Assembly: GCF_013348805.1 (NCBI RefSeq)
Contig: NZ_CP054690.1
Span: 5,518,001 to 5,582,000 of the forward strand
Direction: 5' to 3'
DNA from: Rhodococcus sp. W8901
GTDB taxonomy: Bacteria > Actinomycetota > Actinomycetes > Mycobacteriales > Mycobacteriaceae
Length of the DNA: 64,000 bases
The notes beneath the pieces are model-generated. The model saw only the letters and a list, made by a program, of their open reading frames with translations, was not told the DNA's origin and did not search any database. The position numbers and the translations under genes were made by a program. Shown here one piece after another: positions 1 through 64,000 of this stretch (positions are counted from its first letter, which is position 1; every line of letters starts with the position of its first letter).

Positions 1-912
1 GTTGACGCCCGCGGTCTCGGTGAACACCAGGGTGTTCGGGAGGTTCTGTTCCAGCCACGACCCGAACGTGGGGCTGCCGGTGAAGTCGACGATCCGCACC
101 TCGGGGCTGGTCGCCAGCTTCACCGCGACGGGGGCGTCCGCGGTGTCGACGACGAGCTGGACGGCGTCGGCCGGCAGCTGCGCCTCGGCCAGCACCTCGC
201 GCATCACACCCACCGCGAGCGCGGTCGCGAGCACCGAGCGGGGGTGCGGTTTGACGAGGACCGGATTTCCCGTCGCGAGGTTGGCGAGGATGGCCGGGTA
301 GGCGTTCCAGGCCGGGAACGAGGCGCAGGCGACGACGAGTGCGGTGCCGAGCGGCCGGGCGCGGAATCGCTTCTGCAGGGTCACGTCCGACTTGCCGAAT
401 CTCTGCTGCCACGTCACGTGTTCGGGGACCCGGGTCATGGCCGACCAGGCCATCGCCACTGCCTCCAGGCCACGGTCGAGTGCGTTGGTTCCGCTACCAC
501 TGCAGGCCATGTTGAGGCTCTGTCCGGTGGTGTGCGAGGTGACGGCCGCAAACTCCTGGCCGCGGCGGTGAATCCGGTGCAGAGCCTCGAGGCACACGCC
601 GACCCGCAGCTCGACACCTGCGTCGCGGAGGGCGGCGGCGGTGGCGGCCGCGCCCTCGAGCGCTTCGTCCACGGACGGCGCGCTGTAGGTGACGTTGAGC
701 GCCTTCCCGGTGTACGGCGATACCTCGTCGGCGGTGATCACCGAGTCGGTGGGAGACGAAAGCTTCAGGGTGGCACCGTCATAGGCGCCGACGAGGACGT
801 CGGACTGCGCGGCGTCGGGCGGGGCGATGGGCGCATATCCGGTCCACGCGGCGCGGGTGCGGTTGGCCTCCGCCGCGGCCTGCAGCAGTTCGAGGTGGGA
901 TTCGAAGAACAT
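1..912 (-). CDS. paaN: PaaN-type aldehyde dehydrogenase (C-terminus outside window)
   Basis: The reading frame starts at ATG 912 (AGGAACG lies about 10 nt upstream) and is open to the window edge, 304 codons. It reads as the PaaN branch of the aldehyde dehydrogenase superfamily, an enzyme linked to phenylacetate or related aromatic-acid degradation. Visible landmarks are the RFRARPLGTALVVACASFPAWNAY-type cofactor region (about residues 185-210), NPVLVKPHP, the DFTGSPTFG turn and the general-base Glu in VFTETAGVN at the very edge. The catalytic Cys must lie beyond position 1. It is downstream of an HxlR regulator gene and preceded by the operator-like motif at 1004-1027. The exact substrate cannot be read from the sequence. 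Confidence 0.85.
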   Translation of the reverse strand, partial: MFFESHLELLQAAAEANRTRAAWTGYAPIAPPDAAQSDVLVGAYDGATLKLSSPTDSVITADEVSPYTGKALNVTYSAPSVDEALEGAAATAAALRDAGVELRVGVCLEALHRIHRRGQEFAAVTSHTTGQSLNMACSGSGTNALDRGLEAVAMAWSAMTRVPEHVTWQQRFGKSDVTLQKRFRARPLGTALVVACASFPAWNAYPAILANLATGNPVLVKPHPRSVLATALAVGVMREVLAEAQLPADAVQLVVDTADAPVAVKLATSPEVRIVDFTGSPTFGSWLEQNLPNTLVFTETAGVN

Positions 913-1003
913 GGGCGCTCGTTCCTGTGTCAACAGAGTTGTGGCGATCAGTCAGTCATCGGGGTGGGGCCCCTCCGCCGAGGGCAGCCGCCCCACCTTG
1001 ACC

Positions 1004-1027
1004 GAAGTAACTACTGTTATTGAAGTG
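1004..1027. promoter_or_regulatory. Operator-like motif upstream of paaN
   Basis: GAAGT occurs twice, 18 nt apart (1004 and 1022), around the core CTACTGTTATTGAAGT. The 16-mer TACTGTTATTGAAGTG (1012-1027) recurs exactly at 60925-60940, and a one-mismatch version lies in the thiolase/ligase divergent promoter (complement of 3343-3358). It sits about 100 nt upstream of the paaN start. That it is bound by the neighbouring HxlR regulator is an inference. Confidence 0.6.
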
Positions 1028-1095
1028 AACCAGCACACAGCATGGGTTGTCAACGGTCGACCACGTCGAACCGCTCGATGGAGAGGGCGCTGCGT

Positions 1096-2037
1096 CTAGC
1101 GCGGGAGCTGAGTGCCGAACGGAAAGGGTTCGAAGCGCACGGACGTGCGCTCCAGCCTGGCCTCGCACCCGCGGCAGCGCAGTGCCGGGAGCAGCCAGGA
1201 GCCACAGTCGCGGTGGCGGAGCTTCGGGCCGAGTGGGAGCTCGTCGGGATGCGCGACCTGTGTCCACGACAGCAGGAACGCAAAGATCGGGAACAGCCCT
1301 CGGCCGCGCGGGGTCAACACGTAGTCGCGACCGGTGCCGTGTTCGCTCCGGGTGAGTATCTGCACCTCGGACAACCGCACCAGTCGCTCGGTGAGCGTCG
1401 TCGGCGAGATCTTCAGGATCGACTGGAACTCGCCGAATCGGCGAACCCCCGACAGTGCCAAGCCCGTGACAAGGGCGCTCCAGCGGTCACCGATCGCCTC
1501 CATGACCTCGGTGAACTGCAGGTCGGCCCGGCTCACCGACGGGGCATTGCGGGTCGATCGCCGGCGCCCGCTCCGGGCCACGAGCACCAGCGATTCGGGG
1601 TCCAGTTCGAGTTGCGCGTCCCGCGTGCCCACGGCGCCGTCGCAGTGCCGGCACATCAACGCCGGTGGCCCCCGGTGGCCGCAGTCGATGTGCACCAACT
1701 CGGGTTGCAGCAGCCCCTCCGGGGACCACTCGCGCTGCCAGGCCCAGACGCTGGCCAGGATCTCCCACGTCGCCATGCCGAGTTCGGTCAGGAGGTAGTC
1801 GTGGCGGTCGCCGCCGTCCTGTTGCGGCCGGCGCTCCATCAGCCCGGCCTCTACCAGCGCGTTCAGTCGGGCCGTCAGCATGGCCGGTGGAGCGCCGGTA
1901 CGGTCGATCCACTGGCTGAAGCGCCGCACATGATCGACGAAGGCCTCGCGCAGGATGGCGAGAGTCAGCCGGTCACCGAGCAGGTCGATCGTCTGGGCAA
2001 CCGGGCTCTGAGGCGCGGCGGCCCCGGATTCGGCCAC
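1096..2037 (-). CDS. Tandem winged-helix HxlR-family transcriptional regulator
   Basis: Encodes about 313 residues. Two HxlR-type winged-helix domains occur in tandem: the first around IDLLGDRLTLAILREAF with ARLNALVEAGLMERR, the second around MEAIGDRWSALVTGLALSGVRRFGEFQ with TERLVRLSEVQIL. A short Cys-containing HRDCG/CRGC segment follows each domain and may bind metal. GTG 2037 is chosen because GGAGG lies 8 nt upstream and because longer frames run back into the thiolase gene. It lies between thiolase and paaN on the same strand, so it probably controls this catabolic cluster through the repeated TGTTATTGAAGT motif (inference). Confidence 0.8.
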   Translation of the reverse strand: MAESGAAAPQSPVAQTIDLLGDRLTLAILREAFVDHVRRFSQWIDRTGAPPAMLTARLNALVEAGLMERRPQQDGGDRHDYLLTELGMATWEILASVWAWQREWSPEGLLQPELVHIDCGHRGPPALMCRHCDGAVGTRDAQLELDPESLVLVARSGRRRSTRNAPSVSRADLQFTEVMEAIGDRWSALVTGLALSGVRRFGEFQSILKISPTTLTERLVRLSEVQILTRSEHGTGRDYVLTPRGRGLFPIFAFLLSWTQVAHPDELPLGPKLRHRDCGSWLLPALRCRGCEARLERTSVRFEPFPFGTQLPR

Positions 2038-2090
2038 GTCACCCACCTCCAGGCACTGCCCGCGACGATCGCATCCTGTCGGATCGTCTG

Positions 2091-3284
2091 TCAGGCCTCC
2101 AACACAATAGCGATGCCCTGGCCCACTCCGATGCACGCAGCCGCGACCCCGATTCCCCCGCCGAGCCGGCGCAGATGACGCAGGCAATCGACCACCATTC
2201 GGGCCGCCGATGCACCGAGCGGATGACCGAGAGCGATGGCGCCGCCGAACGGGTTGACCCGATCTACCGGGATGCCGGGCAGTTCACGAAGGCAGGACAG
2301 GACCATCGCGGCGAACGCCTCGTTGAGCTCGAGCACTCGAACGTCGGCAAGCCCGAGACCCGCACGGTCCAGGGCCTTCCCGATGGCGGCCACGGGCGCC
2401 AGCGCGAACTTGTCGGGCTCGGTGCCGACGACCGCCGAGGCCAGCACCCGGCCGAGCGGTTCGACACCGAGGTCGTCGGCAGCGGCTCCGGTGCCCACCA
2501 GGGCCGCGACCGCTCCGTCACTGATCGGCGACGAATTCCCGGCGGTGACGCTGCCGCCGCTGGAGAAGGCGGGCCGCAGCGCGGACAGGGTCGCGAGGTC
2601 GGTCTCGCGGATCGATTCGTCGCGGTCGAGGTTCGGGTGCGGCGCGACGAAGCCGTCGTGCACACCGTCCGCCCACGCCCGGCCCGCCAGCTCATGGGAC
2701 CGCAGCGCCCATTCGTCCTGCTCGAGCCGGCCGACGCCCACCTGCTGCGCCACCAGCTCCGCCGATCTGCCGAGCGTCTCGACCCAGGCCGCGGGGAATC
2801 GGGGGTTCGGCATGCGCCACCCGACGGTGGTGGGGATCAGCTCCATCGACCGAGGAAACGCGGTGTCCACCGGCGGAAGCACGTACGGAGCGCGGCTCAT
2901 GCTCTCCGAGCCGCCGGCGATCGCGATCTCGGCGTCGCCCACTTCGACACGCCTGACCGCGGACAACACCGCCTCGGCGCCGGAACCACACAGTCGGTTG
3001 ACCGACACCCCGGGAATCGTGTGGGGAAGCCCCGCGAGCAGCAACGCCATCCGGGCCACGTTCCGATTGTCCTCGCCCGCGCCGTTGGCATTTCCCCAGA
3101 CGACGTCGTCGATGCGGCCGGGATCGAGCGTGGGGTGCCTGCGGACCAGGTCCGCGATCGGAAGCGCGGCCAGGTCGTCGGCCCGGACGTGCGAGAGCGC
3201 CCCCCTGACCGCGCCGAACGGGGTCCGGACTGCATCGATCACCCACGGTGCGCGTCGGTCGGATGGGGACAGGCGTCGGGTCAT
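2091..3284 (-). CDS. Acetyl-CoA C-acyltransferase (thiolase)
   Basis: Thiolase of 397 residues, close to the usual family length. The nucleophile Cys is in NRLCGSGAEA (Cys99). The catalytic His is in ALGHPLGASAAR (about 354), and the second Cys is in AAACIGVGQG (about 384), where the family usually has CIGGG. It would cleave a 3-oxoacyl-CoA, as in the last step of the phenylacetate or beta-ketoadipate pathways; the chain length it prefers is not visible. It is divergent from the acyl-CoA ligase and shares its promoter region, and is followed 53 nt later by the HxlR gene. Confidence 0.85.
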   Translation of the reverse strand: MTRRLSPSDRRAPWVIDAVRTPFGAVRGALSHVRADDLAALPIADLVRRHPTLDPGRIDDVVWGNANGAGEDNRNVARMALLLAGLPHTIPGVSVNRLCGSGAEAVLSAVRRVEVGDAEIAIAGGSESMSRAPYVLPPVDTAFPRSMELIPTTVGWRMPNPRFPAAWVETLGRSAELVAQQVGVGRLEQDEWALRSHELAGRAWADGVHDGFVAPHPNLDRDESIRETDLATLSALRPAFSSGGSVTAGNSSPISDGAVAALVGTGAAADDLGVEPLGRVLASAVVGTEPDKFALAPVAAIGKALDRAGLGLADVRVLELNEAFAAMVLSCLRELPGIPVDRVNPFGGAIALGHPLGASAARMVVDCLRHLRRLGGGIGVAAACIGVGQGIAIVLEA

Positions 3285-3342
3285 GCGGGACTCCTCCTCT
3301 GCGGGCTGGGCGGCCCTTGCGAAAACCCGCCCGGTCGTTGTC

Positions 3343-3360
3343 TACTTCAATAACTGTAGC
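3343..3360. promoter_or_regulatory. Operator-like motif in divergent thiolase/ligase promoter
   Basis: TACTTCAATAACTGTAGC lies in the 92-nt gap between the two divergent starts. Its complement GCTACAGTTATTGAAGTA matches the motif upstream of paaN (CTACTGTTATTGAAGT) at 15 of 16 core positions. It is well placed to control both genes. Confidence 0.6.
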
Positions 3361-3376
3361 GAATGGAGGGAGTCCC

Positions 3377-4939
3377 ATGTCCATAGCCGAGGTGGTTCGA
3401 ACCGCGGCCGATCGGTACGGGCCCGCGATCGCGATCCAGGACAACTGCGAGTCTCGAACGTTCACCGAACTGTCGGACCGGGCACACGCGCTGGCCGGGG
3501 GCCTGCACGGTCTCGGCATCGCGGCGGGGAGCCGGGTCGTGGTCCTACTCGGCAACTCCGCCGCCGCGGTCGAGGTCGATCTCGCGCTGGCGATCGGCGG
3601 GTTCGTCCGGGTCTCGCTCAATCCACGTGTGGGCCGGACGGATTGGGAACGCGTCGTCCACGACTGCGCACCGGACGCACTGATCGTCGACCCGCGGATA
3701 GACGGCGCGGCCGAGTTCGCCGCCCGGACGACCACGCCGACCGTGATCTCCGTCGGCGGGACGTCGTCGACCGGGCCTTCGGTCGACGAGTTGGCGACCG
3801 GTGTCGCGGGCCGCACCCCGTTACCCACACCCGAACCGAGTTCGCTGTGCGCGCTGCACTATTCGTCCGGGACCACCGGGATCCCCAAGGGCGCCCAGCG
3901 GACCCACGCGAACCGGCTGGCCTCGCTGGACGCGATGCGCGACCACGTGCTCGCCGGCACCCTCGACGGAGCCGAGCCGGCGGTGTTCCTGCACGCGGGC
4001 CCCGTCATTCACACCAGCGGCTTGTTCGTGCTGCCGTTCCTCGAGGCCGGCGGGCGGCAGGTGCTGCTCGATCACGTCGGCCCGGCAGGTCTGATCGACG
4101 CCGTCGAGGCCCACTCCGCGACGCACACCGCGCTGGTGCCCACAGTCATCGCCCGACTGCTGGACTTCGACGACGATCGGCTGTCGGTGATGCGACGACG
4201 CATGCGCATGCTCGCGTATGCGGGCGCACCGATGCCGGTCGAGCACGTCCGGCAGGCGTACCACCGCATCACGCCCAATCTCGTGCAGTACTACGGAATG
4301 GTCGAGGCGATCCCACCCCTGACGGTGCTGACCGCAGCGGACCACCGCCGTGGCGTGCTCGAGAACGCCGACCTGCTCGGCTCGGTGGGGCGGACCTGCC
4401 CGGGGGTGGACATCGCGTTCCGCGCCCTCGACGACACCGTCCCCGATGGCGAGGTCGGCGAGCTCGTCGTCGCCGGCCCCGCCGTGAGCCCCGGCTATCA
4501 CAATGCCGGCACGCGAACGGATTTGGGCAAGAGCCACGTCGACGGCCACCTGCACTCGGGCGACCTCGGCTACCGCGACCCGGACGGCTACATCCACCTG
4601 ACCGGCCGCAGCAAGGACATGATCATCACCGGCGGATACAACGTCTATCCCCGCGAGGTGGAGGAGGCGATCTCCGCGATCCCCGGCGTCGACGACGTCG
4701 TCGTCGTCGGGCTGCCGGACGAGGTGTGGGGGCAACGCATCGTCGCCGCGTACACCTCGGGGGCCGCGGAGAGCATCGACGGCGGTGTCGTGCTGGCGGA
4801 GAGTCGCAACCGTCTGCCCGACTACAAACGCCCCAAGGCCGCGCACCGCGTCGACCGTCTCCCGTTGACCGCACTGGGCAAGGTCGATCGGGCGGCGGCC
4901 ACCGAGTTGCTCGACGCGCTCGTCCGAGACGCATCGTGA
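3377..4939 (+). CDS. Class I adenylate-forming acyl-CoA ligase
   Basis: Encodes 520 residues. ATG 3377 is preceded by TGGAGGGA. The P-loop-like AMP-binding motif is HYSSGTTGIPKGAQRTH (about residue 160). Further on are YYGMVE (the family's YG.TE motif), the hinge region HSGDLGYRDPDGYIHLTGRSKDMI and the C-terminal lysine region LTALGKVDR. It should activate a carboxylic acid to its CoA thioester with ATP. Its partner genes (thiolase, PaaN-like dehydrogenase) suggest a medium-chain or aromatic acid, but the substrate is unproven. Confidence 0.87.
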   Translation: MSIAEVVRTAADRYGPAIAIQDNCESRTFTELSDRAHALAGGLHGLGIAAGSRVVVLLGNSAAAVEVDLALAIGGFVRVSLNPRVGRTDWERVVHDCAPDALIVDPRIDGAAEFAARTTTPTVISVGGTSSTGPSVDELATGVAGRTPLPTPEPSSLCALHYSSGTTGIPKGAQRTHANRLASLDAMRDHVLAGTLDGAEPAVFLHAGPVIHTSGLFVLPFLEAGGRQVLLDHVGPAGLIDAVEAHSATHTALVPTVIARLLDFDDDRLSVMRRRMRMLAYAGAPMPVEHVRQAYHRITPNLVQYYGMVEAIPPLTVLTAADHRRGVLENADLLGSVGRTCPGVDIAFRALDDTVPDGEVGELVVAGPAVSPGYHNAGTRTDLGKSHVDGHLHSGDLGYRDPDGYIHLTGRSKDMIITGGYNVYPREVEEAISAIPGVDDVVVVGLPDEVWGQRIVAAYTSGAAESIDGGVVLAESRNRLPDYKRPKAAHRVDRLPLTALGKVDRAAATELLDALVRDAS

Positions 4940-4982
4940 ACGCACAACACACTTTCACCGACATACTCCGACAGAGGACACC

Positions 4983-5948
4983 ATGACCGACTCGTTCCTG
5001 ACCACCCTGCGCCTGCCCGTCGTCGCGGCACCGATGTTCCTGGTGTCCGGCCCGGAACTCGTCACCGCCGCCTGCACCGCCGGCATCGTCGGCTCCTTCC
5101 CGACCCAGAACTGCCGTACCGCGGCGGATCTCGACACCTGGATGGGATCGATCACCGATCAGCTCCGCGCGGCGGAGGCCACCACAGCCCCGGTCGCCCC
5201 GTGGGCGGCAAACGTGATCACGCACAGCAGCAATGCCCGCCTCGCGGACGATCTGCGCCTCATCGCCGAGTACAAGCCGCAGATCGTCATCACCGCACTC
5301 GGGTCCCCGAAGCCCGTGATGGACATCGTCAAGGGCTACGGCGGCACGGTGATCGCCGACGTCGTGAACCTGCGCCTCGCGCACAAGGCCGCCGACGCGG
5401 GCGTGGACGGCATGGCCTGCGTGTCGGCCGGCGCAGGCGGACACACGGGCCACCTGTCGCCCTTCGCGTTCACGTCGGCCGTGCGCGAGTTCTTCGACGG
5501 GATGATCATCATCGGCGGCGGCATCAGCGACGGGCACGGTGTCGCGGGTGCGATCACCGCCGGCGCCGACCTGGTCTACATGGGCACCCGGTTCCTGGCG
5601 GCCGCGGAGAGCATGGCCGTGGACGGGTACAAGCAGATGGTCGTCGACGCCGGGCCCGACGACCTCGTGGTCAGTTCCGCGATCACCGGCACCCCGGCGT
5701 CCTGGCTCAAGCCCAGCCTCGTCGCCTGCGGACTCGACCCCGACAACCTGACACGCCCGTCCGGAGAAAAGAACTACACCGCGGGCGCGGAATCGATGAA
5801 GCGCTGGAAGGACGTCTGGGCCGCCGGCCAAGGGCTCCAGCCCATCCGCGCGATCGAACCGGTGAGCGCGATCGTCGAGACGATCGAAAGGGAGTACGTC
5901 GCGGCGCTGCAGCGGGCGAGTCAGGTGATCACGACCGCCGTGCGTTGA
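4983..5948 (+). CDS. Nitronate monooxygenase / 2-nitropropane dioxygenase family FMN enzyme
   Basis: Encodes 321 residues in a TIM-barrel flavin family. Landmarks are LPVVAAPMFLVSGPELVTAA at the N-terminus, PTQNCRT, then CVSAGAGGHTGHLSPFAF (phosphate-binding loop region) and IIIGGGISDGHGVAGAITAGADLVYMGTRF. It starts 43 nt after the acyl-CoA ligase on the same strand and is probably co-transcribed. Members oxidise nitronates or act as FMN-dependent enoyl reductases; the context favours a role in acid catabolism, which is inference. Confidence 0.85.
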   Translation: MTDSFLTTLRLPVVAAPMFLVSGPELVTAACTAGIVGSFPTQNCRTAADLDTWMGSITDQLRAAEATTAPVAPWAANVITHSSNARLADDLRLIAEYKPQIVITALGSPKPVMDIVKGYGGTVIADVVNLRLAHKAADAGVDGMACVSAGAGGHTGHLSPFAFTSAVREFFDGMIIIGGGISDGHGVAGAITAGADLVYMGTRFLAAAESMAVDGYKQMVVDAGPDDLVVSSAITGTPASWLKPSLVACGLDPDNLTRPSGEKNYTAGAESMKRWKDVWAAGQGLQPIRAIEPVSAIVETIEREYVAALQRASQVITTAVR

Positions 5949-6164
5949 GTTCCTCACGGCGCTCGAGCGAATGAACGGCAGGCACGTCTCACTCACGAAT
6001 TTGCCGGGGCCCGGAACCCGCTCAACTCGGAAGAACCGCTGAAGGCGTTGGAAAGAACCAATCTTTGCATTCTTCTGTGGGCTGCACGGTGCTGCGATAG
6101 CGTCCGCGAATCGGGAGTCGATGCCGACCGTCGGTATCGAACGCGACTACACGGGAGCATGCCA

Positions 6165-6416
6165 ATGAATCGCCGTTTTGCTGCGAGTCTGATGTTCGTC
6201 ACCGCGGGAATCTTGATGGTGCCCGCGGCCGGCGCCGCCTCGGCGGCTACGCAGGGGGTCGGGTCCGTGTACTGCGCCTCCGGTGAAGTCAAGTCCGAAG
6301 ATGGTTTGTCCTGCGCCACGACGGACATCAATGGGGAAATGGGCACCGGCTCCAGCGTATTCGGCATTGACCTCACCGACCTCGTGTCGCTGATCGGGTC
6401 GATCGCGAGCAGCTGA
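6165..6416 (+). CDS. Small secreted protein, 83 aa
   Basis: ATG 6165 is chosen over ATG 6159 because GGAG at 6153 is correctly spaced for it. A signal peptide is clear: MNRRFAASLMFV, a hydrophobic core, then AGAASA before the mature part starting near ATQGVGS. The mature chain of about 56 residues has two Cys (VYCAS, LSCAT) that could form a disulfide. I do not recognise the family. Convergent with the DUF2004 gene downstream. Confidence 0.65.
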   Translation: MNRRFAASLMFVTAGILMVPAAGAASAATQGVGSVYCASGEVKSEDGLSCATTDINGEMGTGSSVFGIDLTDLVSLIGSIASS

Positions 6417-6547
6417 GCGCGGCAGGCGGTGCGATTCGCATCGCGGCACGTCCCGGCGCGGGTCCGCAAGGATCTGTGCCCGCGCCGGGACATGCCGGAT
6501 CGAGGCAGACATCGCGAAGCCAGTGGGACGGGTCCCGTTGCCCGGGG

Positions 6548-6567
6548 TCAACTTTCGTGGTGAACGG
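6548..6567 (+). repeat. 20-bp direct repeat, copy 1
   Basis: TCAACTTTCGTGGTGAACGG covers the stop and last codons of the DUF2004 gene. The identical 20-mer is at 12411-12430 at the 3' end of the hydrolase gene, in the same orientation, so the two copies bracket about 5.8 kb. Confidence 0.8.
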
Positions 6568-7144
6568 TAACGGTGTCGTTCCGATCCCAAACGGCGACAA
6601 GCAGTTGGTCGGTGGGCTTGTCAGCGCCGATTGCGAAGTCGAGTGCGAGGACACGTTCCGTCGCCGCCGGGCTGATCGCGATGCCGACGAGGACCAGATG
6701 GTCGAGGAAGACGCCGTCAGTGACAACCTCACCGGTGTCCACGTCGAACAGGTCGCACACCATCTCTTCGGGAATCTCCTCGAGATGAAAATCGCGAAAC
6801 AATGAACTCGTCGACCGGGGATCGGTCAGCTCAGCGGCGAAAGCGACGAAGGCCGCAGCGACCAAAGTCTGCACATCGCTGAGAGCCGCTTCTGCCTTGT
6901 CGAGTTCGCTCTGGTTCAGCGTCTCATCACCCTGAATCCAATACCATGCACCCGCACCGAATCCGTCTATGCCGGCAGGAAGCACGGCGCCGACCAACGC
7001 GTCGTCACCGAAATCGAGGTGGCCCGCGAACCGGCTCGTCAATTGACCCATGATCCGATCGTGCCATCCATCCGGGACGGGAAGTCGCGCCGCCCAGTTG
7101 ATCTGGCGCCCGGACGGATCGAAGGCCCGACGGTCAGGACCCAA
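6548..7144 (-). CDS. DUF2004-type protein, possible immunity protein
   Basis: Encodes 198 residues, cytosolic and acidic, without signal peptide. The C-terminal half matches the DUF2004 pattern (HLEEIPEEMVCDLFDVDTGEV, LDFAIGADKPTDQLLVAVWD, ending HHES). Families of this kind often sit beside polymorphic toxins as immunity proteins; here no toxin is next to it. Its last codons lie in a 20-bp repeat found again at the end of the alpha/beta hydrolase gene at 12.4 kb. Confidence 0.6.
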   Translation of the reverse strand: MGPDRRAFDPSGRQINWAARLPVPDGWHDRIMGQLTSRFAGHLDFGDDALVGAVLPAGIDGFGAGAWYWIQGDETLNQSELDKAEAALSDVQTLVAAAFVAFAAELTDPRSTSSLFRDFHLEEIPEEMVCDLFDVDTGEVVTDGVFLDHLVLVGIAISPAATERVLALDFAIGADKPTDQLLVAVWDRNDTVTVHHES

Positions 7145-7169
7145 CCAGTTCCCTTACACTGGTCCGGCA

Positions 7170-7628
7170 ATGAAGCTCAATGGGGGGACGACCGGTCGTC
7201 CGAGGGCCGCCACGACCGATCCGACCGAAGACACCGGCTCACTCGCGGCGGATCTGCTCGTCATCGCGCGGGCACAGCGCGAGATGTACAACGACCCGCT
7301 CGCCAAGGGGCTGCTTCCGCTGATCCTCGATTCCTGCTTTCGGGATCCGATCACCGCAGATGCCTTCTCGGAACAGTTCATCCACCGCCAGCGCGCGGCG
7401 ACCGTCAAGGTGCCGGAGAGAGCGATCGTGCGCGGCGAGATCCAACTTTGCGCGCCCATGCTGTTCCGTGCGGCACTTCCGGGCATGGCGCCGATCGACG
7501 AGGACTTCGAACGTGCGATCGTCGCATCGGTCCTCAGAGACCTGAGAGTCGCGAACGCGGAAGACGTGGTCGCTCAGGCCGTCCGGCAGCTGGACCCGAT
7601 GCAAGGAGGCCATCATGGCGAAGCGTAA
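7170..7628 (+). CDS. TetR C-terminal domain protein lacking its DNA-binding domain
   Basis: Encodes about 152 residues. From residue 25 on it reads as a TetR ligand-binding domain of the TetR_C_11 type (TGSLAADLLVIARAQREM, FIHRQRAATVKVPERAIVRGEI). The usual N-terminal helix-turn-helix of about 60 residues is absent; the start MKLNGGTTGRPRAA looks like the first residues of a TetR protein joined straight to the effector domain. Its end overlaps the ankyrin gene by 14 nt. It probably cannot bind DNA as a normal repressor. Start choice is uncertain because no strong Shine-Dalgarno is present. Confidence 0.55.
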   Translation: MKLNGGTTGRPRAATTDPTEDTGSLAADLLVIARAQREMYNDPLAKGLLPLILDSCFRDPITADAFSEQFIHRQRAATVKVPERAIVRGEIQLCAPMLFRAALPGMAPIDEDFERAIVASVLRDLRVANAEDVVAQAVRQLDPMQGGHHGEA

Positions 7629-8673
7629 GACCCTGCCGAAGGAGTTCGACGCGATGCTGGAGACCGCATCGCTCGACGATCTGAAGGCGGTGTTCGACAG
7701 GACGTTGGTCGATGCCCGCGGCGGATCCGGAAAGCAGACCGCCCTCGGATTCGTCGAGTGTCCGGACGAGCTGATCGTCTGGCTGGTCGAGCAGGGACTC
7801 GATGTCGATACCGCGGACCTCTATGAGGACACCCCACTCTGGACGAGAGCATCGAGGGGCCGCGCGGAGCAGATCCCGCTCCTGCTGTCGCTCGGGGCGG
7901 ACATTCAACGACCGAACCGGTACGGCGAGTCGCCCCTGCACGCAGCCACGGGAGGCCAACGCCCCGACGCGACGAGGGTGCTGCTCGAACACGGCGCCGA
8001 TGCTCGAATCCTGAACGGCAGGGGCGAGACACCGATGCTCTCCGGCCTCCGACGCACGCAGAACTTCTTCATCCCGGGTATGGCCCGCGTCGCGAAGCTA
8101 CTCCTCGACGCCGGGGATCCCGTGACCGACGAGATGCGGGCCGCGGTGACCCGGATCGGCACGGAGTTCGAGTTCCACCGGGACAACTTCAACCCCGACT
8201 TCCTCGACGAGACCGATGCCGGCCTCGCGGAGCTCTACCGGTTGTTCGGCGTCACGCCCGTTGCCGGCCGTCGGCGACACGACGGCGTCTCGCCGATCGC
8301 GGTTCCCGCGGGCGCGTGGCAGGACCAGCATCAGGCGCTCTGGGAGTTGCTGGTGCCGTCGAACGGCCCTGCGGCGACCGTGCAGGGCGAGGTGGTCCGC
8401 CTCACCGGACGGATCGCGAGGGAGATCCTCGACGACGGAAGCCCGAACTGGGGACGCGACTTCAGGAACATGCTCGCCGCGCTGCCCGAGCACTATGCGA
8501 GCGGCACCCCGCTCCCGGCCGGCGAACTGCAGGAGGCCCAAAGCCTCTCGCGGGCCTTGAAATCCGGCGACGGGGACGACGCACAGGTGTATCGCCTGAG
8601 CGAACTCGCGGTCGCGTGGGTCAGTTTGAATCCGAAATCGGTACCGCTGGGGAAGGTGAACTATGGGCGTTGA
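7615..8673 (+). CDS. Ankyrin-repeat protein
   Basis: Encodes 352 residues, starting at ATG 7615 with AAGGAGG about 5 nt upstream. Ankyrin units are seen around residues 60-150 (DLYEDTPLWTRASRGRAEQIPLLLSLGADI, YGESPLHAATGG..DATRVLLEHGADA, GRGETPMLSGL). The C-terminal 170 residues are unassigned. Ankyrin proteins are common among immunity or protein-binding genes of toxin loci. Overlaps neighbours on both sides, so it is translationally coupled in the 7.2-12.4 kb operon. Confidence 0.75.
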   Translation: MAKRKTLPKEFDAMLETASLDDLKAVFDRTLVDARGGSGKQTALGFVECPDELIVWLVEQGLDVDTADLYEDTPLWTRASRGRAEQIPLLLSLGADIQRPNRYGESPLHAATGGQRPDATRVLLEHGADARILNGRGETPMLSGLRRTQNFFIPGMARVAKLLLDAGDPVTDEMRAAVTRIGTEFEFHRDNFNPDFLDETDAGLAELYRLFGVTPVAGRRRHDGVSPIAVPAGAWQDQHQALWELLVPSNGPAATVQGEVVRLTGRIAREILDDGSPNWGRDFRNMLAALPEHYASGTPLPAGELQEAQSLSRALKSGDGDDAQVYRLSELAVAWVSLNPKSVPLGKVNYGR

Positions 8674-9232
8674 CTTCGACGAACTGGAGCTGCGTCTGAT
8701 GCGCGAGTTCCTGGAGAGTGCGTCCGCGACCGAGTGGTTGGTGACCGCACTCGCAACGAACTACGACGGCAAGTCCGAGCTGATCGCATGGATGGCCGCG
8801 CATCCGAAGCTCGATCGTGCCACCGCAGCGGCCTTGTACTGGTACTCCCAGCCCGGTTACTACCAGAGGTTCCGCAGCGAGGCCGATGTGCCGTCGGTCA
8901 ATCGCGCGGGATGGGCGAATGTGCATGTGCTGCAGGACCGTATCGTCTCCGGCACGGTGGCGGTGGCCGGTCCGTCGTTCGACCCGGCGAACGATCTCTC
9001 GACTCCGACCGGGAATCCGAAGCACCCCGGCCAGGACTGGACGGCGGAAGCGCTGGGCGCACAAGATGATCCGGGATGGCTGATCCCTCCGGTGATGTTC
9101 GAGTCCGTCACCGGAGACGACGTCGACATCCGCGGCTACGTGGAGTCCCACGGATGGAACGAGGGGATGCCGCCTTCCGTGCTCGATGGGCTCGAAGCTG
9201 CATGGCGGGAAGACGACGAGGACGAGGACTAG
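8663..9232 (+). CDS. DUF4274-type protein
   Basis: Encodes 189 residues. The region ATEWLVTALATNYDGKSELIAWMAAHPKLDRATAAALYWYSQPGYY fits the DUF4274 pattern (tryptophan, then TA..LYW). It ends with a very acidic tail (DDEDED). Starts 11 nt before the ankyrin gene ends. The function of DUF4274 is unknown to me; the context suggests an immunity-type role. Confidence 0.65.
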   Translation: MGVDFDELELRLMREFLESASATEWLVTALATNYDGKSELIAWMAAHPKLDRATAAALYWYSQPGYYQRFRSEADVPSVNRAGWANVHVLQDRIVSGTVAVAGPSFDPANDLSTPTGNPKHPGQDWTAEALGAQDDPGWLIPPVMFESVTGDDVDIRGYVESHGWNEGMPPSVLDGLEAAWREDDEDED

Positions 9233-9246
9233 GACGAGGACGGCGA

Positions 9247-10257
9247 ATGATGACTTGCTATGCGGAAGTCGAGAACTCCGTTCGTGAGTGTGCAACCCAC
9301 GCTACGGCCGAGGCGCAGGCCGAGTTCGGGCTCGCGGTCACGCGGGAACTCCTCACAGCGGATGGAGTGGCGGCGGCAGCGGCAGCAGAGCTGACGGAGG
9401 CCGGGGCACGCGCCGTCAGCGCGGCGGCCGACGGAGCGGGTACGGCGTCTGCCGAGCAGATCCGGGCCTGGATCGAGGAGATCGACGAGGGCGATCTGTC
9501 GGATGGCGACATGGATCCGGATCTCCTGCGCGCGATCACCGCGCTGGAGACGTGGGCCGCCTATCTGGAGGATCGATCGCCGGGGCGGATCGCCGCACTC
9601 GGCATCGCACTGCTCGAGCAGGCGGACTTCCAGGCAAGTGGGGCGCCGTTGGATGACTTCCTCGCGCCGCCGGAGACGCGGCAGGCGTTCGAGTGGATTC
9701 GTGCGGCGCTCATCGAGCCGGCGATGCATGGAAGCGAGCCACGGGCTGTGTTCGAGAACAGCATCACGATCGATGGGGCGGACAAGACGGCTGTCCGGCG
9801 AGCCTTCGTCGATGGGGCGGTGTCGCGTCGCCTGCGGATCACAGGCGCGATCGCGCTCCCGATCGCGCTGCTCGTCGGCATTGTGGCGGCGGTGTCGGGT
9901 CGCCCCATCGGGGTGTTCGCGTTCGGGGTAATCGCCGCCCTCATCCTTCTGCTTGTCGTCTTCGTGGTCATCCTTCGTCGCGTTGCCGCGAAGGCGGTCG
10001 ACGACGGCATGGGTGTCGGATCGCGACTCACCGTGCGGATCGATGCGGACGGGCTGGGGTTGGACGGCGGGTTCGGCTCATCTCGCGCGCCGTGGAATTC
10101 ACTCTCCGACGCGGTGCGCATCAAGGACGGCATCGTGTTTCGGAACACGGCGGGGAAGGCGGCGTTCTTCGTGCCGGGTCGCGCGCTCGACGACAGAGCA
10201 CTCGCGCTGGCCCGGCAGTACATCGATCGGGATCGGACAGGGACCGGAGATGAGTGA
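9247..10257 (+). CDS. Membrane protein with YcxB-like C-terminal domain
   Basis: Encodes about 336 residues. The first 170 residues are a helical, acidic, Ala-rich unknown region. Two membrane segments follow (TGAIALPIALLVGIVAAV and a second rich in Ile/Leu/Val). The C-terminus has the YcxB-like pattern: RIDADGLGLDG, PWNSLSDAVRI, FFVPGRAL. So the N- and C-terminal parts are probably both cytoplasmic. The gene ends with codons GTGDE, which overlap a scar ORF that mimics the start of the gene at 11492. Confidence 0.6.
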   Translation: MMTCYAEVENSVRECATHATAEAQAEFGLAVTRELLTADGVAAAAAAELTEAGARAVSAAADGAGTASAEQIRAWIEEIDEGDLSDGDMDPDLLRAITALETWAAYLEDRSPGRIAALGIALLEQADFQASGAPLDDFLAPPETRQAFEWIRAALIEPAMHGSEPRAVFENSITIDGADKTAVRRAFVDGAVSRRLRITGAIALPIALLVGIVAAVSGRPIGVFAFGVIAALILLLVVFVVILRRVAAKAVDDGMGVGSRLTVRIDADGLGLDGGFGSSRAPWNSLSDAVRIKDGIVFRNTAGKAAFFVPGRALDDRALALARQYIDRDRTGTGDE

Positions 10258-10306
10258 CGAGGGTCGCGATCAGACATGGCGTGATGACAAGGAGTGCGTC
10301 GCGTGA
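10250..10306 (+). pseudogene. Scar: 5' end copy of the gene at 11492
   Basis: ATG 10250 opens MSDEGRDQTWRDDKECVA and stops after 18 codons. The first 12 codons match the start of the gene at 11492 (MSDEGRDQAWRDE), including the same 8-nt overlap with an upstream gene that ends in GTGDE. It looks like the remains of a duplicated gene junction. The AAGGAG inside it serves as Shine-Dalgarno for the next gene. Confidence 0.6.
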
Positions 10307-11499
10307 GCGAGACGTGCGCCTGGGCTCGGCTCTTCCATGCCTATGGCGTGGCGATGGACACGCCCGCACATCTGGAGGCGTTGGCGGGTGCCGACGAGAC
10401 AGCGTTCTCGACGGCGATGGAGCATCTGTACAGTGCGGTGCTGCATCAGGGCACCATCTACCCGGCAACGGCACCCGCGGTTGCCGCTGTTGCACAAGCC
10501 GTCTCGTTCTGGAGCGGCGATGCGGACCGGAAGACCGCCTCAGCGCGCCTGCCTGCGCTGGCGGATTTCCTCGATGCGGCGGGCGACAGTCTGACCCAGG
10601 CCGGGGAGCTGCTCGAGGACGAAGGCGAGGTCGTGCCGCCTTCGGACGAGGAGGCACGCGAGTTCTTCGAGACGCTGGCGTCCGACGATGAAGAAGAATC
10701 GGAGGAGGCGTGGGAGTCGCCTGTGGCAGGCGTGCTCATGACCCTCGCCATCCCGGCGCTCCGGCAGCAGACGAACCCGGTTCTGGAGGGTCTGCTTCAG
10801 CTCATGGGATCGGATGCCGTCACCCACAAGGCTGGGGCGGTGAGCGCGCTGGCGCGGTGGAACGGCAACTCCACCGCGCTGTATCAGCACCGAGTCGCCG
10901 CAGCGCTGTGTTCCTTCGCCGACAGCGCCACGGAGCGTGACGACCGGGCCGCGGCTGTTCTCGCTCTCGGCACCGTCGGAGCCGACGTCAGCGGCTGGCT
11001 CGCCGACGCCGACCCGGCGATCCGCGCGTGTGCCGCAATGCATCTGCCGTCTTCCGGGCAGGCGGCGGAAGAACTCGTTCGTGCGTTGACTCAGCCGGAA
11101 GAGGTCGACCAGTGGTTCGAACAGAAACCGAGCAGCTTTCCCATGCACGTCCGGTTCACGCTGCTGAACTCGCTCCTGCTACGGGAAACGTCCTTCGCCG
11201 CGATCCTGCCGGCGGCCGTTGCGATGGCGCAGCTTTCGACCCCGTACACGGCCGACAACGACTGGGGGCCGTTGCTTCGTGCCGCGTTCCCCGAGGTCGA
11301 GTTCGTTCCGGGCGAGTACCCACCGGTACCCGAGAACATCGGCGCGCCTCAGCGACAGTTCCTCGCGGCTTTGGTGGCGAACGAGAAGTTGTGGGGAACG
11401 AACATCGGCAACGCGGGTCTGGCGCTCATGCGCGTCGGCCTGCCGTATGACCGAGATGCGATCATGTTGCTGCTCAACGACGGGACCGGAGATGAGTGA
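10303..11499 (+). CDS. HEAT-repeat-like helical protein
   Basis: Encodes about 398 residues from GTG 10303, with AAGGAG 9 nt upstream. The chain is all-helical in pattern with alternating units such as VTHKAGAVSALARW, RDDRAAAVLALGTVGADVSGWLADADPAIRACAAMHL, typical of HEAT repeats. An acidic stretch (DDEEESEE) lies around residue 130. No enzyme motif is seen. It probably acts as a binding scaffold or immunity-type protein. It ends in GTGDE, overlapping the next gene by 8 nt. Confidence 0.6.
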   Translation: MSETCAWARLFHAYGVAMDTPAHLEALAGADETAFSTAMEHLYSAVLHQGTIYPATAPAVAAVAQAVSFWSGDADRKTASARLPALADFLDAAGDSLTQAGELLEDEGEVVPPSDEEAREFFETLASDDEEESEEAWESPVAGVLMTLAIPALRQQTNPVLEGLLQLMGSDAVTHKAGAVSALARWNGNSTALYQHRVAAALCSFADSATERDDRAAAVLALGTVGADVSGWLADADPAIRACAAMHLPSSGQAAEELVRALTQPEEVDQWFEQKPSSFPMHVRFTLLNSLLLRETSFAAILPAAVAMAQLSTPYTADNDWGPLLRAAFPEVEFVPGEYPPVPENIGAPQRQFLAALVANEKLWGTNIGNAGLALMRVGLPYDRDAIMLLLNDGTGDE

Positions 11500-12364
11500 C
11501 GAGGGTCGCGACCAGGCGTGGCGGGACGAGCTGATCCGCCGGGGCGGCAGCATCCATCAGGACGAGGCGGAGCCGCTCAGCGATGAGGAGGACGCCGTCC
11601 AGCAGGCAGGCATCGATCGGTACCTCGCAATGCTCGATGCTCTCGACGGGCAGGCCGTCGAGGCGGAAACCGTCGAGGCGATCCTGTGGTCGTTGCACCC
11701 GCTCGACGACTACGGCATCTACGAGGCCGCCTACGGTGTTCTCTCGCAAGCCGATCCGGCAACGGGCGGAGCCGCCACCGCCCGGGTGCTGCCGAACTGG
11801 CTGGAGTCGCGCGGGGATCACGACAGCATCCGCACCGGCTCGATGTTCGTCACGGGTAGCGAGGACGCGACCCGCGCGTTTCTCACGGCGACCGACACCT
11901 GGGGCGATGCGCAACGCGCGCTCGTGCGCCGAACGCTCGGCCGCTGGGTCCGTGACGACGAGCAGTGGGAACCGATCCACGAGGCACTCGGCGGCACGAA
12001 CAGGAAGCCGGTGCTCGACCCGATCCCGGACGACTGGCCCGAAGACTGGAGATCCGCCGCCGAGGCGTTCCGCGAGAGCGGTCGGGTCGATCGCGCCTGG
12101 ACGAACGAGAAGGACTTCCCGAGCAACTTCGACCGCGTGTTCGCGATCATGGAGCTCGGCCACGACGTGCGCTGGCGGGAGGTGCCCGACTTCCTCAACG
12201 CGCTGCTCATGCGTCGGAGGAACGAACTCCCGAAGTTCATCGGTGCGCTCGCCGCGCTGCCCGACGATCGCCGCGAACGGATCGTCCTGGCCGTCGACGC
12301 CGCGCGCCCGGACACCGCCGAGTACCTGCGCGGGCTCTTGGAAGACCGCGAACGCCGCAGCTGA
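11492..12364 (+). CDS. Hypothetical protein, last gene of the 7.2-12.4 kb operon
   Basis: Encodes 290 residues, starting at ATG 11492 inside the end of the previous gene (overlap 8 nt). Composition is acidic and helical with many Trp (NWLESRGDHDS, DDWPEDWRSAAEAF). It has no signal peptide or membrane segment and no motif that I recognise. Position suggests it works with the ankyrin and HEAT proteins. Confidence 0.6.
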   Translation: MSDEGRDQAWRDELIRRGGSIHQDEAEPLSDEEDAVQQAGIDRYLAMLDALDGQAVEAETVEAILWSLHPLDDYGIYEAAYGVLSQADPATGGAATARVLPNWLESRGDHDSIRTGSMFVTGSEDATRAFLTATDTWGDAQRALVRRTLGRWVRDDEQWEPIHEALGGTNRKPVLDPIPDDWPEDWRSAAEAFRESGRVDRAWTNEKDFPSNFDRVFAIMELGHDVRWREVPDFLNALLMRRRNELPKFIGALAALPDDRRERIVLAVDAARPDTAEYLRGLLEDRERRS

Positions 12365-12394
12365 TCGACGAATACCAGGCCTGTCGAAGGGCTC

Positions 12395-12411
12395 ATCCCG
12401 GTCGCCGGGAT
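12395..12411. terminator. Hairpin between convergent genes
   Basis: ATCCCGG TCG CCGGGAT is a perfect 7-bp stem with a 3-nt loop between the ends of the operon gene (12364) and the convergent hydrolase (12411). No U-run follows, so terminator function is likely but not certain. Confidence 0.5.
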
Positions 12412-12430
12412 CAACTTTCGTGGTGAACGG
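12411..12430 (+). repeat. 20-bp direct repeat, copy 2
   Basis: Identical to 6548-6567. Here it forms the last codons and stop of the hydrolase gene (ending HHES), which suggests that the native 3' end of that gene was replaced by recombination. Confidence 0.8.
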
Positions 12431-13514
12431 AGCTGTCCGACCCCAGCCGGCGGGATGCCGGGGAACTGATCGCAGGGCTGAACAGTGCCTGCCGCAGCGC
12501 GGACGCGGCCCGGCCCATTGCTTCAGGGCCCGATCGTCCAACGCCGACCATGTTCGCGAAGGAGTGGATGAGTCTGCGTTCGATGACATGCTCTACCGCG
12601 ACACCTGCGTCGCGCAGTTTTTCGGCGTACTCATTGCCCTCGTCGCGCAAAGGATCGAACCCGGCGGTCACCACGTAGGCGGGCGGCAGTCCGGTGAGGT
12701 CACCGTAGATCGGGGACAGTAGCGGGTCTGTCCGGCTAGTCCCGGCGGTGACATAGCTGTCCTCGCTGGTGGCCACGAAACGTTTGGACAGGAAGAACCC
12801 GCTCGCATAGGTCGATCGGCTGGGGCGTCTGACGGCGAAATCCACCACCGGGTAGATCAGCAGCTGGAATACGGGCGGTACCGCAACTTCCCCCTGAACG
12901 GCGCGCTGAGCGAGCACCGTGGCGAGATTTCCACCCGAGCTGTCGCCACCGACGGCAATTCGGGTTGGGTCGATGCCGAGGCCGGTCGCGTTGGCGGTCA
13001 CGAACGAGTACGCGGTCTCGACGTCGGCGCCAGCGGCGGGGAAGGGAAACTCGGGGGCGAGCCGGTAGTCGACCGCCACGACGCGGATGCCCGCCCGCTC
13101 CGCGAGGAAGCGGCACATCGCGTCATGGCTGTCGAGGTCGCCGTACACGAAGCCGCCGCCGTGGACGAAAAACAGGGCAGGGGATGCCGTGGCCAGACCG
13201 CGCGGGGTGTAGAACCGCAACCGGAGCGGACCAACTGGCCCGTCGATGTCGAGATCGGTGGCCGCGCCGATCGGCAGGTCCCCACCGACGGTTCTGGCGC
13301 TGCGGACGAGTGCGCGACGCCCCTCCGGGATCGGCTGTTCGTCGAATGGCTTGCCCTCGACCCTTTGCAGCCTGAGAATCAGCTGCATCTCGGCGTCGAG
13401 GATGTTGCCCTCGACCTCCACGGGCTGCCCCGCCAGGCGCCGGATGGCGCCGGAAGGCAGCGCCAGCAGGGCCTGTGCCGTGCGCCGTTTTGCGGAGTCG
13501 ATCGCCCCAGCCAT
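12411..13514 (-). CDS. Alpha/beta hydrolase (HSL / lipase-esterase family)
   Basis: Encodes 367 residues. The oxyanion motif is FFVHGGGFVYGD, the nucleophile Ser is in VGGDSSGGNLA, the acid is in TAGFDPLRDEG and the His is in IHSFANM, all in the hormone-sensitive-lipase order. It should hydrolyse short-chain esters or lactones in the cytosol. The last residues (VHHES) are shared with the DUF2004 gene at 6.5 kb through a 20-bp DNA repeat, so the native C-terminus may be lost. Confidence 0.85.
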   Translation of the reverse strand: MAGAIDSAKRRTAQALLALPSGAIRRLAGQPVEVEGNILDAEMQLILRLQRVEGKPFDEQPIPEGRRALVRSARTVGGDLPIGAATDLDIDGPVGPLRLRFYTPRGLATASPALFFVHGGGFVYGDLDSHDAMCRFLAERAGIRVVAVDYRLAPEFPFPAAGADVETAYSFVTANATGLGIDPTRIAVGGDSSGGNLATVLAQRAVQGEVAVPPVFQLLIYPVVDFAVRRPSRSTYASGFFLSKRFVATSEDSYVTAGTSRTDPLLSPIYGDLTGLPPAYVVTAGFDPLRDEGNEYAEKLRDAGVAVEHVIERRLIHSFANMVGVGRSGPEAMGRAASALRQALFSPAISSPASRRLGSDSSVHHES

Positions 13515-14058
13515 ACGGGAGAGTCTATCGGCTGAACAGCGGATAGGTGAGGTGTTGGTCGCGCGTGACTGCGAGCGCTGCCGGAGCGCAATTGCTCGGG
13601 TCGGGAAGTTTCGACTTGCACAGGAGTCGGCAGCAAATCTAGCCAGAACTCAGACCAACAGGTGGCCGATTTCAGTCATCCGCGCAGGTTAGGGCCAGTC
13701 GATCAACACGTCGAGCTTGTCAATCAAGGTGGGTCATCTTGCTAGTTTCGCTTCATCTCAACAACAGCTGCAGGTTCGGTTCTACTTGTCCGAGCCACCT
13801 GGTGGAGACCGAGAGTAAGCGTGGCCGCGCGGCACAGTGCCTCCAGCGCTCATACTCGGCGCGCCGGCGGGCATGATCCGCCGCTGTTCCTGGCCACATC
13901 TGCGATCGCCACTTCTTTGGGGCGACGCGCTGACGGCGCTGATGCTCCCCGCCTTCGAGCTGAACGGAGAGTTCCAGAGCGCCATGGCCGTCGAGCATGC
14001 CTGAGCCGACGAAGTCGGGCAGACGCCGGCCGCGTCTCAGCGCGATCCGAACTGAGCC
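13515..14058. other. Intergenic with two degenerate remnants
   Basis: No intact gene. At 13771-13800 a degraded copy of the transposon-end-like element is seen (TCTACTTGTCCGAGCCACCT). On the minus strand at about 13815-13905 the DNA matches the 3' part of the hexapeptide-repeat gene at 18.05 kb (TGTGGCCAGG, GATCATGCCCGC, GGCGCGCCGAG shared) with a frameshift, so it is a fragment of a second copy of that gene. Confidence 0.55.
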
Positions 14059-14547
14059 TCAGCGACCGAAGAGACGGCCGAAGAACCCGCCCCGGCCCGA
14101 CGCGAGCAGCGCCCACTCGAGATTCCACAGCTCCTCGACCGTGATTCCGGCGAGGCGGCAGACGAACTCCAGGTGCGCGTCCTCCGGGTCGTCCTCGGTC
14201 TCGAACACCGCCTCGGCGTCGATCGGGGCGCCGAGGTCTTCGGCGACCTCACGCTCGGCGAGCACTCGGAGGCGGGGGTCGTCGCCGAACGACTGGACCA
14301 CGTAGACGTCGCTCGTGCCACCGAGGGTGACGAGCACCGTTCCCGCGGGCGGCTCGGAGAGCTGCGGAAGCTGCTGGAGATCGAGATCGGGATCCACGAG
14401 CAGCACGTGCGCGCCGACCTGCGCGGCCGACGGGCCGGCCGCGGTGCTGCGGCTCGCGCCGTCGAAGTCGGTGGTCGATTCGGCGTCAGCTCCGAAGGCC
14501 GAGAGGTCGGTGTTCGGTACGAAGCCCAGCATGAAGTTCATCGACAT
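14059..14547 (-). CDS. Hypothetical acidic protein, 162 aa
   Basis: Starts MSMNFMLGFVPNTDLSAFG. It has an acidic middle part (VFETEDDPEDAHLEFVCRLAGI) and a basic end GRGGFFGRLFGR. No signal peptide or membrane segment. It lies third in a minus-strand run of three small unknown genes (15532 to 14059). I do not recognise a family. An immunity-type role is only suggested by the neighbourhood. Confidence 0.55.
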   Translation of the reverse strand: MSMNFMLGFVPNTDLSAFGADAESTTDFDGASRSTAAGPSAAQVGAHVLLVDPDLDLQQLPQLSEPPAGTVLVTLGGTSDVYVVQSFGDDPRLRVLAEREVAEDLGAPIDAEAVFETEDDPEDAHLEFVCRLAGITVEELWNLEWALLASGRGGFFGRLFGR

Positions 14548-14611
14548 TGCGACAGCCTAACGACCGGTGACGACAGTTCCCCGGATCGAGAAGCAGCCGG
14601 GTTGGCGCGCG

Positions 14612-15112
14612 CTACTCGCGGTCTGCCCGCCCGTCCGCGTACTGCGCGACCACGCGGTCACGCCATGCGCGGAAGTCGTCGAAGTTGCCGGCGAGCGCCT
14701 GCCGTAGCTCGGCGGCGCTGTTCACCCAGTCGATGTCCTCCCGATCGGGCACATCTTCCGGGGCATGGTTGGCGCCGGGGACGACATAGGTCGGGTTGCC
14801 CTGCAGATTGGCGATGAGGAACCCCGCCGCGACGCACAGCTCATAGATGAACGTCGTCTCCTCGTCCGACAGCGAGGCGTGATCGATCCCACCGCTCAAC
14901 GGCTCCTCCTGATCGAGCGGGTCGAGGTGCAGGTCGGTCCAATGCCCGTCGAACGAGAGCGCCTGCCCGTCCGCATCGACGAGCAGCGAACCTCGGCCGG
15001 CGCTTCCCGCCGCGCGCAGGCCGCGCGTCTCGAGGAAGGCGGCGACGGCATCGCGATCCGCGTCGCGCTGCTCGTCTCCCTGGACGCGTACGAAGATCAG
15101 CGAGAATCCCAT
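14612..15112 (-). CDS. Hypothetical protein, 166 aa
   Basis: Starts MGFSLIFVRVQGDEQRDAD (ATG 15112). It contains LLVDADGQALSFDGHWTDLHLD and IYELCVAAGFLIANLQGNPTYVVP, a layout seen in small immunity-like alpha/beta proteins. No motif of an enzyme. Middle gene of a three-gene minus-strand run; 64 nt from the next gene. Confidence 0.55.
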   Translation of the reverse strand: MGFSLIFVRVQGDEQRDADRDAVAAFLETRGLRAAGSAGRGSLLVDADGQALSFDGHWTDLHLDPLDQEEPLSGGIDHASLSDEETTFIYELCVAAGFLIANLQGNPTYVVPGANHAPEDVPDREDIDWVNSAAELRQALAGNFDDFRAWRDRVVAQYADGRADRE

Positions 15113-15181
15113 GCCCGGAATACTGTGCCATCGCGCGCACCTCGGCAAGGAAGACAATGACGGTCGCGGACGATGCCCTGC

Positions 15182-15532
15182 TCACACAGTGCGAGCTACC
15201 GAGACGGCACCTCGCTGCGGATCCCAGAGCATCAGGCCATGGCTCAGTGCCACCTCCATCAGGACGCCTGTGTAGCGCGCAACCGCCGAATGCGGGGCAT
15301 GGATGATGATCCATGCGGTCTCGCCATCTCGACCCGAACTCGCGATCAGTGCGTTGTCAGGATCCGTCGCCTCACCCGGAAAGGGGGCAGCGATCTCCGC
15401 AAGGACCGCCTCTGCGTCGAAGTCCCCCATCGCCGGATGTCCATGTTCCTGGGTAATTGCATGCCAGGCTTCGAGGACCATAGCGGTCTTCGTCGTCGCA
15501 GCGCGTTTCCAGATACCGAAGTCGTAGCTCAT
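15182..15532 (-). CDS. Small MSYD-type hypothetical protein, 116 aa
   Basis: Starts MSYDFGIWKRAATT after GGAGTGTGA. Short proteins opening MSYDF.IWK are widespread in actinomycetes beside toxin-immunity genes; function unknown. It is the first gene of the minus-strand run, followed after 69 nt by the 166-aa gene. A degenerate copy of the 32-bp palindrome lies just upstream (about 15554-15584). Confidence 0.6.
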   Translation of the reverse strand: MSYDFGIWKRAATTKTAMVLEAWHAITQEHGHPAMGDFDAEAVLAEIAAPFPGEATDPDNALIASSGRDGETAWIIIHAPHSAVARYTGVLMEVALSHGLMLWDPQRGAVSVARTV

Positions 15533-15624
15533 TCACACTCCAATGACGCGTCAGTGTCCTGCTGGCGATCCAACCATCGAACACCAGGCGAGGCAGGCGC
15601 AACACTCTTGGTTCATGCTGCCGC

Positions 15625-16122
15625 CAAGCGGATGCGGGCCGACTCGACCACCCCGGCGCAGAGTTGCGGGTCACCGGCCACGACGGGCTGCGGCTGACCG
15701 CGTTCGTCACCACCATCTGCTGCCATTTGCCGGATCTGGAACTGCGGCGCCAGCATCGGGCCCACTGCGAGGACCGCATCCGGACCGCGAAAGAATTTGG
15801 ACCACAGAACCTTCCGCTACACGGATCCGATCAGAACCGGATCTGGCGGGCGATCGTGGAGCCGGTCTGCGAGTTGACAGCGTGGACGCAACTGTTCGCA
15901 TTCGAGGGCCACCCTGACCGACGGTGGGAACCCGAACAGCCACGGCTGCAGACTTTTTCGATTGCCGGGCGCATCACCCTGCACGCCCTCCGCATCCATC
16001 TACGATTGTCCACGCACGCACCGCAGGTCGACCTACTGACCGCCGGACTCAGGCGCCTCGCGGCACTGCCGACACCGATCCGAAACCGCTCAGGCCAGCA
16101 CGCGGGGCTCGAGAAAGATTGA
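15625..16122 (+). pseudogene. IS1380-family transposase, C-terminal fragment
   Basis: The frame reads DHPGAELRVTGHDGLRLTAFVTT, then LELRRQHRAHCEDRIRTAKEFGPQNLPLHG, QNRIWRAIVEPVCELTAW and RRWEPEQPRLQTFSIAGRI, the conserved C-terminal third of IS1380 transposases. The first two thirds are missing, so it is inactive. At 16153-16216 a degraded copy of the GTAGGTTCCGG element follows. Confidence 0.8.
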
Positions 16123-16286
16123 GGCTAGGTCTCCGATCGAACGAGAAACCCGCCGGGGGTAGGTTCCGGACGAACTTCTCCGATCGTCCCGCGACATCAA
16201 CGTCTTTCACGACAGATGACCGCGAAATCCGGCCGTAGACGGCCGTTCCCACGGGCCGTGCGTCACAGGGTCGATCATCCGGCGGA

Positions 16287-16379
16287 TCAGGGATGTTCTG
16301 TACTCAGGTGGTCGCTGACGGTGTCCGCGATGTCGCCGAGGACCTCGAGTTGCTGAGGGGTGAGCAGGTCGATGAAGCA
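16287..16379 (-). pseudogene. C-terminal tail of a MarR-type regulator
   Basis: Minus-strand frame FIDLLTPQQLEVLGDIADTV..HL ending at TGA 16287 matches the usual tail of MarR proteins. Only about 30 codons are left, cut at about 16379, where the DUF2182 fragment begins on the other strand. Confidence 0.45.
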
Positions 16380-16584
16380 GTGCCGTACGCTCGGCGCCTA
16401 CTGCGTGGGCTGCTGCTGGATCCTGATGGGATTGCTGTTCGTCGGCGGCGTGATGAACCTTCTGTGGATCGCGGCGATCGCCATCTTCGTCCTGCTGGAG
16501 AAGATGATCCCGTTCGGTGACGTGAGTGGACGGTTCGCGGGCGCAGCGATGATCCTGGTCGGCGCGTTGAGTTTGGGCCTGTGA
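16360..16584 (+). pseudogene. DUF2182 membrane protein, C-terminal fragment
   Basis: From about 16380 the frame reads LGAYCVGCCWILMGLLFVGGVMNLLWIAAIAIFVLLEKMIPFG, the conserved last two membrane helices of DUF2182 proteins. The N-terminal half is missing and the sequence before it belongs to a MarR tail on the other strand, so this is a recombination remnant. Confidence 0.65.
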
Positions 16585-16643
16585 GGCGCGCGGCACTCAT
16601 CCGGGTGACTCGACCGCGTCGGCGTCCACAACGTCCCCGGGAA

Positions 16644-17123
16644 CTACAGCCAGTCGTGCTGGAAAAGGTGGTCATAGCCGATGGCGAAGGTGAGGTCGGA
16701 CGGTTCCACCATCACCGTGCGCCGGTCACCGACCTGCGGTCGCACGCTACCTGTGGGCACCTCACAGCCCGCGTCGAACGTGTCAAAACCCGGGCCACTG
16801 ATACGGACCGTCAGTTCGGCGATGTCCTGGCCCTCGTCGCTGCCCCGGATCCGGTTGACGGCGAGGATCTCCGCCGTCGCCGCGATCCCAGCGGCCCGGA
16901 ATCGCTTTTCGTCCCAACGCCACCCGTAAGTACTGACTGCAAGCCCGATTCCGATCGGGAGGGTGAAGACTCCCCACCACAAGCCGGTCGCCAGCGAACC
17001 GTCGGCCCACCCGGCAATCGGCCCGGCCAGGATGAGACCACCCGCGATCGAATACGTCATCACCCCGCCGGCGGGACCGATGAGCTCGACCTGTCGCGGC
17101 CCCTTCGCGTTCTTGTTGGACAC
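16644..17123 (-). CDS. Two-helix membrane protein, copy 1
   Basis: Encodes 159 residues. After a short basic start (MSNKNAKGPRQ) there are two membrane helices (VMTYSIAGGLILAGPIAGW, LWWGVFTLPIGIGLAVSTYGW) and a soluble beta-rich domain. Family unknown; layout resembles actinobacterial DUF3592-like proteins. An apparently identical gene is at 43882-44355. Only the last residues differ (LFQHDWL here, LFQQD there). Confidence 0.6.
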   Translation of the reverse strand: MSNKNAKGPRQVELIGPAGGVMTYSIAGGLILAGPIAGWADGSLATGLWWGVFTLPIGIGLAVSTYGWRWDEKRFRAAGIAATAEILAVNRIRGSDEGQDIAELTVRISGPGFDTFDAGCEVPTGSVRPQVGDRRTVMVEPSDLTFAIGYDHLFQHDWL

Positions 17124-17237
17124 CTCGACACCCTATGTGTGGCACCACGCTTACAACGCGCCGTTCGCTTCCCGGGCTCGGATCCGGCCAGCGGGAAATT
17201 CCTGTACGCGGGCTCCCCGCCCCGCCACGTGTCCTGT
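16657..17237. repeat. ~580-bp duplicated segment, copy 1
   Basis: This segment is repeated at 43889-44469 at a constant offset of 27232 nt, apparently without mismatch apart from the ragged left edge. The right edge of identity falls inside the palindromic repeat (after GTGTCCTGT). Confidence 0.9.
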
Positions 17238-17260
17238 TTATCGATCGCCGAACGCGACAC
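17229..17260. repeat. 32-bp palindromic repeat, site A
   Basis: GTGTCCTGTTTATCGATCGC then CGAACGCGACAC. It shares a further ~20 bp (GAGAGCTGCGGAATGGA) with site G at 45.6 kb. It lies between the divergent duplicated membrane protein and the YdcK-like gene. Confidence 0.75.
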
Positions 17261-17386
17261 CGGATCGAGAGCTGCGGAATGGAAGCCCAGGGGAGAATGT
17301 TCACCGCCAGCCTCCTCATGCCGGCGAGCCGTCTTGTGCCCCGGCTGAGCTGTGCGTGGGGACGGAGACCAGAAGCGAAGGACGAC

Positions 17387-18181
17387 ATGACCGGCAAGCA
17401 CTTCGAGCTGACCGACGAAACGCGAAACTACTTCGGCCGCAACCTGCATCGCATCCGTGCCACACGCGACATGCCACGGTACGGCGTCCGCAAGGGCGAC
17501 GTCGGAGGGTGGGTTGAATGCGAGCGCAATGTCTCCGGGTACGCGTGGGTGTCAGGCGACGCGAGGGTGTTTGGCGACGCATGGGTATCCGACAACGCGG
17601 AGATCTCAGGCAACGCGGAGGCCTCAGGCAACGCGAGGGTGTCCGGCAACGCGGAGGTGTCCGGAGACGCGCGGGTGCACGGCGACGCGCGGGTATACGG
17701 CGATGCCGAGGTGTACGGCGATGCCACCGTGTTCGGCAACGCGGACGTGTCCGGAGACGCGACGGTGCACGGCGAGGCGAGGATATTCGGCGACGCGGAG
17801 GTCGAAGGCAACGCCAGCGTGTACGGCAACGCGGACGTGTCCGGCGATGCGAGGGTATCCGGCCACGCCGAGGTGTACGGCCGAGCAACTGTCACCGAGC
17901 GCCAGGACATCCTCGTCGTCTACCCCATCGGCTCCCAGTCCGTCGCCGCGACTCTCACTCGCACCGCCGCCGGCCACAACTTATCGGTCGGGTGTTGGCA
18001 TGGCGGCACCATCGACACACTGCCTGCAGAGGTAGATCGGCGCTCACAGACGTGGCCAGGATCAGAGCAAGATCATGCCCGCTGGCGCGCCGAGCACGAG
18101 GCGCTGGAGGCGCTGTGCCGGGCGCGTATCGCTGGGTGGAAGCGTACGGACGAAGGCCCTGCTACCGACTGTCCTGTTTGA
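17387..18181 (+). CDS. YdcK-like hexapeptide-repeat (left-handed beta-helix) protein
   Basis: Encodes 264 residues; ATG 17387 follows GAAGGA. The N-terminus has the YdcK-type sequence YGVRKGDVGGWVECERNVSG. Residues ~50-170 are about 20 tandem six-residue repeats of the form [V/A]-x-G-[D/N]-A-x (WVSGDARVFGDAWVS...), which should form a left-handed beta helix. The C-terminal 90 residues are unassigned. The 12- and 18-nt DNA repeats of this region are coding, not CRISPR. The stop codon lies inside palindromic repeat B (residues CPV then TGA). Role unknown; YdcK homologues are also of unknown function. Confidence 0.7.
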   Translation: MTGKHFELTDETRNYFGRNLHRIRATRDMPRYGVRKGDVGGWVECERNVSGYAWVSGDARVFGDAWVSDNAEISGNAEASGNARVSGNAEVSGDARVHGDARVYGDAEVYGDATVFGNADVSGDATVHGEARIFGDAEVEGNASVYGNADVSGDARVSGHAEVYGRATVTERQDILVVYPIGSQSVAATLTRTAAGHNLSVGCWHGGTIDTLPAEVDRRSQTWPGSEQDHARWRAEHEALEALCRARIAGWKRTDEGPATDCPV

Positions 18182-18189
18182 CGATCGCG
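18169..18189. repeat. Palindromic repeat, site B (half site)
   Basis: CTGTCCTGTTTGACGATCGC. The stop codon of the YdcK-like gene is formed within the repeat, so the repeat sits exactly at the cassette end. The second arm is degraded. Confidence 0.7.
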
Positions 18190-18269
18190 ACCAACGGTAG
18201 TCCGTGGTCCGGGCACCCCTGATCGCCTCGGTGTCGTCGGTGTCACAGCACGTTTCCTAGGATCGGGGC

Positions 18270-19130
18270 GTGCCCGATTCAAGATCACCCAAGACCCGGG
18301 CGCGGGACATCGACCGCGCGGAGACCTGCAGCCTGCTCGACGCTGCGTACGGGGACGGTCAGCTCGGTGTCGACGACTACGAGGCGCGCACCGCGGCCGC
18401 GATGCACGCGGAGACGCTCGGCGATCTGTGGGCACTCACCGAGGATCTGCAGGTCCCAGACCATCTTCGCGAGTCGCCGGAGTCGCCCGCCGACGAGGCC
18501 GGACAGTCGCACCGCCGTGGCCTCGTCCTGGCCGCGATGCTCGTTTCGGCGGTGGTGGTCTGCGGCGTCATCGGCTACCTGCTGTCCAGCAGTGTTGCCG
18601 GTGGTGACCAGTCGACCGGTGGTTCAGGATCGACTGCTGCCCAGCCTGCGGCGGCCGGTGAACCGGACCCGATCGCGGTCGAGCCGATCAACCTGCACAC
18701 CGCCGACGGCATCCGCGAGTTCGTGCGATTGTTCGAACTGCAGTTCCGCGACACGATCGCCGACGATGTCGATCTGTACCGGGACGACGCCATCGTCGTG
18801 CGGATGGTTCCCCAGCAGCCGCACCGGTACCTGCGGTGGCGGTTCACCGGCGGGTTCGAGCAGTGGACCAACCTGCCCGGTCTCCGGGATCGGGATCGGG
18901 AGACGGTCGACCTCGCTCAGCTCGATGCCGACCGCATCGGTGGCCTGATCACCGGCGCGCTCCAACAGGTGCATCTGCCCAGCGGACGCATCGATCGTGT
19001 CGCGATCCGCGCCAACGACGGCCAGTCGCTCGTCACCGTGTACGTCGTGGACAACGACGAGTCCAGAGGGAACGTGACAGCGACACTCGGCGGCGAGATC
19101 GTGGAAGTCCAGACCGCACGGCAGGGGTGA
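18270..19130 (+). CDS. DUF1707 membrane-anchored protein 1
   Basis: Encodes 286 residues from GTG 18270. Residues 10-65 are a DUF1707 (SHOCT-like) domain: RARDIDRAETCSLLDAAYGDGQLGVDDYEARTAAAMHAETLGDLWALTEDLQ. One membrane helix follows (LVLAAMLVSAVVVCGVIGYLL), then an extracytoplasmic domain of about 170 residues. The gene next to it is a paralogue with the same layout. DUF1707 is typical of mycolic-acid actinomycetes; function not established. Confidence 0.75.
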   Translation: MPDSRSPKTRARDIDRAETCSLLDAAYGDGQLGVDDYEARTAAAMHAETLGDLWALTEDLQVPDHLRESPESPADEAGQSHRRGLVLAAMLVSAVVVCGVIGYLLSSSVAGGDQSTGGSGSTAAQPAAAGEPDPIAVEPINLHTADGIREFVRLFELQFRDTIADDVDLYRDDAIVVRMVPQQPHRYLRWRFTGGFEQWTNLPGLRDRDRETVDLAQLDADRIGGLITGALQQVHLPSGRIDRVAIRANDGQSLVTVYVVDNDESRGNVTATLGGEIVEVQTARQG

Positions 19131-19132
19131 CC

Positions 19133-20023
19133 ATGGCGACCAACCGCCGCCGACGGGCGACGACCGTGCCGGTACGTGCTCGGGACATCGACCGGGCCGA
19201 CGCCCTCGCCCTCCTCGACGCCTCCTACGAGACCGGGCAGCTGAGCCCCGACGAACACCGGTCGCGCGTCGAATCCGCCGCCACCGCAGCGACCCTCGAC
19301 GAACTCGACCGGCTCGTCGGTGACCTGCAGCTCACCGACGAGGTCGTCGGGAGAACACGGTTCACGCCGCCACCCCCGGACCCGCAGCCCGCGCCGTCGA
19401 CTTCCACTGTGTCGGCTTCCACTGCGTCGACCTTTCCGGGATCCACGCCACGGCGCCGCGCCGTGGTCCTGGCCGGGGCAGCGCTCGCAGGGGGGCTGCT
19501 GTTCGTGACGCTGGTGGGCAAGGCGCCCGACTCGGGAACGAACTGGGCGGCGCCGGAGACCTCGGACAGCTCGGCGCTGTTCACGTTGGCAGGGTTCGGG
19601 CAGATGCTCGACGACATCCAGCGTGAGTTCGGCGACCTCGTCGTCGACCGCATCACCATCTACCCTGACCGCGCCGAAATAGAGCGACCCATCGAGGGTA
19701 AGCCCGGCCAGGACCAGAGCTACCGCTACCAACTCATCTCCGGTACAGGAGAACTCACCGACCAGGGCACGTCCTCGCGTAGCAGTGACGCGGTCCCCGA
19801 CGATCTCACTCCGCTCCGGCAAAACCTGCCACGCGTGATCGGGCTGTTCTCCGGAGCAGACCGCACCCTCCGGGTCGAGAACCCGACCTCGGCGCACGTG
19901 ATCATCGGAGCGAGCGGGCCGATCGTCGAGATGAACCTGACGAACGACGAGCAGGGCACGACGGGCTACCTCAGCGTCGGGTTCGACGGGGTCATCCGAC
20001 GCATCCACCGATCGGACCAGTGA
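19133..20023 (+). CDS. DUF1707 membrane-anchored protein 2
   Basis: Encodes 296 residues; ATG 19133 is 2 nt after the previous stop, so the pair is co-translated. The DUF1707 domain (RARDIDRADALALLDASYETGQLSPDEHRSRV...LVGDLQL) is followed by a Pro/Ser/Thr linker, one membrane helix (AVVLAGAALAGGLLFVTLV) and an outer domain similar in size to that of its neighbour. A tandem paralogue pair probably forms a heteromer (inference). Confidence 0.75.
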   Translation: MATNRRRRATTVPVRARDIDRADALALLDASYETGQLSPDEHRSRVESAATAATLDELDRLVGDLQLTDEVVGRTRFTPPPPDPQPAPSTSTVSASTASTFPGSTPRRRAVVLAGAALAGGLLFVTLVGKAPDSGTNWAAPETSDSSALFTLAGFGQMLDDIQREFGDLVVDRITIYPDRAEIERPIEGKPGQDQSYRYQLISGTGELTDQGTSSRSSDAVPDDLTPLRQNLPRVIGLFSGADRTLRVENPTSAHVIIGASGPIVEMNLTNDEQGTTGYLSVGFDGVIRRIHRSDQ

Positions 20024-20738
20024 GCGCGGACCAGCTTCACGCGATGTCGCGGGTACGGGTGACCCACCAGCCCAGGCCGCTTTCTCGAATGAGCTCGACA
20101 AAGTTCAACGGCACGGCCCACAAGATCATCTGTATGTCATTGGTGGTTCAGCCCGCTGACAGTTGCTGATGGCCCGAAGGTGCCCAACATGGGTGTCCTG
20201 TTTGACGATCGGTGAGCGGGACTGGGACAGGTCGTAAGAAGGCGGGCAAAACCACGACCTCAAGTGCAAATTGGCGATTCAGACGAAGCGCCGTTGAGCT
20301 TCGACATCCAAGCGACGCTCATCATGCTCACCTACGCAGGATGCCGGCGCACCTCCCGACTGCGAGCGTGGCCGGTGCCCGGTCGCTGTAGATTGCGGCC
20401 GCGGCATCGGCCGACAGAGGCTTCGAGGCGTCGATCCATTCCCGTTTCCCCGGCGCGCGGAACCGCTCCAGGTAGGCCGCCCGATCCACCGCCGTGAAGG
20501 CTTCTGCAATCGCGGCACTGAGCCCAGGGATGGACGTCAGGACGTTCCGACGAAAGACGCCCGGGAACCCCCCACCGCCTTACCCGTCACGTCAGCTCCC
20601 CTCCACAGTCATGATGCACCAAGTCCGACCGCCCTCGGCCAGATCCACGACGAGCGCCCATGGACCAGCACGAAGGACACCCGGCGATCGTCGTCGCAAC
20701 CGCGATGCAAGGGGGGATGCAAGGGGGAACGTGACACC
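20024..20738. other. Gene-poor region with repeat C and a minus-strand remnant
   Basis: Palindromic repeat C is at 20193. On the minus strand about 20345-20570 a frame without clear start reads NVLTSIPGLSAAIAEAF, then YLERFRAPGKREWID and ends GRCAGILRR; its codon pattern looks coding, so it may be the end of a truncated gene. The 17-mer ATGCCGGCGCACCTCCC at 20341 recurs at 45558. I see no promoter or RNA gene. Confidence 0.4.
20193..20222. repeat. Palindromic repeat, site C
   Basis: GTGTCCTGTTTGACGATCGG followed by TGAGCGGGAC; 170 nt after the second DUF1707 gene. Confidence 0.75.
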
Positions 20739-21419
20739 TCAGGCGTGGTTCGTGCCGTGATCGGCGAACTCGGCAAAGCTCTCCACCTGGTCAAGGTCCG
20801 GGTCGAGGGCGCGGGCGAGCCAGAGTTCGTACCAGTCGAGGAACGTCAGCGGCTCGCGGGTGTCCGGGTGGAGCACCGGCAGCGCGGCGGCGTGCTCGTA
20901 GCTGTGCCACCACACCTGCCCCGCGGCCGGGCCGCGCAGGATCAGGAGGTCGTACGTGCCGCATCCCTCGTTCGCGAGGAATGTCGCGCCTCGGTGGATC
21001 CGGCCGATGTTCTCCGTCCACTGGAACTCGGAGTCCTCGGCGGCGGGCGGGCAGGGTCGCTCGGCGGTGAAGGGGAAGTCCGCGGCGTAGTCGATCGCGG
21101 CGTCCTCGGCCTCCTGCGCCAGCGGGAGAAGTCCGAGCATCGGTCCGGCTCCGCCGTCGCCCACCCGGGTGATCCACTCGCGGTAGTCGGCCGGAAGGCC
21201 GACGCCGAGCCGGTTCTCGAATGCCGCGAGGACGTCCGGGTCCGCGGTAGCGGCGTGCTCGTAGCGATGCACGGCCGCCCCGTGGATGTGGCAGCTGTAG
21301 CCGATGACCTCCCGGTCGCCGAGCGGGACGACGGTGGTCTTCAGATCGGCTGCTCGTAGTCGGTCGAGGCCGGTCAGGATCTCGGCGATCCGGTCCGGGT
21401 GCGTTTGCGCGTGTTTCAT
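20739..21419 (-). CDS. SMI1/KNR4-family protein
   Basis: Encodes 226 residues from ATG 21419. The SMI1/KNR4 signature is visible: FENRLGVGLPADYREWITRVGDGGAGPM.GLLPL, then IGRIHRGATFLANEGCGTYDLLILRGPAAGQVWW and FLDWYELWLARAL. SMI1/KNR4 proteins are common immunity proteins of contact-dependent and polymorphic toxins. No toxin gene is next to it. Preceded and followed by remnants. Confidence 0.85.
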   Translation of the reverse strand: MKHAQTHPDRIAEILTGLDRLRAADLKTTVVPLGDREVIGYSCHIHGAAVHRYEHAATADPDVLAAFENRLGVGLPADYREWITRVGDGGAGPMLGLLPLAQEAEDAAIDYAADFPFTAERPCPPAAEDSEFQWTENIGRIHRGATFLANEGCGTYDLLILRGPAAGQVWWHSYEHAAALPVLHPDTREPLTFLDWYELWLARALDPDLDQVESFAEFADHGTNHA

Positions 21420-21818
21420 GCTCACATCCTGACGGATGCGACGACTTGCCTCTGAGTTCGGTGACACACCTACATTGACAGGCGCGTCCGACCACGGTCA
21501 AAGTGCACAGGCTACTTTGACGGATCTCGGGAGAGTCGGCGAAGCCCGTCGATATAGGTGTACCGCCGGATCGAAAGGTGGTCTGCTACGCCATGACCCC
21601 ACAACCGGCTCGTTCACGGACCGCACAGCAACGGATCCCACTCCTGGCCGATTGCATCGCGTCGACACGGCGAGAGACGATGCGCCCGTGAGTATCTCCG
21701 ACAAGAAGGCTACCGACCTCAATGCACTCGCGGACGATGGCGAACAGAACGTAGAAAGTGCATCTCGTCCAATCCCGTACGTGCCCAAGTCGCTTTCGGA
21801 CATCGATCTTCGCCATGT
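21420..21818. other. No supported gene
   Basis: Open frames exist on both strands (21436-21822 plus, 21498-21968 minus) but neither shows family features or a convincing start, and both have mixed codon usage. I see nothing else here. Confidence 0.3.
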
Positions 21819-21998
21819 GTGACCACCGCTGAGAAGGCTGCGGTCATACGTCAACGGGGCATCCGGGTACTCGAGCACTCCCTGAACGCCTACGGGCGCG
21901 CCGGCAAGCCGTGCCCGCGTTGCGGCCCGCCGATGGTGCGGGAGACCTTCATGAACCGCGGTTCGCACTTCTGCCCGAGGTGCCAGCGACGGCGCTGA
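21819..21998 (+). pseudogene. Fpg/Nei DNA glycosylase, C-terminal zinc-finger fragment
   Basis: A 59-codon frame (GTG 21819) ends with [18 protein letters not shown] and [14 protein letters not shown], the four-Cys zinc finger that closes formamidopyrimidine and endonuclease VIII glycosylases. The catalytic N-terminal domain (Pro2/Glu3) is absent. It is probably a remnant, although an expressed free zinc finger cannot be excluded. Confidence 0.7.
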
Positions 21999-22227
21999 CG
22001 CTCGTGTTCGATGCCGGGAAGGATGTCGAGACTTGGCGCGTGAGCGCAGTCGCTTCTGGCTCTGTGGCTCAGGTCTACGTCAACGCGGAGTGAGCGAGCG
22101 ATCGGCGTGTAGCGCGACGTGAACGTGTCCGTGGCTTGCAGGCGCTGATGCTTGACGCCGGAGCGCCTCGGGTCGCGGTGGCGTCCCGGCGGATCTCAGC
22201 CTCGAGCGGATCCGGATGAGCTGTGGG

Positions 22228-22737
22228 TCAGAGACGGGCAGGTCTCAGCGGCTCAATGACCTGGGCCTCGGAGCGCTCGCGCAGCTTGAGAAGCGCCTCG
22301 TCAAGGCTCGAGCCGAGCAGGTGGAGGGTGTTCATGCCGCGCGATTCCCACACCGGAAACTCCTCGTCGGCATTGCGGCTTGCGACGTCCCAGAGGAGAA
22401 GGTCGCCGTTCTCGCTCCAGCCGAAGACCTCGAGTCGTTCGGCGAGGTCCCAGCTACCGTCGGGCTCGATCATCCAGCCGAATTCCTCCTCTTCGCCGTC
22501 GCGGAAGACCGCGTGGAAGTGCTCGGTGAGGTTCGCTGCACGGGCCCGCCCGTCTGCGAAACCGGGTTGCACGGGCGGGTAGATGAGCCACAGGCCGAAC
22601 GTGCGGGCCCAGCCGCAGGAGCGAACAAACTCGCGGTAGCTCTGGGGGTACCCGCCGCCGTCCGGGAAACGGAACGAATCGACTGCCTCGAAGTCGACAT
22701 GCTCGAACGAGGGGGATTCAGGCGCGGGGACACTCAT
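22228..22737 (-). CDS. SMI1/KNR4-like protein, 169 aa
   Basis: Reads FRFPDGGGYPQSYREFVRSCGWARTFGLWLIYPPV, GWMIEPDGSWDLAERLEVFGWSENGDLLLWDV, the compact SMI1-type fold pattern. It has no signal or membrane segment. It is the second SMI1-type gene within 2 kb and again has no visible toxin partner. A transposon-end-like element follows upstream at 22945-23163. Confidence 0.7.
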   Translation of the reverse strand: MSVPAPESPSFEHVDFEAVDSFRFPDGGGYPQSYREFVRSCGWARTFGLWLIYPPVQPGFADGRARAANLTEHFHAVFRDGEEEEFGWMIEPDGSWDLAERLEVFGWSENGDLLLWDVASRNADEEFPVWESRGMNTLHLLGSSLDEALLKLRERSEAQVIEPLRPARL

Positions 22738-23212
22738 GACTCGATTATGGTCGGATTGCTGAAGCCACGCCCCTGGAACCAGATGGAGTGAAGGCGGCGA
22801 CCGTCAGTCCCACACCACGAACACGACGCGTTCGTGTCCGGACACTGCAGGGATCCGGCAGTACTCCTCGCCCGACATCGGACGCCAGTTGACAGTAGAC
22901 ATCGCAGGTAGAGCCCAGGATCGCGTCGAACCGCGCTAGTTAGACCAGCGTCGCGTTTCGCTAATCTTCGCTGCAAGTCGACAGGAGTGTAGGTTCCGGA
23001 TCTACTTGTCCGAGCCGCCTGGGATTTCCGAGATCTTCCGCGACACTTGTCCACGAAATTCCGTGCGAAGATGTCCCTTTCCACAGCCCTGGTCCGAGTC
23101 GAAGCCAGGTCATCGCGGCCAGGCTGACTCTCGGTCTCCACCGTCACCTTTTCGCAGCCCAAGTAGCGCGTAATTCGGGGGACACTGCCCCTAGAAAAGG
23201 AGGTGACTGACG
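22738..23212. other. Remnant region with transposon-end-like element
   Basis: At 22950-22985 a TTTCGCTAATCTTCGCTGCA block is shared with the TnsA-like gene (29.55 kb). At 22991-23163 a good copy of the GTAGGTTCCGGATCTACTTG element follows. A minus-strand tail (SGEEYCRIPAVSGHERVVFV) at about 22800-22890 looks like the end of a lost gene. Confidence 0.55.
22945..23163. repeat. Transposon-end-like element, copy at 23.0 kb
   Basis: Shares blocks in the same order with 37410-37640 and 58761-59010: GTAGGTTCCGGATCTACTTG, TCCGAGCC.CCTGG, GACACTTGTC.ACGAAATTCC, CCACAGCCCTGGTCCGAGTC, GGTCTCCACCGTCACC. No intact open frame is carried. Confidence 0.75.
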
Positions 23213-23320
23213 ATGGGTGACACCTTCTGGTTCCTCCCGTTACCGTATGAGACCCTGCGATGGCCGGCCGCGACCTATCCGTGCCTGGTCGACTTCCAGC
23301 GCAGTTGCTTCCCTGGGTAA
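23213..23320 (+). CDS. Tiny aromatic-rich peptide 1, 35 aa
   Basis: ATG 23213 follows an excellent Shine-Dalgarno (AAAGGAGGTGA). The peptide begins MGDTFWFLPLPYETLRW and ends QRSCFPG, with 2 Trp, 4 Phe, 2 Tyr and 2 Cys. A 10-bp-stem terminator starts 8 nt after the stop. Two similar tiny ORFs occur at 23.8-24.0 kb before a near-identical terminator. Too short for standard gene callers. Function unknown. Confidence 0.55.
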   Translation: MGDTFWFLPLPYETLRWPAATYPCLVDFQRSCFPG

Positions 23321-23327
23321 CGCACAG

Positions 23328-23359
23328 GCGGGCCAGCGAGGTTTGGATTGCTGGCCCGC
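23328..23359. terminator. Bidirectional hairpin terminator 1
   Basis: GCGGGCCAGC / GCTGGCCCGC, perfect 10-bp stem with 12-nt loop, between peptide 1 and the convergent protease remnant. A second copy with a 12-bp stem is at 24061-24095. Confidence 0.75.
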
Positions 23360-23369
23360 TGTCATGCTC

Positions 23370-23546
23370 TCAGTTGTTGGTGACGACGAGGTTGTCGCCG
23401 ACCTGGCTCGGGTTGGAAAGGATGCTGGCGAGGACCGGCGCGAACTTGACGTAGCGGAATCCGTTTGTGTCGACGCCATTCACCATGCCGACGATCTTCG
23501 TGGTGCCGTACATGTAAGCAGGACCGCCCGAGTCACCACCGTTGGA
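23370..23546 (-). pseudogene. Chymotrypsin-type serine protease, C-terminal fragment
   Basis: The frame reads NGGDSGGPAYMYGTTKIVGMV and ends VGDNLVVTNN. GDSGGP is the active-site Ser motif, and the ending matches that of the intact protease at 27895 (FVITNN). The N-terminal part with His and Asp is missing; upstream the DNA switches to another gene (23533-23757). Confidence 0.75.
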
Positions 23547-23757
23547 CGAACCACACGATCAGATCCGGGTCGCATTCTGCGAGCAGCCCGAGAATCCGCT
23601 CGGCTTCGGAAACCGCCGGGTCGACGCATGGCACGGCGTCGGCTGCGGTGGACGTCGGGGTGACGGTGATGGCGAGACAGTATTCGCTGTCGGAAGCTCG
23701 AGCCGGAGCCGCGTAGACAGCTATTTCCACTGGTAGGTGAAGCGGATGTCCATCCAA
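23533..23757 (-). CDS. Hypothetical protein, 74 aa, possibly truncated
   Basis: Reads MDGHPLHLPVEIAVYAAPAR, ..AVSEAERILGLLAECDPDLIVWFVQRW. Codon usage looks coding. Its last few codons overlap, in another frame, the protease fragment's GDSGGP region, so the native end is probably lost at the junction near 23546. Confidence 0.4.
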   Translation of the reverse strand: MDGHPLHLPVEIAVYAAPARASDSEYCLAITVTPTSTAADAVPCVDPAVSEAERILGLLAECDPDLIVWFVQRW

Positions 23758-23836
23758 ATCTTCTGTTCGACCACCTCCGAGGTCTAGCCTGACCTGACAG
23801 GGTCGGGACGGTCAGGCACCCCCCAGGGGTTTGCAC

Positions 23837-23938
23837 ATGATCCCTAATGGCTGGAAGTGGGGACTCCCCTTGCCGCGGGAGTGGCGTCGCACGATCTGGG
23901 CCGTGATCCCATGTGACCTCGGCGGACACTGCACCTGA
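23837..23938 (+). CDS. Tiny Trp-rich peptide 2, 33 aa
   Basis: ATG 23837 follows AGGGG about 9 nt upstream. Peptide starts MIPNGWKWGLPLPREWRRTI and ends CDLGGHCT: 4 Trp, 2 Cys, net basic centre. The next tiny ORF begins 16 nt after its stop, so the two form a mini-operon ending in the 24061 terminator. Unknown function; candidates are a signalling peptide, small toxin or bacteriocin-like peptide. Confidence 0.5.
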   Translation: MIPNGWKWGLPLPREWRRTIWAVIPCDLGGHCT

Positions 23939-23954
23939 CTGGAAGTGAACTCGG

Positions 23955-24044
23955 ATGGACCCATACGGGATTTGGTTCGGCCCCATCGGCAACCTGTTGG
24001 ACATCGTGAACTACTGGCTGACCTACGGGCACCTGCCCGGCTGA
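23955..24044 (+). CDS. Tiny aromatic peptide 3, 29 aa
   Basis: ATG 23955 with GGAAGTGA upstream. Starts MDPYGIWFGPIGNLLDIVNY and ends LTYGHLPG. It is amphipathic with Trp/Tyr/Phe and ends 16 nt before a perfect 12-bp terminator stem. Forms a pair with peptide 2. Confidence 0.5.
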   Translation: MDPYGIWFGPIGNLLDIVNYWLTYGHLPG

Positions 24045-24060
24045 ACGCCTGGAACAACGA

Positions 24061-24095
24061 CAGCGGGCCAGCATGATTCGATTGCTGGCCCGCTG
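24061..24095. terminator. Bidirectional hairpin terminator 2
   Basis: CAGCGGGCCAGC / GCTGGCCCGCTG, perfect 12-bp stem, 11-nt loop. Stem and the following ~25 nt (TGTCATG.GCTCAGTTGTTGG) are nearly the same as at 23328-23390, so terminator plus protease end were duplicated together. Confidence 0.75.
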
Positions 24096-24103
24096 TCATG
24101 CGC

Positions 24104-24130
24104 TCAGTTGTTGGTGACGACGAAATTTCA
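24104..24130 (-). pseudogene. Scar of a second protease 3' end
   Basis: Only the final codons FVVTNN and stop of the protease family are left, next to duplicated terminator 2. The sequence further upstream on this strand is unrelated. Confidence 0.6.
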
Positions 24131-24357
24131 AACCCATTGAGAGTGCACTCGATTCAAGAATCCGGAGTCGGCTCGCTGGCTTCGCGGGGTGACGGCCTGG
24201 TCCTCATGCTTGGTCTGGGTCGTAATTTCAGCTAAATTCTTGGGCCGCCTGGGGTTGCGCTGCCGGGTGTAGGTGCGTTCCATCTGCTCGAACGGTGCAA
24301 CACGGCGGCGAGTAATAGAGTGACGAGACCTGGCCCCGATTGTTCTTGGAGGTCGCC

Positions 24358-24780
24358 GTGATCGATTTCGTTCGCCGATCGGTCGCCTGCGCGGCCATCG
24401 TGGCCGGTTCGGTTCTGGCGCCGGCGGCCGTCGCCTCCGCCGCGGCCACCGTTCCGTTCCAAATCGACCCGGCGCCGTTCGGAAACCCGAACGGCAGCTT
24501 CGACGTACCCGCGTTTCGCTGCGTGGCCGTGGTCGGCGAACAGTCCGGGACGGTGACGATCACCGGCCCGAAGGAGGGCCGGTGGGGATGTCTACTTCCG
24601 TCAAACGTGCACTGGCTGAACCTGTCTAGCGGAGCCTCCGGCTCCGCCCAGATGTCGGGCGGCTTGGACGGACGCCCGGCAGCGGTCCTGCCGACCGGGA
24701 CCGGGCAGGTTGTCGTCGCCGTGGTAATCGATGGCAGCACGATCATCACACCGGGCGTCGCAGCCGTCTACGTTCCGTAG
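24358..24780 (+). CDS. Secreted protein, 140 aa (family with 54370 gene)
   Basis: GTG 24358 is chosen for the Shine-Dalgarno TTGGAGG. A signal peptide runs to VASAAA (about residue 27). The mature domain contains PFQIDPAPFGNPNGSF, RCVAVVGEQSGTVTITGP, VHWLNLSSGASG and ends GVAAVYVP. The gene at 54370 has the same layout (HWRNISTGAAG ... VWTVP), and a truncated third copy is at 54880-55050 on the minus strand. Family name unknown to me; a cell-surface role is likely. Confidence 0.65.
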   Translation: MIDFVRRSVACAAIVAGSVLAPAAVASAAATVPFQIDPAPFGNPNGSFDVPAFRCVAVVGEQSGTVTITGPKEGRWGCLLPSNVHWLNLSSGASGSAQMSGGLDGRPAAVLPTGTGQVVVAVVIDGSTIITPGVAAVYVP

Positions 24781-25186
24781 ACGACTGCCCCGCGGGCCCG
24801 GGACGACGCGCTGGTCTCCACTCACCAGGTTCGGAGACGCCCGAACCGACTGACTTCGTAACGGCTTTCGCGATGTGTCTCAGGAACCCGCCTCATACTC
24901 CTCACGTCCTCTCGACCGCGGAACAGTCCCTCGCTGACCAGAGGAAGCCCGAAGCTATCGATTCCGGCCGCCGGAGGCCGGCTGGCCCGAACCGATCTGC
25001 CGGAACCGGCCCGAAACTCCTGGCCGAAACTGGTTCACCCGAATCCTCGAACCGATTACCTGCCACCGGGCGCTGTCCTGTTTGACGATGGTCTGTCAGG
25101 ACGGTGTGCGACGGTTCAGGACCGGCTGCGGCCCGGGCCGCAAAAGCGCGAGGCGCATCGGCTGGTGCCTGGGCCGTGGTCATCGT
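24781..25186. other. Intergenic with hairpins and repeat D
   Basis: CCGGCCGCCGGAGGCCGG hairpin near 24965 could end transcription of the secreted-protein gene. Palindromic repeat D is at 25073-25102. No gene is supported. Confidence 0.4.
25073..25102. repeat. Palindromic repeat, site D
   Basis: CTGTCCTGTTTGACGATGGT followed by CTGTCAGGAC; outer arms GTCCTG/CAGGAC pair. Confidence 0.7.
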
Positions 25187-27343
25187 TCAGTCCTCGCCTG
25201 GGCCGACTACCCGCAGCCCCTCGGGTGGCACCTCCCGGACGATGAACTTGTCGTCGATGTCGGTCACGATGGCCACATAGAACACTGGCCGGCCGTCGAT
25301 TTGAACGTGGCATCCGATGTTGAAGCCCAGGAGTCGGGGGATCCGCTGGAGGACTGGTTCGCCGCCCACGATGTCGCCGTCGGGGTGCAGCCGTGCAGCC
25401 TCGGCCAGAATGGCTCGCTGCACGACGTCTCGGTCGATCAGGTCGTCGTCATCGGTCAGCATCGAGAACGATACCGGTTCAGTGCATACGAACGGCACCT
25501 CGAGCTTCATCGGTTGCGACACTCCGTCCTGTGGTGCGGGAGGGACGTAGGGTGCGAACGTGATGCGGTACGCCGCGATCGGCCGATGGGAGCCACGGTC
25601 GATGACGAACGTCCAGTAGCCGTTGTGTGTCGGCACGGTACCGCGCAGCGCTGGTCCCCCGCTCGAGGTCGCGCCCAGGAACTCGTCGTAGCCGAGAAGT
25701 TCAGCGTGCGTTCCATGTTCGGCGTCGCGGGTGTGAGCATGAACCTCGGCCAGTTCGACTTCGAACAGAGACACCGGGTAGCGATACTTCCACCCGGCGA
25801 TCTGGGCGTGGAACTCCCTGAGGGCGTCAGTATCCAGATCGTCTGCGATCCAGTGCGCGATCTCGCGTGTGGTCACTTCCTCGATGGGACGGACGGGTTC
25901 CGGGAATCCACGAAACACTCCGTCCTCGTCGACGCTGTCCGCGAACGATTCGAAGTCCATGTTCGCGATCGACAGGTTGTTCTCCACGCCACACATCTCC
26001 GAGGGAATGACGCGGAAGGTTCTTCCACGAGGCCGTTCCGGTTCGTCGGGCCCGGTGTAGACGGCGACGATGGGCATCTCGGGGTTCTTCACCGTCTCGG
26101 CGTCGACGAGAAACACGTAGTAGGGCGGCGGTTCGCCGATTGCCTCGAGAAGTCCGTCGACGGTCAACCCGTCGTACTCCGGATTGTCGACGCAGGTGAG
26201 GTAGGCGGCGAATTCGGTGTCGCCTTCCTGCGGTACCGGAGCCATGGCTGCTACGGCAATGTCCCGCCAGGCGGCGTCGTCGCTGAAATCTGTACGGATG
26301 AGCAGTGACTCGTCCTCGAGATGGTCGGCAAGGACTCGTCCCGTTCCGAGAGTGGCGAGCACCTCCGCTTCGCGGCGATCGTGCTCCTCGATGGCTAGTT
26401 CGGCCGTGATATCAGCGGGATCGCGATCAGGTGGGTCGACTGGAACGATCGAGTCCACGATCCGAACACAGTCGTCCCGGTTGATCTCCTGGTAGCTGCG
26501 GATTTCGTATGTCCAGTCACCGATGGACTGGCGGTAGCGTTCCGGTGTCGAATCGTTCGGCCACTCGGCTTTCGGTTCGCCGATCGCTGTCACCCATCGG
26601 CGCAGTGTGAACTGTGGCGTATACCCGCTGATCGACAGACTCAGTTCGCCGGCGCGAGCATCGCCGGATTGAGGCTGCACGTTTGTCGTCATCGGCAGCC
26701 ACGTCGGAAGCGCCTGAGGAATCCCGGCCAGAACGCGCTGACGTTCCTCGTGCTCGCGGTGGAATTTCGCGATGTCGTCCTCGGCCGGGCGTGACGGGCC
26801 TGTCCATGTGAACAACGTGGGCTCGAATGCGTCGTCCAGGCTGGGGTTTTCGAGCTCCATCCAGTCCTCGCCCTGCTGCCACCGCACTGCGATACCGAGT
26901 TCCGCGTCGAACACGTAGGTGACCGTTTCGTTCGCATGCTGGTCGAGGGCGCTCACCTCCCAACCGTCGCGGCCACGAACGCGGACTGCTCTGGGTGCAC
27001 TCGGTCCGACGAATCGTTGGTCGTCGAACCCGCGAGTTGTCTTGGCAGGAAACACGCCGTAGGCGCGTAGAAGAAGGGACGGCGAGCCAGTACCCATGGT
27101 TGCGTAGATGGTGTTGGGGGACTTGACGGCGTGGACCATAGTGCCGTCCTCATCGCGCGACCATCTGTCGGTGGTGTTCTCGATGAAAGTGGGCTCACCG
27201 GAGTCGTTCTCGTAGCGCCAAGCCTCCTCAGGCGCGTGCCACACGCGTTCCCGAGATCCGTCTGGCCGGTGGACAGTTCCGCGAGCGGTCCGTCCCATCG
27301 TGCCGTAGTTCGAGCCTCGGACCTGTTCCCACGTCGGCGTCAT
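25187..27343 (-). CDS. Large multidomain protein with DUF6924-like domain, 718 aa
   Basis: No signal peptide or membrane helix. Residues 1-300 form a beta-rich region with MTPTWEQVRGSNYGTMGRTARGTVHRPDGSRERVW, resembling actinobacterial RseB/LolA-like sensor domains. Residues ~345-490 read LLIRTDFSDDAAWRDIAVAAM..., FAAYLTCVDNPEYDGLTVDGLLEAIG, FRVIPSEMCGVENNLSIANMDFESFADSVDEDGVFRGFP, which fits DUF6924. A third unassigned domain of about 220 residues follows. Probably a fusion of immunity-type modules. Acidic throughout. Confidence 0.6.
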   Translation of the reverse strand: MTPTWEQVRGSNYGTMGRTARGTVHRPDGSRERVWHAPEEAWRYENDSGEPTFIENTTDRWSRDEDGTMVHAVKSPNTIYATMGTGSPSLLLRAYGVFPAKTTRGFDDQRFVGPSAPRAVRVRGRDGWEVSALDQHANETVTYVFDAELGIAVRWQQGEDWMELENPSLDDAFEPTLFTWTGPSRPAEDDIAKFHREHEERQRVLAGIPQALPTWLPMTTNVQPQSGDARAGELSLSISGYTPQFTLRRWVTAIGEPKAEWPNDSTPERYRQSIGDWTYEIRSYQEINRDDCVRIVDSIVPVDPPDRDPADITAELAIEEHDRREAEVLATLGTGRVLADHLEDESLLIRTDFSDDAAWRDIAVAAMAPVPQEGDTEFAAYLTCVDNPEYDGLTVDGLLEAIGEPPPYYVFLVDAETVKNPEMPIVAVYTGPDEPERPRGRTFRVIPSEMCGVENNLSIANMDFESFADSVDEDGVFRGFPEPVRPIEEVTTREIAHWIADDLDTDALREFHAQIAGWKYRYPVSLFEVELAEVHAHTRDAEHGTHAELLGYDEFLGATSSGGPALRGTVPTHNGYWTFVIDRGSHRPIAAYRITFAPYVPPAPQDGVSQPMKLEVPFVCTEPVSFSMLTDDDDLIDRDVVQRAILAEAARLHPDGDIVGGEPVLQRIPRLLGFNIGCHVQIDGRPVFYVAIVTDIDDKFIVREVPPEGLRVVGPGED

Positions 27344-27894
27344 GATCGGAACGTACCCGACGGTATTCTTCGTCGTTTATTGGTGTCCGTACTGCACGCT
27401 ACAGGGCGACCTTCGAGCTACAGGAGCGATGATCTGCCGCACCTTCGGTCCGAGGAGCACGCTGCCCGCATCCGCTCGCTGGGACTCCCGGAGGTGGTCG
27501 TGCGCATCGCCCTCGAGGGGGGGCGAGACCGTGCACCCGGTTCTGCAGAACATGGCCGACTCTGTTTGGGCGCCAGCCTGGTCGATCGTCGAGCGGCACC
27601 CCTAACTCGTGCCGTTGTGGAGCAGGGGCACCAACGCGGTGCTCGCCGCGACCGACGGCACCGTGCACTGGTGGAGCGCTCACGTCTGCGCCTACCCTCG
27701 AGGCCCGTCGCCGCGGCTCGGGCACCGCACTCACGTCTGTCGTGAGTGCGGGCGCCGTCACCTACGCGCCGCCGTACACCGGACCGGCGCCGCAGCGAGA
27801 CCGGTGGGCGGGCGGCTTCTCGAATCGGCCGCCACAAAGCGGACCGGCCGGTACGGTCATGCGGCATTGCTCCTCCACAGACAGGACATCTTGT
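27344..27894. other. Degenerate gene remnant and protease upstream region
   Basis: At about 27420-27680 (plus strand) phrases such as NMADSVWAPAWSIVERHP and LWSRGTNAVLAATDGTVHWWSA appear in two different frames around a stop at 27603, which suggests one frameshifted gene. The rest, 27690-27890, is the likely promoter region of the secreted protease. Confidence 0.4.
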
Positions 27895-28986
27895 ATGAAG
27901 CGCACCACCCGACTACTCGCGGGAGCGTTCGCCGCCCTGGCCATGACCGTGGGGCTCACAGCCACGACGACCAACACCGCCGCGGCGGTCGGCACAGACG
28001 CAAGTCCACGGGATTACCAGCCGTACGATCCGGCCACAGTCAGCTCGGTCCCCATCGCGTATCCCGGCATGTTCATCGATTTCACCGGCGACATGAGTCC
28101 CAAATCTGCCACAGATACCGCGTTGAAATACTGGGGTAAGTACTGCACGCTCGGCGTCGTCGGAACCGATTCGGCAGGCCGAAAGATCGGAATCACCGCA
28201 GGTCACTGCAACGAAGCGCAACTGGTGCCGGACCCCGCGAATCCTGGACAGCTCAAAAAGCCCGGACTAGACGCGAACCTGGAACCGTGCACCACCAGCC
28301 AGGCGGCCTGCACCTATCCGGACTACCCCAAATACCCCGGTGTCAAACCCGGCACATCCGTTACGAACAACGATCACCCCGTTTACGACTTCAACGCCGT
28401 CAAGTATGCGCAGAAGAACAATAAGCCACAGGTGAACCCCATCGGATGGGTCCGTTGGGTAGATGCGAATGGTCTCCTGCCGGACGGCGAGCAGAACCTG
28501 GAGACAACCACCGACTACATGGTCATCGAGTTCGCCCCCGAGGTCCAGCTGTCGAGTCAGGTGAGGGACAAGGACGGCAATGCCGCTCGCCAGTCAGGCG
28601 GGGGTCTCTTCAAGGTCAATTCGATCTACAGCGGTGCCGGCGGGGCTCCTGCCCTGCCTCCGATTGCCATCGGGCTCAATACTTCCACCTGGATCGAAAA
28701 CTACGGCGCACGCTCTGACCGCACCCCCGACATCTTCTCGGTCGGGGTTAATCGAGGGGCGGTAGGCGCGGTCAACAACGGCATCATCCGTTCCTACGCC
28801 GCCAATAAGAACGGCGATTCCGGCGGGCCTGTTGTTATGAACGGCACCGGCAAGTGGGTCGGAATCACATTCAGTGCGGTTCCCGGACTTGTGTCGCCGT
28901 ACAGCTCCACGTCCGCCAAGAACATCCTCGACAACCTGAACTCGCGCAACGACGTCGGCAGCGGCTTCGTCATCACCAACAACTGA
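27895..28986 (+). CDS. Secreted chymotrypsin-type (S1) serine protease
   Basis: Encodes 363 residues from ATG 27895. Signal peptide: MKRTTRLLAGAFAALAMTVG up to about TAAAVG. Catalytic His is in GITAGHC, the Asp probably in TTDYMVIEF and the Ser in NKNGDSGGPVVMNG. Cys pairs (YCTLG/GHC and CTTSQAAC) may form disulfides. The C-terminus VGSGFVITNN matches those of two remnants at 23.4 and 24.1 kb. It probably works outside the cell. Confidence 0.85.
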   Translation: MKRTTRLLAGAFAALAMTVGLTATTTNTAAAVGTDASPRDYQPYDPATVSSVPIAYPGMFIDFTGDMSPKSATDTALKYWGKYCTLGVVGTDSAGRKIGITAGHCNEAQLVPDPANPGQLKKPGLDANLEPCTTSQAACTYPDYPKYPGVKPGTSVTNNDHPVYDFNAVKYAQKNNKPQVNPIGWVRWVDANGLLPDGEQNLETTTDYMVIEFAPEVQLSSQVRDKDGNAARQSGGGLFKVNSIYSGAGGAPALPPIAIGLNTSTWIENYGARSDRTPDIFSVGVNRGAVGAVNNGIIRSYAANKNGDSGGPVVMNGTGKWVGITFSAVPGLVSPYSSTSAKNILDNLNSRNDVGSGFVITNN

Positions 28987-29587
28987 CATCTAGTGTCGCC
29001 ATGAGCCCCGCAGGACCGCGTCCGGGCCTGCGGGGCTCGTCGCTGTAGCGGCGGCGAGCTGACGACTGTGATGTTCGCGGTCGTCGTCGAGCCGGGCGAG
29101 CCTGGATGGGTCTCGCCGGTTCGGGCACCTCAACGAGGCCCTGCCACTTCGGCCTTCTTCGATATCCGTGCAGCCACAACAGATTGAGTCGTTCGACCTT
29201 CCCAAGACCCGTGAAGATCTCGTATCGCCATTCGACAGCCGCACACGCCGAGCGGGTCTTGTCCGCCTGCAAGGTGAACTTTTCATCCAGCCGCCGCGGA
29301 TTCCGCACACCCCATAGGGTTACGGCGCCATCAGCATCGGTAGACAACAGGTCCGGCACGTGACGGAACTTGCGCGGCTCCGTCCAGCGCAGCTCAACCG
29401 GTTGCGCAACCAGCCAGGTGATCGAAGACAGCCGATCGAGTCTGCGCAGCAAATCGTGCTCAAGCCCGGACTCGAGCGCGAGGTGCCCACCCGTGGTGGT
29501 CGAGAAAGCGGTCGAAGGCAGCGATTCGGTAGATCGGCTCGCTAAAGTAGCGTCGCGTTTCGCTAATCTTCGCTGCAGGTCGACAAC
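28973..29587 (-). pseudogene. TnsA-like transposase endonuclease, probably degraded
   Basis: The frame contains LALESGLEHDLLRRLDRL (catalytic Glu region), WLVAQPVELRWTEPRKFRHVPDLLSTDADGAV (catalytic Asp region) and RSACAAVEWRYEIFTGL, the pattern of actinobacterial TnsA-like heteromeric transposase subunits. The usual D-V-K motif is replaced by LWGVRNP, so the catalytic Lys is missing. No good start is found and the C-terminal part runs through the protease terminator. The N-terminal DNA (TTTCGCTAATCTTCGCTGCA) recurs at 22.95 kb. Confidence 0.6.
29003..29039. terminator. Terminator after the protease
   Basis: GAGCCCCGCAG ... CTGCGGGGCTC, an 11-bp stem with a GC-rich loop, 17 nt after the protease stop. 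Confidence 0.75.
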
Positions 29588-29859
29588 AGACAGAAGAGGC
29601 TCCGTCGGGGAGTACGCCGCAGCCCGCGCAGACGTAGTGCTCGTCAAGGCCTCCCGCGGGGCCCGCCTTGACGAGGTCGCCGCCGCGCTCACATAACTCG
29701 TGAGCGCGAGCTTCTTCAGGCTACGGCGCCGGCGCGGACATCTTGCCGCTGTTTCGTTCCGCGTATGCCGCTTCCGAACGCAACCCCACGGGCGGCATAT
29801 CGTCCGCATATCGAAAATTGCATACGCGCTGGCAACACCGCGTTGTCTTGACTTTCGGC
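29588..29859. other. vanH upstream region
   Basis: No gene supported. It includes the candidate VanR-controlled promoter box at 29805-29838. Tandem ATATCG hexamers (29798 and 29808) precede it. Confidence 0.5.
29805..29838 (+). promoter_or_regulatory. Candidate VanR-controlled promoter box, vanH copy
   Basis: 26 of 34 positions match the box at 36097-36130, with the shared 3' part GCTGGCAACA identical and a shared A-rich middle (TATC.AAAAT). Each box lies in the same orientation just upstream of a gene on the plus strand. Confidence 0.55.
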
Positions 29860-30912
29860 ATGTCCTACAGAGACCTGGGTTTGATCGACAGCGAAGTGAT
29901 CGCGGAGCGACGCGTCCGAGCGCTCGACGATTCGTCACCCTCGGCCGTCCCGACCACTGGGGTCAGAGTTTTCGGATGCGGTCACGACGAAGCCGTTTTG
30001 TTCCGCGAGATGGGAACCCGCCTCGGGATAACGCCAAGCATCACCGAGGAAGCGATCAGTGAAACCAACGCTGAACTGGCGCGTGGCAACCGATGCATCA
30101 GCGTGAGCCACAAGACGCAGATCGACAATTCCACGCTGCTGGCGCTGAGCCGAGTCGGAGTGGAGTACATCTCCACCAGAAGCGTCGGGTACAACCACAT
30201 CGACGTGGAATTCGCGGCGAGCATCGGCATCTCGGTCGGCAACGTCGACTACTCGCCCGACAGCGTGGGCGACTACACACTGATGTTGATGCTGATGACC
30301 GTACGCCACGCGAAATCAATTGTCCGCCGCGCCGATACGCATGATTACCGGCTGAATGACACGCGCGGCAGGGAGCTGCGCGACTTGACCGTCGGGGTGA
30401 TCGGAACAGGGCGCATCGGCACAGCAGTCATCGACCGGCTGCAGGGATTTGGCTGCCGCGTGCTGGCACATGACAGCGGGCCTCACGCCTCCGCCGACTA
30501 CGTTCCGCTCGATGAACTGCTGCGGCAGAGCGACATTGTCACGCTCCACACTCCACTCACCGCGGACACACACCATCTCCTCGATCGCCAACGCATCGAC
30601 CAGATGAAGCACGGCGCGTACATCGTCAACACGGGTCGCGGACCGCTGCTCGATACCGAGGCCCTCCTCTCCGCATTGGAGAGCGGCCGGTTGGGCGGCG
30701 CGGCGCTCGATGTCGTCGAAGGAGAGGAAGGGATCTTCTACGCCGACTGCAGGAACAGGCTCATCGAGAACAAGGCCCTGGTGCGGCTACAGCGCCTGCC
30801 GAATGTGCTGATCAGTCCGCACTCCGCCTACTACACAGACCACGCCCTGAACGACACCGTCGAAAACAGCCTCGTCAACTGCCTGAACTTTGAAAGTGGG
30901 AGAACAGCATGA
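29860..30912 (+). CDS. vanH: D-lactate dehydrogenase VanH (pyruvate to D-lactate)
   Basis: About 350 residues from ATG 29860; homology to VanH begins around VRVFGCGHDEAVLFREMG, and GTG 29899 is an alternative start. NAD-binding loop GVIGTGRIGTAV, catalytic Arg in VNTGRGPLLDTEAL, Glu in VVEGEEG and His in ISPHSAYYT are all present. It makes D-lactate for the ligase encoded by the next gene. Stop and next start share ATGA (4-nt overlap). Confidence 0.92.
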   Translation: MSYRDLGLIDSEVIAERRVRALDDSSPSAVPTTGVRVFGCGHDEAVLFREMGTRLGITPSITEEAISETNAELARGNRCISVSHKTQIDNSTLLALSRVGVEYISTRSVGYNHIDVEFAASIGISVGNVDYSPDSVGDYTLMLMLMTVRHAKSIVRRADTHDYRLNDTRGRELRDLTVGVIGTGRIGTAVIDRLQGFGCRVLAHDSGPHASADYVPLDELLRQSDIVTLHTPLTADTHHLLDRQRIDQMKHGAYIVNTGRGPLLDTEALLSALESGRLGGAALDVVEGEEGIFYADCRNRLIENKALVRLQRLPNVLISPHSAYYTDHALNDTVENSLVNCLNFESGRTA

Positions 30913-31949
30913 GCAGATTGAAGGTCGGGGTCATCTTCGGAGGGGCTTCCGAAGAACATCCCGTCTCCATCAAGTCGGCGCGAGAGGTGGCAAGAAGTCT
31001 CGACACGGAGAAGTACGAACCGTTCTGGATCGGCATCACGACCGGCGGCGAGTGGAAGCTCTGTGACGGCCCCGACGCGGATTGGGAGAATCGCAGCGCC
31101 CGTCCCGCCGTGCTGTCACCCGATCGAAGTGTGCACGGCCTGCTGGTCATGGAGCAGGGGGGCTACGAAACCGTGCGCCTCGACCTCGTCTTCCCCGTAC
31201 TTCACGGCAAGCTCGGCGAAGACGGCGCGATCCAAGGCCTGTTGGAGCTCGCCGGCATCCCCTACGTCGGCTGCGACATCCAGGGCTCGGCTGTGTGCAT
31301 GGACAAGGCCCTGGCCTACATCGTGGCCAAGAGCGCGGGAATCGCCACGCCGAGCTTTTGGGTTGTCGCGGAGAACGAGAAGGTCGACGCCGATCACCTT
31401 CGCTATCCGGTCTTCGTGAAGCCGGCCCGTTCGGGTTCATCTTTCGGCGTCAGCAAGGTCACCCGAGAAGACGAGCTGCCGAACGCGCTGAGCGCGGCGC
31501 GACAGTACGACTCGAAGGTCCTGATCGAAGAAGCCGTGGCCGGCAGCGAGATCGGCTGCGCGGTCATGGGTGAACTATTCGGCCTGATCACTGGGGAGGT
31601 GGACCGCGTCGACCTCTCGCACGGATTCTTCAGGATCCACCAGGAGGACTCACCCGAAACCGGATCGGAGAACTCGACGTTCATCGTTCCCGCCGACATC
31701 TCCGACGAATCGCGCCGGCTCGTCCAAGAGACCGCCAAGGCCATCTACCGCACCCTGGGCTGCAAGGGACTTGCCCGCGTTGACATGTTCCTCACCGACG
31801 ACGGACGGGTGGTCCTCAACGAGGTCAACACCATGCCCGGCATGACGTCGTACAGCCGGTACCCGCGGATGATGGCCGCCGCGGGACTGCCGATCTCCGA
31901 CATGATCGACCGGCTCATCTCGATGACAATGCACGGGAAGAAGCGATGA
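30909..31949 (+). CDS. vanO: D-alanine--D-lactate ligase (VanA-type, VanO-like)
   Basis: Encodes 346 residues. Begins LKVGVIFGGASEEHPVSIKSA, the ligase signature. The omega-loop region HGFFRIHQEDSPETGSENSTF follows the VanA subfamily (D-Ala:D-Lac) and not the housekeeping Ddl pattern. It ends with RVDMFLTDDGRVVLNEVNTMPGMTSYSRYP (Mg-ATP site). It makes D-Ala-D-Lac for cell-wall precursors with low vancomycin affinity. The symbol is given because the gene order and host type recall the R. equi vanO operon from memory; vanA-type is the safe reading. Overlaps both neighbours by 4 nt. Confidence 0.88.
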   Translation: MSRLKVGVIFGGASEEHPVSIKSAREVARSLDTEKYEPFWIGITTGGEWKLCDGPDADWENRSARPAVLSPDRSVHGLLVMEQGGYETVRLDLVFPVLHGKLGEDGAIQGLLELAGIPYVGCDIQGSAVCMDKALAYIVAKSAGIATPSFWVVAENEKVDADHLRYPVFVKPARSGSSFGVSKVTREDELPNALSAARQYDSKVLIEEAVAGSEIGCAVMGELFGLITGEVDRVDLSHGFFRIHQEDSPETGSENSTFIVPADISDESRRLVQETAKAIYRTLGCKGLARVDMFLTDDGRVVLNEVNTMPGMTSYSRYPRMMAAAGLPISDMIDRLISMTMHGKKR

Positions 31950-32554
31950 ACGACGACTTCGTCTACGTCGACGACTGGGTGCCCGGAGTCCGCTGGGATG
32001 CCAAGTACGCCACGTGGGACAACTTCACCGGCAAACCGGTAGACGGCTACCTCGCGAATCGAATCGTCGGCACCCGGGCTTTGTGCGCGGCCCTCGAGCA
32101 AGCACGCGAGAAGGCAGCTTCCCTCGGCTTCGGATTGCTTCTCTGGGACGGCTACCGTCCTCGACGCGCCGTCGACAGCTTCCTACGCTGGTCAGAACAG
32201 CCGGAGGATGGCCAGACGAAGCAGCGACACTATCCCAATATCGACAGACCCGAGATGCTCGAAAAGGGATACGTGGCAACCCAGTCGGGCCACAGTAGGG
32301 GCGGCGCCGTTGACCTGACGCTCTATCACCTTGCGACCGGTGAACTTGCTCCTATGGGTGGCGACCACGACCTCATGGACCCGATCTCACATCATCGAGC
32401 GCGAGGAATCAAGCCAATCGAGTCCAAGAATCGTGAGCTTCTTCGTTCCATCATGGAGGACTGCGGATTTGATCGGTACGACTGCGAGTGGTGGCACTAC
32501 ACGCTGAAACGCGAACCATATCCAGATGTCTACTTCGACTTTCCGATCACGTGA
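31946..32554 (+). CDS. vanX: D-Ala-D-Ala dipeptidase VanX
   Basis: Encodes 202 residues, the normal VanX size. Zinc ligands are in TQSGHSRGGAVDLTLY (His, Asp) and EWWHYTL (His with catalytic Glu). The transition-state Arg is in LLWDGYRPRRAV. It removes D-Ala-D-Ala so that only the D-Lac precursor is used. Starts within the end of the ligase gene (ATGA overlap). Confidence 0.95.
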   Translation: MNDDFVYVDDWVPGVRWDAKYATWDNFTGKPVDGYLANRIVGTRALCAALEQAREKAASLGFGLLLWDGYRPRRAVDSFLRWSEQPEDGQTKQRHYPNIDRPEMLEKGYVATQSGHSRGGAVDLTLYHLATGELAPMGGDHDLMDPISHHRARGIKPIESKNRELLRSIMEDCGFDRYDCEWWHYTLKREPYPDVYFDFPIT

Positions 32555-33195
32555 TGGGTCTCCATTGTGTCTCGCAGTGGGGGCGTTTGGCGAACAACGA
32601 CGAGGTCGTGATGCGGCGCACCGGCCCATCGGGGCTGGAGGTCTTCTTGCGACACACCGATCCATCGAAACTGTACGACTGGGCCTCCGACGGATACCCC
32701 TCGAGCGAGGAGTACCTGTTCTGGTCCCGCAAGGTCTGCGGCTTGGCGTGTCTCCAGTCGCTGCTCCACGGCTGGACTGACGTCCGACTGTCGATGGGCG
32801 AACTCCTTGCGCTGGCCGTCGAGTGGGGTTGCTATGTGGTGGAGCCTTCGGGCAAGGTCCACGGCCTGCTCTACAGGCCATTCATGGCGTGGGTCAGCAC
32901 ACAATTCGGATTCGACTGCCAACTGGTCGAGCACACCCCGATTCAGGTATCGGCCCGAGAGCTGCGGCCCGGGCAGGTCATGATCGCTTCGGTATCACCC
33001 GAGATTCGCGATCCCAACACCTACGAGCCGCGACGAGGAGGCCATCTTGTGCTGATCTATGCAGTCGATGATGGAGTGGTGCGGTTTCATAACCCGTCGG
33101 GCTACTCCCACAATTCAGACTCTGCATCGCTGCCCATGCATGTGTTCGAGCGGTTTCATGCCAACCGAGGAATCTTGGTCAGAGGGGCATCGTGA
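32551..33195 (+). CDS. C39-like cysteine peptidase in the van operon
   Basis: Encodes 214 residues from GTG 32551, which overlaps the vanX stop by 4 nt (GTGA). KVCGLACLQSLL gives the nucleophile Cys, and GGHLVLIYAVDDGVVRFHNPSG gives the His and Asp/Asn of a papain-like C39 fold. There is no signal peptide. It lies between vanX and the MurG-like gene, so it probably acts on peptidoglycan precursors or on a protein of the resistance machinery; the substrate is unknown. Confidence 0.65.
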   Translation: MMGLHCVSQWGRLANNDEVVMRRTGPSGLEVFLRHTDPSKLYDWASDGYPSSEEYLFWSRKVCGLACLQSLLHGWTDVRLSMGELLALAVEWGCYVVEPSGKVHGLLYRPFMAWVSTQFGFDCQLVEHTPIQVSARELRPGQVMIASVSPEIRDPNTYEPRRGGHLVLIYAVDDGVVRFHNPSGYSHNSDSASLPMHVFERFHANRGILVRGAS

Positions 33196-34346
33196 TGCTG
33201 GCTGGCGAACCCGCACCGCGCGTCGTTGTCGCGGGCGGCCATTCGGCCGGGCACATAGAGCCCGCGATGAACTTCGCCGACGCGCTGAGCCTGCTGGAGC
33301 CCACGGCCGAGATCACCGCGCTCGGCACTGTCCGTGGCCTGGACACCACGCTCATCCCTGCCCGCGGCTATTCGCTCGAACTTATCCCGCCCGTGCCACT
33401 GCCGCGCAAGCTGAGCCGCGACCTGCTGCACACGCCGGGCAGACTGCGCGACTCCGTCCGGGCGACCGGAGCCGTACTCGACCGCGTGCGGGCCGAGGTC
33501 GTGGTGGGCTTCGGGGGCTACGTGGCCATGCCCGCTTATCTTGCCGCACGCCAGCGGGGAATGCCGATCGTCGTCCATGAGGCGAATGCCCGGCCTGGAG
33601 TGGCGAACCGACTGGCGGCCCGGATGACGACCCACGTATTTACCGCCGCGCCCCGTGTCCACCTGGCTCACGCCAGCGCGATCGGCATCCCGCTGCGGCC
33701 GGCGATCACCAGGCTCGACCGGGCCGCGCTGCGCGAGGCGGCTCGGCAACGGTTCGGCCTGCGCCTGGACGAGCCGGTACTGATGGTCACTGGCGGTTCG
33801 CAGGGAGCTCAAGCGATCAACGCCGCCGTGGCCGGCGCTGTAACAGCGTTGCGGGCGGCCGGCGTGCAGGTGCTGCACATCACCGGGCCACAGCGCATGG
33901 TCGAGCCGCCCGACGGCAACCCCGGCGACCCGCCCTACGTCGTCGTCCCGTACGTCGATGAGATGCAGTACGCCTACGCCGCAGCCGACTTCGCGATCTG
34001 CCGCTCGGGGGCGATGACGTGCGCCGAACTCGCCGCTGTCGGCTTACCGGCCGCCTATGTGCCGCTGCCGCTGCGCGGCGGTGAGCAGCGCTTGAACGCC
34101 GAGGCGGTCGTTGCTGCCGGCGGGGCAGTGATCGTCGACGATGCCGATCTCAACGCAGGATGGATCGAAACCACTCTGATCCCGCTGCTCGCCGATACCG
34201 AGCGGAGAGCGGTGATGTCGGCTCATGCGTTGGCAGCCGGCGCACCCGACGTGGGCTCGCTGCTGGCCCGGCACGTGCTTACGGTCGTCGCTGAGCGGCG
34301 GGCAGTCGCACTGCTACGGAGAGCCCGCCGGCAGCTCGGGGGCTGA
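33192..34346 (+). CDS. MurG-like UDP-GlcNAc transferase in the van operon
   Basis: Encodes 384 residues from GTG 33192 (ATG 33195 also possible), overlapping the previous stop by 4 nt. GT28 features: VVVAGGHSAGHIEPA, VGFGGYVAMPAYLAA, VVHEANARPGVANRLAAR, TGGSQGAQAINAAV, and CRSGAMTCAELAAVGLPAAYVPLPLRGGEQ.LNA. MurG makes lipid II from lipid I; this copy may prefer D-Lac-ended lipid I (inference). Its last 68 nt overlap the convergent vanS gene. Confidence 0.85.
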   Translation: MMLAGEPAPRVVVAGGHSAGHIEPAMNFADALSLLEPTAEITALGTVRGLDTTLIPARGYSLELIPPVPLPRKLSRDLLHTPGRLRDSVRATGAVLDRVRAEVVVGFGGYVAMPAYLAARQRGMPIVVHEANARPGVANRLAARMTTHVFTAAPRVHLAHASAIGIPLRPAITRLDRAALREAARQRFGLRLDEPVLMVTGGSQGAQAINAAVAGAVTALRAAGVQVLHITGPQRMVEPPDGNPGDPPYVVVPYVDEMQYAYAAADFAICRSGAMTCAELAAVGLPAAYVPLPLRGGEQRLNAEAVVAAGGAVIVDDADLNAGWIETTLIPLLADTERRAVMSAHALAAGAPDVGSLLARHVLTVVAERRAVALLRRARRQLGG

Positions 34347-35379
34347 GCGTGAGGGATCCGTCGTGTGCCTGCGTGATGCTCTTGACGATCGCCAGGCCAA
34401 GGCCCACCCTCGCATCGTCCCCGCGGGTGCGAGCAGTGCCGCGCTGAAACGGCTCGGTGAGTGTCGAGACCAACTGTGGACTGAGCTTGTCGCCGGTGTT
34501 CTCGACCGTGAGCATGACGGACTCGGAGCCGATGGCGGTGCTGATCTGCACGCTGCCGTGCTCGGGGACATTGTGGACGATCGCATTGTGCAGAAGGTTC
34601 GTAGTCAACTGCAGCAAGAGTGCGTGTGAGCCGATGACCGGCGCGATGTCCCCGGAGGTCTCGATGCTGACGCCGTGCTTCTCCGCGAACGGGAGGAGTG
34701 TCTCGGCGGCTTCTTCCGCGATGAGCGACAGATCGACGTCTTCTCGGCTGAAGGACCGTTGGTCGGTACGGCTGAGCAGGAGCAATGCCTCGGTGAGCTC
34801 GATCGCCCGTGCGTTGACAGCGCGGAGGCGTTCGTCGAGCTCGCCGCCGTCGCGGTTCGGATCGTTGCGGGCGACATCGAGAAGGGTTTGTGTGATCGCC
34901 AGCGGGGTGCGCAACTCGTGGGAGGCGTTGGCGGCGAATCGCTGCTGCGCGGCGTCTCGTGCTTCGAGCCGTGCGAGCATGGCGTCGAAGGCATCGGCAA
35001 GTTCACGGAACTCGTCGTTGCGTCCCTCCAGTTCGATCCGGTACGACAGCGAGCCACTCCCCGCCTCCCGCGCGGCGCGCGTAATGCGCGCCAACGGGGC
35101 AAGCATTCGGCCCGCGAGAATCCAACCACCCACAAGGCCGAACACCAGCAAGAACCCGAGCGCCAAGATCGCTGCCGGGACAAACACCACGGGACCGAAG
35201 TTGCTCGGGTCGAAGACCCGGGCAAAGTCGGCCAGAGCAGGGAATTGGAAATTCGTGGACCGCCCTCTCAGCAGGAAAACCCAAACCGCCGCAAGGAGCA
35301 AGACACCAGCGAGCATGAGGAACCCGGCATAACTGAGAGTGAGTTTGAGGCGAACGCCCAACCCAGGCGCTCTATCCAC
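34279..35379 (-). CDS. vanS: VanS-type sensor histidine kinase
   Basis: Encodes 366 residues. Two membrane helices (LSYAGFLMLAGVLLLAAVWVF and VFVPAAILALGFLLVFGLVGG) enclose a short outer loop of about 35 residues. HAMP, the H-box NASHELRTPLAI, N-box LLHNAIVHN and G-box VGLGLAI follow. GTG 35379 overlaps the vanR stop by 8 nt. It should sense glycopeptide or wall stress and phosphorylate VanR. The C-terminal end overlaps the MurG-like gene tail-to-tail. Confidence 0.88.
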   Translation of the reverse strand: MDRAPGLGVRLKLTLSYAGFLMLAGVLLLAAVWVFLLRGRSTNFQFPALADFARVFDPSNFGPVVFVPAAILALGFLLVFGLVGGWILAGRMLAPLARITRAAREAGSGSLSYRIELEGRNDEFRELADAFDAMLARLEARDAAQQRFAANASHELRTPLAITQTLLDVARNDPNRDGGELDERLRAVNARAIELTEALLLLSRTDQRSFSREDVDLSLIAEEAAETLLPFAEKHGVSIETSGDIAPVIGSHALLLQLTTNLLHNAIVHNVPEHGSVQISTAIGSESVMLTVENTGDKLSPQLVSTLTEPFQRGTARTRGDDARVGLGLAIVKSITQAHDGSLTLSPRAAGGLSVAVRLPAAQRRP

Positions 35380-36064
35380 CGTCGCCCCCGCCTCTGGCGT
35401 CCGGTTCGGTATCGATGCGGTACCCGACCCCCGGCACCGTGGCGATCAGCCACGGTTCGCCGAGCCGCTTGCGCAACGTCGAGACCGTGATGCGCACGGC
35501 ATTCGTGAACGGATCGGCGTTCTCGTCCCACGCCCGCTCCAGCAACTCCTCGGCGCTGATCACACCGCCCTCGGCAGCGACGAGAACTTCGAGCACCGCG
35601 AACTGCTTCCGGGTCAGCGCGACGTACCGGCCGTCCCGGTAGACCTCGCGACGGAACGGGTCCAGCTGCAGACCAGCGATCTCCCGCACGGGCGGCCTGC
35701 TGTGCGCGCGCCTGCGGTCGAGGGCCCGGAGACGGAGCACGAGCTCCTGCAGCTCGAAAGGCTTGGTGAGGTAGTCGTCGGCACCGAGCTCGAACCCGGA
35801 GGCCTTGTCGTCCATCCGGTCCGCGGCAGTGAGCATCAGGATTGGTATGCCGCCACCGGAAGCGACGATGCGCTGGGCGATCTCGTCACCGGAGGGGCCG
35901 GGGATATCACGGTCGAGGACGGCGATGTCGTAGGCGTTGACGCCCAACAGATCCAGGGCAGTGTCCCCATCACCGGCGATGTCGGCCGCGATCGCTTCCA
36001 GGCGCAGCCCATCGCGGATGGCTTCCGCCATGAACCGCTCGTCCTCGACGACCAACACACGCAT
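35372..36064 (-). CDS. vanR: VanR-type OmpR-family response regulator
   Basis: About 230 residues. MRVLVVEDERFMAEAI opens the receiver domain; the phospho-acceptor is in DIAVLDRDIPGPSGDE and the conserved Lys in DDYLTKPFELQEL. The winged helix ends NAVRITVSTLRKRLGEPWLIATVPGVGYRID. ATG 36064 is chosen; ATG 36073 (three codons earlier) is equally possible, and no Shine-Dalgarno is clear. The box at 36097-36130 lies just upstream, so autoregulation is likely. Confidence 0.88.
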   Translation of the reverse strand: MRVLVVEDERFMAEAIRDGLRLEAIAADIAGDGDTALDLLGVNAYDIAVLDRDIPGPSGDEIAQRIVASGGGIPILMLTAADRMDDKASGFELGADDYLTKPFELQELVLRLRALDRRRAHSRPPVREIAGLQLDPFRREVYRDGRYVALTRKQFAVLEVLVAAEGGVISAEELLERAWDENADPFTNAVRITVSTLRKRLGEPWLIATVPGVGYRIDTEPDARGGGDGG

Positions 36065-36096
36065 GCTCGCCATGTTAGGCGGCCGCGTATATCGCC

Positions 36097-36130
36097 GGCG
36101 TATCAAAAATCGCCTTCGGGCTGGCAACAG
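36097..36130 (+). promoter_or_regulatory. Candidate VanR-controlled promoter box, vanR/36139 copy
   Basis: Second copy of the vanH box (26/34 identical), between divergent vanR and the small membrane-protein gene, in the orientation of the latter. Identical GCTGGCAACA at 36120-36129, 10 nt before the 36139 ATG. Confidence 0.55.
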
Positions 36131-36138
36131 CGAGCAGT

Positions 36139-36294
36139 ATGGGCCAGACCGCAGCACGACCGAAGACCAGCAGGACTCCCAGACCGACCATTGTCGGCCT
36201 GGTCCTCGTCATCTTCGCTATGACCGTCGGGATCGTCGTAGACCGGTCGGCATCGCCATCGGGGACGACTGGACCTGGTGCAGTGCAGGTCTGA
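36139..36294 (+). CDS. Small single-helix membrane protein divergent from vanR, 51 aa
   Basis: Reads MGQTAARPKTSRTPRPTI, one hydrophobic helix (VGLVLVIFAMTVGIVVD), then a Ser/Gly/Pro tail. It starts directly downstream of a box shared with the vanH promoter, so it may be induced by vancomycin. It lacks a clear Shine-Dalgarno. Such small proteins can modulate a sensor kinase, but no function is proven. It was probably missed by gene callers because of size. Confidence 0.5.
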   Translation: MGQTAARPKTSRTPRPTIVGLVLVIFAMTVGIVVDRSASPSGTTGPGAVQV

Positions 36295-36497
36295 GGTAGC
36301 ACCAGAGATACGCGGACCGATGCCGATGGCGACATGACTGAATCTGACGGAGCCCTCCCCCGACGGCGCGACAGTTGATCGCCTCCCCACCACGGGCGAG
36401 GTCTTCTGCGAGGTCCCCGAAGGTGGCTATCTGATAGAGGTCAATGGCCGTGGGTTCGTCAACTACGGCTGGCCCGAACCACTAATCCAGGCGATGT
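36295..36497. other. Remnant of an unknown gene
   Basis: At about 36370-36490 a frame reads TTGEVFCEVPEGGYLIEVNGRGFVNYGWPEPLI, with good codon usage but interrupted by frame changes on both sides. Likely a decayed gene. Confidence 0.35.
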
Positions 36498-37257
36498 GTG
36501 GCGGATCCGGCTGCGGCCCAACGATGGAACCGCACCGCAGCCGGGTCAGATGTGGGACATGCCCGGATACGGGATCCCCGAGGACAGCCCGCTCCCGAGC
36601 CCACAGTGGAGTCGGTGGAATCGGATGAGCCGAAGTGGATCACGGTGTCCGGGCCAGGAAGCGTCAGCCGCACGGTCAAACCGTCCGAACTTTGAGCCGA
36701 GTCCGCCGAGAGGGAACGTCGGGCATGGGGCGGCGGTGACCCAATCCCCGAACTGCTTGAGTACGACGGCGGACAGCACCTCGCCAAGTACGACCGCGCC
36801 CTCGTGCTCGCACTCATCGACATGGACGACACCCGGCTACGCGAGGTCGCGCGATGGTGCGTCACCAAGGCGTACAAGTTCGCTGGCCTCCCCGACCGAC
36901 CCTGGACCGCACCCGCATTGGCGACGCTGCACGCCGGTGATCCACTGCCATCGCCGTTCGCCGACCCGGCCACAGCATCCGCACACTTCGAGGCCGAGCG
37001 CCGACGAGAAGCGCCGGACCGTGTGAGTAACAGACAGGGCGTGATCTACTCCATCGGGGAGTTCGACCCGTTCGACATGGGTCCGATCAGCCGTCCCGCG
37101 TTTTGCGCTCCCCACGATCTTCGCGGCCGCAAAGCCGGACCCGAGGCAGGCCGCGTTCGAGGCGCTTTACGGCGCCTCGGTTACATACCAGGAAGATGCA
37201 CGCGAACTGCATGGCCAGCTCCGGGCGGCATTCGGGATCGCACCCGGCCAGCCGTAA
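36498..37257 (+). pseudogene. Disrupted hypothetical gene
   Basis: One frame runs from about 36590 (VESVESDEPKWITVSGPGSV) through an in-frame TGA at 36693, then AESAERERRAW, ALIDMDDTRLREVARWCVTKAYKFAGLPDRPW, to about 37110. There the sense moves to another frame (AKPDPRQAAFEALYGASVTYQEDA, ending FGIAPGQP). A stop and a frameshift have therefore broken one coding region. Composition resembles small phage structural or chaperone proteins, but I cannot assign it. Confidence 0.5.
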
Positions 37258-37869
37258 CCGGTATCAGCGAGTCAACGCAACTGGACCGGAGACAACCTCA
37301 CCTGCTGGTCATTCGGGATGCGTCCGTCTCATCGGATCACAAAACCCCAGGTTCTTGTCTCAACATCTCAACATGTCCGAATTCTGTCTCAAGATTCGGT
37401 GTCTGCGGCAGTGTAGGTTCCGGATCTACTTGTCCGAGCCACCTGGGATTTCCAAGATGATCTTCCACGACACTTATCTACGAAATTCCGCGCAAAAATG
37501 TCCTTTCCCACAGCCCTGGTCCGAGTCGATGCCAGATCATCGCGGCCACACATACTCCCGGTCTCCACCGTCACCCTTCCGCAATCCCAAGAAACCACCA
37601 TCGCGGCCGCCACAGGCACTCGGTGCCGGTTCCTGCCACCCCTCCGGGTCTCCGGCAGCCCTGCGATCGGCGCAAACATCGGCTTCCGGCTATGGCGTGG
37701 CGGCGCGCGCTCGAACCGACGCGCTCAACTCCGCCATCCACATCGTCACCTCGCGCAAACACGAACACTCCGCACCGGCCGTGCGACATCACAGGTCAGT
37801 CCTCAGCTGACCAGCACCAGAGCGCCCCGGTCGATAAGCTCGACCGGGGTGGTTCAGCACGGAGGGCCG
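37258..37869. other. Transposon-end-like element and possible transposase tail
   Basis: At 37410-37640 is the longest copy of the GTAGGTTCCGGATCTACTTG element. From 37640 to 37810 a plus-strand frame (ARTDALNSAIHIVTSRKHEHS) faintly recalls the tail of IS110-type transposases. A hairpin GCCCCGGTCGATAAGCTCGACCGGGG occurs near 37825-37850 in the repeat context and may terminate transcription. Confidence 0.45.
37410..37640. repeat. Transposon-end-like element, copy at 37.4 kb
   Basis: Same block order as at 23.0 and 58.8 kb, continuing to GGCACTCGGTGCCGGTTC, which is also in the 58.8 kb copy. Confidence 0.75.
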
Positions 37870-38403
37870 CTAGCGGACGAGTGCGATGCCGACGCTGGGG
37901 CCGCCGTTCGCAAGCCGGACGAGCGGGCTGTTCCACCACGTTTGCGGCGTCGCGTCGTAGGTGAGTCTTTGGTAGGGCTGTGGGGTTGCAGGTGGGCGCA
38001 CGTTGACCACGATTGGTTCCGCATCCTGGTGGACGACGGCGAAGCGGTCTGGCGCTGTGGCGCCGACCCCGACGAACTTCGTTGTCGGCGAGTTCAGAGC
38101 GTCGATTTCATAGACGCGCCGGTACTCGGTCGCGTATGTCGTGCCCATCTTCGATGCGTAGACGGCCACCTCTTGAATGGCCTCGTAGATCGGGAATCCC
38201 GCGTTGCGGGCAGCGACCAGTGTCTGAGTGGTCATTCCTTGTGGGGCGGCGCTGTCGCCGGAGGCGAGGCTGGCTGCTGCAGAGGTGATCGGCGCCAGCA
38301 GATCTGCGTTCGGTGTGGCTGCTGCAGGCACGGCCCCACCCACGACCGCCGCTGCGGAAATGGCTGCCGCGGCGAGCAACTGCCTCAATCCACGTGCCTT
38401 CAT
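37870..38403 (-). CDS. Secreted protein, 177 aa
   Basis: ATG 38403 follows GGGGGGAGA. Signal peptide MKARGLRQLLAAAAISAAAVVGGAVPAAA, cleavage near ATPNAD. Mature part of about 145 residues with LVAARNAGFPIYEAIQEVAVYASKMGTTYATEYRRVYEIDAL. No Cys pair or enzyme motif seen. Family unknown. Neighbouring secreted genes on the same strand suggest a cell-envelope group. Confidence 0.65.
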   Translation of the reverse strand: MKARGLRQLLAAAAISAAAVVGGAVPAAATPNADLLAPITSAAASLASGDSAAPQGMTTQTLVAARNAGFPIYEAIQEVAVYASKMGTTYATEYRRVYEIDALNSPTTKFVGVGATAPDRFAVVHQDAEPIVVNVRPPATPQPYQRLTYDATPQTWWNSPLVRLANGGPSVGIALVR

Positions 38404-38620
38404 GATGATCTCCCCCCATGTGTTGTGGCGTTGGGTGGCCGCGGGAGACGCTAGCGCCCCTCCCCGCTCCTCCCTCTGATGTCTCGTCACGTCGCCTGAC
38501 TTCATTACTGACCCTCTACCGAAGGAGGGCCGTACCGGATTCTGCGGATGAGTCCTGTTGACGACTGGCGTACACGACAAAGACCCTCTTCACGGCCTGG
38601 ACGAGGAAGGTCCCCCGTTG

Positions 38621-39601
38621 TCAGCTTCCGAACGGGAGGGTGATGCTGCCGGTCCCGGGCTGGGGCGCGGTGGCGTTCACGGGCAGGGACAGAATCTGCC
38701 TGTGTCCCGAGTCGGCGATGTAGACGCGGTCGCCGTCGAGGTCGATGCCGCTCAGTCCACGGAAGCCGCTGAACGGCAGGGTTACTGGGGTCGAGGTGCC
38801 AGCGGGAACTTTGCGGACCGTTCCGCCCGGTCCGGGCTTGCCGAGAGAGCCGAAACCGCCTTCGTACGTATTCGACTCGTCGACGTAGTACACGTCACCG
38901 TCGCGGACGGTCAGACCGGTGAACGTGCTCTCAGCGCCGTACGGGAGGACGGTCGATTCCAGGGCTCCGGCCGGAAGCGTGAACAGTCTCTTCGAGTACA
39001 TGTCGCTGGCGTAGACGTCGCCGCCATCGACCGCGATCTGGACCGGCCCGCCGTCGAGGCCGCGAAACGGTAGCTCGGTCGGGGTCGACGCCCCCGCGGG
39101 CAGTTCGAGGACTCGCTGGTTGAACGTGTCTGCGACGTAGACGTTGCCGTCCTCGACCGCGATGCCCAGCGGCTGGTGCAACCCGGCGAACGGTAGAACC
39201 GTCGGCGTCGACTGTCCGGCGGCAAGGAGGAGGACCCGGCCCTGGTCGAGGACGTACACGTTCCCGTTCTCGACTGCGACGGCCCGAACGTCGGTGAGCT
39301 CGCCGAGCGGCAGAACGGATGGTGTGGAGGCGCCGGCGGGAAGCACGAGAACTTCCTTGGCGGTGTCACTGTTGTTCGCCACGTAGACGGCACCGTTCTC
39401 GGTGGCGACGCCGACGAGGTAGTTGGCCGTCGGAAACGCGAATGCCGTCTGCCCCGGTACCGGTACCCCGATGTCGAGCAGGAAGGACTGAACGGCCACG
39501 CCGGCATCGGCGAGTGGATCCGCCGCTGCCGGAGCCGATCCCATCCCCGCGATGACCACCGCGGCTGCGACGCCGACGGCACACTTCTTCACATCAGCCA
39601 T
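38621..39601 (-). CDS. Secreted NHL-type beta-propeller protein
   Basis: Encodes 326 residues from ATG 39601 after GGGGGAAG. Signal peptide ends near APAAA. Six repeats of the form (AVENGNVYV.D....R.LVLPAG.STPTVLPF) form a beta-propeller, very like the sensor domain of mycobacterial PknD. There is no kinase or membrane domain, so this is a free secreted propeller. A truncated paralogue is at 40440-40980. Confidence 0.8.
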   Translation of the reverse strand: MADVKKCAVGVAAAVVIAGMGSAPAAADPLADAGVAVQSFLLDIGVPVPGQTAFAFPTANYLVGVATENGAVYVANNSDTAKEVLVLPAGASTPSVLPLGELTDVRAVAVENGNVYVLDQGRVLLLAAGQSTPTVLPFAGLHQPLGIAVEDGNVYVADTFNQRVLELPAGASTPTELPFRGLDGGPVQIAVDGGDVYASDMYSKRLFTLPAGALESTVLPYGAESTFTGLTVRDGDVYYVDESNTYEGGFGSLGKPGPGGTVRKVPAGTSTPVTLPFSGFRGLSGIDLDGDRVYIADSGHRQILSLPVNATAPQPGTGSITLPFGS

Positions 39602-39771
39602 GCTTCCCCCTCGGTCGAATGGACCACCCCTGGAGTGCGTGACGCTAACCGTATGAGCGACCTGCACATCGCCAATGTCGTTGTGCGGTCGTTGATTGTT
39701 ACCGACCCTTGACCGGTCGAGGCGGGCTCAGCGGCTGTGGTTGACCGCTGGACACCGTGGCCAGCCCACTG

Positions 39772-40329
39772 TCATTCCGTTCCGCCGCCCCCGCCGATGC
39801 GTTCCGCTGGTTGTGCGATTCCGTCTCCCGGTGCTTGTTCGGTGGGGCTCTGGTGGGGAAAGACGAAGCGGCGCATTGCCCACCACCGGAAGGCTGTCGC
39901 CATGAGTGTTCCGATGATGGAGCCGCTGACGAAGTCGGAGATATTATCGACGACGAGCGACACGTGGGGCACTCTCAGGTCGAAGACGTATCTCGCAATC
40001 CCGAGCGGGATCTGGTTGATTGCGACGCCGATTCCGGCCACGGTGAAGTACAGGGCGGCCTCGTGATGTCGCGGGCGGCGTGCGCGCTCGGCGAAGGACC
40101 ATTCTCGGTTCAGGACGTACGACAGGATCGTGGCGACGAGGACCGCGAGCACGTTGGCGGTGACGGGCTTGTCGGTGAGCACCGTCCACTTCAGGCCGAA
40201 GAACAACACCACTGTCGTCACGAACGTGATGGCGCCGACGACGAGGAACTTGAGTATTTCCGCGCGTTTGAGCAATCGCGCGACCCAACGATCTGGGAGG
40301 TGCTCGATAATCCGTTCCGAAAATTGCAT
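39772..40329 (-). CDS. GtrA-family membrane protein
   Basis: Encodes 185 residues with four predicted membrane helices (FLVVGAITFVTTVVLFFGL, VTANVLAVLVATILSYVLNREWSF, YFTVAGIGVAINQIPLG, GSIIGTLMATAFRWWAMRRFVFP). The RFVFP end and NREWSF are typical of GtrA, which helps flip polyprenyl-linked sugars for cell-wall glycosylation. It lies between the two propeller genes. Confidence 0.85.
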   Translation of the reverse strand: MQFSERIIEHLPDRWVARLLKRAEILKFLVVGAITFVTTVVLFFGLKWTVLTDKPVTANVLAVLVATILSYVLNREWSFAERARRPRHHEAALYFTVAGIGVAINQIPLGIARYVFDLRVPHVSLVVDNISDFVSGSIIGTLMATAFRWWAMRRFVFPHQSPTEQAPGDGIAQPAERIGGGGGTE

Positions 40330-40439
40330 CAGCAGGAGGTCACCTTTCGCGGTAGTCGATGCAACGAGTGAGCTTCCACAAGAAAGCTGAACCGAGGTCC
40401 GCGAGCGGGTGCCGCTCGGGATCCTCCCAGCCGGGCTAA

Positions 40440-40980
40440 TCAGCTGCCGAAGGGGACTCCGATGCTCCCTGTATTAAGGCCGGCCGCAGGAGTGTCGACA
40501 GGAAGCGCGAGAACACGCTTGTTCTTCTGGTCGGTGATATAGACCTTGCCACCATTGACCGCGATCCCCGCGAGTCCTTGGAATCCTCGGAAGGGCACCA
40601 CAGTGGAGGACTCCGTGCCGCCGGGGATCTTGCGGACAGTTCCGCCGGGCGGTGTCGGCCCGAATGACCCGAACTCGGGCGTGTACGAGTTGGATTCGTC
40701 GGTGACGAACAGATCGCCGTTGTGCACGGCAATCCCGCCGATCATCGCGTCAGCCCTGAAGGGAAGCGTGGTCAGTGTGGCCGTGCCAGCGGCGAGCTTG
40801 AAGACCTGGCGGCGGTCGAGATCACTGATGTAGACGTTGCCGTTCTCGACTGCGATGAGCGACGGGTTGTTCGGGGTGCCGAACGGCAGCGTCGTCGGGG
40901 CCGATCGGCCGGCTGCGAGCTCGAGTACCCGGTTATTGAAGGTGTCGGTGACGTAGACGTTGCCGTTCTCCACCGCGGGG
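40440..40980 (-). pseudogene. NHL beta-propeller, N-terminally truncated paralogue
   Basis: From about 40980 down to 40440 the frame matches the last four blades of the 38621 gene (AVENGNVYVTDTFNNRVLELAAG ... GGTVRKIPGGTESSTVVPFRGFQGLAG ... TGSIGVPFGS). The signal peptide and first blades are absent; the open frame continues upstream to 41093 with unrelated sequence. Probably not secreted. Confidence 0.7.
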
Positions 40981-41162
40981 CGAGTTGTCCCGGAGGCTGG
41001 GGTGGGGGACTCCGGGCACATCGCAGGCCGTCTTGCGCCTGGAGCCCCGCCACACCAACGGCGCAGGCTCACTGAAGCGATCAGCTTCAGCACGAGGGGC
41101 TCCGACTATCGCCTCTATCGTCACGGCGCCGCTGGCCGGCCGAGCTTTGTGAGGATCAACGG

Positions 41163-41555
41163 TCAGGCACTTGCGATAGTGGCTGTTCCGCCTGCGAACA
41201 GCATTCCGACTATTGCGGCCCGCCGTGGGAGTCCTCGGCGGGCCGCCACAGCCACCACGCCCGCGTCGAAGACGTCCATCACGATGCCAGCTTGCAGCGT
41301 CGCACGTCGGACCGTGTTGTCAGGATGTAGTGCAGCGGCGCCCAGAATGATGTCGCGGATTCCGAACGCTTTGATCCAGATCCCTTGGTCGGGGCCGGGA
41401 TATTCGACCCCGAGTGCCTGGTGGACGGAGCGCGGGGCGAGTGCGGTCGTGGCGCCCCAGAGGATTCGTCCAATGCCTATAGCGGCGAGAACGCGCCTCT
41501 CGGCTGACTCAGCAGTCGTCATGGGCGACCGATCCTCTCCATGTTGCTGGCTCAT
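41163..41555 (-). CDS. DUF4267-type membrane protein
   Basis: Encodes 130 residues (or 119 from ATG 41522). RRVLAAIGIGRILWGATTALAPRSVHQALG, KAFGIRDIILGAAALHPD and two C-terminal hydrophobic stretches match small DUF4267-like proteins. Function unknown. It lies between the propeller remnant and the oxidoreductase on the same strand. Confidence 0.6.
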   Translation of the reverse strand: MSQQHGEDRSPMTTAESAERRVLAAIGIGRILWGATTALAPRSVHQALGVEYPGPDQGIWIKAFGIRDIILGAAALHPDNTVRRATLQAGIVMDVFDAGVVAVAARRGLPRRAAIVGMLFAGGTATIASA

Positions 41556-41676
41556 CGTGCCGACACCTTATCGGCGATGCGCTGCAGGGTGTTGTCATAT
41601 CCAAGGGCTTCGTTGTCGGCGACAGGCGCGGTGACCGCGGCCTCGTTCCAACATGTGTCTCCGGCGCGGCCATCCC

Positions 41677-42597
41677 TCAGTGGCCGCTCGTATGGTCGAG
41701 TGACCGGATGTCCTGGTCGAGCAGGTAGTGGTTTACCGCGATGCCGGCCCGAGCCCCTTGTGCGGCAGCGTGAATGATCTGTGCGGGGGAATCGGCGACG
41801 TTCCCTGCGGCCCAGACGCCGGCGACCGATGTCGCACCGGTCTCGTCCGCCGCGATCCAGCCGTCATCGGTCCTCACACATCCCAGGTCGCCGAGTAGGG
41901 CATCATTCGGAACGAACGTCGGACCGACGAAAACCGTGGACCTGGATACGTGCTCGCCGTTTGCGAGTTCGATCGTCAGCTCCGATTGATCCTCCCGTAC
42001 CTGCCGCACACGGCCGTCGACGATCCGGACGCCCCAGCTCGTCAAGCGACGCCGCTCGTCCTCCGAAAGCTCGATGGTGTTCGGGAAGATCGCGACGTCG
42101 TCAGACCACAGCCGGACGAGTGCCGCCTGATGCAACGTGAACGCGCGATTCTCCCCGCCGACCACGCCTAACCTGCTGTTCCGCACCTCGTACCCGTGGC
42201 AGTACGGGCAGTGAATGACACGATTCCCCCACAGTTCGTCGATTCCTGGGATTGAGGGCAGTACGTCGCGCAGTCCCGTCGCGACGATCACCGAGCGGGC
42301 GTGGTGCCCTCTGCCGCCGCTATCCCGCACGGTAAAGCCGCAGCCGTTGCGTTCCTGGACGGAAGCGACCTTCCCCTGAACCCATTCGCAGCCGTAGCGT
42401 TGAGCTTCGTCGCGGCCGCGCGTGTTGAGTTCGGTCGGTGCCAGCCCGTCCAGGCCGAGGTAGCCGTGCAGGTGGTTAGCGGGCGCGTTGCGCGTTGCGC
42501 CCGCGTCGATCACCAGCACGTGTCGCAGCGCACGCCCGAGCAGTGTCGCTGCGCTTGCCCCGGCGGGCCCGCCGCCGATCACGATCGCGTCATACAT
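41677..42597 (-). CDS. Thioredoxin-reductase-like FAD oxidoreductase
   Basis: Encodes 306 residues from ATG 42597 (AAGGGGG upstream). FAD motif YDAIVIGGGPAGASAATLLGRA, redox-active CPYCHGYE (two Cys), second nucleotide loop VVGGENRA, and AGNVADSPAQIIHAAAQGARAG at the end. The NADPH loop is less typical, as in Cys-only TrxR-like proteins. Divergent from a MarR gene with a palindrome between, so it is probably MarR-controlled. Confidence 0.85.
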   Translation of the reverse strand: MYDAIVIGGGPAGASAATLLGRALRHVLVIDAGATRNAPANHLHGYLGLDGLAPTELNTRGRDEAQRYGCEWVQGKVASVQERNGCGFTVRDSGGRGHHARSVIVATGLRDVLPSIPGIDELWGNRVIHCPYCHGYEVRNSRLGVVGGENRAFTLHQAALVRLWSDDVAIFPNTIELSEDERRRLTSWGVRIVDGRVRQVREDQSELTIELANGEHVSRSTVFVGPTFVPNDALLGDLGCVRTDDGWIAADETGATSVAGVWAAGNVADSPAQIIHAAAQGARAGIAVNHYLLDQDIRSLDHTSGH

Positions 42598-42640
42598 GAA
42601 TGCCCCCTTCACTCTTCGATCCTGCTGGCACGCTAGAATA

Positions 42641-42660
42641 ATTGTCAACTAGTTAACAAT
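42641..42660. promoter_or_regulatory. MarR operator palindrome
   Basis: ATTGTCAACTAGTTAACAAT is a near-perfect 20-bp palindrome (one mismatched pair) between the divergent marR and oxidoreductase starts, right before the GGAGGG of marR. Size and position suit autoregulation. Confidence 0.75.
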
Positions 42661-42669
42661 GGAGGGTTG

Positions 42670-43158
42670 ATGGGCGATTCGCTCCGCGATCGAACCGAGC
42701 AGGCGTGGCGTGGTGCGCGCCCGGACCTAGACACGTCACCGATGGCCGTCGTCGGCCAAGTGCACCGCATCGCGGCGGCGTTGCGCACGTCGGTCGAACA
42801 GATCTACGACGAGGCGGGGGTGACCGCGACCGAGGTGGAACTGCTTGTCCCGCTGCGATACCCGACAGATGGGTTGTCAGCTATCCGGCTCGCCGAGCTG
42901 CTCGGGATGACCCGCGCGGGCGTGGCCAAGGCGCTCGCGTCGCTCGAAGGCCGCGGTTTGGTCGCTCGTAGGCCGAACCCAGCGGACCGCCGCAGCGCCG
43001 TCATCGACCTGACCGATGCCGGACAAGCACTGATCGACGAAGTGTTCCCACGCGAGCTCAAGGTCCACGCCGATATGCTCGCCAATCTCGGTGGCGACCG
43101 CGAATCCGTCAGCCGATCGCTCCGACACCTCGCTGACGCCGTGGCACCGCCGGAGTAG
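42670..43158 (+). CDS. MarR-family transcriptional regulator
   Basis: About 162 residues from ATG 42670 (TTG 42667 also open). Winged helix: LSAIRLAELLGMTRAGVAKALASLEGRGLVARRPNPADRRSAVIDLTDAGQAL. It probably represses itself and the divergent thioredoxin-reductase-like gene through the 42641 palindrome, perhaps in response to oxidants or phenolics. Confidence 0.85.
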   Translation: MGDSLRDRTEQAWRGARPDLDTSPMAVVGQVHRIAAALRTSVEQIYDEAGVTATEVELLVPLRYPTDGLSAIRLAELLGMTRAGVAKALASLEGRGLVARRPNPADRRSAVIDLTDAGQALIDEVFPRELKVHADMLANLGGDRESVSRSLRHLADAVAPPE

Positions 43159-43356
43159 TGATCCGGTTGGGCGCGCCGGCCCCAAGCCGTGTGCGATCGC
43201 CGTTTCGAATTCCGGGTCGCTATGACTGGACGATCTGTCCTGTCCTGTAAGGCGATCGCTCTACGGCACGAATCAGCGCCCTAGCCTGCGGTTCGGCGCG
43301 TAGCCTCCAACTTCGGTGCGCAGCGCCGCGTCTGCACTGCGATAGCGTCGCCCACC

Positions 43357-43785
43357 ATGAGCGATCAGTGCGTGTTCTGCGAAATCGTTGCCGGCAAGGT
43401 CCCCCACGCGAAGGTGTTCGAGGATGACATGACCTACGCCTTCATGGACATCAACCCGGCTTCCGACGGCCACCTGCTAGTTGTTCCCAAGCGGCACAGC
43501 AAGGATCTGTTGGAGATTCCCGCCGATGATCTGACTGCCGTCACCCTGACCGCCCAACGAATCGCCAAGACGGCCATCAAGGAGCTGGGCGCCGACGGGG
43601 TGAATCTTCTGAACTGCTGCGGCGCGGATGCATGGCAAACCGTGTTCCACTTCCACCTGCATGTGGTGCCGCGGTATGTCGACAAAGCGAAGGATCGACT
43701 GGTCCTGCCTTGGCAACCGGGGGTCTCGGGCTATGCGGACACGATCACCGCATTGGCTGATCAACTTTCGCCCGCCCTGGATTGA
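43357..43785 (+). CDS. HIT-family nucleotide-binding protein
   Basis: Encodes 142 residues. MSDQCVFCEIVAGKVPHAKVFEDD and the histidine triad TVFHFHLHVVPR are clear. HIT proteins hydrolyse adenosine 5'-monophosphoramidates or related nucleotides. A degenerate palindromic repeat lies 100 nt upstream (about 43237-43262) and repeat E 60 nt downstream, so the gene sits like a cassette between repeats. Confidence 0.9.
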   Translation: MSDQCVFCEIVAGKVPHAKVFEDDMTYAFMDINPASDGHLLVVPKRHSKDLLEIPADDLTAVTLTAQRIAKTAIKELGADGVNLLNCCGADAWQTVFHFHLHVVPRYVDKAKDRLVLPWQPGVSGYADTITALADQLSPALD

Positions 43786-43843
43786 GGGGCTGAAGCTCGG
43801 GCGGTCCTTCTCGGTACGAAATCCCCGACGGCGCCGCACAAGG

Positions 43844-43872
43844 GTGTCCTGTTTGACGATCATTGGTCAGGG
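43844..43872. repeat. Palindromic repeat, site E
   Basis: GTGTCCTGTTTGACGATCAT followed by TGGTCAGGG. It is the left border of duplicated segment copy 2. Confidence 0.75.
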
Positions 43873-43881
43873 CGATTGGTG

Positions 43882-44355
43882 CTAGTCCTGCTGGAAAAGG
43901 TGGTCATAGCCGATGGCGAAGGTGAGGTCGGACGGTTCCACCATCACCGTGCGCCGGTCACCGACCTGCGGTCGCACGCTACCTGTGGGCACCTCACAGC
44001 CCGCGTCGAACGTGTCAAAACCCGGGCCACTGATACGGACCGTCAGTTCGGCGATGTCCTGGCCCTCGTCGCTGCCCCGGATCCGGTTGACGGCGAGGAT
44101 CTCCGCCGTCGCCGCGATCCCAGCGGCCCGGAATCGCTTTTCGTCCCAACGCCACCCGTAAGTACTGACTGCAAGCCCGATTCCGATCGGGAGGGTGAAG
44201 ACTCCCCACCACAAGCCGGTCGCCAGCGAACCGTCGGCCCACCCGGCAATCGGCCCGGCCAGGATGAGACCACCCGCGATCGAATACGTCATCACCCCGC
44301 CGGCGGGACCGATGAGCTCGACCTGTCGCGGCCCCTTCGCGTTCTTGTTGGACAC
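43882..44355 (-). CDS. Two-helix membrane protein, copy 2
   Basis: Encodes 157 residues, identical to copy 1 (16644-17123) except for the last residues (LFQQD). It is bordered by palindromic repeats E (43844) and F (44461), so the gene plus its promoter form a complete repeat-bounded unit. Two membrane helices and a soluble beta-rich domain, as in copy 1. Confidence 0.65.
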   Translation of the reverse strand: MSNKNAKGPRQVELIGPAGGVMTYSIAGGLILAGPIAGWADGSLATGLWWGVFTLPIGIGLAVSTYGWRWDEKRFRAAGIAATAEILAVNRIRGSDEGQDIAELTVRISGPGFDTFDAGCEVPTGSVRPQVGDRRTVMVEPSDLTFAIGYDHLFQQD

Positions 44356-44469
44356 CTCGACACCCTATGTGTGGCACCACGCTTACAACGCGCCGTTCGC
44401 TTCCCGGGCTCGGATCCGGCCAGCGGGAAATTCCTGTACGCGGGCTCCCCGCCCCGCCACGTGTCCTGT
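43889..44469. repeat. ~580-bp duplicated segment, copy 2
   Basis: Repeats 16657-17237. Identity ends within repeat F after GTGTCCTGT; beyond it the two copies have different neighbours (YdcK-like gene versus O-methyltransferase). Confidence 0.9.
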
Positions 44470-44488
44470 CGATCGCCGATCAGGACAC
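44461..44488. repeat. Palindromic repeat, site F
   Basis: GTGTCCTGTCGATCGCCGAT then CAGGACAC. Shortened centre but perfect outer arms GTGTCCTG/CAGGACAC. Confidence 0.75.
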
Positions 44489-44525
44489 TCTGCCGGGTCG
44501 GGAGATCCAGCGAACCCACGGCGGT

Positions 44526-45542
44526 TCATCCGTCGGTTTGGTACGCGACGCTGAACTCCACCGCGATACGTCCGTCCGACACTGGGACCGAGGTGTGGAA
44601 CTCGAGTCCACAGTGGGCGGCAAGCTCGATCAGCTCGTCGACCGTCCTCTCCTTGCCTCCGAAACACATCAGCATGAACAGGTCCATGCCTGTGCCAACG
44701 CCGTGCCCTCGTACCGGCTCGACAACCACCACTGAGCCGCTCGGGGTTGCCGCCCGCCTGCACTCGGTCAGGATCTTCCGGGCGTGCTCGTCGTCCCAGT
44801 CGTGGAGGATGTCGGAGAGCAGGTAGGCGCCCGCTCCCGCGGGCAACGGGTCGAAGAAGCTGCCGGAAATGGCGCTCGCCCGATCCCCGAGTCCGCCGGC
44901 AGCGAACCGTTCGGCGGCCGCGGTCGCCGTGGGCGCCAGGTCCAGGACCCGGCCCTTGACCCCGGGATGGGCGTGCAGAATTTCGCTGAGTAGCTGCCCG
45001 TCTCCGCCGCCGACGTCGACGATGTCGGGAAAGCGGCTCCAGTTCAAGCTCTTCGCGATCTGCGGTGCCTGTTCGCGGAACCGCCAGTTCATCTGGGCGT
45101 CGAAGGTGCTCCGCAGTTTCGGCTCGGCGTCGAGATCCGCCCAGAAGTCGTGGCCGTACCGGTGCGGATAGGAGGGTGCGCCTGTGGTGACCGTTTCGAG
45201 AAGATCGACGAAGGCGAGTTCGGCGCGACCGCCTGCGCAGGTGATGTCGAGCAGGGGTTTGACCCCTTCCGGGGCGTCCTCGCTCATCTGGGCACCGAGG
45301 CGCGTGGGCCGGTAACGGGCGGGCTCGGCATCGAGACCGAAGACGCCGATCGTGACCAGGTGGTCGAGCAGGCGGCGCAGTGCCTGTGTCTCCGTTCCGG
45401 TTGCAGTGGCGAGTTGCTCTGCCGTTGACCCCTCGGTGCCTGCGTGTTCGACCAGGCTCAGGGTCGCCGCTACTCGGATCGCCATGGGTGTGGCCAGATC
45501 AGCCAGCGCCATGATCGACGGTGTTGCCGCTGGTTTGTCCAC
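44526..45542 (-). CDS. SAM-dependent O-methyltransferase (plant-type family 2)
   Basis: Encodes 338 residues. The N-terminal winged-helix dimerisation domain (GSTAEQLATATGTETQALRRLLDHLVTIGVF) is followed by the SAM-binding motif IVDVGGGDGQLLSEIL, and LSDILHDWDDEHARKIL contains the catalytic His region. It should methylate a hydroxyl of a small aromatic or secondary metabolite. Bounded by palindromic repeats F and G, so it may have come as a cassette. Confidence 0.88.
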   Translation of the reverse strand: MDKPAATPSIMALADLATPMAIRVAATLSLVEHAGTEGSTAEQLATATGTETQALRRLLDHLVTIGVFGLDAEPARYRPTRLGAQMSEDAPEGVKPLLDITCAGGRAELAFVDLLETVTTGAPSYPHRYGHDFWADLDAEPKLRSTFDAQMNWRFREQAPQIAKSLNWSRFPDIVDVGGGDGQLLSEILHAHPGVKGRVLDLAPTATAAAERFAAGGLGDRASAISGSFFDPLPAGAGAYLLSDILHDWDDEHARKILTECRRAATPSGSVVVVEPVRGHGVGTGMDLFMLMCFGGKERTVDELIELAAHCGLEFHTSVPVSDGRIAVEFSVAYQTDG

Positions 45543-45582
45543 GGCACAAACCTACTCATGCCGGCGCACCTCCCAGTGAGAA

Positions 45583-45614
45583 GTGTCCTGTTTGACGATC
45601 GCCGAACGGGACAC
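45583..45614. repeat. 32-bp palindromic repeat, site G (best copy)
   Basis: GTGTCCTGTTTGACGATCGC then CGAACGGGACAC, an imperfect palindrome around CGATCG. It is followed by GAGAGCTGCGGAATGGA, also seen after site A. Confidence 0.8.
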
Positions 45615-45730
45615 TTGTTCGAGAGCTGCGGAATGGAGTGTGACCTTCAGGGATAGATGGCGGTGATTCTTCAGACGCAAGTGGCGGGCGCCGAGTGCCT
45701 AGGCGTCGATGCTGCATCTAATCTGTCGTC

Positions 45731-46177
45731 ATGAGGGCGGGGAAGACGCAGGTAGCGATGCGGTGTGTCCCCTTCGCCATTCTTCTCGCCACCGTCGCCG
45801 CGCTTGTCTACTTCAGCCAAGAGCGTCCGTCCACGCCGACGCCGGCCGAAATCATCTGGCGCTCCGCACTGCCGGGTTGCGGCGCCGCGGCGCCGCGCCC
45901 GGGGACCGAGTCGCAGGAGCCATTCACCCCGGCGGTGATCGATTGCCTGTCGGGAGGCAGAGAACGCAGTGGCGGCGAGTTCGCGCTCACTTCGTATACG
46001 ACCGAGGGCGACCCCATCGTGTACTACCTGCGTACCGCGCCCGGCACGAATGACGTCGAGGTGCTGGTCGACTCGTCTCAGGACAAGTTCGGAGGCGGGC
46101 CTGGCTGGCGCAGAATCACCTGCACAATCGCCGAACTCTCACCTGACCTGCTGCGCGACTGCATGTCCAGGTACTGA
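45731..46177 (+). CDS. Exported DUF4362-type protein
   Basis: Encodes 148 residues. An N-terminal hydrophobic segment (VPFAILLATVAALVYF) acts as signal or anchor. The C-terminal half reads FALTSYTTEGDPIVYYLRTAPGTNDVEVLVDSSQDKFGGGPGWRRITC, matching DUF4362. Two Cys pairs are possible. Role unknown; extracytoplasmic. Confidence 0.65.
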   Translation: MRAGKTQVAMRCVPFAILLATVAALVYFSQERPSTPTPAEIIWRSALPGCGAAAPRPGTESQEPFTPAVIDCLSGGRERSGGEFALTSYTTEGDPIVYYLRTAPGTNDVEVLVDSSQDKFGGGPGWRRITCTIAELSPDLLRDCMSRY

Positions 46178-46406
46178 GCACCACGGTGCGGAAGATGTGG
46201 GCCCCCGTGATGTCGCACGGTGAAGTTCTGGTCCGCAACCACCGTCGAGGATGGGCAGTTCGAGATCGGGCACGGTCACTGATGGTTCCGCATGGGTGGG
46301 CGCCGATAAGTGTAGTTATCGCACCCAAACCGGAAAGCGCCTGGCCGTGCGGTATTCGTGTCCCGGTCGGTCATTACTGTTGTCTCTACCGGAGTTGTCC
46401 GGCAGC

Positions 46407-46568
46407 GTGGAGACCGTGCCGACCCGGATAGCAGTGCAGGTTGCCTGCGTTGCAGCGCTGGTGTCGGTGGGAACGATGCTCCTGCTGGTTGGCGCGTACG
46501 GATCCGGGTCGCTGTGCCTGTTCGGCGCGGTCTTCTGGTTCTGGCGCCTGTACCGCGACGCTGTGTGA
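46407..46568 (+). CDS. Small two-helix membrane protein, 53 aa
   Basis: GTG 46407 (or 46416) opens a frame with two hydrophobic stretches: IAVQVACVAALVSVGTMLLLVGAYG and LCLFGAVFWFWRLYRDAV. GGAG at 46391 is at the long side of Shine-Dalgarno spacing. Function unknown. Confidence 0.45.
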   Translation: METVPTRIAVQVACVAALVSVGTMLLLVGAYGSGSLCLFGAVFWFWRLYRDAV

Positions 46569-46637
46569 GTGGAGCGGTCCTCTCTCGCGCCACCGCGACA
46601 TCTACAGTGCCCGGATCGAACGATGTGAAGGCCGGAG

Positions 46638-48512
46638 TCATGCGCGCAGCGCCGGGTTGTGGATTGGCGCGACGTGGAAAGTGATCCGACAGACGACGGC
46701 GTCGGTGTCCTTCCGCAACCGATGTGCGATCTCGTCGGCTCGGTGCGAGGGAAGAAACTGGTGCCACGTCGTGGCGGGATCGATGGTGGCGATCACCACG
46801 AAGGTAGGCCGGCGACCCGACAGGTGTCTGTGGATGTAGTGGGCGAGTGATCCTCCTACGGAGTGGCCAATCTCCTCGATCAGAATCAATCGCACATCTG
46901 GATAACGCTTCTGCCATGCTCGTTGCAGTTCCTGTACCGCCTGCGGTCGGGAGCACACGTGGATAGCCACGGGCTCGGCAGTCATGGCGGAAGCCACCGA
47001 CAGCGCCCGTCGTGTCAACTCGTTGACACCCGAGACCGGCACCAGCACGGTGGCACGGTCGGCGGGGGCCGACTGTGGCATGGTCTGCACCGAAGCGGTG
47101 GTGAGTTGTTCGCTGATGTGACTGTAGGCGGCACGTACGCGTTCCATGCCGGCCACCAGCAGGGGCAGCGCGAGAACGATCAGCCACGCCCCCTCGGTGA
47201 ACTTCATCCCCGCAGTGACAAGCGCCGCGGTCCCGGTCAAGACGGCGCCGACCGCGTTGAGCGTGGCTCGCCACGCCCACCCTGTGCTGCGAACCTCTCG
47301 CCAGTGCCGAACCATGCCGGCTTGAGCGATTGTGAAGCCGACGAACACCCCGATCGCGAACAGCGGGACGAGGGCGTTCATGTTGCCGCCGGACCCGATC
47401 AGGAGCAGTCCAGCTGCGATCCCGAGTGCGACGACGCCATACCCGTACACGTCGCGTTGGTTTCGACGGGAGAACCGGTGCGGTAAAGCGTTGTCGTCAG
47501 CCAAAATTCGCATCAGCGTCGGCAGGCCACCGTAGGACGTGTTCGCGGCCAGCGCCAGCAGTATCACGGTCGCAAACTGGACGACGTAGAAGCCGACACC
47601 GTTCCCGAGCGCGGCAGCAGTCACTTGCGAGAGGACAGTCGCGTTCGTCACCGGGACGATGGAGAACTTCTCGATGAGCACCGCTAGGCCCAGCAGCATC
47701 ACCCCAAGGAGCACCCCCAGAGTGACCTCGGCCCGCTGCGCGTTGGCGACCCGAGGTCTACGGAAGCTGGGGACCGCGTTGGCGATCGCCTCGACCCCTG
47801 TCAGCGCAGCACACCCACTTGAGAACGCCTTCAGCAGCAGAAGCACACCAATGGTCTGAGACTGCAGCACCAACTGCTCCTGACTCAGAACGCTCGCCGG
47901 TTCGGACCGCCACAACCCCACGATGATCACGGTGAAGATACCGGCGACGAACACGATGGTCGGGGCCATGAACGTGCGCGCGGAGTCCGCGATGCCCCGC
48001 AGGTTCAATGCGGTGATACCGGCGAGAATCGCCAGGACGATCCACAGCGTGTGGGGCGCAAGACCCGGGAACGCCGACGTGAGCGCGGCGACTCCCGCGG
48101 CGATCGACACCGCGACATTGAGTACGTAGTCGACGATCAACGACGCGGCGGCCGTCAGCGCAGCTCTGTCACCGAGGCGGCGGCGCGCGACGGCATACGC
48201 GCCACCCCCGGCGGGAAACGCGGCGATGACTTGCCGATAGGACGCCACCAACACGGCAAGAAGCACTGCAATCGCCGCGGTCACAGGAAGTGTGAAACCG
48301 AGCCCGACACCGCCCGCAGCAGCCAGAACCAGGACAATCGCCTCGGGGCCGTACGACACCGATGCCATCGCGTCGAGAGACAGGCCGGCCAGACCCGTAG
48401 CGACGGACAGCTTGCGCTTGCCCTCGCCACCATCCGCGGTACCCGTACGGAGTCCGCCTGCCCTGGTGCGACCCGCGTGAACTCGGCGATCCTGCACAAA
48501 CACGGGCCTCAC
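46638..48512 (-). CDS. APC-family permease with C-terminal soluble domain
   Basis: Encodes 624 residues from GTG 48512. About 12 membrane helices, with APC-type LSVATGLAGLSLDAMASVSYGPEAIVLVL at the start and GVEAIANAVPSFRRPRVANAQRAE in the middle. The last 170 residues are soluble (ATVLVPVSGVNELTRRALSVASAM...), like a universal-stress-protein domain that could sense nucleotides. Likely amino-acid or potassium uptake. Coupled with a small membrane-protein gene upstream. Confidence 0.85.
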   Translation of the reverse strand: MRPVFVQDRRVHAGRTRAGGLRTGTADGGEGKRKLSVATGLAGLSLDAMASVSYGPEAIVLVLAAAGGVGLGFTLPVTAAIAVLLAVLVASYRQVIAAFPAGGGAYAVARRRLGDRAALTAAASLIVDYVLNVAVSIAAGVAALTSAFPGLAPHTLWIVLAILAGITALNLRGIADSARTFMAPTIVFVAGIFTVIIVGLWRSEPASVLSQEQLVLQSQTIGVLLLLKAFSSGCAALTGVEAIANAVPSFRRPRVANAQRAEVTLGVLLGVMLLGLAVLIEKFSIVPVTNATVLSQVTAAALGNGVGFYVVQFATVILLALAANTSYGGLPTLMRILADDNALPHRFSRRNQRDVYGYGVVALGIAAGLLLIGSGGNMNALVPLFAIGVFVGFTIAQAGMVRHWREVRSTGWAWRATLNAVGAVLTGTAALVTAGMKFTEGAWLIVLALPLLVAGMERVRAAYSHISEQLTTASVQTMPQSAPADRATVLVPVSGVNELTRRALSVASAMTAEPVAIHVCSRPQAVQELQRAWQKRYPDVRLILIEEIGHSVGGSLAHYIHRHLSGRRPTFVVIATIDPATTWHQFLPSHRADEIAHRLRKDTDAVVCRITFHVAPIHNPALRA

Positions 48513-48760
48513 CGGACACCCCCGGACCGGCGTCGGGACAACGGCGCCCGGTCACTGGCGTGTTCCTTGGCCGCCACATCACCGCGCTGCGAACCGAAAC
48601 GGTCTACCGGGGTCGCGTCAGCGCTCCCGATTGCTACGGGCGCCGTGCGAGTGACCACTGCCCGGTCGCAGCCATCCCAGCGCGCATTGGCGCGGCGGAA
48701 TATCAGGGCAATCAACAAGAACGACACGACCACCAGGATCGAAGCGAGTGACTCACTCAC
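48509..48760 (-). CDS. Small single-helix protein preceding the permease, 83 aa
   Basis: GTG 48760 opens VSESLASILVVVSFLLIALIFRRANARW, one membrane helix, then a polar tail of about 55 residues. The stop overlaps the permease GTG by 4 nt (GTGA), so the pair is translationally coupled. It may be an accessory subunit of the transporter. Confidence 0.55.
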   Translation of the reverse strand: MSESLASILVVVSFLLIALIFRRANARWDGCDRAVVTRTAPVAIGSADATPVDRFGSQRGDVAAKEHASDRAPLSRRRSGGVR

Positions 48761-48989
48761 GGCATGGCTCCCGCACGAGACAAGCGAAATGGACAAGACC
48801 AAGCTTCGGCGGACAGCGGCGGTCGACGAAGAGCCCGGACGCATTCTTGGCGGTATCCATACGCCACCGCGCCCAATGCGTTCGCTGTCGCGTGCATGAG
48901 CGGCTCCGTCCAAACCTGGGCCTGGGGATCGAGGCGAGCCTCGGCTCGAAGCAACTCGATGCGCAGATCGGCCGTGTATTCGAGCATTC

Positions 48990-49171
48990 TGCGAGGGCAG
49001 AAGGATGGCCCCCGCGCAGAGGCGGCTTGGAGAACGAGATCGTGCGGATCCTGGCCGAACGGTGGGGTCAGGCGACTGGCCCTACCGAGATGGTGGCGCC
49101 ACAGCTTGCCGCGATCTCGAACGCTCACGACGCCGCCGCCGTGGTCGTCGGATCCCGCGGACGCTCCGCAA
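48990..49171 (+). pseudogene. Universal-stress-protein fragment
   Basis: The frame LENEIVRILAERWGQATGPTEMVAPQLAAISNAHDAAAVVVGSRGRSA ends with the nucleotide-binding G-S-R-G-R motif of UspA proteins and then loses similarity. The N-terminal half and tail are missing. Confidence 0.5.
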
Positions 49172-49185
49172 ACTCAGGTCACCGT

Positions 49186-49637
49186 CGCCAGTGCCGATGA
49201 GCGCTTTCACCTATCCGTGCAGCAGTCCAGGTGCTCGAGCCGCTCGGTTGGATCGACCCCGGCATCCAAGAATGGGTTCGCACCCGCAGCAACGTTCCGG
49301 CTCTACTCCGCGCCCGACCTCGCTGACCGCGGGTGTTCGGATGCGGTTCGGCAGCCGCGGGGGATCTGTCAGCGGCAGGTGATTCGCTCGCTTTCCGGCC
49401 ATGCCGGGCGATCCGGGGGCGGCGGAACAGAGCCCGTCGAGGAGCGAGCGCATCCGGGCCGTGTCTTTCTGCTGCCGGTGCTGCGTTCTGGGGTGTGACT
49501 CGGGTGCGTGCCGCTTGGTGTGACGTCGGTTCGGTCGCACCGCAGTCGAGGCCCGATTTCTCATATCCTTGTACTCAGTGACCTGCGTCGACAGTCGACG
49601 CCGGGTGAATCGATCTACCCCAATGGAGGACCCCTGG
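49186..49637. other. No supported gene
   Basis: Short frames only. The last ~100 nt are the probable promoter region of the desaturase gene. No repeat or RNA gene recognised. Confidence 0.3.
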
Positions 49638-50879
49638 GTGGCCATCACCAACATCAACGAGTTCGCTCATCTCACCGACGCCGACGTCGACGCCCTCGGA
49701 CGCGAGTTGGATGCGATCCGTCGCGACGTCGAAGAGTCCCGGGGCCTACGCGATGCCCGCTACATCCGGCGGGTCATCCGCCTGCAACGCTCCCTCGAAC
49801 TCGGCGGGCGCGCAGTGCTCTTCGGCAGCCGACGCAAGCCCGCGTGGGTTCTCGGCACGGCGATGCTCTCGCTGGCGAAGATCATCGAGAACATGGAGCT
49901 CGGGCACAACGTGATGCACGGCCAGTGGGACTGGATGAACGATCCGGAGATCCACTCCACGACATGGGAGTGGGACCAGACCGGGCCGTCCGAGCACTGG
50001 AAGCGCGCCCACAACTACGCGCACCACACCTACACCAACATCGTCGGGATGGACGACGACGTGGGATTCGGCATCCTGCGGATGACCCGGGACGAGAAGT
50101 GGCGGCCGATCAACCTGCTGCAGCCGATCGCGAACGTGATCTTGGCGGCGACGTTCGAGTGGGGCATCGCGCTGCACGACCTCGAGGCGCAGCAAAAGCG
50201 CGAGGGCGTCGACCCGATGCGGTGGAACTCGGGGCCCCACAAGCAGTTCGCAGTCAAGATCGCACGTCAGGTCGGTAAGGACTTCGTGCTGTTCCCGGCG
50301 CTGTCGGGCCGGGCGTGGAAGCACACGCTGGCAGCGAACGCGACGGCGAACCTGGTCCGCAATCTGTGGGCGTACGCGGTGATCTTCTGCGGACACTTCC
50401 CGGACGGTGCCGAGAAGTTCACCGCCGAGCAGTTCGAGAACGAGACCCGCGCCCAGTGGTACCTGCGACAGATGCTCGGCAGCGCGAACATCGACGCCGG
50501 CCCGATCATGGGATTTTTGACCGGAAACCTCAGCTACCAGATCGAGCACCACCTGTTCCCCGACCTGCCGTCCAACCGGTACCCCGAGATCGCGGTGCGG
50601 GTGCGCGCGCTGTGCGCCAAATACGACCTGCCCTACACCACCGGTCCACTGACCCGGCAGTACCTGCTGGCGCTACGCACGATCCACAAGCTCGCACTGC
50701 CGGACCGGTTCCTCACACGGACCTCCGACGATGCCCCCGAGACGTCGTCGGAGCACAAGTTCCACGCCACCGGTTCGCGGATCGACGCCGACACCGGGCG
50801 CCGCCGCGGGCTGGCCTCGGCGCTGCGGGCGCACGCCGAGGCCCGCGTAAAAGCACGCAGGTTCACCCGCGGGAAGTGA
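49638..50879 (+). CDS. Membrane fatty acid desaturase (DesA3-type)
   Basis: About 413 residues from GTG 49638, chosen because GGAGGA at 49625 is 7 nt upstream. Three His boxes are present: HNVMH (about residue 94), HNYAHH (about 125) and QIEHH (about 300), for the di-iron site. It matches mycobacterial DesA3-like acyl-CoA delta-9 desaturases, which make oleoyl-CoA with an oxidoreductase partner. The C-terminus is Arg-rich. No redox partner gene is adjacent. Confidence 0.88.
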   Translation: MAITNINEFAHLTDADVDALGRELDAIRRDVEESRGLRDARYIRRVIRLQRSLELGGRAVLFGSRRKPAWVLGTAMLSLAKIIENMELGHNVMHGQWDWMNDPEIHSTTWEWDQTGPSEHWKRAHNYAHHTYTNIVGMDDDVGFGILRMTRDEKWRPINLLQPIANVILAATFEWGIALHDLEAQQKREGVDPMRWNSGPHKQFAVKIARQVGKDFVLFPALSGRAWKHTLAANATANLVRNLWAYAVIFCGHFPDGAEKFTAEQFENETRAQWYLRQMLGSANIDAGPIMGFLTGNLSYQIEHHLFPDLPSNRYPEIAVRVRALCAKYDLPYTTGPLTRQYLLALRTIHKLALPDRFLTRTSDDAPETSSEHKFHATGSRIDADTGRRRGLASALRAHAEARVKARRFTRGK

Positions 50880-51227
50880 TGGGGGCCGGGAAGCGCCGGC
50901 AGGTCCGGCGAGGATCCCGGCCTCCTTCCGAGGTGGCGCGGAGGACAGAAGTTCGTGGCCGGCTGCCGGTTCTTCGGGCGAGCCGTACAGTGGGGGAAGG
51001 CGCCCGGAGACTTGCTTGTTCCCGCGCCGACCTCTTCACACCCCAGACAGTGGTGATCGAGCACACGAGTCAGCCGCGGCGTATACCTGCGTCGGCGGCG
51101 GGGCCATCGATATCCTCGCGCGGAGGTGCGCCCGGTCGACCGGGCGCCCGCCGCTTTCGTGCGATACCAACAGATAAAAGGGACACGCCGTGAACAGCAA
51201 GCATGATCCGGTCAACGGACGACTTTT
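50880..51227. other. Intergenic, nothing recognised
   Basis: Contains short open frames with no family features, and several GC-rich inverted arms such as CGCCCGGTCGACCGGGCG near 51128-51147, which can form a strong hairpin and could terminate transcription. Confidence 0.35.
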
Positions 51228-51398
51228 CTACGATCCGCGGGCCGAAGCGGAGGGCGATAGCGGCGCGAACCACACGACCACCGAAAAGCTCACCAGTATC
51301 GCCACCACTGCTTCTCGCCCGGTGTCGAGAAGCAGCGAGGAGATCCATCGCGCACTCTTCAGCGCCCGATAGTCTTCTGCGGCAACACTTTTCGTCAT
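51228..51398 (-). CDS. Possible small membrane protein, 56 aa
   Basis: ATG 51398 opens MTKSVAAEDYRALKSARWIS and a helix (AVVAILVSFSVVVWFAPL). The Shine-Dalgarno is weak. A competing frame lies on the plus strand (51190-51372). Low certainty. Confidence 0.3.
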   Translation of the reverse strand: MTKSVAAEDYRALKSARWISSLLLDTGREAVVAILVSFSVVVWFAPLSPSASARGS

Positions 51399-51621
51399 CT
51401 CTATCGCGTCCGACCATAGCGGCGTTCCGGCCGAATGCGGGACTTCCCGTCGAATGTGTGGTTGACTGTGTTTGGTCGTAGTTTTTGTTCGCGTTTTGCC
51501 ACGCTCGCAAATCCTTGTTGCGGGCGGATGGATCTCCTGTTCAGGAATCGCCGTCGTGTGATACCGGCCCAGCCCTACCCATTTTCGGTAGAGCTGTTGA
51601 GCATGACAAGAGGAGAAATAC

Positions 51622-51825
51622 ATGGCAGAGGGCACCGTGAAGTGGTTCAACTCCGAGAAGGGGTTCGGCTTCATCGCACCTTCGGACGGTTCCGCTGACG
51701 TCTTCGCGCACTACTCGGAGATTCAGAGCGGCGGGTTCCGCAACCTCGAAGAGAACCAGCAGGTGCGGTTCGATATCGGCCAGGGCGCCAAGGGCCCCCA
51801 GGCGACCGGCATCACCGTAATCTGA
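51622..51825 (+). CDS. cspA: Cold-shock protein (CspA family)
   Basis: Encodes 67 residues; AGGAGA precedes ATG 51622. RNP1 motif KGFGFI and RNP2-like DVFAHYSEI are present in [20 protein letters not shown]. It is a nucleic-acid chaperone that melts RNA structure. The ~220 nt upstream leader may carry cold-responsive structure. A strong terminator follows. Confidence 0.95.
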
Positions 51826-51862
51826 TCCACCCCGCTTTCCCCCTCGCGGGGATGTGAGGCAG

Positions 51863-51903
51863 CGTCGGGCCCCGCCCCCCTATGCAGGGGGCGGGGCCCG
51901 ACG
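51863..51903. terminator. Very strong bidirectional terminator
   Basis: CGTCGGGCCCCGCCCCC / GGGGGCGGGGCCCGACG: a perfect 17-bp stem with a 7-nt loop between convergent cspA and the MerR gene. Confidence 0.9.
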
Positions 51904-51912
51904 TGTTTCGCG

Positions 51913-52200
51913 TTATCGGGAAAACTCCAGCTGCGCAGCCGAATTCGCGAGGAGCGCGTTTTCCTCGATCAGACGTGCGCGGGTGTCTTCGAGTTCGAGG
52001 ATGCGGGCGATGCCGGTGAGGTTGACCCCCAACCCGACGAGCTCGCTGATCCGTTCGAGGCGCCGCAGGTCGTTCGGGCTGTAGCGGCGGGTTCCCCCCA
52101 CCGTGCGGTCCGGCGAGATCAGGCCCCGCCGCTCGTACAGCCGCAGAGTCTGCAGGCCCACCCCGGACAGCTCCGAGGTAACCGAGATATCACCCGACAC
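51913..52200 (-). CDS. MerR-family regulator (HspR-like)
   Basis: About 95 residues from GTG 52200 (GTG 52221 also open). VTSELSGVGLQTLRLYERRGLISPDRTVGGTRRYSPNDLRRLERISELV is the MerR DNA-binding domain with the HspR-like wing; a short coiled coil follows (EDTRARLIEENALLANSAAQLEF). It has no effector domain. HspR-type proteins repress chaperone genes, but no chaperone gene is adjacent here. Confidence 0.8.
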   Translation of the reverse strand: MSGDISVTSELSGVGLQTLRLYERRGLISPDRTVGGTRRYSPNDLRRLERISELVGLGVNLTGIARILELEDTRARLIEENALLANSAAQLEFSR

Positions 52201-52300
52201 CTGACACGATAGACCGCCCACGCGGGGACTGCCCGGCTCCAGGCGTGCACCGAACCCGGGCCACCGCCGCGTCGCCGAACCTTGTCGGGCGAAGCGTCGT

Positions 52301-52528
52301 TCAGGGGTGAACGACCCCGTGCAGGTTCTCCACGGCCCGCGCCACGGCGGCCAACTCCGCTCGTGCGGAGTTCATCGCGGCGGCACGACTGAGCGGGACC
52401 GCCCGCACCCCGTAATCCCCGGCCGGCCGGCGTCTGCCTGTTCGGGTCACCCGTTCCCGCTCATCGTGCACGCGCTGCCGATCCGCATATACGCGGCGCC
52501 AGAACGCTGCATCGAGGGTGAGGGGCAT
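52301..52528 (-). CDS. Hypothetical protein, 75 aa
   Basis: ATG 52528 opens MPLTLDAAFWRRVYADRQRV; the chain is basic and helical and ends ENLHGVVHP. ATG 52537 is an alternative. No family recognised. Confidence 0.45.
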   Translation of the reverse strand: MPLTLDAAFWRRVYADRQRVHDERERVTRTGRRRPAGDYGVRAVPLSRAAAMNSARAELAAVARAVENLHGVVHP

Positions 52529-53148
52529 GGGTTCCATTCTGCCAGTGAGCGGTTCACCGAAGCGAACCGGAGGCGGGATATCCGCGGTCCGCCCCTGACT
52601 CCGCGGATACGCCACCGCCGGAACCGCTTTCGATGCCGTGACCTGCACATTCGCGCGGGTGACGACTGTCACAGAAAGTCTGTAGCGGCGACTGTAGACA
52701 ATCCTGATTGCCCGTTGTACTGTTCCTCTTGTCGATACAGAAGGATCCGAGAAGGCAGGTAGAGGACGAACTACCTGCATGAAGGAAAGAACTGGTGAGT
52801 AGGGCGGGACGCGTCGAGAAGGTGTGTTGATGTGTTTGTTGAAGGACTCGATGCGTCCCGCCGTCTACCGGGCAGCTAGATCGCCTCGGTGGAGAAATGC
52901 AGGGAATGGGTAGTTGCAGGACCTGCGGCGCCGGTGAGTTGGGTGCCGCATCCGGGGTGGTAGCGAGATCGCTGCCCCGGAACGTCGAAGGAAGATCCCC
53001 ACTTGGGAGGTGGTGCACGGTCAGCTGTTACACGATCGCGTCCCGTCCGCCGAGGCGGGGAACAGGTAAGGATGCCGGCCTGATGGCCGGTCTGGGTAAG
53101 TAGATCCCCTCGGGCCCCGGCGCCGTACAGGCGCCGGGGCCCACGTCC
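52529..53148. other. Long leader region with stable hairpins
   Basis: No gene is supported, although a 68-codon frame exists at 52897-53103. The stretch holds the two hairpins listed at 52755-52862, and further arms (GCCGGCCTGATGGCCGG near 53073, CCCCGGCGCC...GGCGCCGGGG at 53117-53145) just before the MerR gene. It looks like a structured 5' leader or small RNA. Confidence 0.45.
52755..52862 (+). ncRNA. Candidate structured RNA (two strong hairpins)
   Basis: Hairpin 1: GCAGGTAG / CTACCTGC (52755-52778, perfect 8 bp, 8-nt loop). Hairpin 2: GGCGGGACGCGTCGAG / CTCGATGCGTCCCGCC (52803-52862, 15 of 16 pairs, 28-nt loop). No coding pattern. Could be a leader of the downstream MerR gene or an independent small RNA; strand is assumed. 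Confidence 0.4.
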
Positions 53149-53553
53149 GTGCATACGAAAGGCGTCACGCACATTCCGCCGAACCCAGATAGCAGCAGCC
53201 CGAACGCCAGCGGCCCTGGAGACAAGTTCGACGACGAGGACTTCCCGGCCTACAGCATGGGCCGGGCCGCCGAACTCCTCGGTGTCACCCAAGCCTTCCT
53301 CCGTAGCCTCGACACCGCGAAACTGATCACCCCGCTGCGATCCGAAGGCGGCCACCGCCGCTACTCCCGGTACCAGCTCCGCATCGCCGCCCGTGCCCGC
53401 GAACTGATCGACCAGGGCACCCCGATCGAGGCCGCCTGCCGCATCATCATCCTCGAAGACCAACTCGCCGAAGCCCAACGCCTCAACACCGAACTCCGCC
53501 AGGCGCAACAACACTCGGGCCAGGCTGAGCCCCCGGCGGATACCACCGACTGA
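53149..53553 (+). CDS. MerR-family regulator
   Basis: Encodes 134 residues. YSMGRAAELLGVTQAFLRSLDTAKLITPLRSEGGHRRYSRYQLRIAARARELIDQGTPIEAACRIIILEDQLAEAQRLN: a MerR DNA-binding domain plus a coiled-coil tail, with the SEGGHRRYSR wing. Members of this type occur widely in Rhodococcus and Mycobacterium; target unknown. It follows the structured leader. Start at ATG 53149 is uncertain. Confidence 0.8.
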   Translation: MHTKGVTHIPPNPDSSSPNASGPGDKFDDEDFPAYSMGRAAELLGVTQAFLRSLDTAKLITPLRSEGGHRRYSRYQLRIAARARELIDQGTPIEAACRIIILEDQLAEAQRLNTELRQAQQHSGQAEPPADTTD

Positions 53554-53695
53554 GCATGGCCGGTGACACATGAACGTACTGATGGGGCGATCCGGGAGAT
53601 TGCTCTGACCGACGTCACCGTTCTTCCGCACCGGCTCGAGGAACCTCGGTGCATGGGCAGCGCCGGATGTCGGTGGGGGCGTTTAGCCTGCAGCT

Positions 53696-53890
53696 GTGAT
53701 GCTGCGTGACACCGATGGCGGTGCTGATCCGAGTCTGGCGCCGGTAGCGACAACTCGCACCTCGGCCGCGCCGGTGGCATTGGCGGCCGAATCCGCTGCG
53801 CTGGTCAGCCGGGCGGTAGGGGTATCGAAGGCGGAGAACACCCGGCGGGCGTACGTGTCGGATTGGCGGCGGTTCGAGGAGTCCGGTAGT
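53696..53890 (+). pseudogene. Tyrosine integrase, N-terminal fragment 1
   Basis: GTG 53696 opens VMLRDTDGGADPSLAP and continues VSKAENTRRAYVSDWRRFEE, the SAM-like core-binding start of XerC/D-type recombinases. At about 53890 the sequence switches to the minus-strand gene fragment. The catalytic domain is lost. A second N-terminal fragment with the same opening is at 59347-59547. Confidence 0.65.
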
Positions 53891-54078
53891 ACTCGGTGCC
53901 CGACCGGTCGTCGAGTCTGTAGTTCGCGATCCTCGCGGTCGAGTTCTGCCAGCAGCTCCTGCTCGGGAACCTCCTCGCCGGCGAGCCGCAGAATTCTCGC
54001 GCTCCATTTCAGGTGCGCGGTCCACTCCTTCGGCGGCGGGCCGACGTAGGCGAAGTTGACGCGTCTCGGTCCGGTCAT
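53885..54078 (-). pseudogene. Truncated hypothetical gene
   Basis: ATG 54078 opens MTGPRRVNFAYVGPPPKEWT, then LKWSARILRLAGEEVPEQELLAELDREDRELQ. Good coding character, but the frame runs into the antisense integrase fragment after about 65 residues. Upstream lies degenerate palindromic repeat H (54106). Confidence 0.5.
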
Positions 54079-54105
54079 GTCAGTGAGTCAACCACCTCGC
54101 TACGG

Positions 54106-54134
54106 CTGTCCTATTTGACATCAGTTATGGACAC
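54106..54134. repeat. Palindromic repeat, site H (degenerate)
   Basis: CTGTCCTATTTGACATCAGT then TATGGACAC; outer GTCC/GGAC arms kept, centre decayed. Confidence 0.5.
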
Positions 54135-54369
54135 GGGTTTCGGAACACACGTCGGCTCTGGTCGCTTGTGTGACTTTCAGCGATAAGTGGCGCTGTTCTG
54201 ACGGCCGAAGGTGGCGGAGCTATTGCAGCTACGCTCGTCGACGCCGGATGGACTCGACCAGGTGATTCATGGTCGGGGTCACCCGGTGCGGACGTAGGCT
54301 GACAGCATCCTTCGGCCGGCGCCGGGTGTTCGTGACCGGGAGCGGGCCACCAGGCAGGGAGGTCCGTCG

Positions 54370-54795
54370 ATGAGACCACGCCACCGTCTACGCCGAGCAT
54401 CCATCGTCGCCGGAGCCGGCGTTGTACTGCTTCTCGCGGCACACCCAGCCGCCGCCGCACCGACCGACACTGTCTTCCCCATTCCCGTCGCCGCCCTCGG
54501 TCTCAGCGTCGGTTCGAGCGAACTCCCGAGGTCGGGCTACACCTACGTGACCGCCACTACCGATACTGACACTCCGGGAGTGACCCGTTTGGGGCCGTAC
54601 ATCGGTGTCCACGTCCACTGGCGAAACATCTCGACCGGTGCAGCGGGTGTCGCATACCTCGGCAACCGCGACGGCACACTGGTCGAGACCGGTTCCGGGA
54701 CGGTGGTCGCCGTGGCCACGGTGCCCCAGCCCGATGGGATCTTCTTCCTGATAGTCGTCAGCACACCCGGCGCCGGTGTCTGGACGGTCCCCTGA
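54370..54795 (+). CDS. Secreted protein, 141 aa (paralogue of 24358 gene)
   Basis: ATG 54370 after GGGAGG. Signal peptide RASIVAGAGVVLLLAAHPAAAA; mature part PTDTVFPIPVAALGL..., VHWRNISTGAAGVAYL, GSGTVVAVATV, ending GAGVWTVP. Its layout follows the 24358 protein. Unknown role at the cell surface or outside. Confidence 0.65.
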   Translation: MRPRHRLRRASIVAGAGVVLLLAAHPAAAAPTDTVFPIPVAALGLSVGSSELPRSGYTYVTATTDTDTPGVTRLGPYIGVHVHWRNISTGAAGVAYLGNRDGTLVETGSGTVVAVATVPQPDGIFFLIVVSTPGAGVWTVP

Positions 54796-54879
54796 CCGAC
54801 TCGGCAGCCGCACCCGGACCGTAGCTGGAGCTGCTCGAGGCGTTGAGCGGGGGCCTCACCGGCGTGGCCGCACCGCCGA

Positions 54880-55050
54880 CGCCGGCACACTCCCAGGCTG
54901 TTCGCCGACCACGGCCCAGCAGCGGATCGAGGGAACGTCGAGGCTGCCGTACGGGTTTCCGAACGGCGCTGGGTTGATCTGGAACGGAACGATGACCGCG
55001 GCGGAGGCGATGGCTGCCGGGGCCAGAACCGAACCGGAGCTTTCGACGCA
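54880..55050 (-). pseudogene. Third copy of the secreted-protein family, truncated
   Basis: Minus-strand frame GSVLAPAAIASAAVIVPFQINPAPFGNPYGSLDVPSIRCWAVVGEQPGSV closely matches residues ~17-60 of the 24358 protein. The signal-peptide start is cut about 10-20 nt from palindromic repeat I (55059), and the C-terminal half is missing. Confidence 0.7.
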
Positions 55051-55058
55051 GCGCCAGG

Positions 55059-55088
55059 GTGTCCTGTTTGACGATCGCTGAGCAGGCC
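55059..55088. repeat. Palindromic repeat, site I
   Basis: GTGTCCTGTTTGACGATCGC then TGAGCAGGCC; borders the truncated secreted-protein copy. Confidence 0.75.
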
Positions 55089-55187
55089 GCCCGCCGCATG
55101 CCCTAGGCGTGGGACCGTCGATGCAGCCGTGGAGAGCGCCGGGCGCCGCTACGCTCGCGGACGCAGGGACGGACTCAAGGGAGCTCG

Positions 55188-55844
55188 GTGACGAAGATCA
55201 GCAGGACAAGAGGGATCCAGGTCGACGGCGGGTGGAGTGTCGACTCCAATGCGTTCGTCGACGAGCACTACAACGCACAGGAGGTGCCGTTCGATGACAC
55301 CATGCTGTTCACCGCGGTGAACAGCATCACCGGCGAGACGGTTTCCCTCTCCTATGAGAACGCAGCCATCGGCTACTCGCTCGAGCAGATTTTGCTGTCG
55401 AGATCGTTGGGCCGATGGATGTACGACGAAGACAGGAGTGTCCACACGACGATCGCAGCCGGCCACGACATCGAGGCCATCTATGGCCTGCTCCCCCGGT
55501 TCCTCAACCCACTCAACAAGGACCTGATTCCTCTCCGGCTCTCCAGTTGGACGGTTGTCGTCAACAATCTGACTGAAACAGAAGCTGCGCACCACGACGT
55601 GGAACTGGTCTTCTCGGCGACTCATGGGAAGCTCTTCATCGACGTCACTTACACCCGGATCGAAGATCGGCCGTACTGCGTCTACATGGGGATGTCGAAG
55701 CATCCCTACACCGAACTCACCTACAAGCTCGACAAGCCGACGACGACGCGGAAGGTGATCCACCTGAACGAGGTGGACGCTGTTGCCGCGTTGATCGACG
55801 ATTTACTGACGGGACTCGAGCCCTTCTATGCGAGCGTCAGCTGA
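55188..55844 (+). CDS. Hypothetical protein, 218 aa
   Basis: GTG 55188 with GGGAGCTCG upstream. Mixed alpha/beta chain without signal peptide: MTKISRTRGIQVDGGWSVDS, HDIEAIYGLLPRFLNPLNKDLIPLRL, VYMGMSKHPYTELTYKLDKP. Family not recognised. Bounded by palindromic repeats I (55059) and J (56006), so it may be a cassette gene of immunity type. Confidence 0.6.
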   Translation: MTKISRTRGIQVDGGWSVDSNAFVDEHYNAQEVPFDDTMLFTAVNSITGETVSLSYENAAIGYSLEQILLSRSLGRWMYDEDRSVHTTIAAGHDIEAIYGLLPRFLNPLNKDLIPLRLSSWTVVVNNLTETEAAHHDVELVFSATHGKLFIDVTYTRIEDRPYCVYMGMSKHPYTELTYKLDKPTTTRKVIHLNEVDAVAALIDDLLTGLEPFYASVS

Positions 55845-56005
55845 CCATGGACGCCCCGGGCACGGCACTTTGACCTCGCCGGGCGCCTTGTCGCGCAGTC
55901 CCTTCCAGCTCGGATGACGAAGGCTCCGCCGGCATGCTCGCGGTACTCCGCCTCTCATACCAGTAGCGGTTCCACCCATGCACGCCCCGGATTCGCGGCC
56001 TCAAC

Positions 56006-56039
56006 GTGCGTCCTGTTTGACGATCGGCCTGCGCGACAC
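56006..56039. repeat. Palindromic repeat, site J
   Basis: GTGCGTCCTGTTTGACGATC then GGCCTGCGCGACAC. Confidence 0.7.
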
Positions 56040-56140
56040 GAAGAGTGCTGAACACGGAAGGACACCATGGCAGTCCATGGGGGCCTTCCGGGGAAGATGT
56101 CGGGTGGTCGTCGCCTTATGTTGCCCGAGTATGGAGGCAT

Positions 56141-56824
56141 CTAAGTCACGCGTCGGTATTCCTGGTGTTTTTTGCGGTCCCGGACGGTGAGGCCCTGTTT
56201 CTGGAGACGACGATGGACGTCGGCCGCGGTGTCGGGTTCTTCGTCGGATATGGCTTTTCGGCGTTGGCGAAGAAGGGCGTGGGTCTCTTCGTCGAGGTCG
56301 GGGTGCCCGTCGATCCAGCGGGTGAACGTGCCTTCATGTGGATTGGTGTCGGTCCAGGGATAGCCATGTGTGGTGAACGCGGCGACGATCGCCCGGGGGT
56401 TCAGGTCGTCGGCGCCCCGTCGTGCAAGTTCGCGCTCCGTCGAGTCGATGAGGACCAGGTCCTTGCCGTCGCGGAACACCGCGCGCACCTTTGATCGAGG
56501 AACATACAGTTCGTCCTCGTCATTACTCAGAAGTGCACCGTCGGAATCGACAGTGACGATGAGGGATTCGCCGAGAACGCTGAGAGCGAGCGCGACGCCT
56601 GCAGCGACACCGAGGACTGTGAGGACGGGGACCGACCATGTGGTGCTGAGTTCGGCGAGTATTTCGACTGGTCCGGGTACGGCGGGCAGGGTGTTGACCG
56701 CCCAGCGAGACACCGGGGGTGCAGCGAAGCCGAGCCCGAAGCCCGCGAGGGTGCAGGCTATGCCAAGCATCCAGGGGACGGCACGGGAGATGGCCACTCT
56801 GGTTGCGTTGTCCGCCTCGGTCAT
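56141..56824 (-). CDS. YqeB-like membrane protein with PH-type domain
   Basis: Encodes 227 residues. Two membrane helices (VPWMLGIACTLAGFGLGFA, WSVPVLTVLGVAAGVALALSVLG) are followed by SLIVTVDSDGALLSNDEDELYVPRSKVRAVFRDGKDLVLIDSTERELARRGADDL, the pattern of YqeB-type bacterial PH domains. It lies 13 nt after a TetR gene on the same strand and is probably its target. Function unknown. Confidence 0.65.
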   Translation of the reverse strand: MTEADNATRVAISRAVPWMLGIACTLAGFGLGFAAPPVSRWAVNTLPAVPGPVEILAELSTTWSVPVLTVLGVAAGVALALSVLGESLIVTVDSDGALLSNDEDELYVPRSKVRAVFRDGKDLVLIDSTERELARRGADDLNPRAIVAAFTTHGYPWTDTNPHEGTFTRWIDGHPDLDEETHALLRQRRKAISDEEPDTAADVHRRLQKQGLTVRDRKKHQEYRRVT

Positions 56825-56837
56825 GGGTTGTCCCTTC

Positions 56838-57422
56838 CTAATGTCCGGTGAGGTAGCGCAGAACGATCGTGCGGATGGTGTCGACCGGATTCACTGCATT
56901 GGGGTGGTCGGCATACAAGAACGCCGAATCGGTGACTGCCCGAATCCATGTCGCGGTTGCGACGGGGTCGAGCGCGGGGTCGATCCGGTCGCGCGCCCGA
57001 CCCAGCAGGTGCGTCAGTCCCGCGTTCACGATGACGTCGTCCTCGTCGAGGATTTTGCCGAGGGCAGGATCGCGTCCTACCTGCCGGATTACCTCGACCA
57101 CGAGTCCCGCTGCGGCGGGATCCCTGGAGGGGGCGACGAGTTCGGCCACCATGTCGAGAATGGCCGCGAGCGGATCGTCGGCGTCGCGGTAGCGGTCTAC
57201 GAGTGCTCGTGAGTTCGGGAGATCCTGCTCGAAGATCGCCCGGAACGCTCCGCGTTTGTCGCCGAAATAGTGGAACACCGTCGCAGAGCTGACGCCAGCA
57301 GCCTTCGCGATTGCTGCCACAGGGGTGGCGTCGAAACCATGCTCGGCGAACAGTGCGGCCGCGGCGTCGGTGATTGCGGCGCGGCGTTGAGCTTGGAGGG
57401 CAGGGTCAGTAGTACGGGCCAC
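56838..57422 (-). CDS. TetR-family regulator
   Basis: Encodes 194 residues from GTG 57422. HTH: RRAAITDAAAALFAEHGFDATPVAAIAKAAGVSSATVFHYFGDKRGAFRAIFE. The effector domain is of unknown ligand. A longer frame from 57458 would run through the operator-like palindrome, so GTG 57422 is preferred. Operon with the YqeB-like gene. Confidence 0.87.
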   Translation of the reverse strand: MARTTDPALQAQRRAAITDAAAALFAEHGFDATPVAAIAKAAGVSSATVFHYFGDKRGAFRAIFEQDLPNSRALVDRYRDADDPLAAILDMVAELVAPSRDPAAAGLVVEVIRQVGRDPALGKILDEDDVIVNAGLTHLLGRARDRIDPALDPVATATWIRAVTDSAFLYADHPNAVNPVDTIRTIVLRYLTGH

Positions 57423-57435
57423 GCCGCCAGAATAA

Positions 57436-57463
57436 TAATTGATTGACGCATCAGTCAATTAAT
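57436..57463. promoter_or_regulatory. Probable TetR operator
   Basis: AATTGATTGACGCATCAGTC followed by AATTAA: inverted arms TTGAC/GTCAA with AT-rich flanks, 14-41 nt upstream of the TetR start in an otherwise GC-rich region. Confidence 0.65.
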
Positions 57464-57473
57464 TTGTGGGTTG

Positions 57474-57641
57474 ATTGCTGAGAGCAAGCTCGTCGACCGC
57501 GGGCTGATCGTCGCACTGCCCAGCGAAGATCGCCGGCGCCCGTACGAGATCACCCCGGCCGGGCGGGAGGCGCTGGCGGCGCACCTGGAGAGTTGGTCGC
57601 GCGTAGTGAGCACCGGAGGGAGGCGGCTGGGATGGGCATGA
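57474..57641 (+). pseudogene. PadR regulator, C-terminal fragment
   Basis: Frame AESKLVDRGLIVALPSEDRRRPYEITPAGREALAAHLESW matches the wing and tail of PadR regulators. The recognition helix is missing, cut near the TetR promoter. It overlaps the start of the next gene by 10 nt, the arrangement usual for intact PadR-membrane protein pairs. Confidence 0.65.
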
Positions 57642-57991
57642 GGGATCTGCTCGTGGCACTGCACCCGAAGCCGTGGCGCGAGCGCTACGGCGAAGAGTTC
57701 CGCGCACTCCTCGACGACACCGACCTCACCCTGCGCGCCCTGATCGACGTGGTCACCCACGCCGCCACCCAGCAGGTGCGGGCACGCTTGACACTGGTGC
57801 TGGTCATCGTGGCGATCGTGATGTCCGCCAGTGTCACCCACCTCGCGCGGCAGGCCGGACTGACGGACAACATCCTGTGGGCCCCCACTACACCGCGCCG
57901 AGCGCTGGCGCTGTCGGCCACCCTCGCTCCCTGGGCCGGGCTGCTGGTCCTCGCTTATCGCCGTCACCGCAAGCCGATTGGGAAGGACTGA
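57632..57991 (+). CDS. PadR-associated membrane protein
   Basis: About 119 residues from ATG 57632 after GGAGGGAGG. LLVALHPKPWRERYGEEFRALLDDTDLTLRALIDVVTHA is the typical cytosolic start of proteins next to PadR genes; two membrane helices follow. It has lost an intact regulator. Confidence 0.7.
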   Translation: MGMRDLLVALHPKPWRERYGEEFRALLDDTDLTLRALIDVVTHAATQQVRARLTLVLVIVAIVMSASVTHLARQAGLTDNILWAPTTPRRALALSATLAPWAGLLVLAYRRHRKPIGKD

Positions 57992-57995
57992 GCTC

Positions 57996-58355
57996 GTGTT
58001 CATCGCCGTCATTTGCGTCTTTCTCGCGCTTGTGGTCTGCTCAGTGGTGTGTGTGGTCTCGCCGCGGTCCCGGCGCTGGGTCCTCAGAGCGGCCGCGATG
58101 CTTGTCGGTGGGCTCCTGGCGATTTACCTGATTGCTCGGGGAATCGCTGAGTTCTTCATCATCGACTACTCCGATCCTGAGAGCTATGCGCAGGACTGGG
58201 GCGGCCCACACCTGCTGGGCGTCCTCGCCGTGCACTCTGGTCCCGGCCTGGTCATCCTGGGCGCGGCAGTTACCTACTTCCTTCGGCGCCGCACCCACCT
58301 GCGTGCCGCCGTCCAGCAGTCACAAGAGCATCGGTCCGCCGTGCGGCGGGTCTGA
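57996..58355 (+). CDS. Three-helix membrane protein, 119 aa
   Basis: GTG 57996 after GGAAGGA. Helices: VFIAVICVFLALVVCSVVCVV, AAAMLVGGLLAIYLIARGIAEFF, LGVLAVHSGPGLVILGAAVTYFL. It begins 4 nt after the previous stop and is co-translated. Function unknown. Confidence 0.65.
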   Translation: MFIAVICVFLALVVCSVVCVVSPRSRRWVLRAAAMLVGGLLAIYLIARGIAEFFIIDYSDPESYAQDWGGPHLLGVLAVHSGPGLVILGAAVTYFLRRRTHLRAAVQQSQEHRSAVRRV

Positions 58356-58760
58356 GGCCGTGCATCGAATACCGCGTCCCGACCGGTGATCGTCGGTCCT
58401 CGACGCTTCGAGCGGTCCAGCCGTGGAAGCCGCCGCAGCAGGCCTGCCATCTTCAGCGACACAAACCGTGCCACTTACCACTGAAAGTCACACAGTCCTG
58501 GTTACCCGTCCTGCTAGCTGATCCTGCAAGGGTTCCCTATCCAAGATTTCGGCATAGCGCCGAGTTCACTGCCACACCCAATGAACACACTCGATCGGTC
58601 GGACCCACGAGGACGAGGTCGCCGCGCCTCCCTCTCCTGCCTGGCACTCAGTGCCCACGCCCGTTACCGAAACGCGGCCAAAATGGACATATAGGCTGGA
58701 ATCATGACAAGTGAGGGACATATAGGCCCGGAAATGGCCAACTAGGTCCGGAACCTACAA
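58356..58760. other. Gene-free region ending in a palindrome
   Basis: No gene supported. GGACATATAGG repeats (58684 and 58718 region) precede the TCCGGAACCTAC/GTAGGTTCCGGA palindrome at 58749-58777. Confidence 0.4.
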
Positions 58761-58777
58761 GATGTAGGTTCCGGATC
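58749..58777. repeat. Head-to-head ends of the transposon-end-like element
   Basis: TCCGGAACCTAC AAGAT GTAGGTTCCGGA: the first 12 bp of the element facing each other around 5 nt. Confidence 0.7.
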
Positions 58778-59010
58778 TAGATGTCCGAGCCACCTGGCAC
58801 TTTCAAGAACTTCCACGACACTTGTCCTCGAAATTCCGTGCGAAGATGCACCATTCCCACAGCCCTGGTCCGAGTCGATGCCACACCATCGCGGCCATGC
58901 TTACTCGCGATCTCCACCGTCACCGCTCCGCGACCGCAAGAGACCGTCATCGCGGACGCTGCAGGCACTCGGTGCCGGTTCGTGCCAAGCATCGTGGTTT
59001 CGGGCAGCCG
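58761..59010. repeat. Transposon-end-like element, copy at 58.8 kb
   Basis: Same block order as at 23.0 and 37.4 kb, with GGATCTAGATGTCCGAGCCA in place of GGATCTACTTG, to GGCACTCGGTGCCGGTTC. Confidence 0.75.
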
Positions 59011-59346
59011 TGCGACCGACCGACAACGATCGCTAGCCCGGCACATTCGGGCGATGACGACCTTCACCGAGGTATGGCGTGCGTATATGCCGCTCCTTCG
59101 TGACGTCGCACTGGCTACTGCGGCGGCTGTTCGCCCGCCACAGGGCCTGCTGGATCGACAAGAAGCGGAGAGGGCGACAACCCCCGTGGACAGAGGAGTT
59201 GCGCGAGGTCTACTCCCTCCACGACGGAGTGGACGTGCCCGGCATCGTCGGCGCAGACACCCGCTCACCGGCCTCGTCGCTCGGTTCCGCAGCCTCCGCG
59301 AGATACGGGCCACCACCAACGGATCCGCCGGCAACACCTGATATCT

Positions 59347-59547
59347 CCACGCCGAGCAGCAGCGTTCGAAGCGTCGCCAATCCGACACGTACGCCCGCCG
59401 GGTGTTCTCCGACTTCGACGCCCCCACCGCCCGACCCACCAGCGCGGACTCGGCGGTCAACCCCACCGCAGGTGCACTTGCGGTGGGGTTGACCGCCACC
59501 AGTCCCTGTCTGGGGTCGTCACCACCATCGGTGTCGCGCAGCATTAC
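59347..59547 (-). pseudogene. Tyrosine integrase, N-terminal fragment 2
   Basis: GTG 59547 opens VMLRDTDGGDDPRQGL and continues ASKSENTRRAYVSDWRRFERCC, parallel to fragment 1 at 53.7 kb. The following sequence does not encode the catalytic domain in frame. It lies next to the 58.8 kb transposon-end-like copy. Confidence 0.65.
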
Positions 59548-59680
59548 CCGAGCAGGTTTGACGGTCACACCGACACTCCCGCGGACGACCAGACAACTTC
59601 CGCGACTGGGTCGCGATAACTGCAAGACGGGGCCGAGTGATGGTTAACCATGAGTACCATCACTCTGGCCCATAGATCAT

Positions 59681-60328
59681 CTACTCGGACATGAAGGCGA
59701 TGGACTCTGGCGTTCTCATGCTCGCGGTGGGGGGGTGAACTGTCTTCTCGACGACCGTGAAGTCAAGGTATCCCAGGCGTGCAAGCGGACGCATCTTCTC
59801 GATGTCGAGCATACCGTCGGTGAGGAAGTTCTCATCGATGTGGATTCCGATCACCTGGGCGATCAGCAGGTAGGTGGACGACTCAGGTGTGGCACCAGGC
59901 AGGAAGATCGATTGCTGAAGCTTGCATTCGAACTGCACCGGGGCTCCGGCCACGAGCGGAGCCTTGATTAGCGTCGACGGGACGGACTCCAGCCCTGCGT
60001 AGTCGAACTCACTGACGGCAGGGGGGAGGTCATGATTGGTCATGACGATCTCGTCGAAATGACGCTCGGTGGCCATGCTCCAGCCCAGTTCGCCGGTTGC
60101 CATCGCGTTGGCGGCGGTGTCCTTCGGGCGACCGTCCGGTTGGCAGTTCACCGCCACTGAGATCGTCGGCGGGTCCCACGTCACGTTCTGAAATTGACTG
60201 TAAGGGGCTAGGTTCGGCACTCCGTTCGCGTCCACCGTCGACATCCAGCCGATAGGTCGCGGCACACAGGACGCCTTGAATGGGTTGTACGGCAGTCCGC
60301 TCGATTCGACTTCCGGCCTGTAGAACAT
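59681..60328 (-). CDS. Flavin-reductase-domain (FMN split-barrel) protein
   Basis: About 215 residues from ATG 60328 (AGGAG 6 nt upstream; ATG 60334 also open). SCVPRPIGWMSTVDANGVPNLAPYSQFQNVTWDPPTISVAVN and KDTAANAMATGELGWSMAT are typical of the flavin reductase / DIM6-NTAB group. It binds FMN and may serve a monooxygenase or act alone as an NAD(P)H oxidoreductase. An operator-like motif shared with the paaN cluster lies upstream. Confidence 0.87.
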   Translation of the reverse strand: MFYRPEVESSGLPYNPFKASCVPRPIGWMSTVDANGVPNLAPYSQFQNVTWDPPTISVAVNCQPDGRPKDTAANAMATGELGWSMATERHFDEIVMTNHDLPPAVSEFDYAGLESVPSTLIKAPLVAGAPVQFECKLQQSIFLPGATPESSTYLLIAQVIGIHIDENFLTDGMLDIEKMRPLARLGYLDFTVVEKTVHPPTASMRTPESIAFMSE

Positions 60329-60370
60329 CTGCATCTCCTGTCCGAAACCGGCACCATGCCAGCAACCAGC

Positions 60371-60388
60371 TAACTTCAGTATTTGTAG
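60371..60388. promoter_or_regulatory. Operator-like motif upstream of the flavin reductase gene
   Basis: AACTTCAGTATTTGTAGC matches the thiolase/ligase motif TACTTCAATAACTGTAGC at 14 of 18 positions, 43-60 nt upstream of the start. Confidence 0.45.
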
Positions 60389-61479
60389 CAGAGTAGCGAC
60401 ATCAGTCGTTCGATGTTAAACAAAGCGCGCAAAGCTGACTCTTCAGCACAGGCGTCCACGCGACCCAACGGATCCGACCATATGGCGACGGCCGGGCCTA
60501 AACGAACGTTCCCGACCGAAACTGAATGAATGCAGTCGATCGTCGCGACACCCCGATGACTGAGGTGTTGATGAGAAGACAGGCGGGATGGATGAATGAA
60601 CTCACTGGCCGGGCGCGATGAATTGACTAGGTTCATCACCGCCGTTTCGGCGCGGAATCCAGCCCTTCAAATAACCAGTGGGGCTTGATCATCGAGTCGT
60701 CAGAAGTAGTCCCCAATCCGGTTCACTGTCCGCGACGGCGCAGCGGTAGAGCTTGCGTTTCACGGCGCGGTTTCCGGTGAGGTCGGCCAGTCGCAGCTCG
60801 TTCGGTGCGCGTGCGCGGCGGAGCCTCGCGCAACCAGGTCGTCGGTGGGTCGGCGGGCCTCAACCGGCCTCTTGGAGTCGCTGACGGTCACTCTGATCGA
60901 CAAACGCCCGCACTCAGAAGTAGATACTGTTATTGAAGTGACCTGGAGCTCACAGGTGGGACTCAGACCAAGTGCGACTTCCAATGCACGGTAGTCGTGT
61001 TCGAGGGGCAAAGCTTCGCCGCGACCAGCCAATCGACAAACCTCAGTGGCGGACCGGCGACATCACAGGGGCACCGGCAACGGGCCTCAAAGACGCTTGG
61101 CCAAAGATGAGGCGCACCACGGAGGAGCCCCTCGTCTCATCGGGGAAGCAGCGAGCGCAGCGTCAGGATCAGGAAGATTGACATCGCTAGAGCCGAACAA
61201 CGGGCGACGGCGCGGTGGCCTTCTTCAATGTAGGCAGATCGTTCGGATCTACGAGAGTCTGGATTCACACGAGCAGCTCGAGCTTGAGGCTGCACTTCCC
61301 GAGAGTCACACGGGTTTCAGATCGGGGCTACCTGGACCGGGCATCTTCCGATGCTGGGTGCGATAACTACATCTATCGACGGTCACCCACAGAAACCCAC
61401 GTGAGGATAGTGCCCCGCGGGGTGGTGGACTTCGGATCAGGTTCGACATCGCATAGTGATCAACGAGTCAGGTTGAATG
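60389..61479. other. Gene-poor region with an orphan promoter motif
   Basis: The exact 16-mer of the paaN promoter recurs at 60925-60940. Downstream of it on the minus strand (about 60850-60695) a short frame ends NELRLADLTGNRAVKRKLYRCAVADSEPDWGLLL, possibly the end of a lost gene. From 60960 to 61460 short frames only; the last part borders the IS256-type remnant. Confidence 0.4.
60917..60940. promoter_or_regulatory. Orphan copy of the paaN promoter motif
   Basis: GAAGTAGATACTGTTATTGA then AGTG: two GAAGT elements 18 nt apart as at 1004-1027, with 22-23 of 24 bases alike. No intact gene follows. Confidence 0.55.
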
Positions 61480-62746
61480 CTAACTGATTTCGAGTGTGGT
61501 CGACATCCTCTTGGCGGGTGTGGTGGCGGCGTGTTCCTTCGTGGCGATCACGGCTCGGAGTTCGTCCATGCTGACGTCGGAGACGTAGCGGCGGGTGACC
61601 TGCCATTCGTCGTGTTGCTCGATCACCACCGCGGTCGCCAGGCGTAGGAACGCGGCCGGGTTGGGGAAGATCTCCACGACGTCGGCTCGGCGTTTGATCT
61701 CTTTGTTGAGGCGTTCGATCGGGTTGTTGGACCAGATCTTCTGCCAGTGCGCCCGCGGGAACGCGGTGAACGCGAGCACGTCGTGTTTCGCGGATTCCAT
61801 CATCGCCGCGACCTTCGGGAACGATGAGGTGAGGGTGTCGACGACCTGGTCCCACTGGGCGGCGACCTCGACGGGGTCGGTGTGCGCGAAGATAGTTTTG
61901 ACCGCGGCAAATCACGGGCGGCACGTGCTTCGAGTGCACGGCGCCTTGTAAGTTCCGCATGAAGTGCACCCGGCAGCGCTGCCATGCGACACCGGTGAAC
62001 TGTTGCGTGACAGCGGCTTTCAAGCCAGCATGGGCATCGGAGACGACCAGGTGCACTCCCGACAGACCTCGGGCCTTCAATCCGATCAGGAACTCGCGCC
62101 AGAACTCGAAGGACTCGCTGTCTCCGACGGCGATGCCGAGGACCTCGCGGGTGCCGTCGATCGACACCCCTGTCGCCACGACAAGGGCCTGGGAGACCAC
62201 GTGCGCACCCACCCGCACCTTGCAATACGTCGCGTCGAGGAACACGTGCGGGAACGTGGTGTGCGTGAGAGTGCGGTCGTGGAATCGGGAGATCTCGGCG
62301 TCGAGGCCTGCGCAGACGCGGGAGACCTCGGACTTCGACACTCCAGAGCTCACGCCCAACGCGGCGACGAGGTCGTCGACACTGCGGGTCGAGACGCCGT
62401 GGACGTAGGCCTCCATGATCACCGCATGCAGGGCCTTGTCGATCCGTCGGCGGCGTTCGAGCAGCGAGGGGAAGAACGAGCCGGCCCGCAGTTTGGGGAT
62501 CTTGACCTCGACGTCGCCGCTGGTGGTCGAGATCGTCTTGCTGCGGTGTCCGTTGCGGTGCGTGGATCGGGTGTCGGTGCGTTCGTAGCGGCCGGCGCCG
62601 AGAGCCTCGGTGGCCTCGGCTTCGATCAGCTCCTGCAGGCCGGCGCGGATCAGTTCGGCGAACACGGACGCCACATCGGCGCCCTTGAGCGTGTCCAGAC
62701 GACGCCTAGGCCAGGCCGGCAGCCAAGATGTAGGTTCCGGGCCCAC
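61480..62746 (-). pseudogene. IS256-family (Mutator) transposase, frameshifted
   Basis: Part 1 (62746 to about 61915) reads ERTDTRSTHRNGHRSKTISTTSGDVEVKIPKLRAGSFFPSLLERR, FLDATYCKVRVGAHVV (first Asp) and VVSDAHAGLKAAVTQQF (second Asp). After HVPPVI a frame change gives part 2 (TIFAHTDPVEVAAQWDQVV to 61480) with HWQKIWSNNPIERLNKEIKRR containing the third acidic residue. One frameshift therefore splits the gene. The N-terminus is cut by the GTAGGTTCCGG element at about 62730. Confidence 0.85.
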
Positions 62747-62850
62747 TTTTCACGATCGACCTGCGATCTCCGAGGTTTCCGCGACAGTTGTCGCTGAAAT
62801 TCCGGGGAAAGATGCCCTTTTCCACGGGCTGAGAGCAATCCTAGAAGCCG
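62727..62850. repeat. Transposon-end-like element, diverged copy
   Basis: GATGTAGGTTCCGGGCCCAC, then TTTCCGCGACAGTTGTCGCT, GAAATTCCGGGGAAAGATGC; same order as other copies but more diverged. It interrupts the IS256-type 5' end. Confidence 0.6.
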
Positions 62851-63176
62851 GCGGGCAAGACTGGCTATTCTATCGAGACTCGACGCGATGAACCTGTTAG
62901 AAGCGGCGATCAACGAGGCACGGAGTGTCACAAGCAGCCAGTGGTCGATCCGCTGGGGACGCAACTGCCGATAGAATCTGTGAGAGCAGAAAGACGCGAT
63001 GACTACACACCACTCGACCTCGCTACACAGTGACACTGAGGCGCACTATTTCGTCCAGACACTAACCTCGCGTGCTGCACACTTCCACTGCAACATCCTA
63101 TCCGAACGATCCGACAATGTCAGCGGCGTCCTGCATGATGTAGCGACCACCCTTCGAGAGGACCCATACGCGAATC
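62851..63176. other. Upstream region of the STAND-like gene
   Basis: Somewhat less GC-rich than the rest of the window. A tiny frame (62888-62974) is not convincing. Otherwise no gene seen; probably promoter region. Confidence 0.35.
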
Positions 63177-64000
63177 ATGTCGTCAGCTCCGCCGAAAGAC
63201 CCGATCCCCAGCGACGGTGAACGGAATGCACTGGTCGGATTCAGTGCGCAGTTCGCGCTTGCAGCGAAGATCGTTTACCGATACATACCGGCGTTGCGAT
63301 GGATTCGTGTCGCAGACCCCAGCGCAGGTGTTGCGGATGACTTTCAATTTGTGGAGGCCGGGCATCGGCACGCGCTGCAAGTCAAGTGGTCACAATTTCC
63401 CGGTCCGTTCACGTGGAGTGACCTATTCGGCAGTGTCAAAGGAAAGCCGTCTTTGTTCGCGGGGCTCGCAGAGGCATGGCAGCGCCTCCGAGATGAGTGG
63501 GACGGACCCCTCACAGTTCACCTCTGCACGAACAACTTCCCCTCGGTCACGAGACCGGACGCCAAAAGTGTCCTAAAAACCGCTACAGACAGCCAACGGC
63601 ATTTCGCGGCGTTCTTGTCTCGATCGTTTGTGCCCGTACAAGAGCACCTTCGACTGAACCCGAAGGACGGCTGGGAGCAGATCGCCGTACTTGGCCTTGT
63701 TACATCCTGGTCGGATGCGTGGACGATGATTAAGGACAGCACAGGGCTGGCCCAGAACGAACTTACGGACTTCGTCCGCGATTTCGACCTAGCCTTCATT
63801 CCACTCGATCAATCAGAACTGTTGTCGCCGCGCGACATCAACGATCAGAACCACCTCGCGGCGACTCTTCAAGGGGTAGTCGTGGATCCCGCCCGAATTG
63901 TCGAACTCGACCGATCCGCGCTCATGGCCAGGCTTGACTGGTCCTCACGAACTCGGTACCAGAACCCGCATCGCTTCCCAGTCCCCGTTACCTACGCCGC
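63177..64000 (+). CDS. N-terminal part of a STAND-type defence protein with nuclease domain
   Basis: ATG 63177 with GAGGAC upstream; open to the window edge (274 codons). It starts NALVGFSAQFALAAKIVYRYI, then VADDFQFVEAGHRHALQVKWSQFPGPFTWSDLF, the D...QxK layout of a PD-(D/E)xK or DUF4297-type nuclease. Later RLDWSSRTRYQNPHRFPVPVTYA resembles the linker before the NTPase of AVAST/STAND proteins. The ATP-binding part must lie beyond 64000. Lower GC suggests transfer. Likely an antiphage sensor-effector. Confidence 0.55.
   Translation, partial: MSSAPPKDPIPSDGERNALVGFSAQFALAAKIVYRYIPALRWIRVADPSAGVADDFQFVEAGHRHALQVKWSQFPGPFTWSDLFGSVKGKPSLFAGLAEAWQRLRDEWDGPLTVHLCTNNFPSVTRPDAKSVLKTATDSQRHFAAFLSRSFVPVQEHLRLNPKDGWEQIAVLGLVTSWSDAWTMIKDSTGLAQNELTDFVRDFDLAFIPLDQSELLSPRDINDQNHLAATLQGVVVDPARIVELDRSALMARLDWSSRTRYQNPHRFPVPVTYA

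Follow-up and report, generated by a model that had tools for sequence, protein, structure and literature searches.

A palindrome resembling a serine-resolvase crossover site bounds short gene units in a Rhodococcus chromosome and probably marks an orphan array

The established systems that capture gene cassettes, integrons and pdif modules, use tyrosine recombinases; integrons are scarce in Actinobacteria, and a serine resolvase is usually regarded as a plasmid housekeeping enzyme. In a 64,000-nucleotide stretch of the Rhodococcus sp. W8901 genome, called the window below, a 30-bp palindrome, TGTCCTGTTTGACG-AT-CGTCAAACAGGACA (14 bp, AT, 14 bp), is repeated at the edges of genes. What is this palindrome, and are the genes between its copies exchanged at it?

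We found 11 matches in the window at up to three mismatches, against 0.05 expected, which bears out the recurrent palindrome described in the initial annotation; one palindrome scored on both strands makes these 11 matches 10 places. The genome-wide count that it had called for gave 9 copies at up to one mismatch, 7 of them inside the window (reversed control, 0), and 35 copies at up to three mismatches versus 2 control hits. The copies are concentrated in one 39-kb region. A matrix trained on 25 sites, eight of them from the window, scored at most 14.3 across 2 Mb of random DNA, and nine window sites scored at least 24 (17229, 18169, 20193, 25073, 43240, 43844, 45583, 55059 and 56008), eight of these nine having been in the training set. 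No matrix match of at least 10 was detected upstream of 17.2 kb or within 25.2-43.2 kb, in agreement with the earlier remark that the first 15 kb are free of sites. Of two weak sites listed there, the one at 43240 was retained and the one near 15554, with no match of at least 10, was dropped.

The best copies form a perfect or near-perfect dyad. The window sites are asymmetric, with a strict left half (nine at 13-16 of 16) and a relaxed yet non-random right half (8-13 of 16), these scores including for each half the two positions of the shared AT. Ten places in the window reach at least 13 of 16 in either half, and nine are left-strong; the sole exception is the deleted copy at 44461, so the statement that all sites face the same way stands for nine places and fails for that one.

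Table 1. Palindrome copies and the units between them, in window coordinates.
Feature	Coordinates	Strand	Remarks
Unit X, second copy	16649..17244	+	
Site I copy	17229..17260	+	GTGTCCTGTTTATCGAT / CGCCGAACGCGACAC; closes second unit X copy
Unit	17245..18184	+	YdcK-like beta-solenoid ORF (17387-18181 +)
Site I copy	18169..18200	+	left half gives TGA stop of YdcK-like ORF
Unit	18185..20208	+	DUF1707 ORF (18270-19130 +); space for second ORF
Site I copy	20193..20224	+	left 16/16, right 10/16
Gene Y	24307..24864	+	ORF 24340-24780 +; within multi-gene stretch 20209-25088
Site I copy	25073..25104	+	left 16/16, right 11/16
Weaker site I copy	43240..43271	+	left half TGTCCTGTAAGGCGAT
Unit	43256..43859	+	HIT-domain ORF (43357-43785 +)
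Site I copy	43844..43875	+	right half part of unit X (same start in genome G033)
Unit X	43860..44473	+	ORF 43882-44355 on minus, 157 aa, no Pfam match
Degenerate site I copy	44461..44488	+	unit X end; left half 4 bp short
Unit	44474..45598	+	O-methyltransferase ORF (44526-45542 on minus)
Site I copy	45583..45614	+	most symmetric in window; left 16/16, right 13/16
Weak decayed site-like sequence	54106..54133	+	left 12/16, right 4/16
Unit	54122..55074	+	141-aa ORF (54370-54795 +), no Pfam match
Site I copy	55059..55090	+	left 16/16, right 10/16
Unit	55075..56023	+	218-aa ORF (55188-55844 +), no Pfam or NCBIfam match
Site I copy	56008..56039	+	left 15/16, right 10/16

By our reading, six of the eight units between neighbouring window sites hold one main ORF; the view that single genes lie between sites fits these six on this reading, with 18185-25088 as the exception. 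Spacing is 0.26-2 kb in most units, with 4.9 kb at 20209-25088 as the exception. Genes lie on both strands while the sites keep one orientation. As previously noted, one stop codon is made by the repeat: the TGA at 18179-18181 falls within the TTTGA of site 18169. The right flank of site 17229 (38 bp including the half-site) is common to site 45583. The perfect duplication of about 580 bp was confirmed as an exact 581-bp repeat (16657-17237 and 43889-44469) whose right edge lies, as claimed, inside a site; this edge is some 8 bp to the left of the site's centre. The left edge of the repeat lies off any site. In the unit at 54122, positions 54883-55037 are an inverted match (86%) to part of gene Y.

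We considered whether the palindrome might be an operator or terminator hairpin multiplied by ordinary duplication. The dyad of the best copies would suit a hairpin, but the copies are clustered in that one region, their genes lie on both strands, and flank homology is one-sided (see below), leaving this explanation with almost no chance of being right. An ordinary terminator following most genes, the outcome against which the initial annotation had set its own idea, is excluded: there are only 9 close copies in the genome, terminator-like sites are not enriched between 43.0 and 46.5 kb, and the sites keep one orientation while their genes lie on both strands. A generic motif was likewise rejected, as an exact 18-mer of the motif had 0 matches in viral contigs and lay on only 9 contigs of the genome collection, where about 7 were estimated by chance; five of the nine (L025, L026, L027, L029 and L030) are without the right arm and sit at about chance level. 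Eleven phage records had a palindrome match, none covered over at least 80%.

Outside the window, the palindrome leads to an enzyme. It occurs on 29 plasmids (27 of Rhodococcus, one of Prescottella and one of Cryobacterium), 25 of which matched over at least 80%; most of the records carry a single site, and nine further records from other genera gave partial matches. The linked resolvase is a small serine recombinase (PF00239) whose nearest PDB entries are a DNA invertase and gamma-delta/Tn3 resolvase. Among resolvases sampled from 401 family genomes, 11 of the 12 that are at least 75% identical have a right half-site 116-119 bp upstream of the start codon, as do none of the eight that are 62-64% identical. 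At the resolvase loci inspected, a conserved, putatively accessory region (GTTTAACCGTCCTGCAT-like) with half-site-like words stands beside site I. The palindrome is therefore best read, from these sequences, as site I, the crossover point in the res of a small serine resolvase found here mainly on Rhodococcus plasmids. Against this counts the finding that a resolvase gene was directly beside the palindrome in only 3 of the 12 plasmid stretches first examined.

The left halves of 11 res were compared. Two are symmetric G-type sites and two symmetric C-type sites (L172 and L182), and the symmetry of the latter means that they offer no evidence of insertion. Three (L171, L177 and L180) join a C-type left half to a G-type right half, one (L181) is C-like with a shift, and three (L174, L178 and L179) are degenerate. 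The left half TGTCCTGTAAGGCGAT of window site 43240 is also found at one of these, the res of genome G222 (L177). More distant relatives of the resolvase (61-65% identical) include one from Cereibacter with a single copy of a site-I-like palindrome in its stretch, while the palindromes picked in the Arthrobacter and Pseudonocardia relatives are probably not site I. The window genome holds the cognate resolvase as a truncated copy only, and no resolvase at E<=1e-65 was found in it or in 13 other genomes of the genus, in a comparison sample of one genome per Rhodococcus species. An incomplete Paceibacterota MAG with palindromes has one PF00239 match, in a 276-aa open frame that is not of the small type.

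The initial annotation had proposed attC-like sites and a tyrosine integrase. Integron attC sites have the outer boxes RYYYAAC and GTTRRRY, and these boxes were not seen when the palindrome sites were read directly. An integron-like system run by a tyrosine integrase would account for short units in one orientation with cassette-like cargo (GNAT, NUDIX). However, on plasmids and in other genomes the palindrome lies next to a serine-resolvase gene, in the place of its res, and the switch point described next is a central dinucleotide. This part of the proposal was given up, and we regard such a system as a very remote prospect.

If the palindrome is a crossover site, flanking DNA should change at its centre. 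Across 45 loci, with near-duplicate places left out, 153 site pairs had homologous right flanks and in 144 of them left homology was undetectable, the 153 pairs not being independent because most share one flank, that of the resolvase side. Of 16 pairs with homologous left flanks, 7 had no detectable right homology. In either set, some symmetric sites that lack the accessory word may have been paired in the wrong sense. Some one-sided flank homology at site I extends over 500 bp between plasmids. In 39 loci, chosen because they hold sites, 125 of 684 alignment ends and 26 of 361 distinct breakpoints fell within 20 bp of a site, such zones making up 0.35% of the sequence. Thus flanks switch at the central AT of the aligned sites, with unrelated DNA on one side.

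Unit X gives an instance across genera. It is also present in G033, a genome of another genus, where homology starts right after the AT and runs for 500 bp at 88%, and the left flanks in the window and in G033 are unrelated. The unit is bounded by sites in both genera, and its two window copies and the G033 copy have three different right neighbours. Together with the central flank switch, this supports the earlier suggestion that the repeats serve for recombination in a cassette-like array. In genome G006, X recurs as a 96% copy at 1.72 Mb, where the 100-160 bp aligned to its left and right contain no site. Sharing of gene Y is less clean than that of X: a homologue adjoins res and resolvase in G090, G033 has only a 94-bp tail piece, and in the window some 200 bp separate the right end of Y from the site that follows.

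Arrays of similar make-up occur in other genomes. G006 has four sites in one orientation, with a GNAT gene and a sub-threshold SMI1-like gene. R. maanshanensis has five sites, with GNAT, AHSA1, mycothiol transferase, NUDIX and sub-threshold CSD genes in units of one to three ORFs each. Sites in P. defluvii (L033) face both ways. Used as a query, the R. maanshanensis array gave partial matches in 29 plasmid records, of which four regions were inspected. The CSD gene of pROB01 is flanked by two oppositely oriented sites, one on each side, that score 28 and 16; the stretches with a hypothetical gene (L237) and DinB genes (L238 and L240) had no site of at least 8. A DinB-family gene directly adjoins res on pLW3. 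Unit X, 17229-20220 and the G006 array gave no plasmid match as queries, and 54106-56040 gave 16 records, the best 15 of the 16 each covering at most one quarter of the query.

Could transposons have produced these junctions? Tn402/Tn5053-type gene sets (transposase, ATPase and recombinase) adjoin the palindrome on two plasmids, and likely transposon termini, TTCTGAAACTGACA-type words, lie beside several sites, as expected near a res. We therefore weighed whether the sites are targets or remnants of a res-hunting Tn5053/Tn402-type transposon or of the Tn3 family, with cargo left behind. The neighbouring genes and words suit this idea, but the junctions lie at the palindrome's central AT and no TTCTGAAACTGACA-type word at up to four mismatches occurs in the window, which makes it highly improbable. 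Tn5053/Tn402 res-hunters (PMC7765201, PMC12217951) also use res hotspots, but they insert transposons near site I, whereas here flanks swap at its centre.

A stronger rival holds that ordinary resolvase action at res merged entire plasmids with one another and with the chromosome, and that later deletions left scattered sites I around genes, with no cassette cycle. Fusion would fit the 500-bp homologies between plasmids. It would also fit the resolvases of G090, G115, G150, G222 and pLW3, which have no second site of at least 18 closing a unit within the stretch examined; some exchanges may therefore be plasmid fusions. The accessory sequence, moreover, is absent at the window sites. Yet most units are short with mostly one main ORF (20209-25088 excepted), orientation is near-uniform, unit X is site-bounded in two genera, and the right halves are relaxed but non-random. 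We consider plasmid scars unlikely.

The explanation we favour, and think probable from the sequence comparisons, is that the window holds an orphan array whose short gene units were exchanged at site I of a resolvase. What the aligned sequences display directly is res anatomy beside the resolvase, the central flank switch, a unit in different neighbourhoods, half-site asymmetry and near-uniform orientation. Recombination at the central dinucleotide would link DNA with one site I to DNA with another, and the window array would have been left by such exchange, each unit beginning with a relaxed right half-site and ending with a strict left one. It would be comparable in its working to integrons and dif-module arrays, but would rely on a serine recombinase, and with no intact cognate resolvase in the genome it recalls the orphan cassette clusters of integrons. 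Units may move as circles into a site next to the accessory region, a plasmid-borne resolvase may act on the chromosomal array in trans, and the resolvase itself presumably made the window junctions. The off-site left edge and off-centre right edge of the 581-bp duplication, the G006 copy of X without a site and the less clean sharing of Y weaken this explanation, as do the resolvase-free genomes of the genus sample, the R. maanshanensis units with up to three ORFs and the mixed orientation in P. defluvii L033. More tentatively, and with the odds somewhat against it, the system could be a 'serine integron', in which the resolvase and a complete res, with both site I and the accessory region, form the platform and captured cassettes carry asymmetric site I only, yielding directional arrays and orphan chromosomal clusters mobilised in trans by plasmids.

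How does this compare with known systems? Tn3/gamma-delta res likewise has a site I with central dinucleotide crossover in a res of about 120 bp upstream of the resolvase; in contrast, the window has many lone chromosomal copies of site I without accessory sequence, in nearly one orientation around short gene units and with a strict left and relaxed right half. Kholodii reportedly wrote of 'shuffling' at res in 2001. Orphan clusters of integron cassettes are called CALIN, and they resemble the window in their short units, which in the window lie largely in one orientation, variable cargo and orphan arrays, as integrons share a special site with extra sequence beside the recombinase gene; here, however, the recombinase is of the serine type and the 30-bp palindromic site, crossed at its centre, is not attC. 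The dif layout is a 28-bp XerC/XerD-type site, which was not what we found at the serine resolvase gene. In the pdif modules of Acinetobacter plasmids (for example PMC6449649, PMC13141974), plasmid-shuffled gene modules are similarly bounded by short resolution-system sites, but the recombinases are tyrosine Xer proteins (XerC/XerD) rather than a dedicated serine resolvase. For Tn3-family transposons, an mBio 2020 article (PMC7157771) proposes that modules are exchanged at or near site I. Searches of open-access PMC papers gave no account of gene arrays built on resolvase site I, or of directional arrays of lone sites I. If true, arrays built by a serine resolvase would give Actinobacteria another way to a cassette platform, independent of the tyrosine recombinases, and might account for the turnover of single genes between the plasmids and chromosomes of Rhodococcus.

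Where the initial annotation placed N-terminal tyrosine-integrase remnants, at 53.7 and 59.3 kb, the window has an inverted match of 75% between 59366-59583 and 53877-53661.

The initial annotation had pointed to a repeated palindrome in the window (5518001-5582000 of a 5.71-Mb single-contig genome), and this motif proved real: we found 11 matches at 10 places in the window with up to 3 mismatches, against 0.05 expected. The genome-wide count it had called for gave 9 copies at up to 1 mismatch, 7 of them inside the window and none in the reversed control; at up to 3 mismatches there were 35, and 2 in the control. Near-perfect copies of the consensus GTGTCCTGTTTGACGATCGTCAAACAGGACAC were found in P. 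defluvii and R. maanshanensis. When both halves were judged by the same criterion (at least 13 of 16 positions, the central AT counting as two positions in each half), 10 window places had one qualifying half, compared with 4 places per 640 kb of random sequence. In nine this was the left half, with right halves scoring 8-13 of 16. The claim that all sites face the same way holds for these nine; the 44461 copy, which lacks 4 bp, departs from it. Matrix information was 24.3 bits for the left half and 9.1 bits for the right, a contrast that is biased because the training sites had been picked up via the left half.

A plasmid search with the palindrome returned 38 records (27 Rhodococcus, 1 Prescottella, 1 Cryobacterium and 9 partial, from Pantoea and Mycobacterium), 25 of them covering at least 80% of it. 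Among the first 12 plasmid stretches retrieved, 3 had a gene for a ~195-aa 'recombinase family protein' ~116 bp downstream of the palindrome; in the other 9 this gene did not adjoin it. Between site and gene is a conserved region with more half-site-like words, a layout matching that of res as described in PMC12217951. Judged from sequence, palindrome, conserved region and recombinase gene are the anatomy of a res, with the palindrome as crossover site I. The protein belongs to PF00239, its closest PDB entries being a DNA invertase and gamma-delta/Tn3 resolvase, and relatives at E<=1e-65 occur in 20 of 401 family genomes. The right half-site lies 116-119 bp ahead of the start in 11 of the 12 relatives with at least 75% identity and at that place in none of the 8 with 62-64% identity; the twelfth and 7 of the 8 carry a TTCTGAAACTGACA-type word there instead. 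This word resembles Tn402/Tn5053 termini. Transposons of that type hunt res sites, and such a gene set adjoins the palindrome in two plasmids. In the Cryobacterium plasmid pA26BH1, a Tn402/Tn5053-like set separates the site from a resolvase gene of 67% identity, an arrangement that looks like a res split by the set. A resolvase of 44-45% identity is accompanied by a palindrome-like sequence of its own, GTGTTCCGTAAGCCGATCGGCCAACGGAACAC, which shares the CGATCG core of the window palindrome; other half-site-like words are present there as well. In the window genome the cognate resolvase exists only as a truncated copy at 2978189, covering residues 62-192 at 75% identity, alongside a relative with 36% identity; the accessory region is absent at the window sites.

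At the 11 res sites of relatives with at least 75% identity, the resolvase side was constant and the opposite half variable. Flank pairs were compared among 63 sites at 45 loci (homology threshold 60 bp, E 1e-8); for symmetric sites that lack the accessory word, the orientation chosen may be the wrong one. Left homology was undetected in 144 of the 153 pairs with a common right flank beyond the half-site, pairs that are not independent because most have the same flank, the resolvase side, in common; right homology was undetected in 7 of the 16 pairs with a common left flank. For plasmid pDND3B and genome G222, identity is 99% for 500 bp and confined to the resolvase side; for genomes G048 and G333 it is 94% for 502 bp, again on a single side. 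Of 684 alignment ends, 125 lay no more than 20 bp from a site, as did 26 of 361 distinct breakpoints, where 0.35% of the sequence is that near; this is an upper figure because the loci were selected for carrying sites. These comparisons place the junction at the central AT. Plasmid fusion at res with later deletion would account for the plasmid junctions equally well as unit capture.

Locations of sites, units and repeats (L-numbers, single loci; G-numbers, genomes)
Feature	Number	Location
Symmetric G-type res sites	2	L175, L176
Symmetric C-type res sites	2	L172, L182
C-type left half (as in arrays) on G-type right half	3	L171, L177, L180
C-like left half with shift	1	L181
Degenerate left half	3	L174, L178, L179
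Site and gene set, pA26BH1		L083 6001-6101; L233 ~7001
Resolvase with GTGTTCCGTAAGCCGATCGGCCAACGGAACAC		L096, upstream of position 335 (G012:C18)
Unit X		window 43860-44473
Gene Y		window 24307-24864
Small-gene cluster with X copy		L192 1501-3086 (G006 1.72 Mb)
GTTGTCAT-family copies		L095: 12, 1456, 3150
GTTGTCAT-family cluster	5	G000:C1 2936394-2979865
Paceibacterota palindromes		L024 2331-3022; G401 C23, C55, C68, C89, C95
Dispersed repeat		window 22986-23163, 37410-37669, 58763-59018; near G006 array

Unit X, which holds a 157-aa ORF on the minus strand, also appears in G033, a genome of another genus. There it has a site on each side (scores 29 and 41), and homology with the window starts directly after GAT| and runs for 500 bp at 88%, the leftward flanks being unrelated. 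To its right lie the methyltransferase unit at 44474 (window copy at 43860), the 17245 flank (second window copy) or, in G033, a flank recurring at a site in genome G090 (267 bp at 84%); to its left the window carries a HIT-domain gene, and G033 a 94-bp fragment of the gene Y tail. Gene Y ends on its right ~200 bp short of the next window site, and an 83%-identical copy adjoins res and resolvase in G090. In genome G006, a copy of X at 96% identity shows no site in the aligned sequence to either side (100-160 bp). The small-gene cluster around this copy contains by eye relatives of the 45731-46177 gene (beside window site 45583) and of the G090 resolvase neighbour gene. The duplication of X, described as perfect over 580 bp and ending at or inside the repeat, is exact for 581 bp; its right edge lies ~8 bp left of the site centre, and its left edge is away from any site. 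The right flanks of 17229 and 45583 are alike for 38 bp, half-site included, and array 1 looks like array 2 minus the methyltransferase unit, the common piece being short.

Arrays were also found in R. maanshanensis, with five sites in 5 kb, each one-sense or near-symmetric, and one to three ORFs per unit (GNAT, AHSA1, mycothiol transferase, NUDIX and CSD-like, the CSD match being below the Pfam cut-off), and in G006, with four sites and GNAT and SMI1-like units (SMI1 match below the cut-off). Cargo of this sort resembles integron cassette cargo. Sites in P. defluvii are in mixed orientation. Plasmid fusion and deletion accounts less well for short site spacing than unit capture does. In a capture model, a resolvase on a full res, usually plasmid-borne, would recombine its own site I with the lone site I of a circular unit, giving a strict-left/relaxed-right site at one end and a strict-left/res-right site at the other. 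The latter, adjoining the accessory region, would stay the best target; repeated capture would build arrays of single orientation, and arrays parted from the resolvase could persist as orphan clusters. The sequences show the res anatomy, the half-site asymmetry, where the junctions fall and the sharing of X; the responsible enzyme, the circles and the polarity are what we infer here. Several findings speak against the model: the G006 copy of X without sites, the edges of the 581-bp duplication, the distance of gene Y from the next window site, the mixed orientation in P. defluvii, the missing accessory region at the window sites and the truncated resolvase of the window genome. In addition, no second site closing a unit beside the resolvase was seen in the stretches examined for G090, G115, G150, G222 and pLW3, and lone Tn3 sites I gave no recombination in work cited by PMC12217951.

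Pdif modules are the closest analogue by behaviour. For Tn3-family transposons, module exchange at or near res site I has already been proposed (PMC7157771; reportedly also Kholodii 2001); searches of open-access papers gave no description of lone resolvase sites I arranged in directional arrays.

Other repeats were also observed. A second family in the window genome, GTTGTCAT(T/C)TC...GACCTGC...TGACAAC, has 7 copies genome-wide at up to 3 mismatches (0 in the control). Five of these fall within 43 kb, all facing the same way and separated by short genes, and a copy marks the point where the resolvase remnant begins (residue 62). A Paceibacterota MAG carries perfect or near-perfect palindromes with a CGATCG core and several arm sequences, pairs of which flank single genes, two PaaX/Cas2-like-looking (one Pfam-confirmed) and one NUDIX-like by eye; a small resolvase was not found in this incomplete MAG. 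Finally, a dispersed 160-260-bp repeat, 82-87% identical, recurs in the window.

What the first reader, a model, noticed from the sequence alone, without database searches (positions are those of the whole stretch)
23213..24130. Tiny aromatic-rich peptides with duplicated terminators facing secreted-protease remnants
Three peptide ORFs (35, 33 and 29 codons) have ribosome-binding sites and are rich in Trp/Tyr/Phe; two form a mini-operon. Each group ends in a near-identical hairpin (GCGGGCCAGC/GCTGGCCCGC) that is followed on the other strand by the last codons of a chymotrypsin-type protease (VVTNN). So a unit [peptide gene(s) - terminator - convergent protease] has existed at least twice. Gene finders would miss it. 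The peptides may be protease partners, signals or antimicrobial peptides.
Basis: partly seen in the sequence, partly recalled or inferred. Interest (0 to 1): 0.7.

Follow-up and report, generated by a model that had tools for sequence, protein, structure and literature searches.

The report
Tiny Trp-rich peptide operons facing proteases
Rhodococci, their conjugative plasmids and at least one of their phages carry an apparently undescribed, mostly unannotated family of 25-41-residue tryptophan-rich peptide genes, strung in small operons and repeatedly set tail-to-tail against a secreted protease gene; what the peptides do is unknown, but they look like an envelope-acting or competition module.

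Summary
The three frames, the duplicated hairpin and the convergent "VVTNN" protease ends are present. The frames belong to a real peptide family: profile searches found about 100 related short ORFs (types A, B and D) in Prescottella/Rhodococcus, in operons with gaps of mostly -1 to 26 nt. Several groups show strong purifying selection (pVAPA versus pVAPN: 13 synonymous, 1 non-synonymous change). Reversed DNA gave no hit below E 1e-4. They occur on R. equi pVAP plasmids, mostly unannotated, and in phage Madraxi; Pfam, NCBIfam, PADLOC and PHROGs hold nothing similar. A second neighbour is a secreted ~140-aa protein (S140), directly downstream in the window. Not every cluster has the protease, so an obligate peptide-protease pair is not supported. 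Best guess: a leaderless, membrane-acting multi-peptide module for envelope change or competition. Function is inferred; no expression data were available.

The parts
23174..23194 (+). remnant of the C-terminal end (..FGGHCP*) of another type A peptide just upstream of pep1
   Evidence: read from sequence; same ending as pep2 and its relatives; inference
23213..23320 (+). pep1, type A (subtype MGDTFWF..PC..C), 35 aa
   Evidence: SD AAGGAGGTGAC; HMM hit E 1e-10; relatives in own genome, G001 (P. defluvii), SGAir0479 plasmid and pVAPB; 22 differences to the pVAPB copy are mostly synonymous, 0 of 2000 random placements as extreme
23327..23360 (.). hairpin (likely terminator) between pep1 and protease remnant 1
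   Evidence: -27.2 kcal/mol, z -5.7
23370..23549 (-). C-terminal remnant of a secreted S1 (chymotrypsin-type) protease, GDSGGP..VVTNN
   Evidence: relative of the intact own-genome and phage proteases
23837..23938 (+). pep2, type A (subtype PLPREWRRTIWAVIPCDLGGHC), 33 aa
   Evidence: HMM E 8e-14; weak SD; own-genome paralogue in L048; pairwise codon test alone not significant (P 0.13)
23955..24044 (+). pep3, type B, 29 aa
   Evidence: 79% identical in another species, HMM E 2.5e-13; pairwise codon test alone not significant (P 0.12)
24059..24097 (.). hairpin (likely terminator) after pep3
   Evidence: -32.4 kcal/mol, z -7.6; surrounding 57 bp 91% identical to the hairpin of phage Madraxi
24104..24127 (-). 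last ~7 codons (NFVVTNN*) of a second S1 protease copy
24358..24780 (+). S140: secreted ~140-aa protein (signal peptide, one conserved Cys pair), linked to peptide clusters
   Evidence: no Pfam hit

Best explanation
The frames are genes of a rhodococcal family of leaderless, Trp/Tyr/Phe-rich peptides of three types. Type A (mean 35 aa, mean net charge -1) ends in a conserved pair of Cys. Type B (about 30 aa) has a [F/W]xGP start and an amphipathic aromatic helix. Type D (about 26-28 aa) reads VPxWLYDxLYQLWLWGIPP. They are made from multi-gene operons that move on plasmids, phage and chromosomal islands. I think it most likely that the peptides act together at a membrane (inner membrane or mycomembrane) as a small multi-component module used for competition or exclusion, and that the secreted S1 protease (convergent, sharing the hairpin) and S140 are extracellular helpers, for example for processing, clearing or self-protection. 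Shown: gene family, selection on the peptide sequence, operons, mobility, the intact unit. Inferred: translation in vivo, membrane action, helper roles, benefit.
For: Family and operons; 45 of 55 neighbouring same-strand pairs lie within 26 nt (some loci overlap). Selection: pVAPA/pVAPN type A 13 synonymous vs 1 non-synonymous; group pN/pS 0.16 (A2), 0.10 (A4), 0.16 (B1), 0.27 (B2). Reversed-DNA control empty below 1e-4. Plasmids: 36 records with type B, 28 with type A. Phage; an insertion of about 1.1 kb relative to Jflix2. Intact units: Madraxi gp3 263 aa, own-genome L184 protease 262 aa with GDSGGP, 63% identical to gp3, four to five large-genome Rhodococcus with MDNWWLYYSPFPQPVREWLWLIVQQLW 15-64 nt past the protease stop. 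S140 in 11 clusters. B and D have higher helical moments than shuffles (z 4.0, 2.8).
Against: No expression, proteomic or activity data. Type A shows no excess amphipathicity, and few peptides of any type are hydrophobic enough for a transmembrane segment. Several clusters lack protease and S140, so helper roles are not universal. No immunity or transporter gene recurs beside the operons. The pairwise codon tests for pep2 and pep3 are not significant on their own. The protease copies facing these peptides in the window are dead.
Confidence: 0.45

Rival explanations
1. Multi-peptide leaderless bacteriocin: the peptides are secreted unprocessed and kill related rhodococci; the protease or S140 gives immunity.
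For: Size, lack of leader, Trp content and tandem multi-peptide operons on plasmids and phage resemble this class (PMC11580447, PMC6131525).
Against: Mean net charge about -1 against a mean of +4.63 reported for aureocin A53-like peptides (PMC11580447); no recurring ABC transporter or immunity gene.
Confidence: 0.2
2. Tiny mycomembrane channel or envelope peptides that work like PorA/PorH of Corynebacterium (leaderless, 40-57 aa, tandem genes, exported by an unknown route).
For: Similar size class, no signal sequence, hydrophobic, paired genes; hosts have a mycomembrane; PorACj is 40 aa and has no presequence (PMC3792995).
Against: Not seen at the groEL2-ppk2 site; no Pfam hit; Trp-rich, type A Cys-rich; accessory and mobile instead of core; Rhodococcus channels described so far are larger Sec-exported MspA-like proteins (PMC9233653).
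Confidence: 0.2
3. Peptide partners of the protease: inhibitors, substrates or chaperones of the S1 enzyme.
For: Intact convergent units in phage, own genome and large-genome Rhodococcus; six remnant units in three species.
Against: Plasmid operons and many clusters have no protease; nine Prescottella protease loci have no peptide; convergent, not co-transcribed.
Confidence: 0.12
4. Superinfection or conjugation exclusion module (moron-like), acting on the envelope.
For: Sits on the reverse strand between tail genes of phage Madraxi, as an insertion; lies between recombinase and ParB genes of conjugative plasmids.
Against: Only one phage record carries it; no phage-resistance data; no PADLOC match.
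Confidence: 0.15
5. Type I toxin-antitoxin-like addiction peptides.
For: Short hydrophobic peptides on plasmids near a partition gene.
Against: No transmembrane-grade hydrophobicity in A and D (0 of 50, 0 of 9); conserved three-type operons would be unusual for such toxins; antisense RNA not tested.
Confidence: 0.08

Closest known systems
Leaderless multi-peptide bacteriocins (aureocin A70, garvicin KS; aureocin A53-like in Actinomycetota)
   Same: short, no leader, Trp-bearing, multi-peptide operons, can be plasmid-borne
   Different: acidic rather than cationic; conserved Cys pair in type A; no immunity or transporter gene found; no match in the family libraries searched
PorA/PorH of Corynebacterium (PorACj, PorACur)
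   Same: leaderless tiny hydrophobic proteins, often tandem genes, hosts with a mycolic-acid envelope
   Different: not seen at groEL2-ppk2, shorter, Trp-rich, accessory and mobile; no channel data
Secreted S1 serine proteases of mycolata
   Same: the linked protease has a signal peptide and AHC..DYLVI..GDSGGP motifs
   Different: no Pfam or PHROG match for the phage copy at E 0.01; linkage to tiny peptides across a shared hairpin was not found in the papers searched
Phage morons
   Same: extra reverse-strand cassette between tail genes, absent from relatives
   Different: also on plasmids and in chromosomes; encodes tiny peptides with a protease gene facing them

Membership tests
Leaderless bacteriocins | no leader, short peptide | tested here: met
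   A mean 35 aa, B 30, D 31; starts placed by SD
Leaderless bacteriocins | strongly cationic | tested here: not met
   mean net charge -1.0 to -1.1 for A, B and D; literature mean +4.63
Leaderless bacteriocins | immunity or transport genes in the operon | tested here: not met
   no such recurring neighbour within 7 kb; contexts
Leaderless bacteriocins | antimicrobial activity | not testable with these tools
   needs synthetic peptides or producer strains
PorA/PorH | location between groEL2 and ppk2 | tested here: not met
   contexts show neither gene; flanking chromosomal genes were judged by eye and annotation, not all by profile
PorA/PorH | sequence relation | tested here: inconclusive
   no Pfam or NCBIfam match; direct alignment to PorA/PorH not done
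PorA/PorH | channel formation | not testable with these tools
   needs bilayer assays
Secreted S1 protease (linked gene) | signal peptide and His/Asp/Ser motifs | tested here: met
   Madraxi gp3 and own-genome L184 copy, motifs read by eye; the two window copies are remnants
Type I toxin peptides | single hydrophobic transmembrane helix | tested here: not met
   KD19 >= 1.6 in 0/50 A, 6/34 B, 0/9 D
Type I toxin peptides | antisense RNA | not tested
   no expression data

The most novel reading that the evidence does not exclude
A mobile multi-component micropeptide system, shared by chromosomes, conjugative virulence-plasmid backbones and phage of rhodococci, in which leaderless Trp-rich peptides are exported without a known signal and work with a secreted S1 protease and S140 to remodel the mycolic-acid envelope.
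Probability: 0.25. Interest if true: 0.85.

Novelty: categorically new. Interest (0 to 1): 0.72.

Why it matters
If true, a layer of tiny genes on well-studied R. equi plasmids (pVAPA, pVAPB, pVAPN) and in rhodococcal genomes has gone largely unannotated. It offers a directly testable module with intact, phage-borne and plasmid-borne versions, and a handle on how very small leaderless peptides are used by mycolic-acid bacteria. The rating 'categorically new' rests on absence from the libraries and papers searched; it would drop to 'new variant of a known kind' if a bacteriocin or channel function were shown.

Tried and rejected
Chance ORFs: rejected (reversed-DNA control, codon selection). Antisense artefact: other frames show no comparable constraint, except one antisense frame whose degenerate positions coincide with those of the peptide frame. 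A first type-B1 codon value (0.75) came from a misplaced start and was redone (0.16). The protease link was set aside after and reinstated. The window's intact protease 27895-28986 has a weak Rv1815-family match and is not the source of the remnants. Outside rhodococci: order and phylum scans gave only chance-level hits. No relative in IMG/VR for a type A profile or the phage protease. The Variovorax-labelled contig L106 is taken as likely contamination (inference). PDB, Pfam, NCBIfam, PADLOC and PHROGs: nothing convincing. S140 fold search: weak Ig/FN3-like sandwich only, best E 0.04, model pLDDT 69. AF2 of type A: two short helices, pLDDT 71, pTM 0.38. Integron-like cassettes were considered and dropped: most gene ends have no such hairpin. 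Peptide strings were not found in the held papers.

Full report
What was checked. The window lies at 5,518,001-5,582,000 of a 5.71 Mb genome; contigs of its genus-mates match records of Prescottella subtropica, P. agglutinans and P. defluvii. The three frames, the duplicated hairpin and the protease ends are as described. Both hairpins are far more stable than shuffles but have no T-tract, so their role as terminators is inferred from place.

A gene family. A search with pep3 found clear relatives only in the same genus, each inside a group of tiny SD-preceded aromatic ORFs. Profiles then found type A in 11 of 14 and type B in 8 of 14 genomes of the genus, type A also in other rhodococcal genera, and nothing above chance in samples of the order and phylum. 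In the loci studied 104 ORFs score below E 1e-4 (some loci overlap), 89 with ATG starts; 45 of 55 adjacent same-strand pairs are at most 26 nt apart. Reversed DNA of the loci, 371 kb, gives none.

Selection. In type A of pVAPA and pVAPN 13 of 14 differences are synonymous; group pN/pS is 0.10-0.27 for A2, A4, B1 and B2 and 0.40 for the more divergent A1 group. For pep2 and pep3 the single pairs tested are not significant alone (P 0.13 and 0.12).

Mobility. Type B lies on 36 plasmid records and type A on 28, mostly Prescottella equi and mostly without annotation. On pVAPA and pVAPB the operon sits between a recombinase gene and a ParB gene; pVAPN1572 has five peptides in a row. Two species have different peptide sets at one chromosomal site (L048 and L051), and transposase-like genes lie in some clusters. 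R. equi phage Madraxi carries two type B peptides on the reverse strand between tail genes, under an annotated forward gene. Its relative Jflix2 has the neighbouring phage peptide but lacks the roughly 1.1 kb with the type B peptides, hairpin and protease.

The protease. The window's two copies facing the peptides are remnants. Intact units exist. Madraxi gp3, annotated minor tail protein, is a 263-aa protease with a signal peptide and GDSGGP, facing the peptides across a hairpin whose 57-bp stretch is 91% identical to the window's. The window's own genome has a 262-aa copy at 3.25 Mb, 63% identical to gp3, facing a type B gene. Further protease tails follow peptide operons in P. subtropica and three R. 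tukisamuensis loci. Four unnamed large-genome Rhodococcus (8.8-10.3 Mb) have an intact protease facing a 27-aa peptide MDNWWLYYSPFPQPVREWLWL(I/M)VQQ(L/I)W 15-64 nt beyond its stop; a fifth has the same sequence reading further. That peptide resembles the type A subtype MDNWFLFWP but lacks the Cys pair and scores weakly (E 0.02-0.03). Nine Prescottella core orthologues have no such peptide.

S140. The gene after pep3 encodes a secreted protein of about 140 aa found in 72 of 301 sampled genomes of the family, usually once. Paralogues lie within or beside 11 peptide clusters, sometimes overlapping or a few nt from a peptide gene (L048, L058). Its predicted fold is an Ig/FN3-like sandwich with low confidence.

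Interpretation. The peptides are short, leaderless, on average acidic, and hydrophobic. B and D have more helical amphipathicity than shuffles, A does not. With mobility, operon structure and secreted neighbours I favour a membrane- or envelope-acting module for competition or exclusion. Bacteriocin and PorA/PorH-like readings share features, but each fails a tested defining feature (charge and operon partners; gene location). No library searched holds the family. All functional steps are inference.

Noticed in passing
NC_011151.1 52737-53074; NC_011150.1 53132-53538; NZ_KX443401.1 104918-105424: Peptide operons, mostly unannotated, on the backbone of R. equi plasmids pVAPA1037, pVAPB1593 and pVAPN1572.
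   Followed up: partly
L183 (phage Madraxi PP978820.1) 1301-2536: gp3, annotated minor tail protein, reads as a secreted S1 protease; gp4 overlaps a reverse-strand peptide operon.
   Followed up: yes
window 22951-22983 and 29553-29585: 33-bp direct repeat found exactly twice in this genome, flanking the peptides, S140 and the other protease; also twice, 199 bp apart, in genome G002 (L058 1852, 2051).
   Followed up: partly
window 54394-55041: Further broken or partial S140 copies.
   Followed up: no
window 27895-28986: Intact secreted protease with a weak Rv1815-family match, ending VITNN.
   Followed up: partly
window 20739-21467 and 25187-27343: An SMI1/KNR4 (SUKH) protein and a DUF6924 protein in the same stretch.
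   Followed up: no
L061, L064, L121: A secreted protein related to a gene annotated DUF1524 lies near peptide operons in three loci.
   Followed up: no
L106 (labelled Variovorax boronicumulans, 5,756 bp contig): Peptide operon with S140 inside; probably rhodococcal contamination.
   Followed up: no
L110 10475, L170 2295, window 24104: Only the last 7-12 codons of the protease survive next to peptide operons at several sites; why the extreme tail persists is unexplained.
   Followed up: partly
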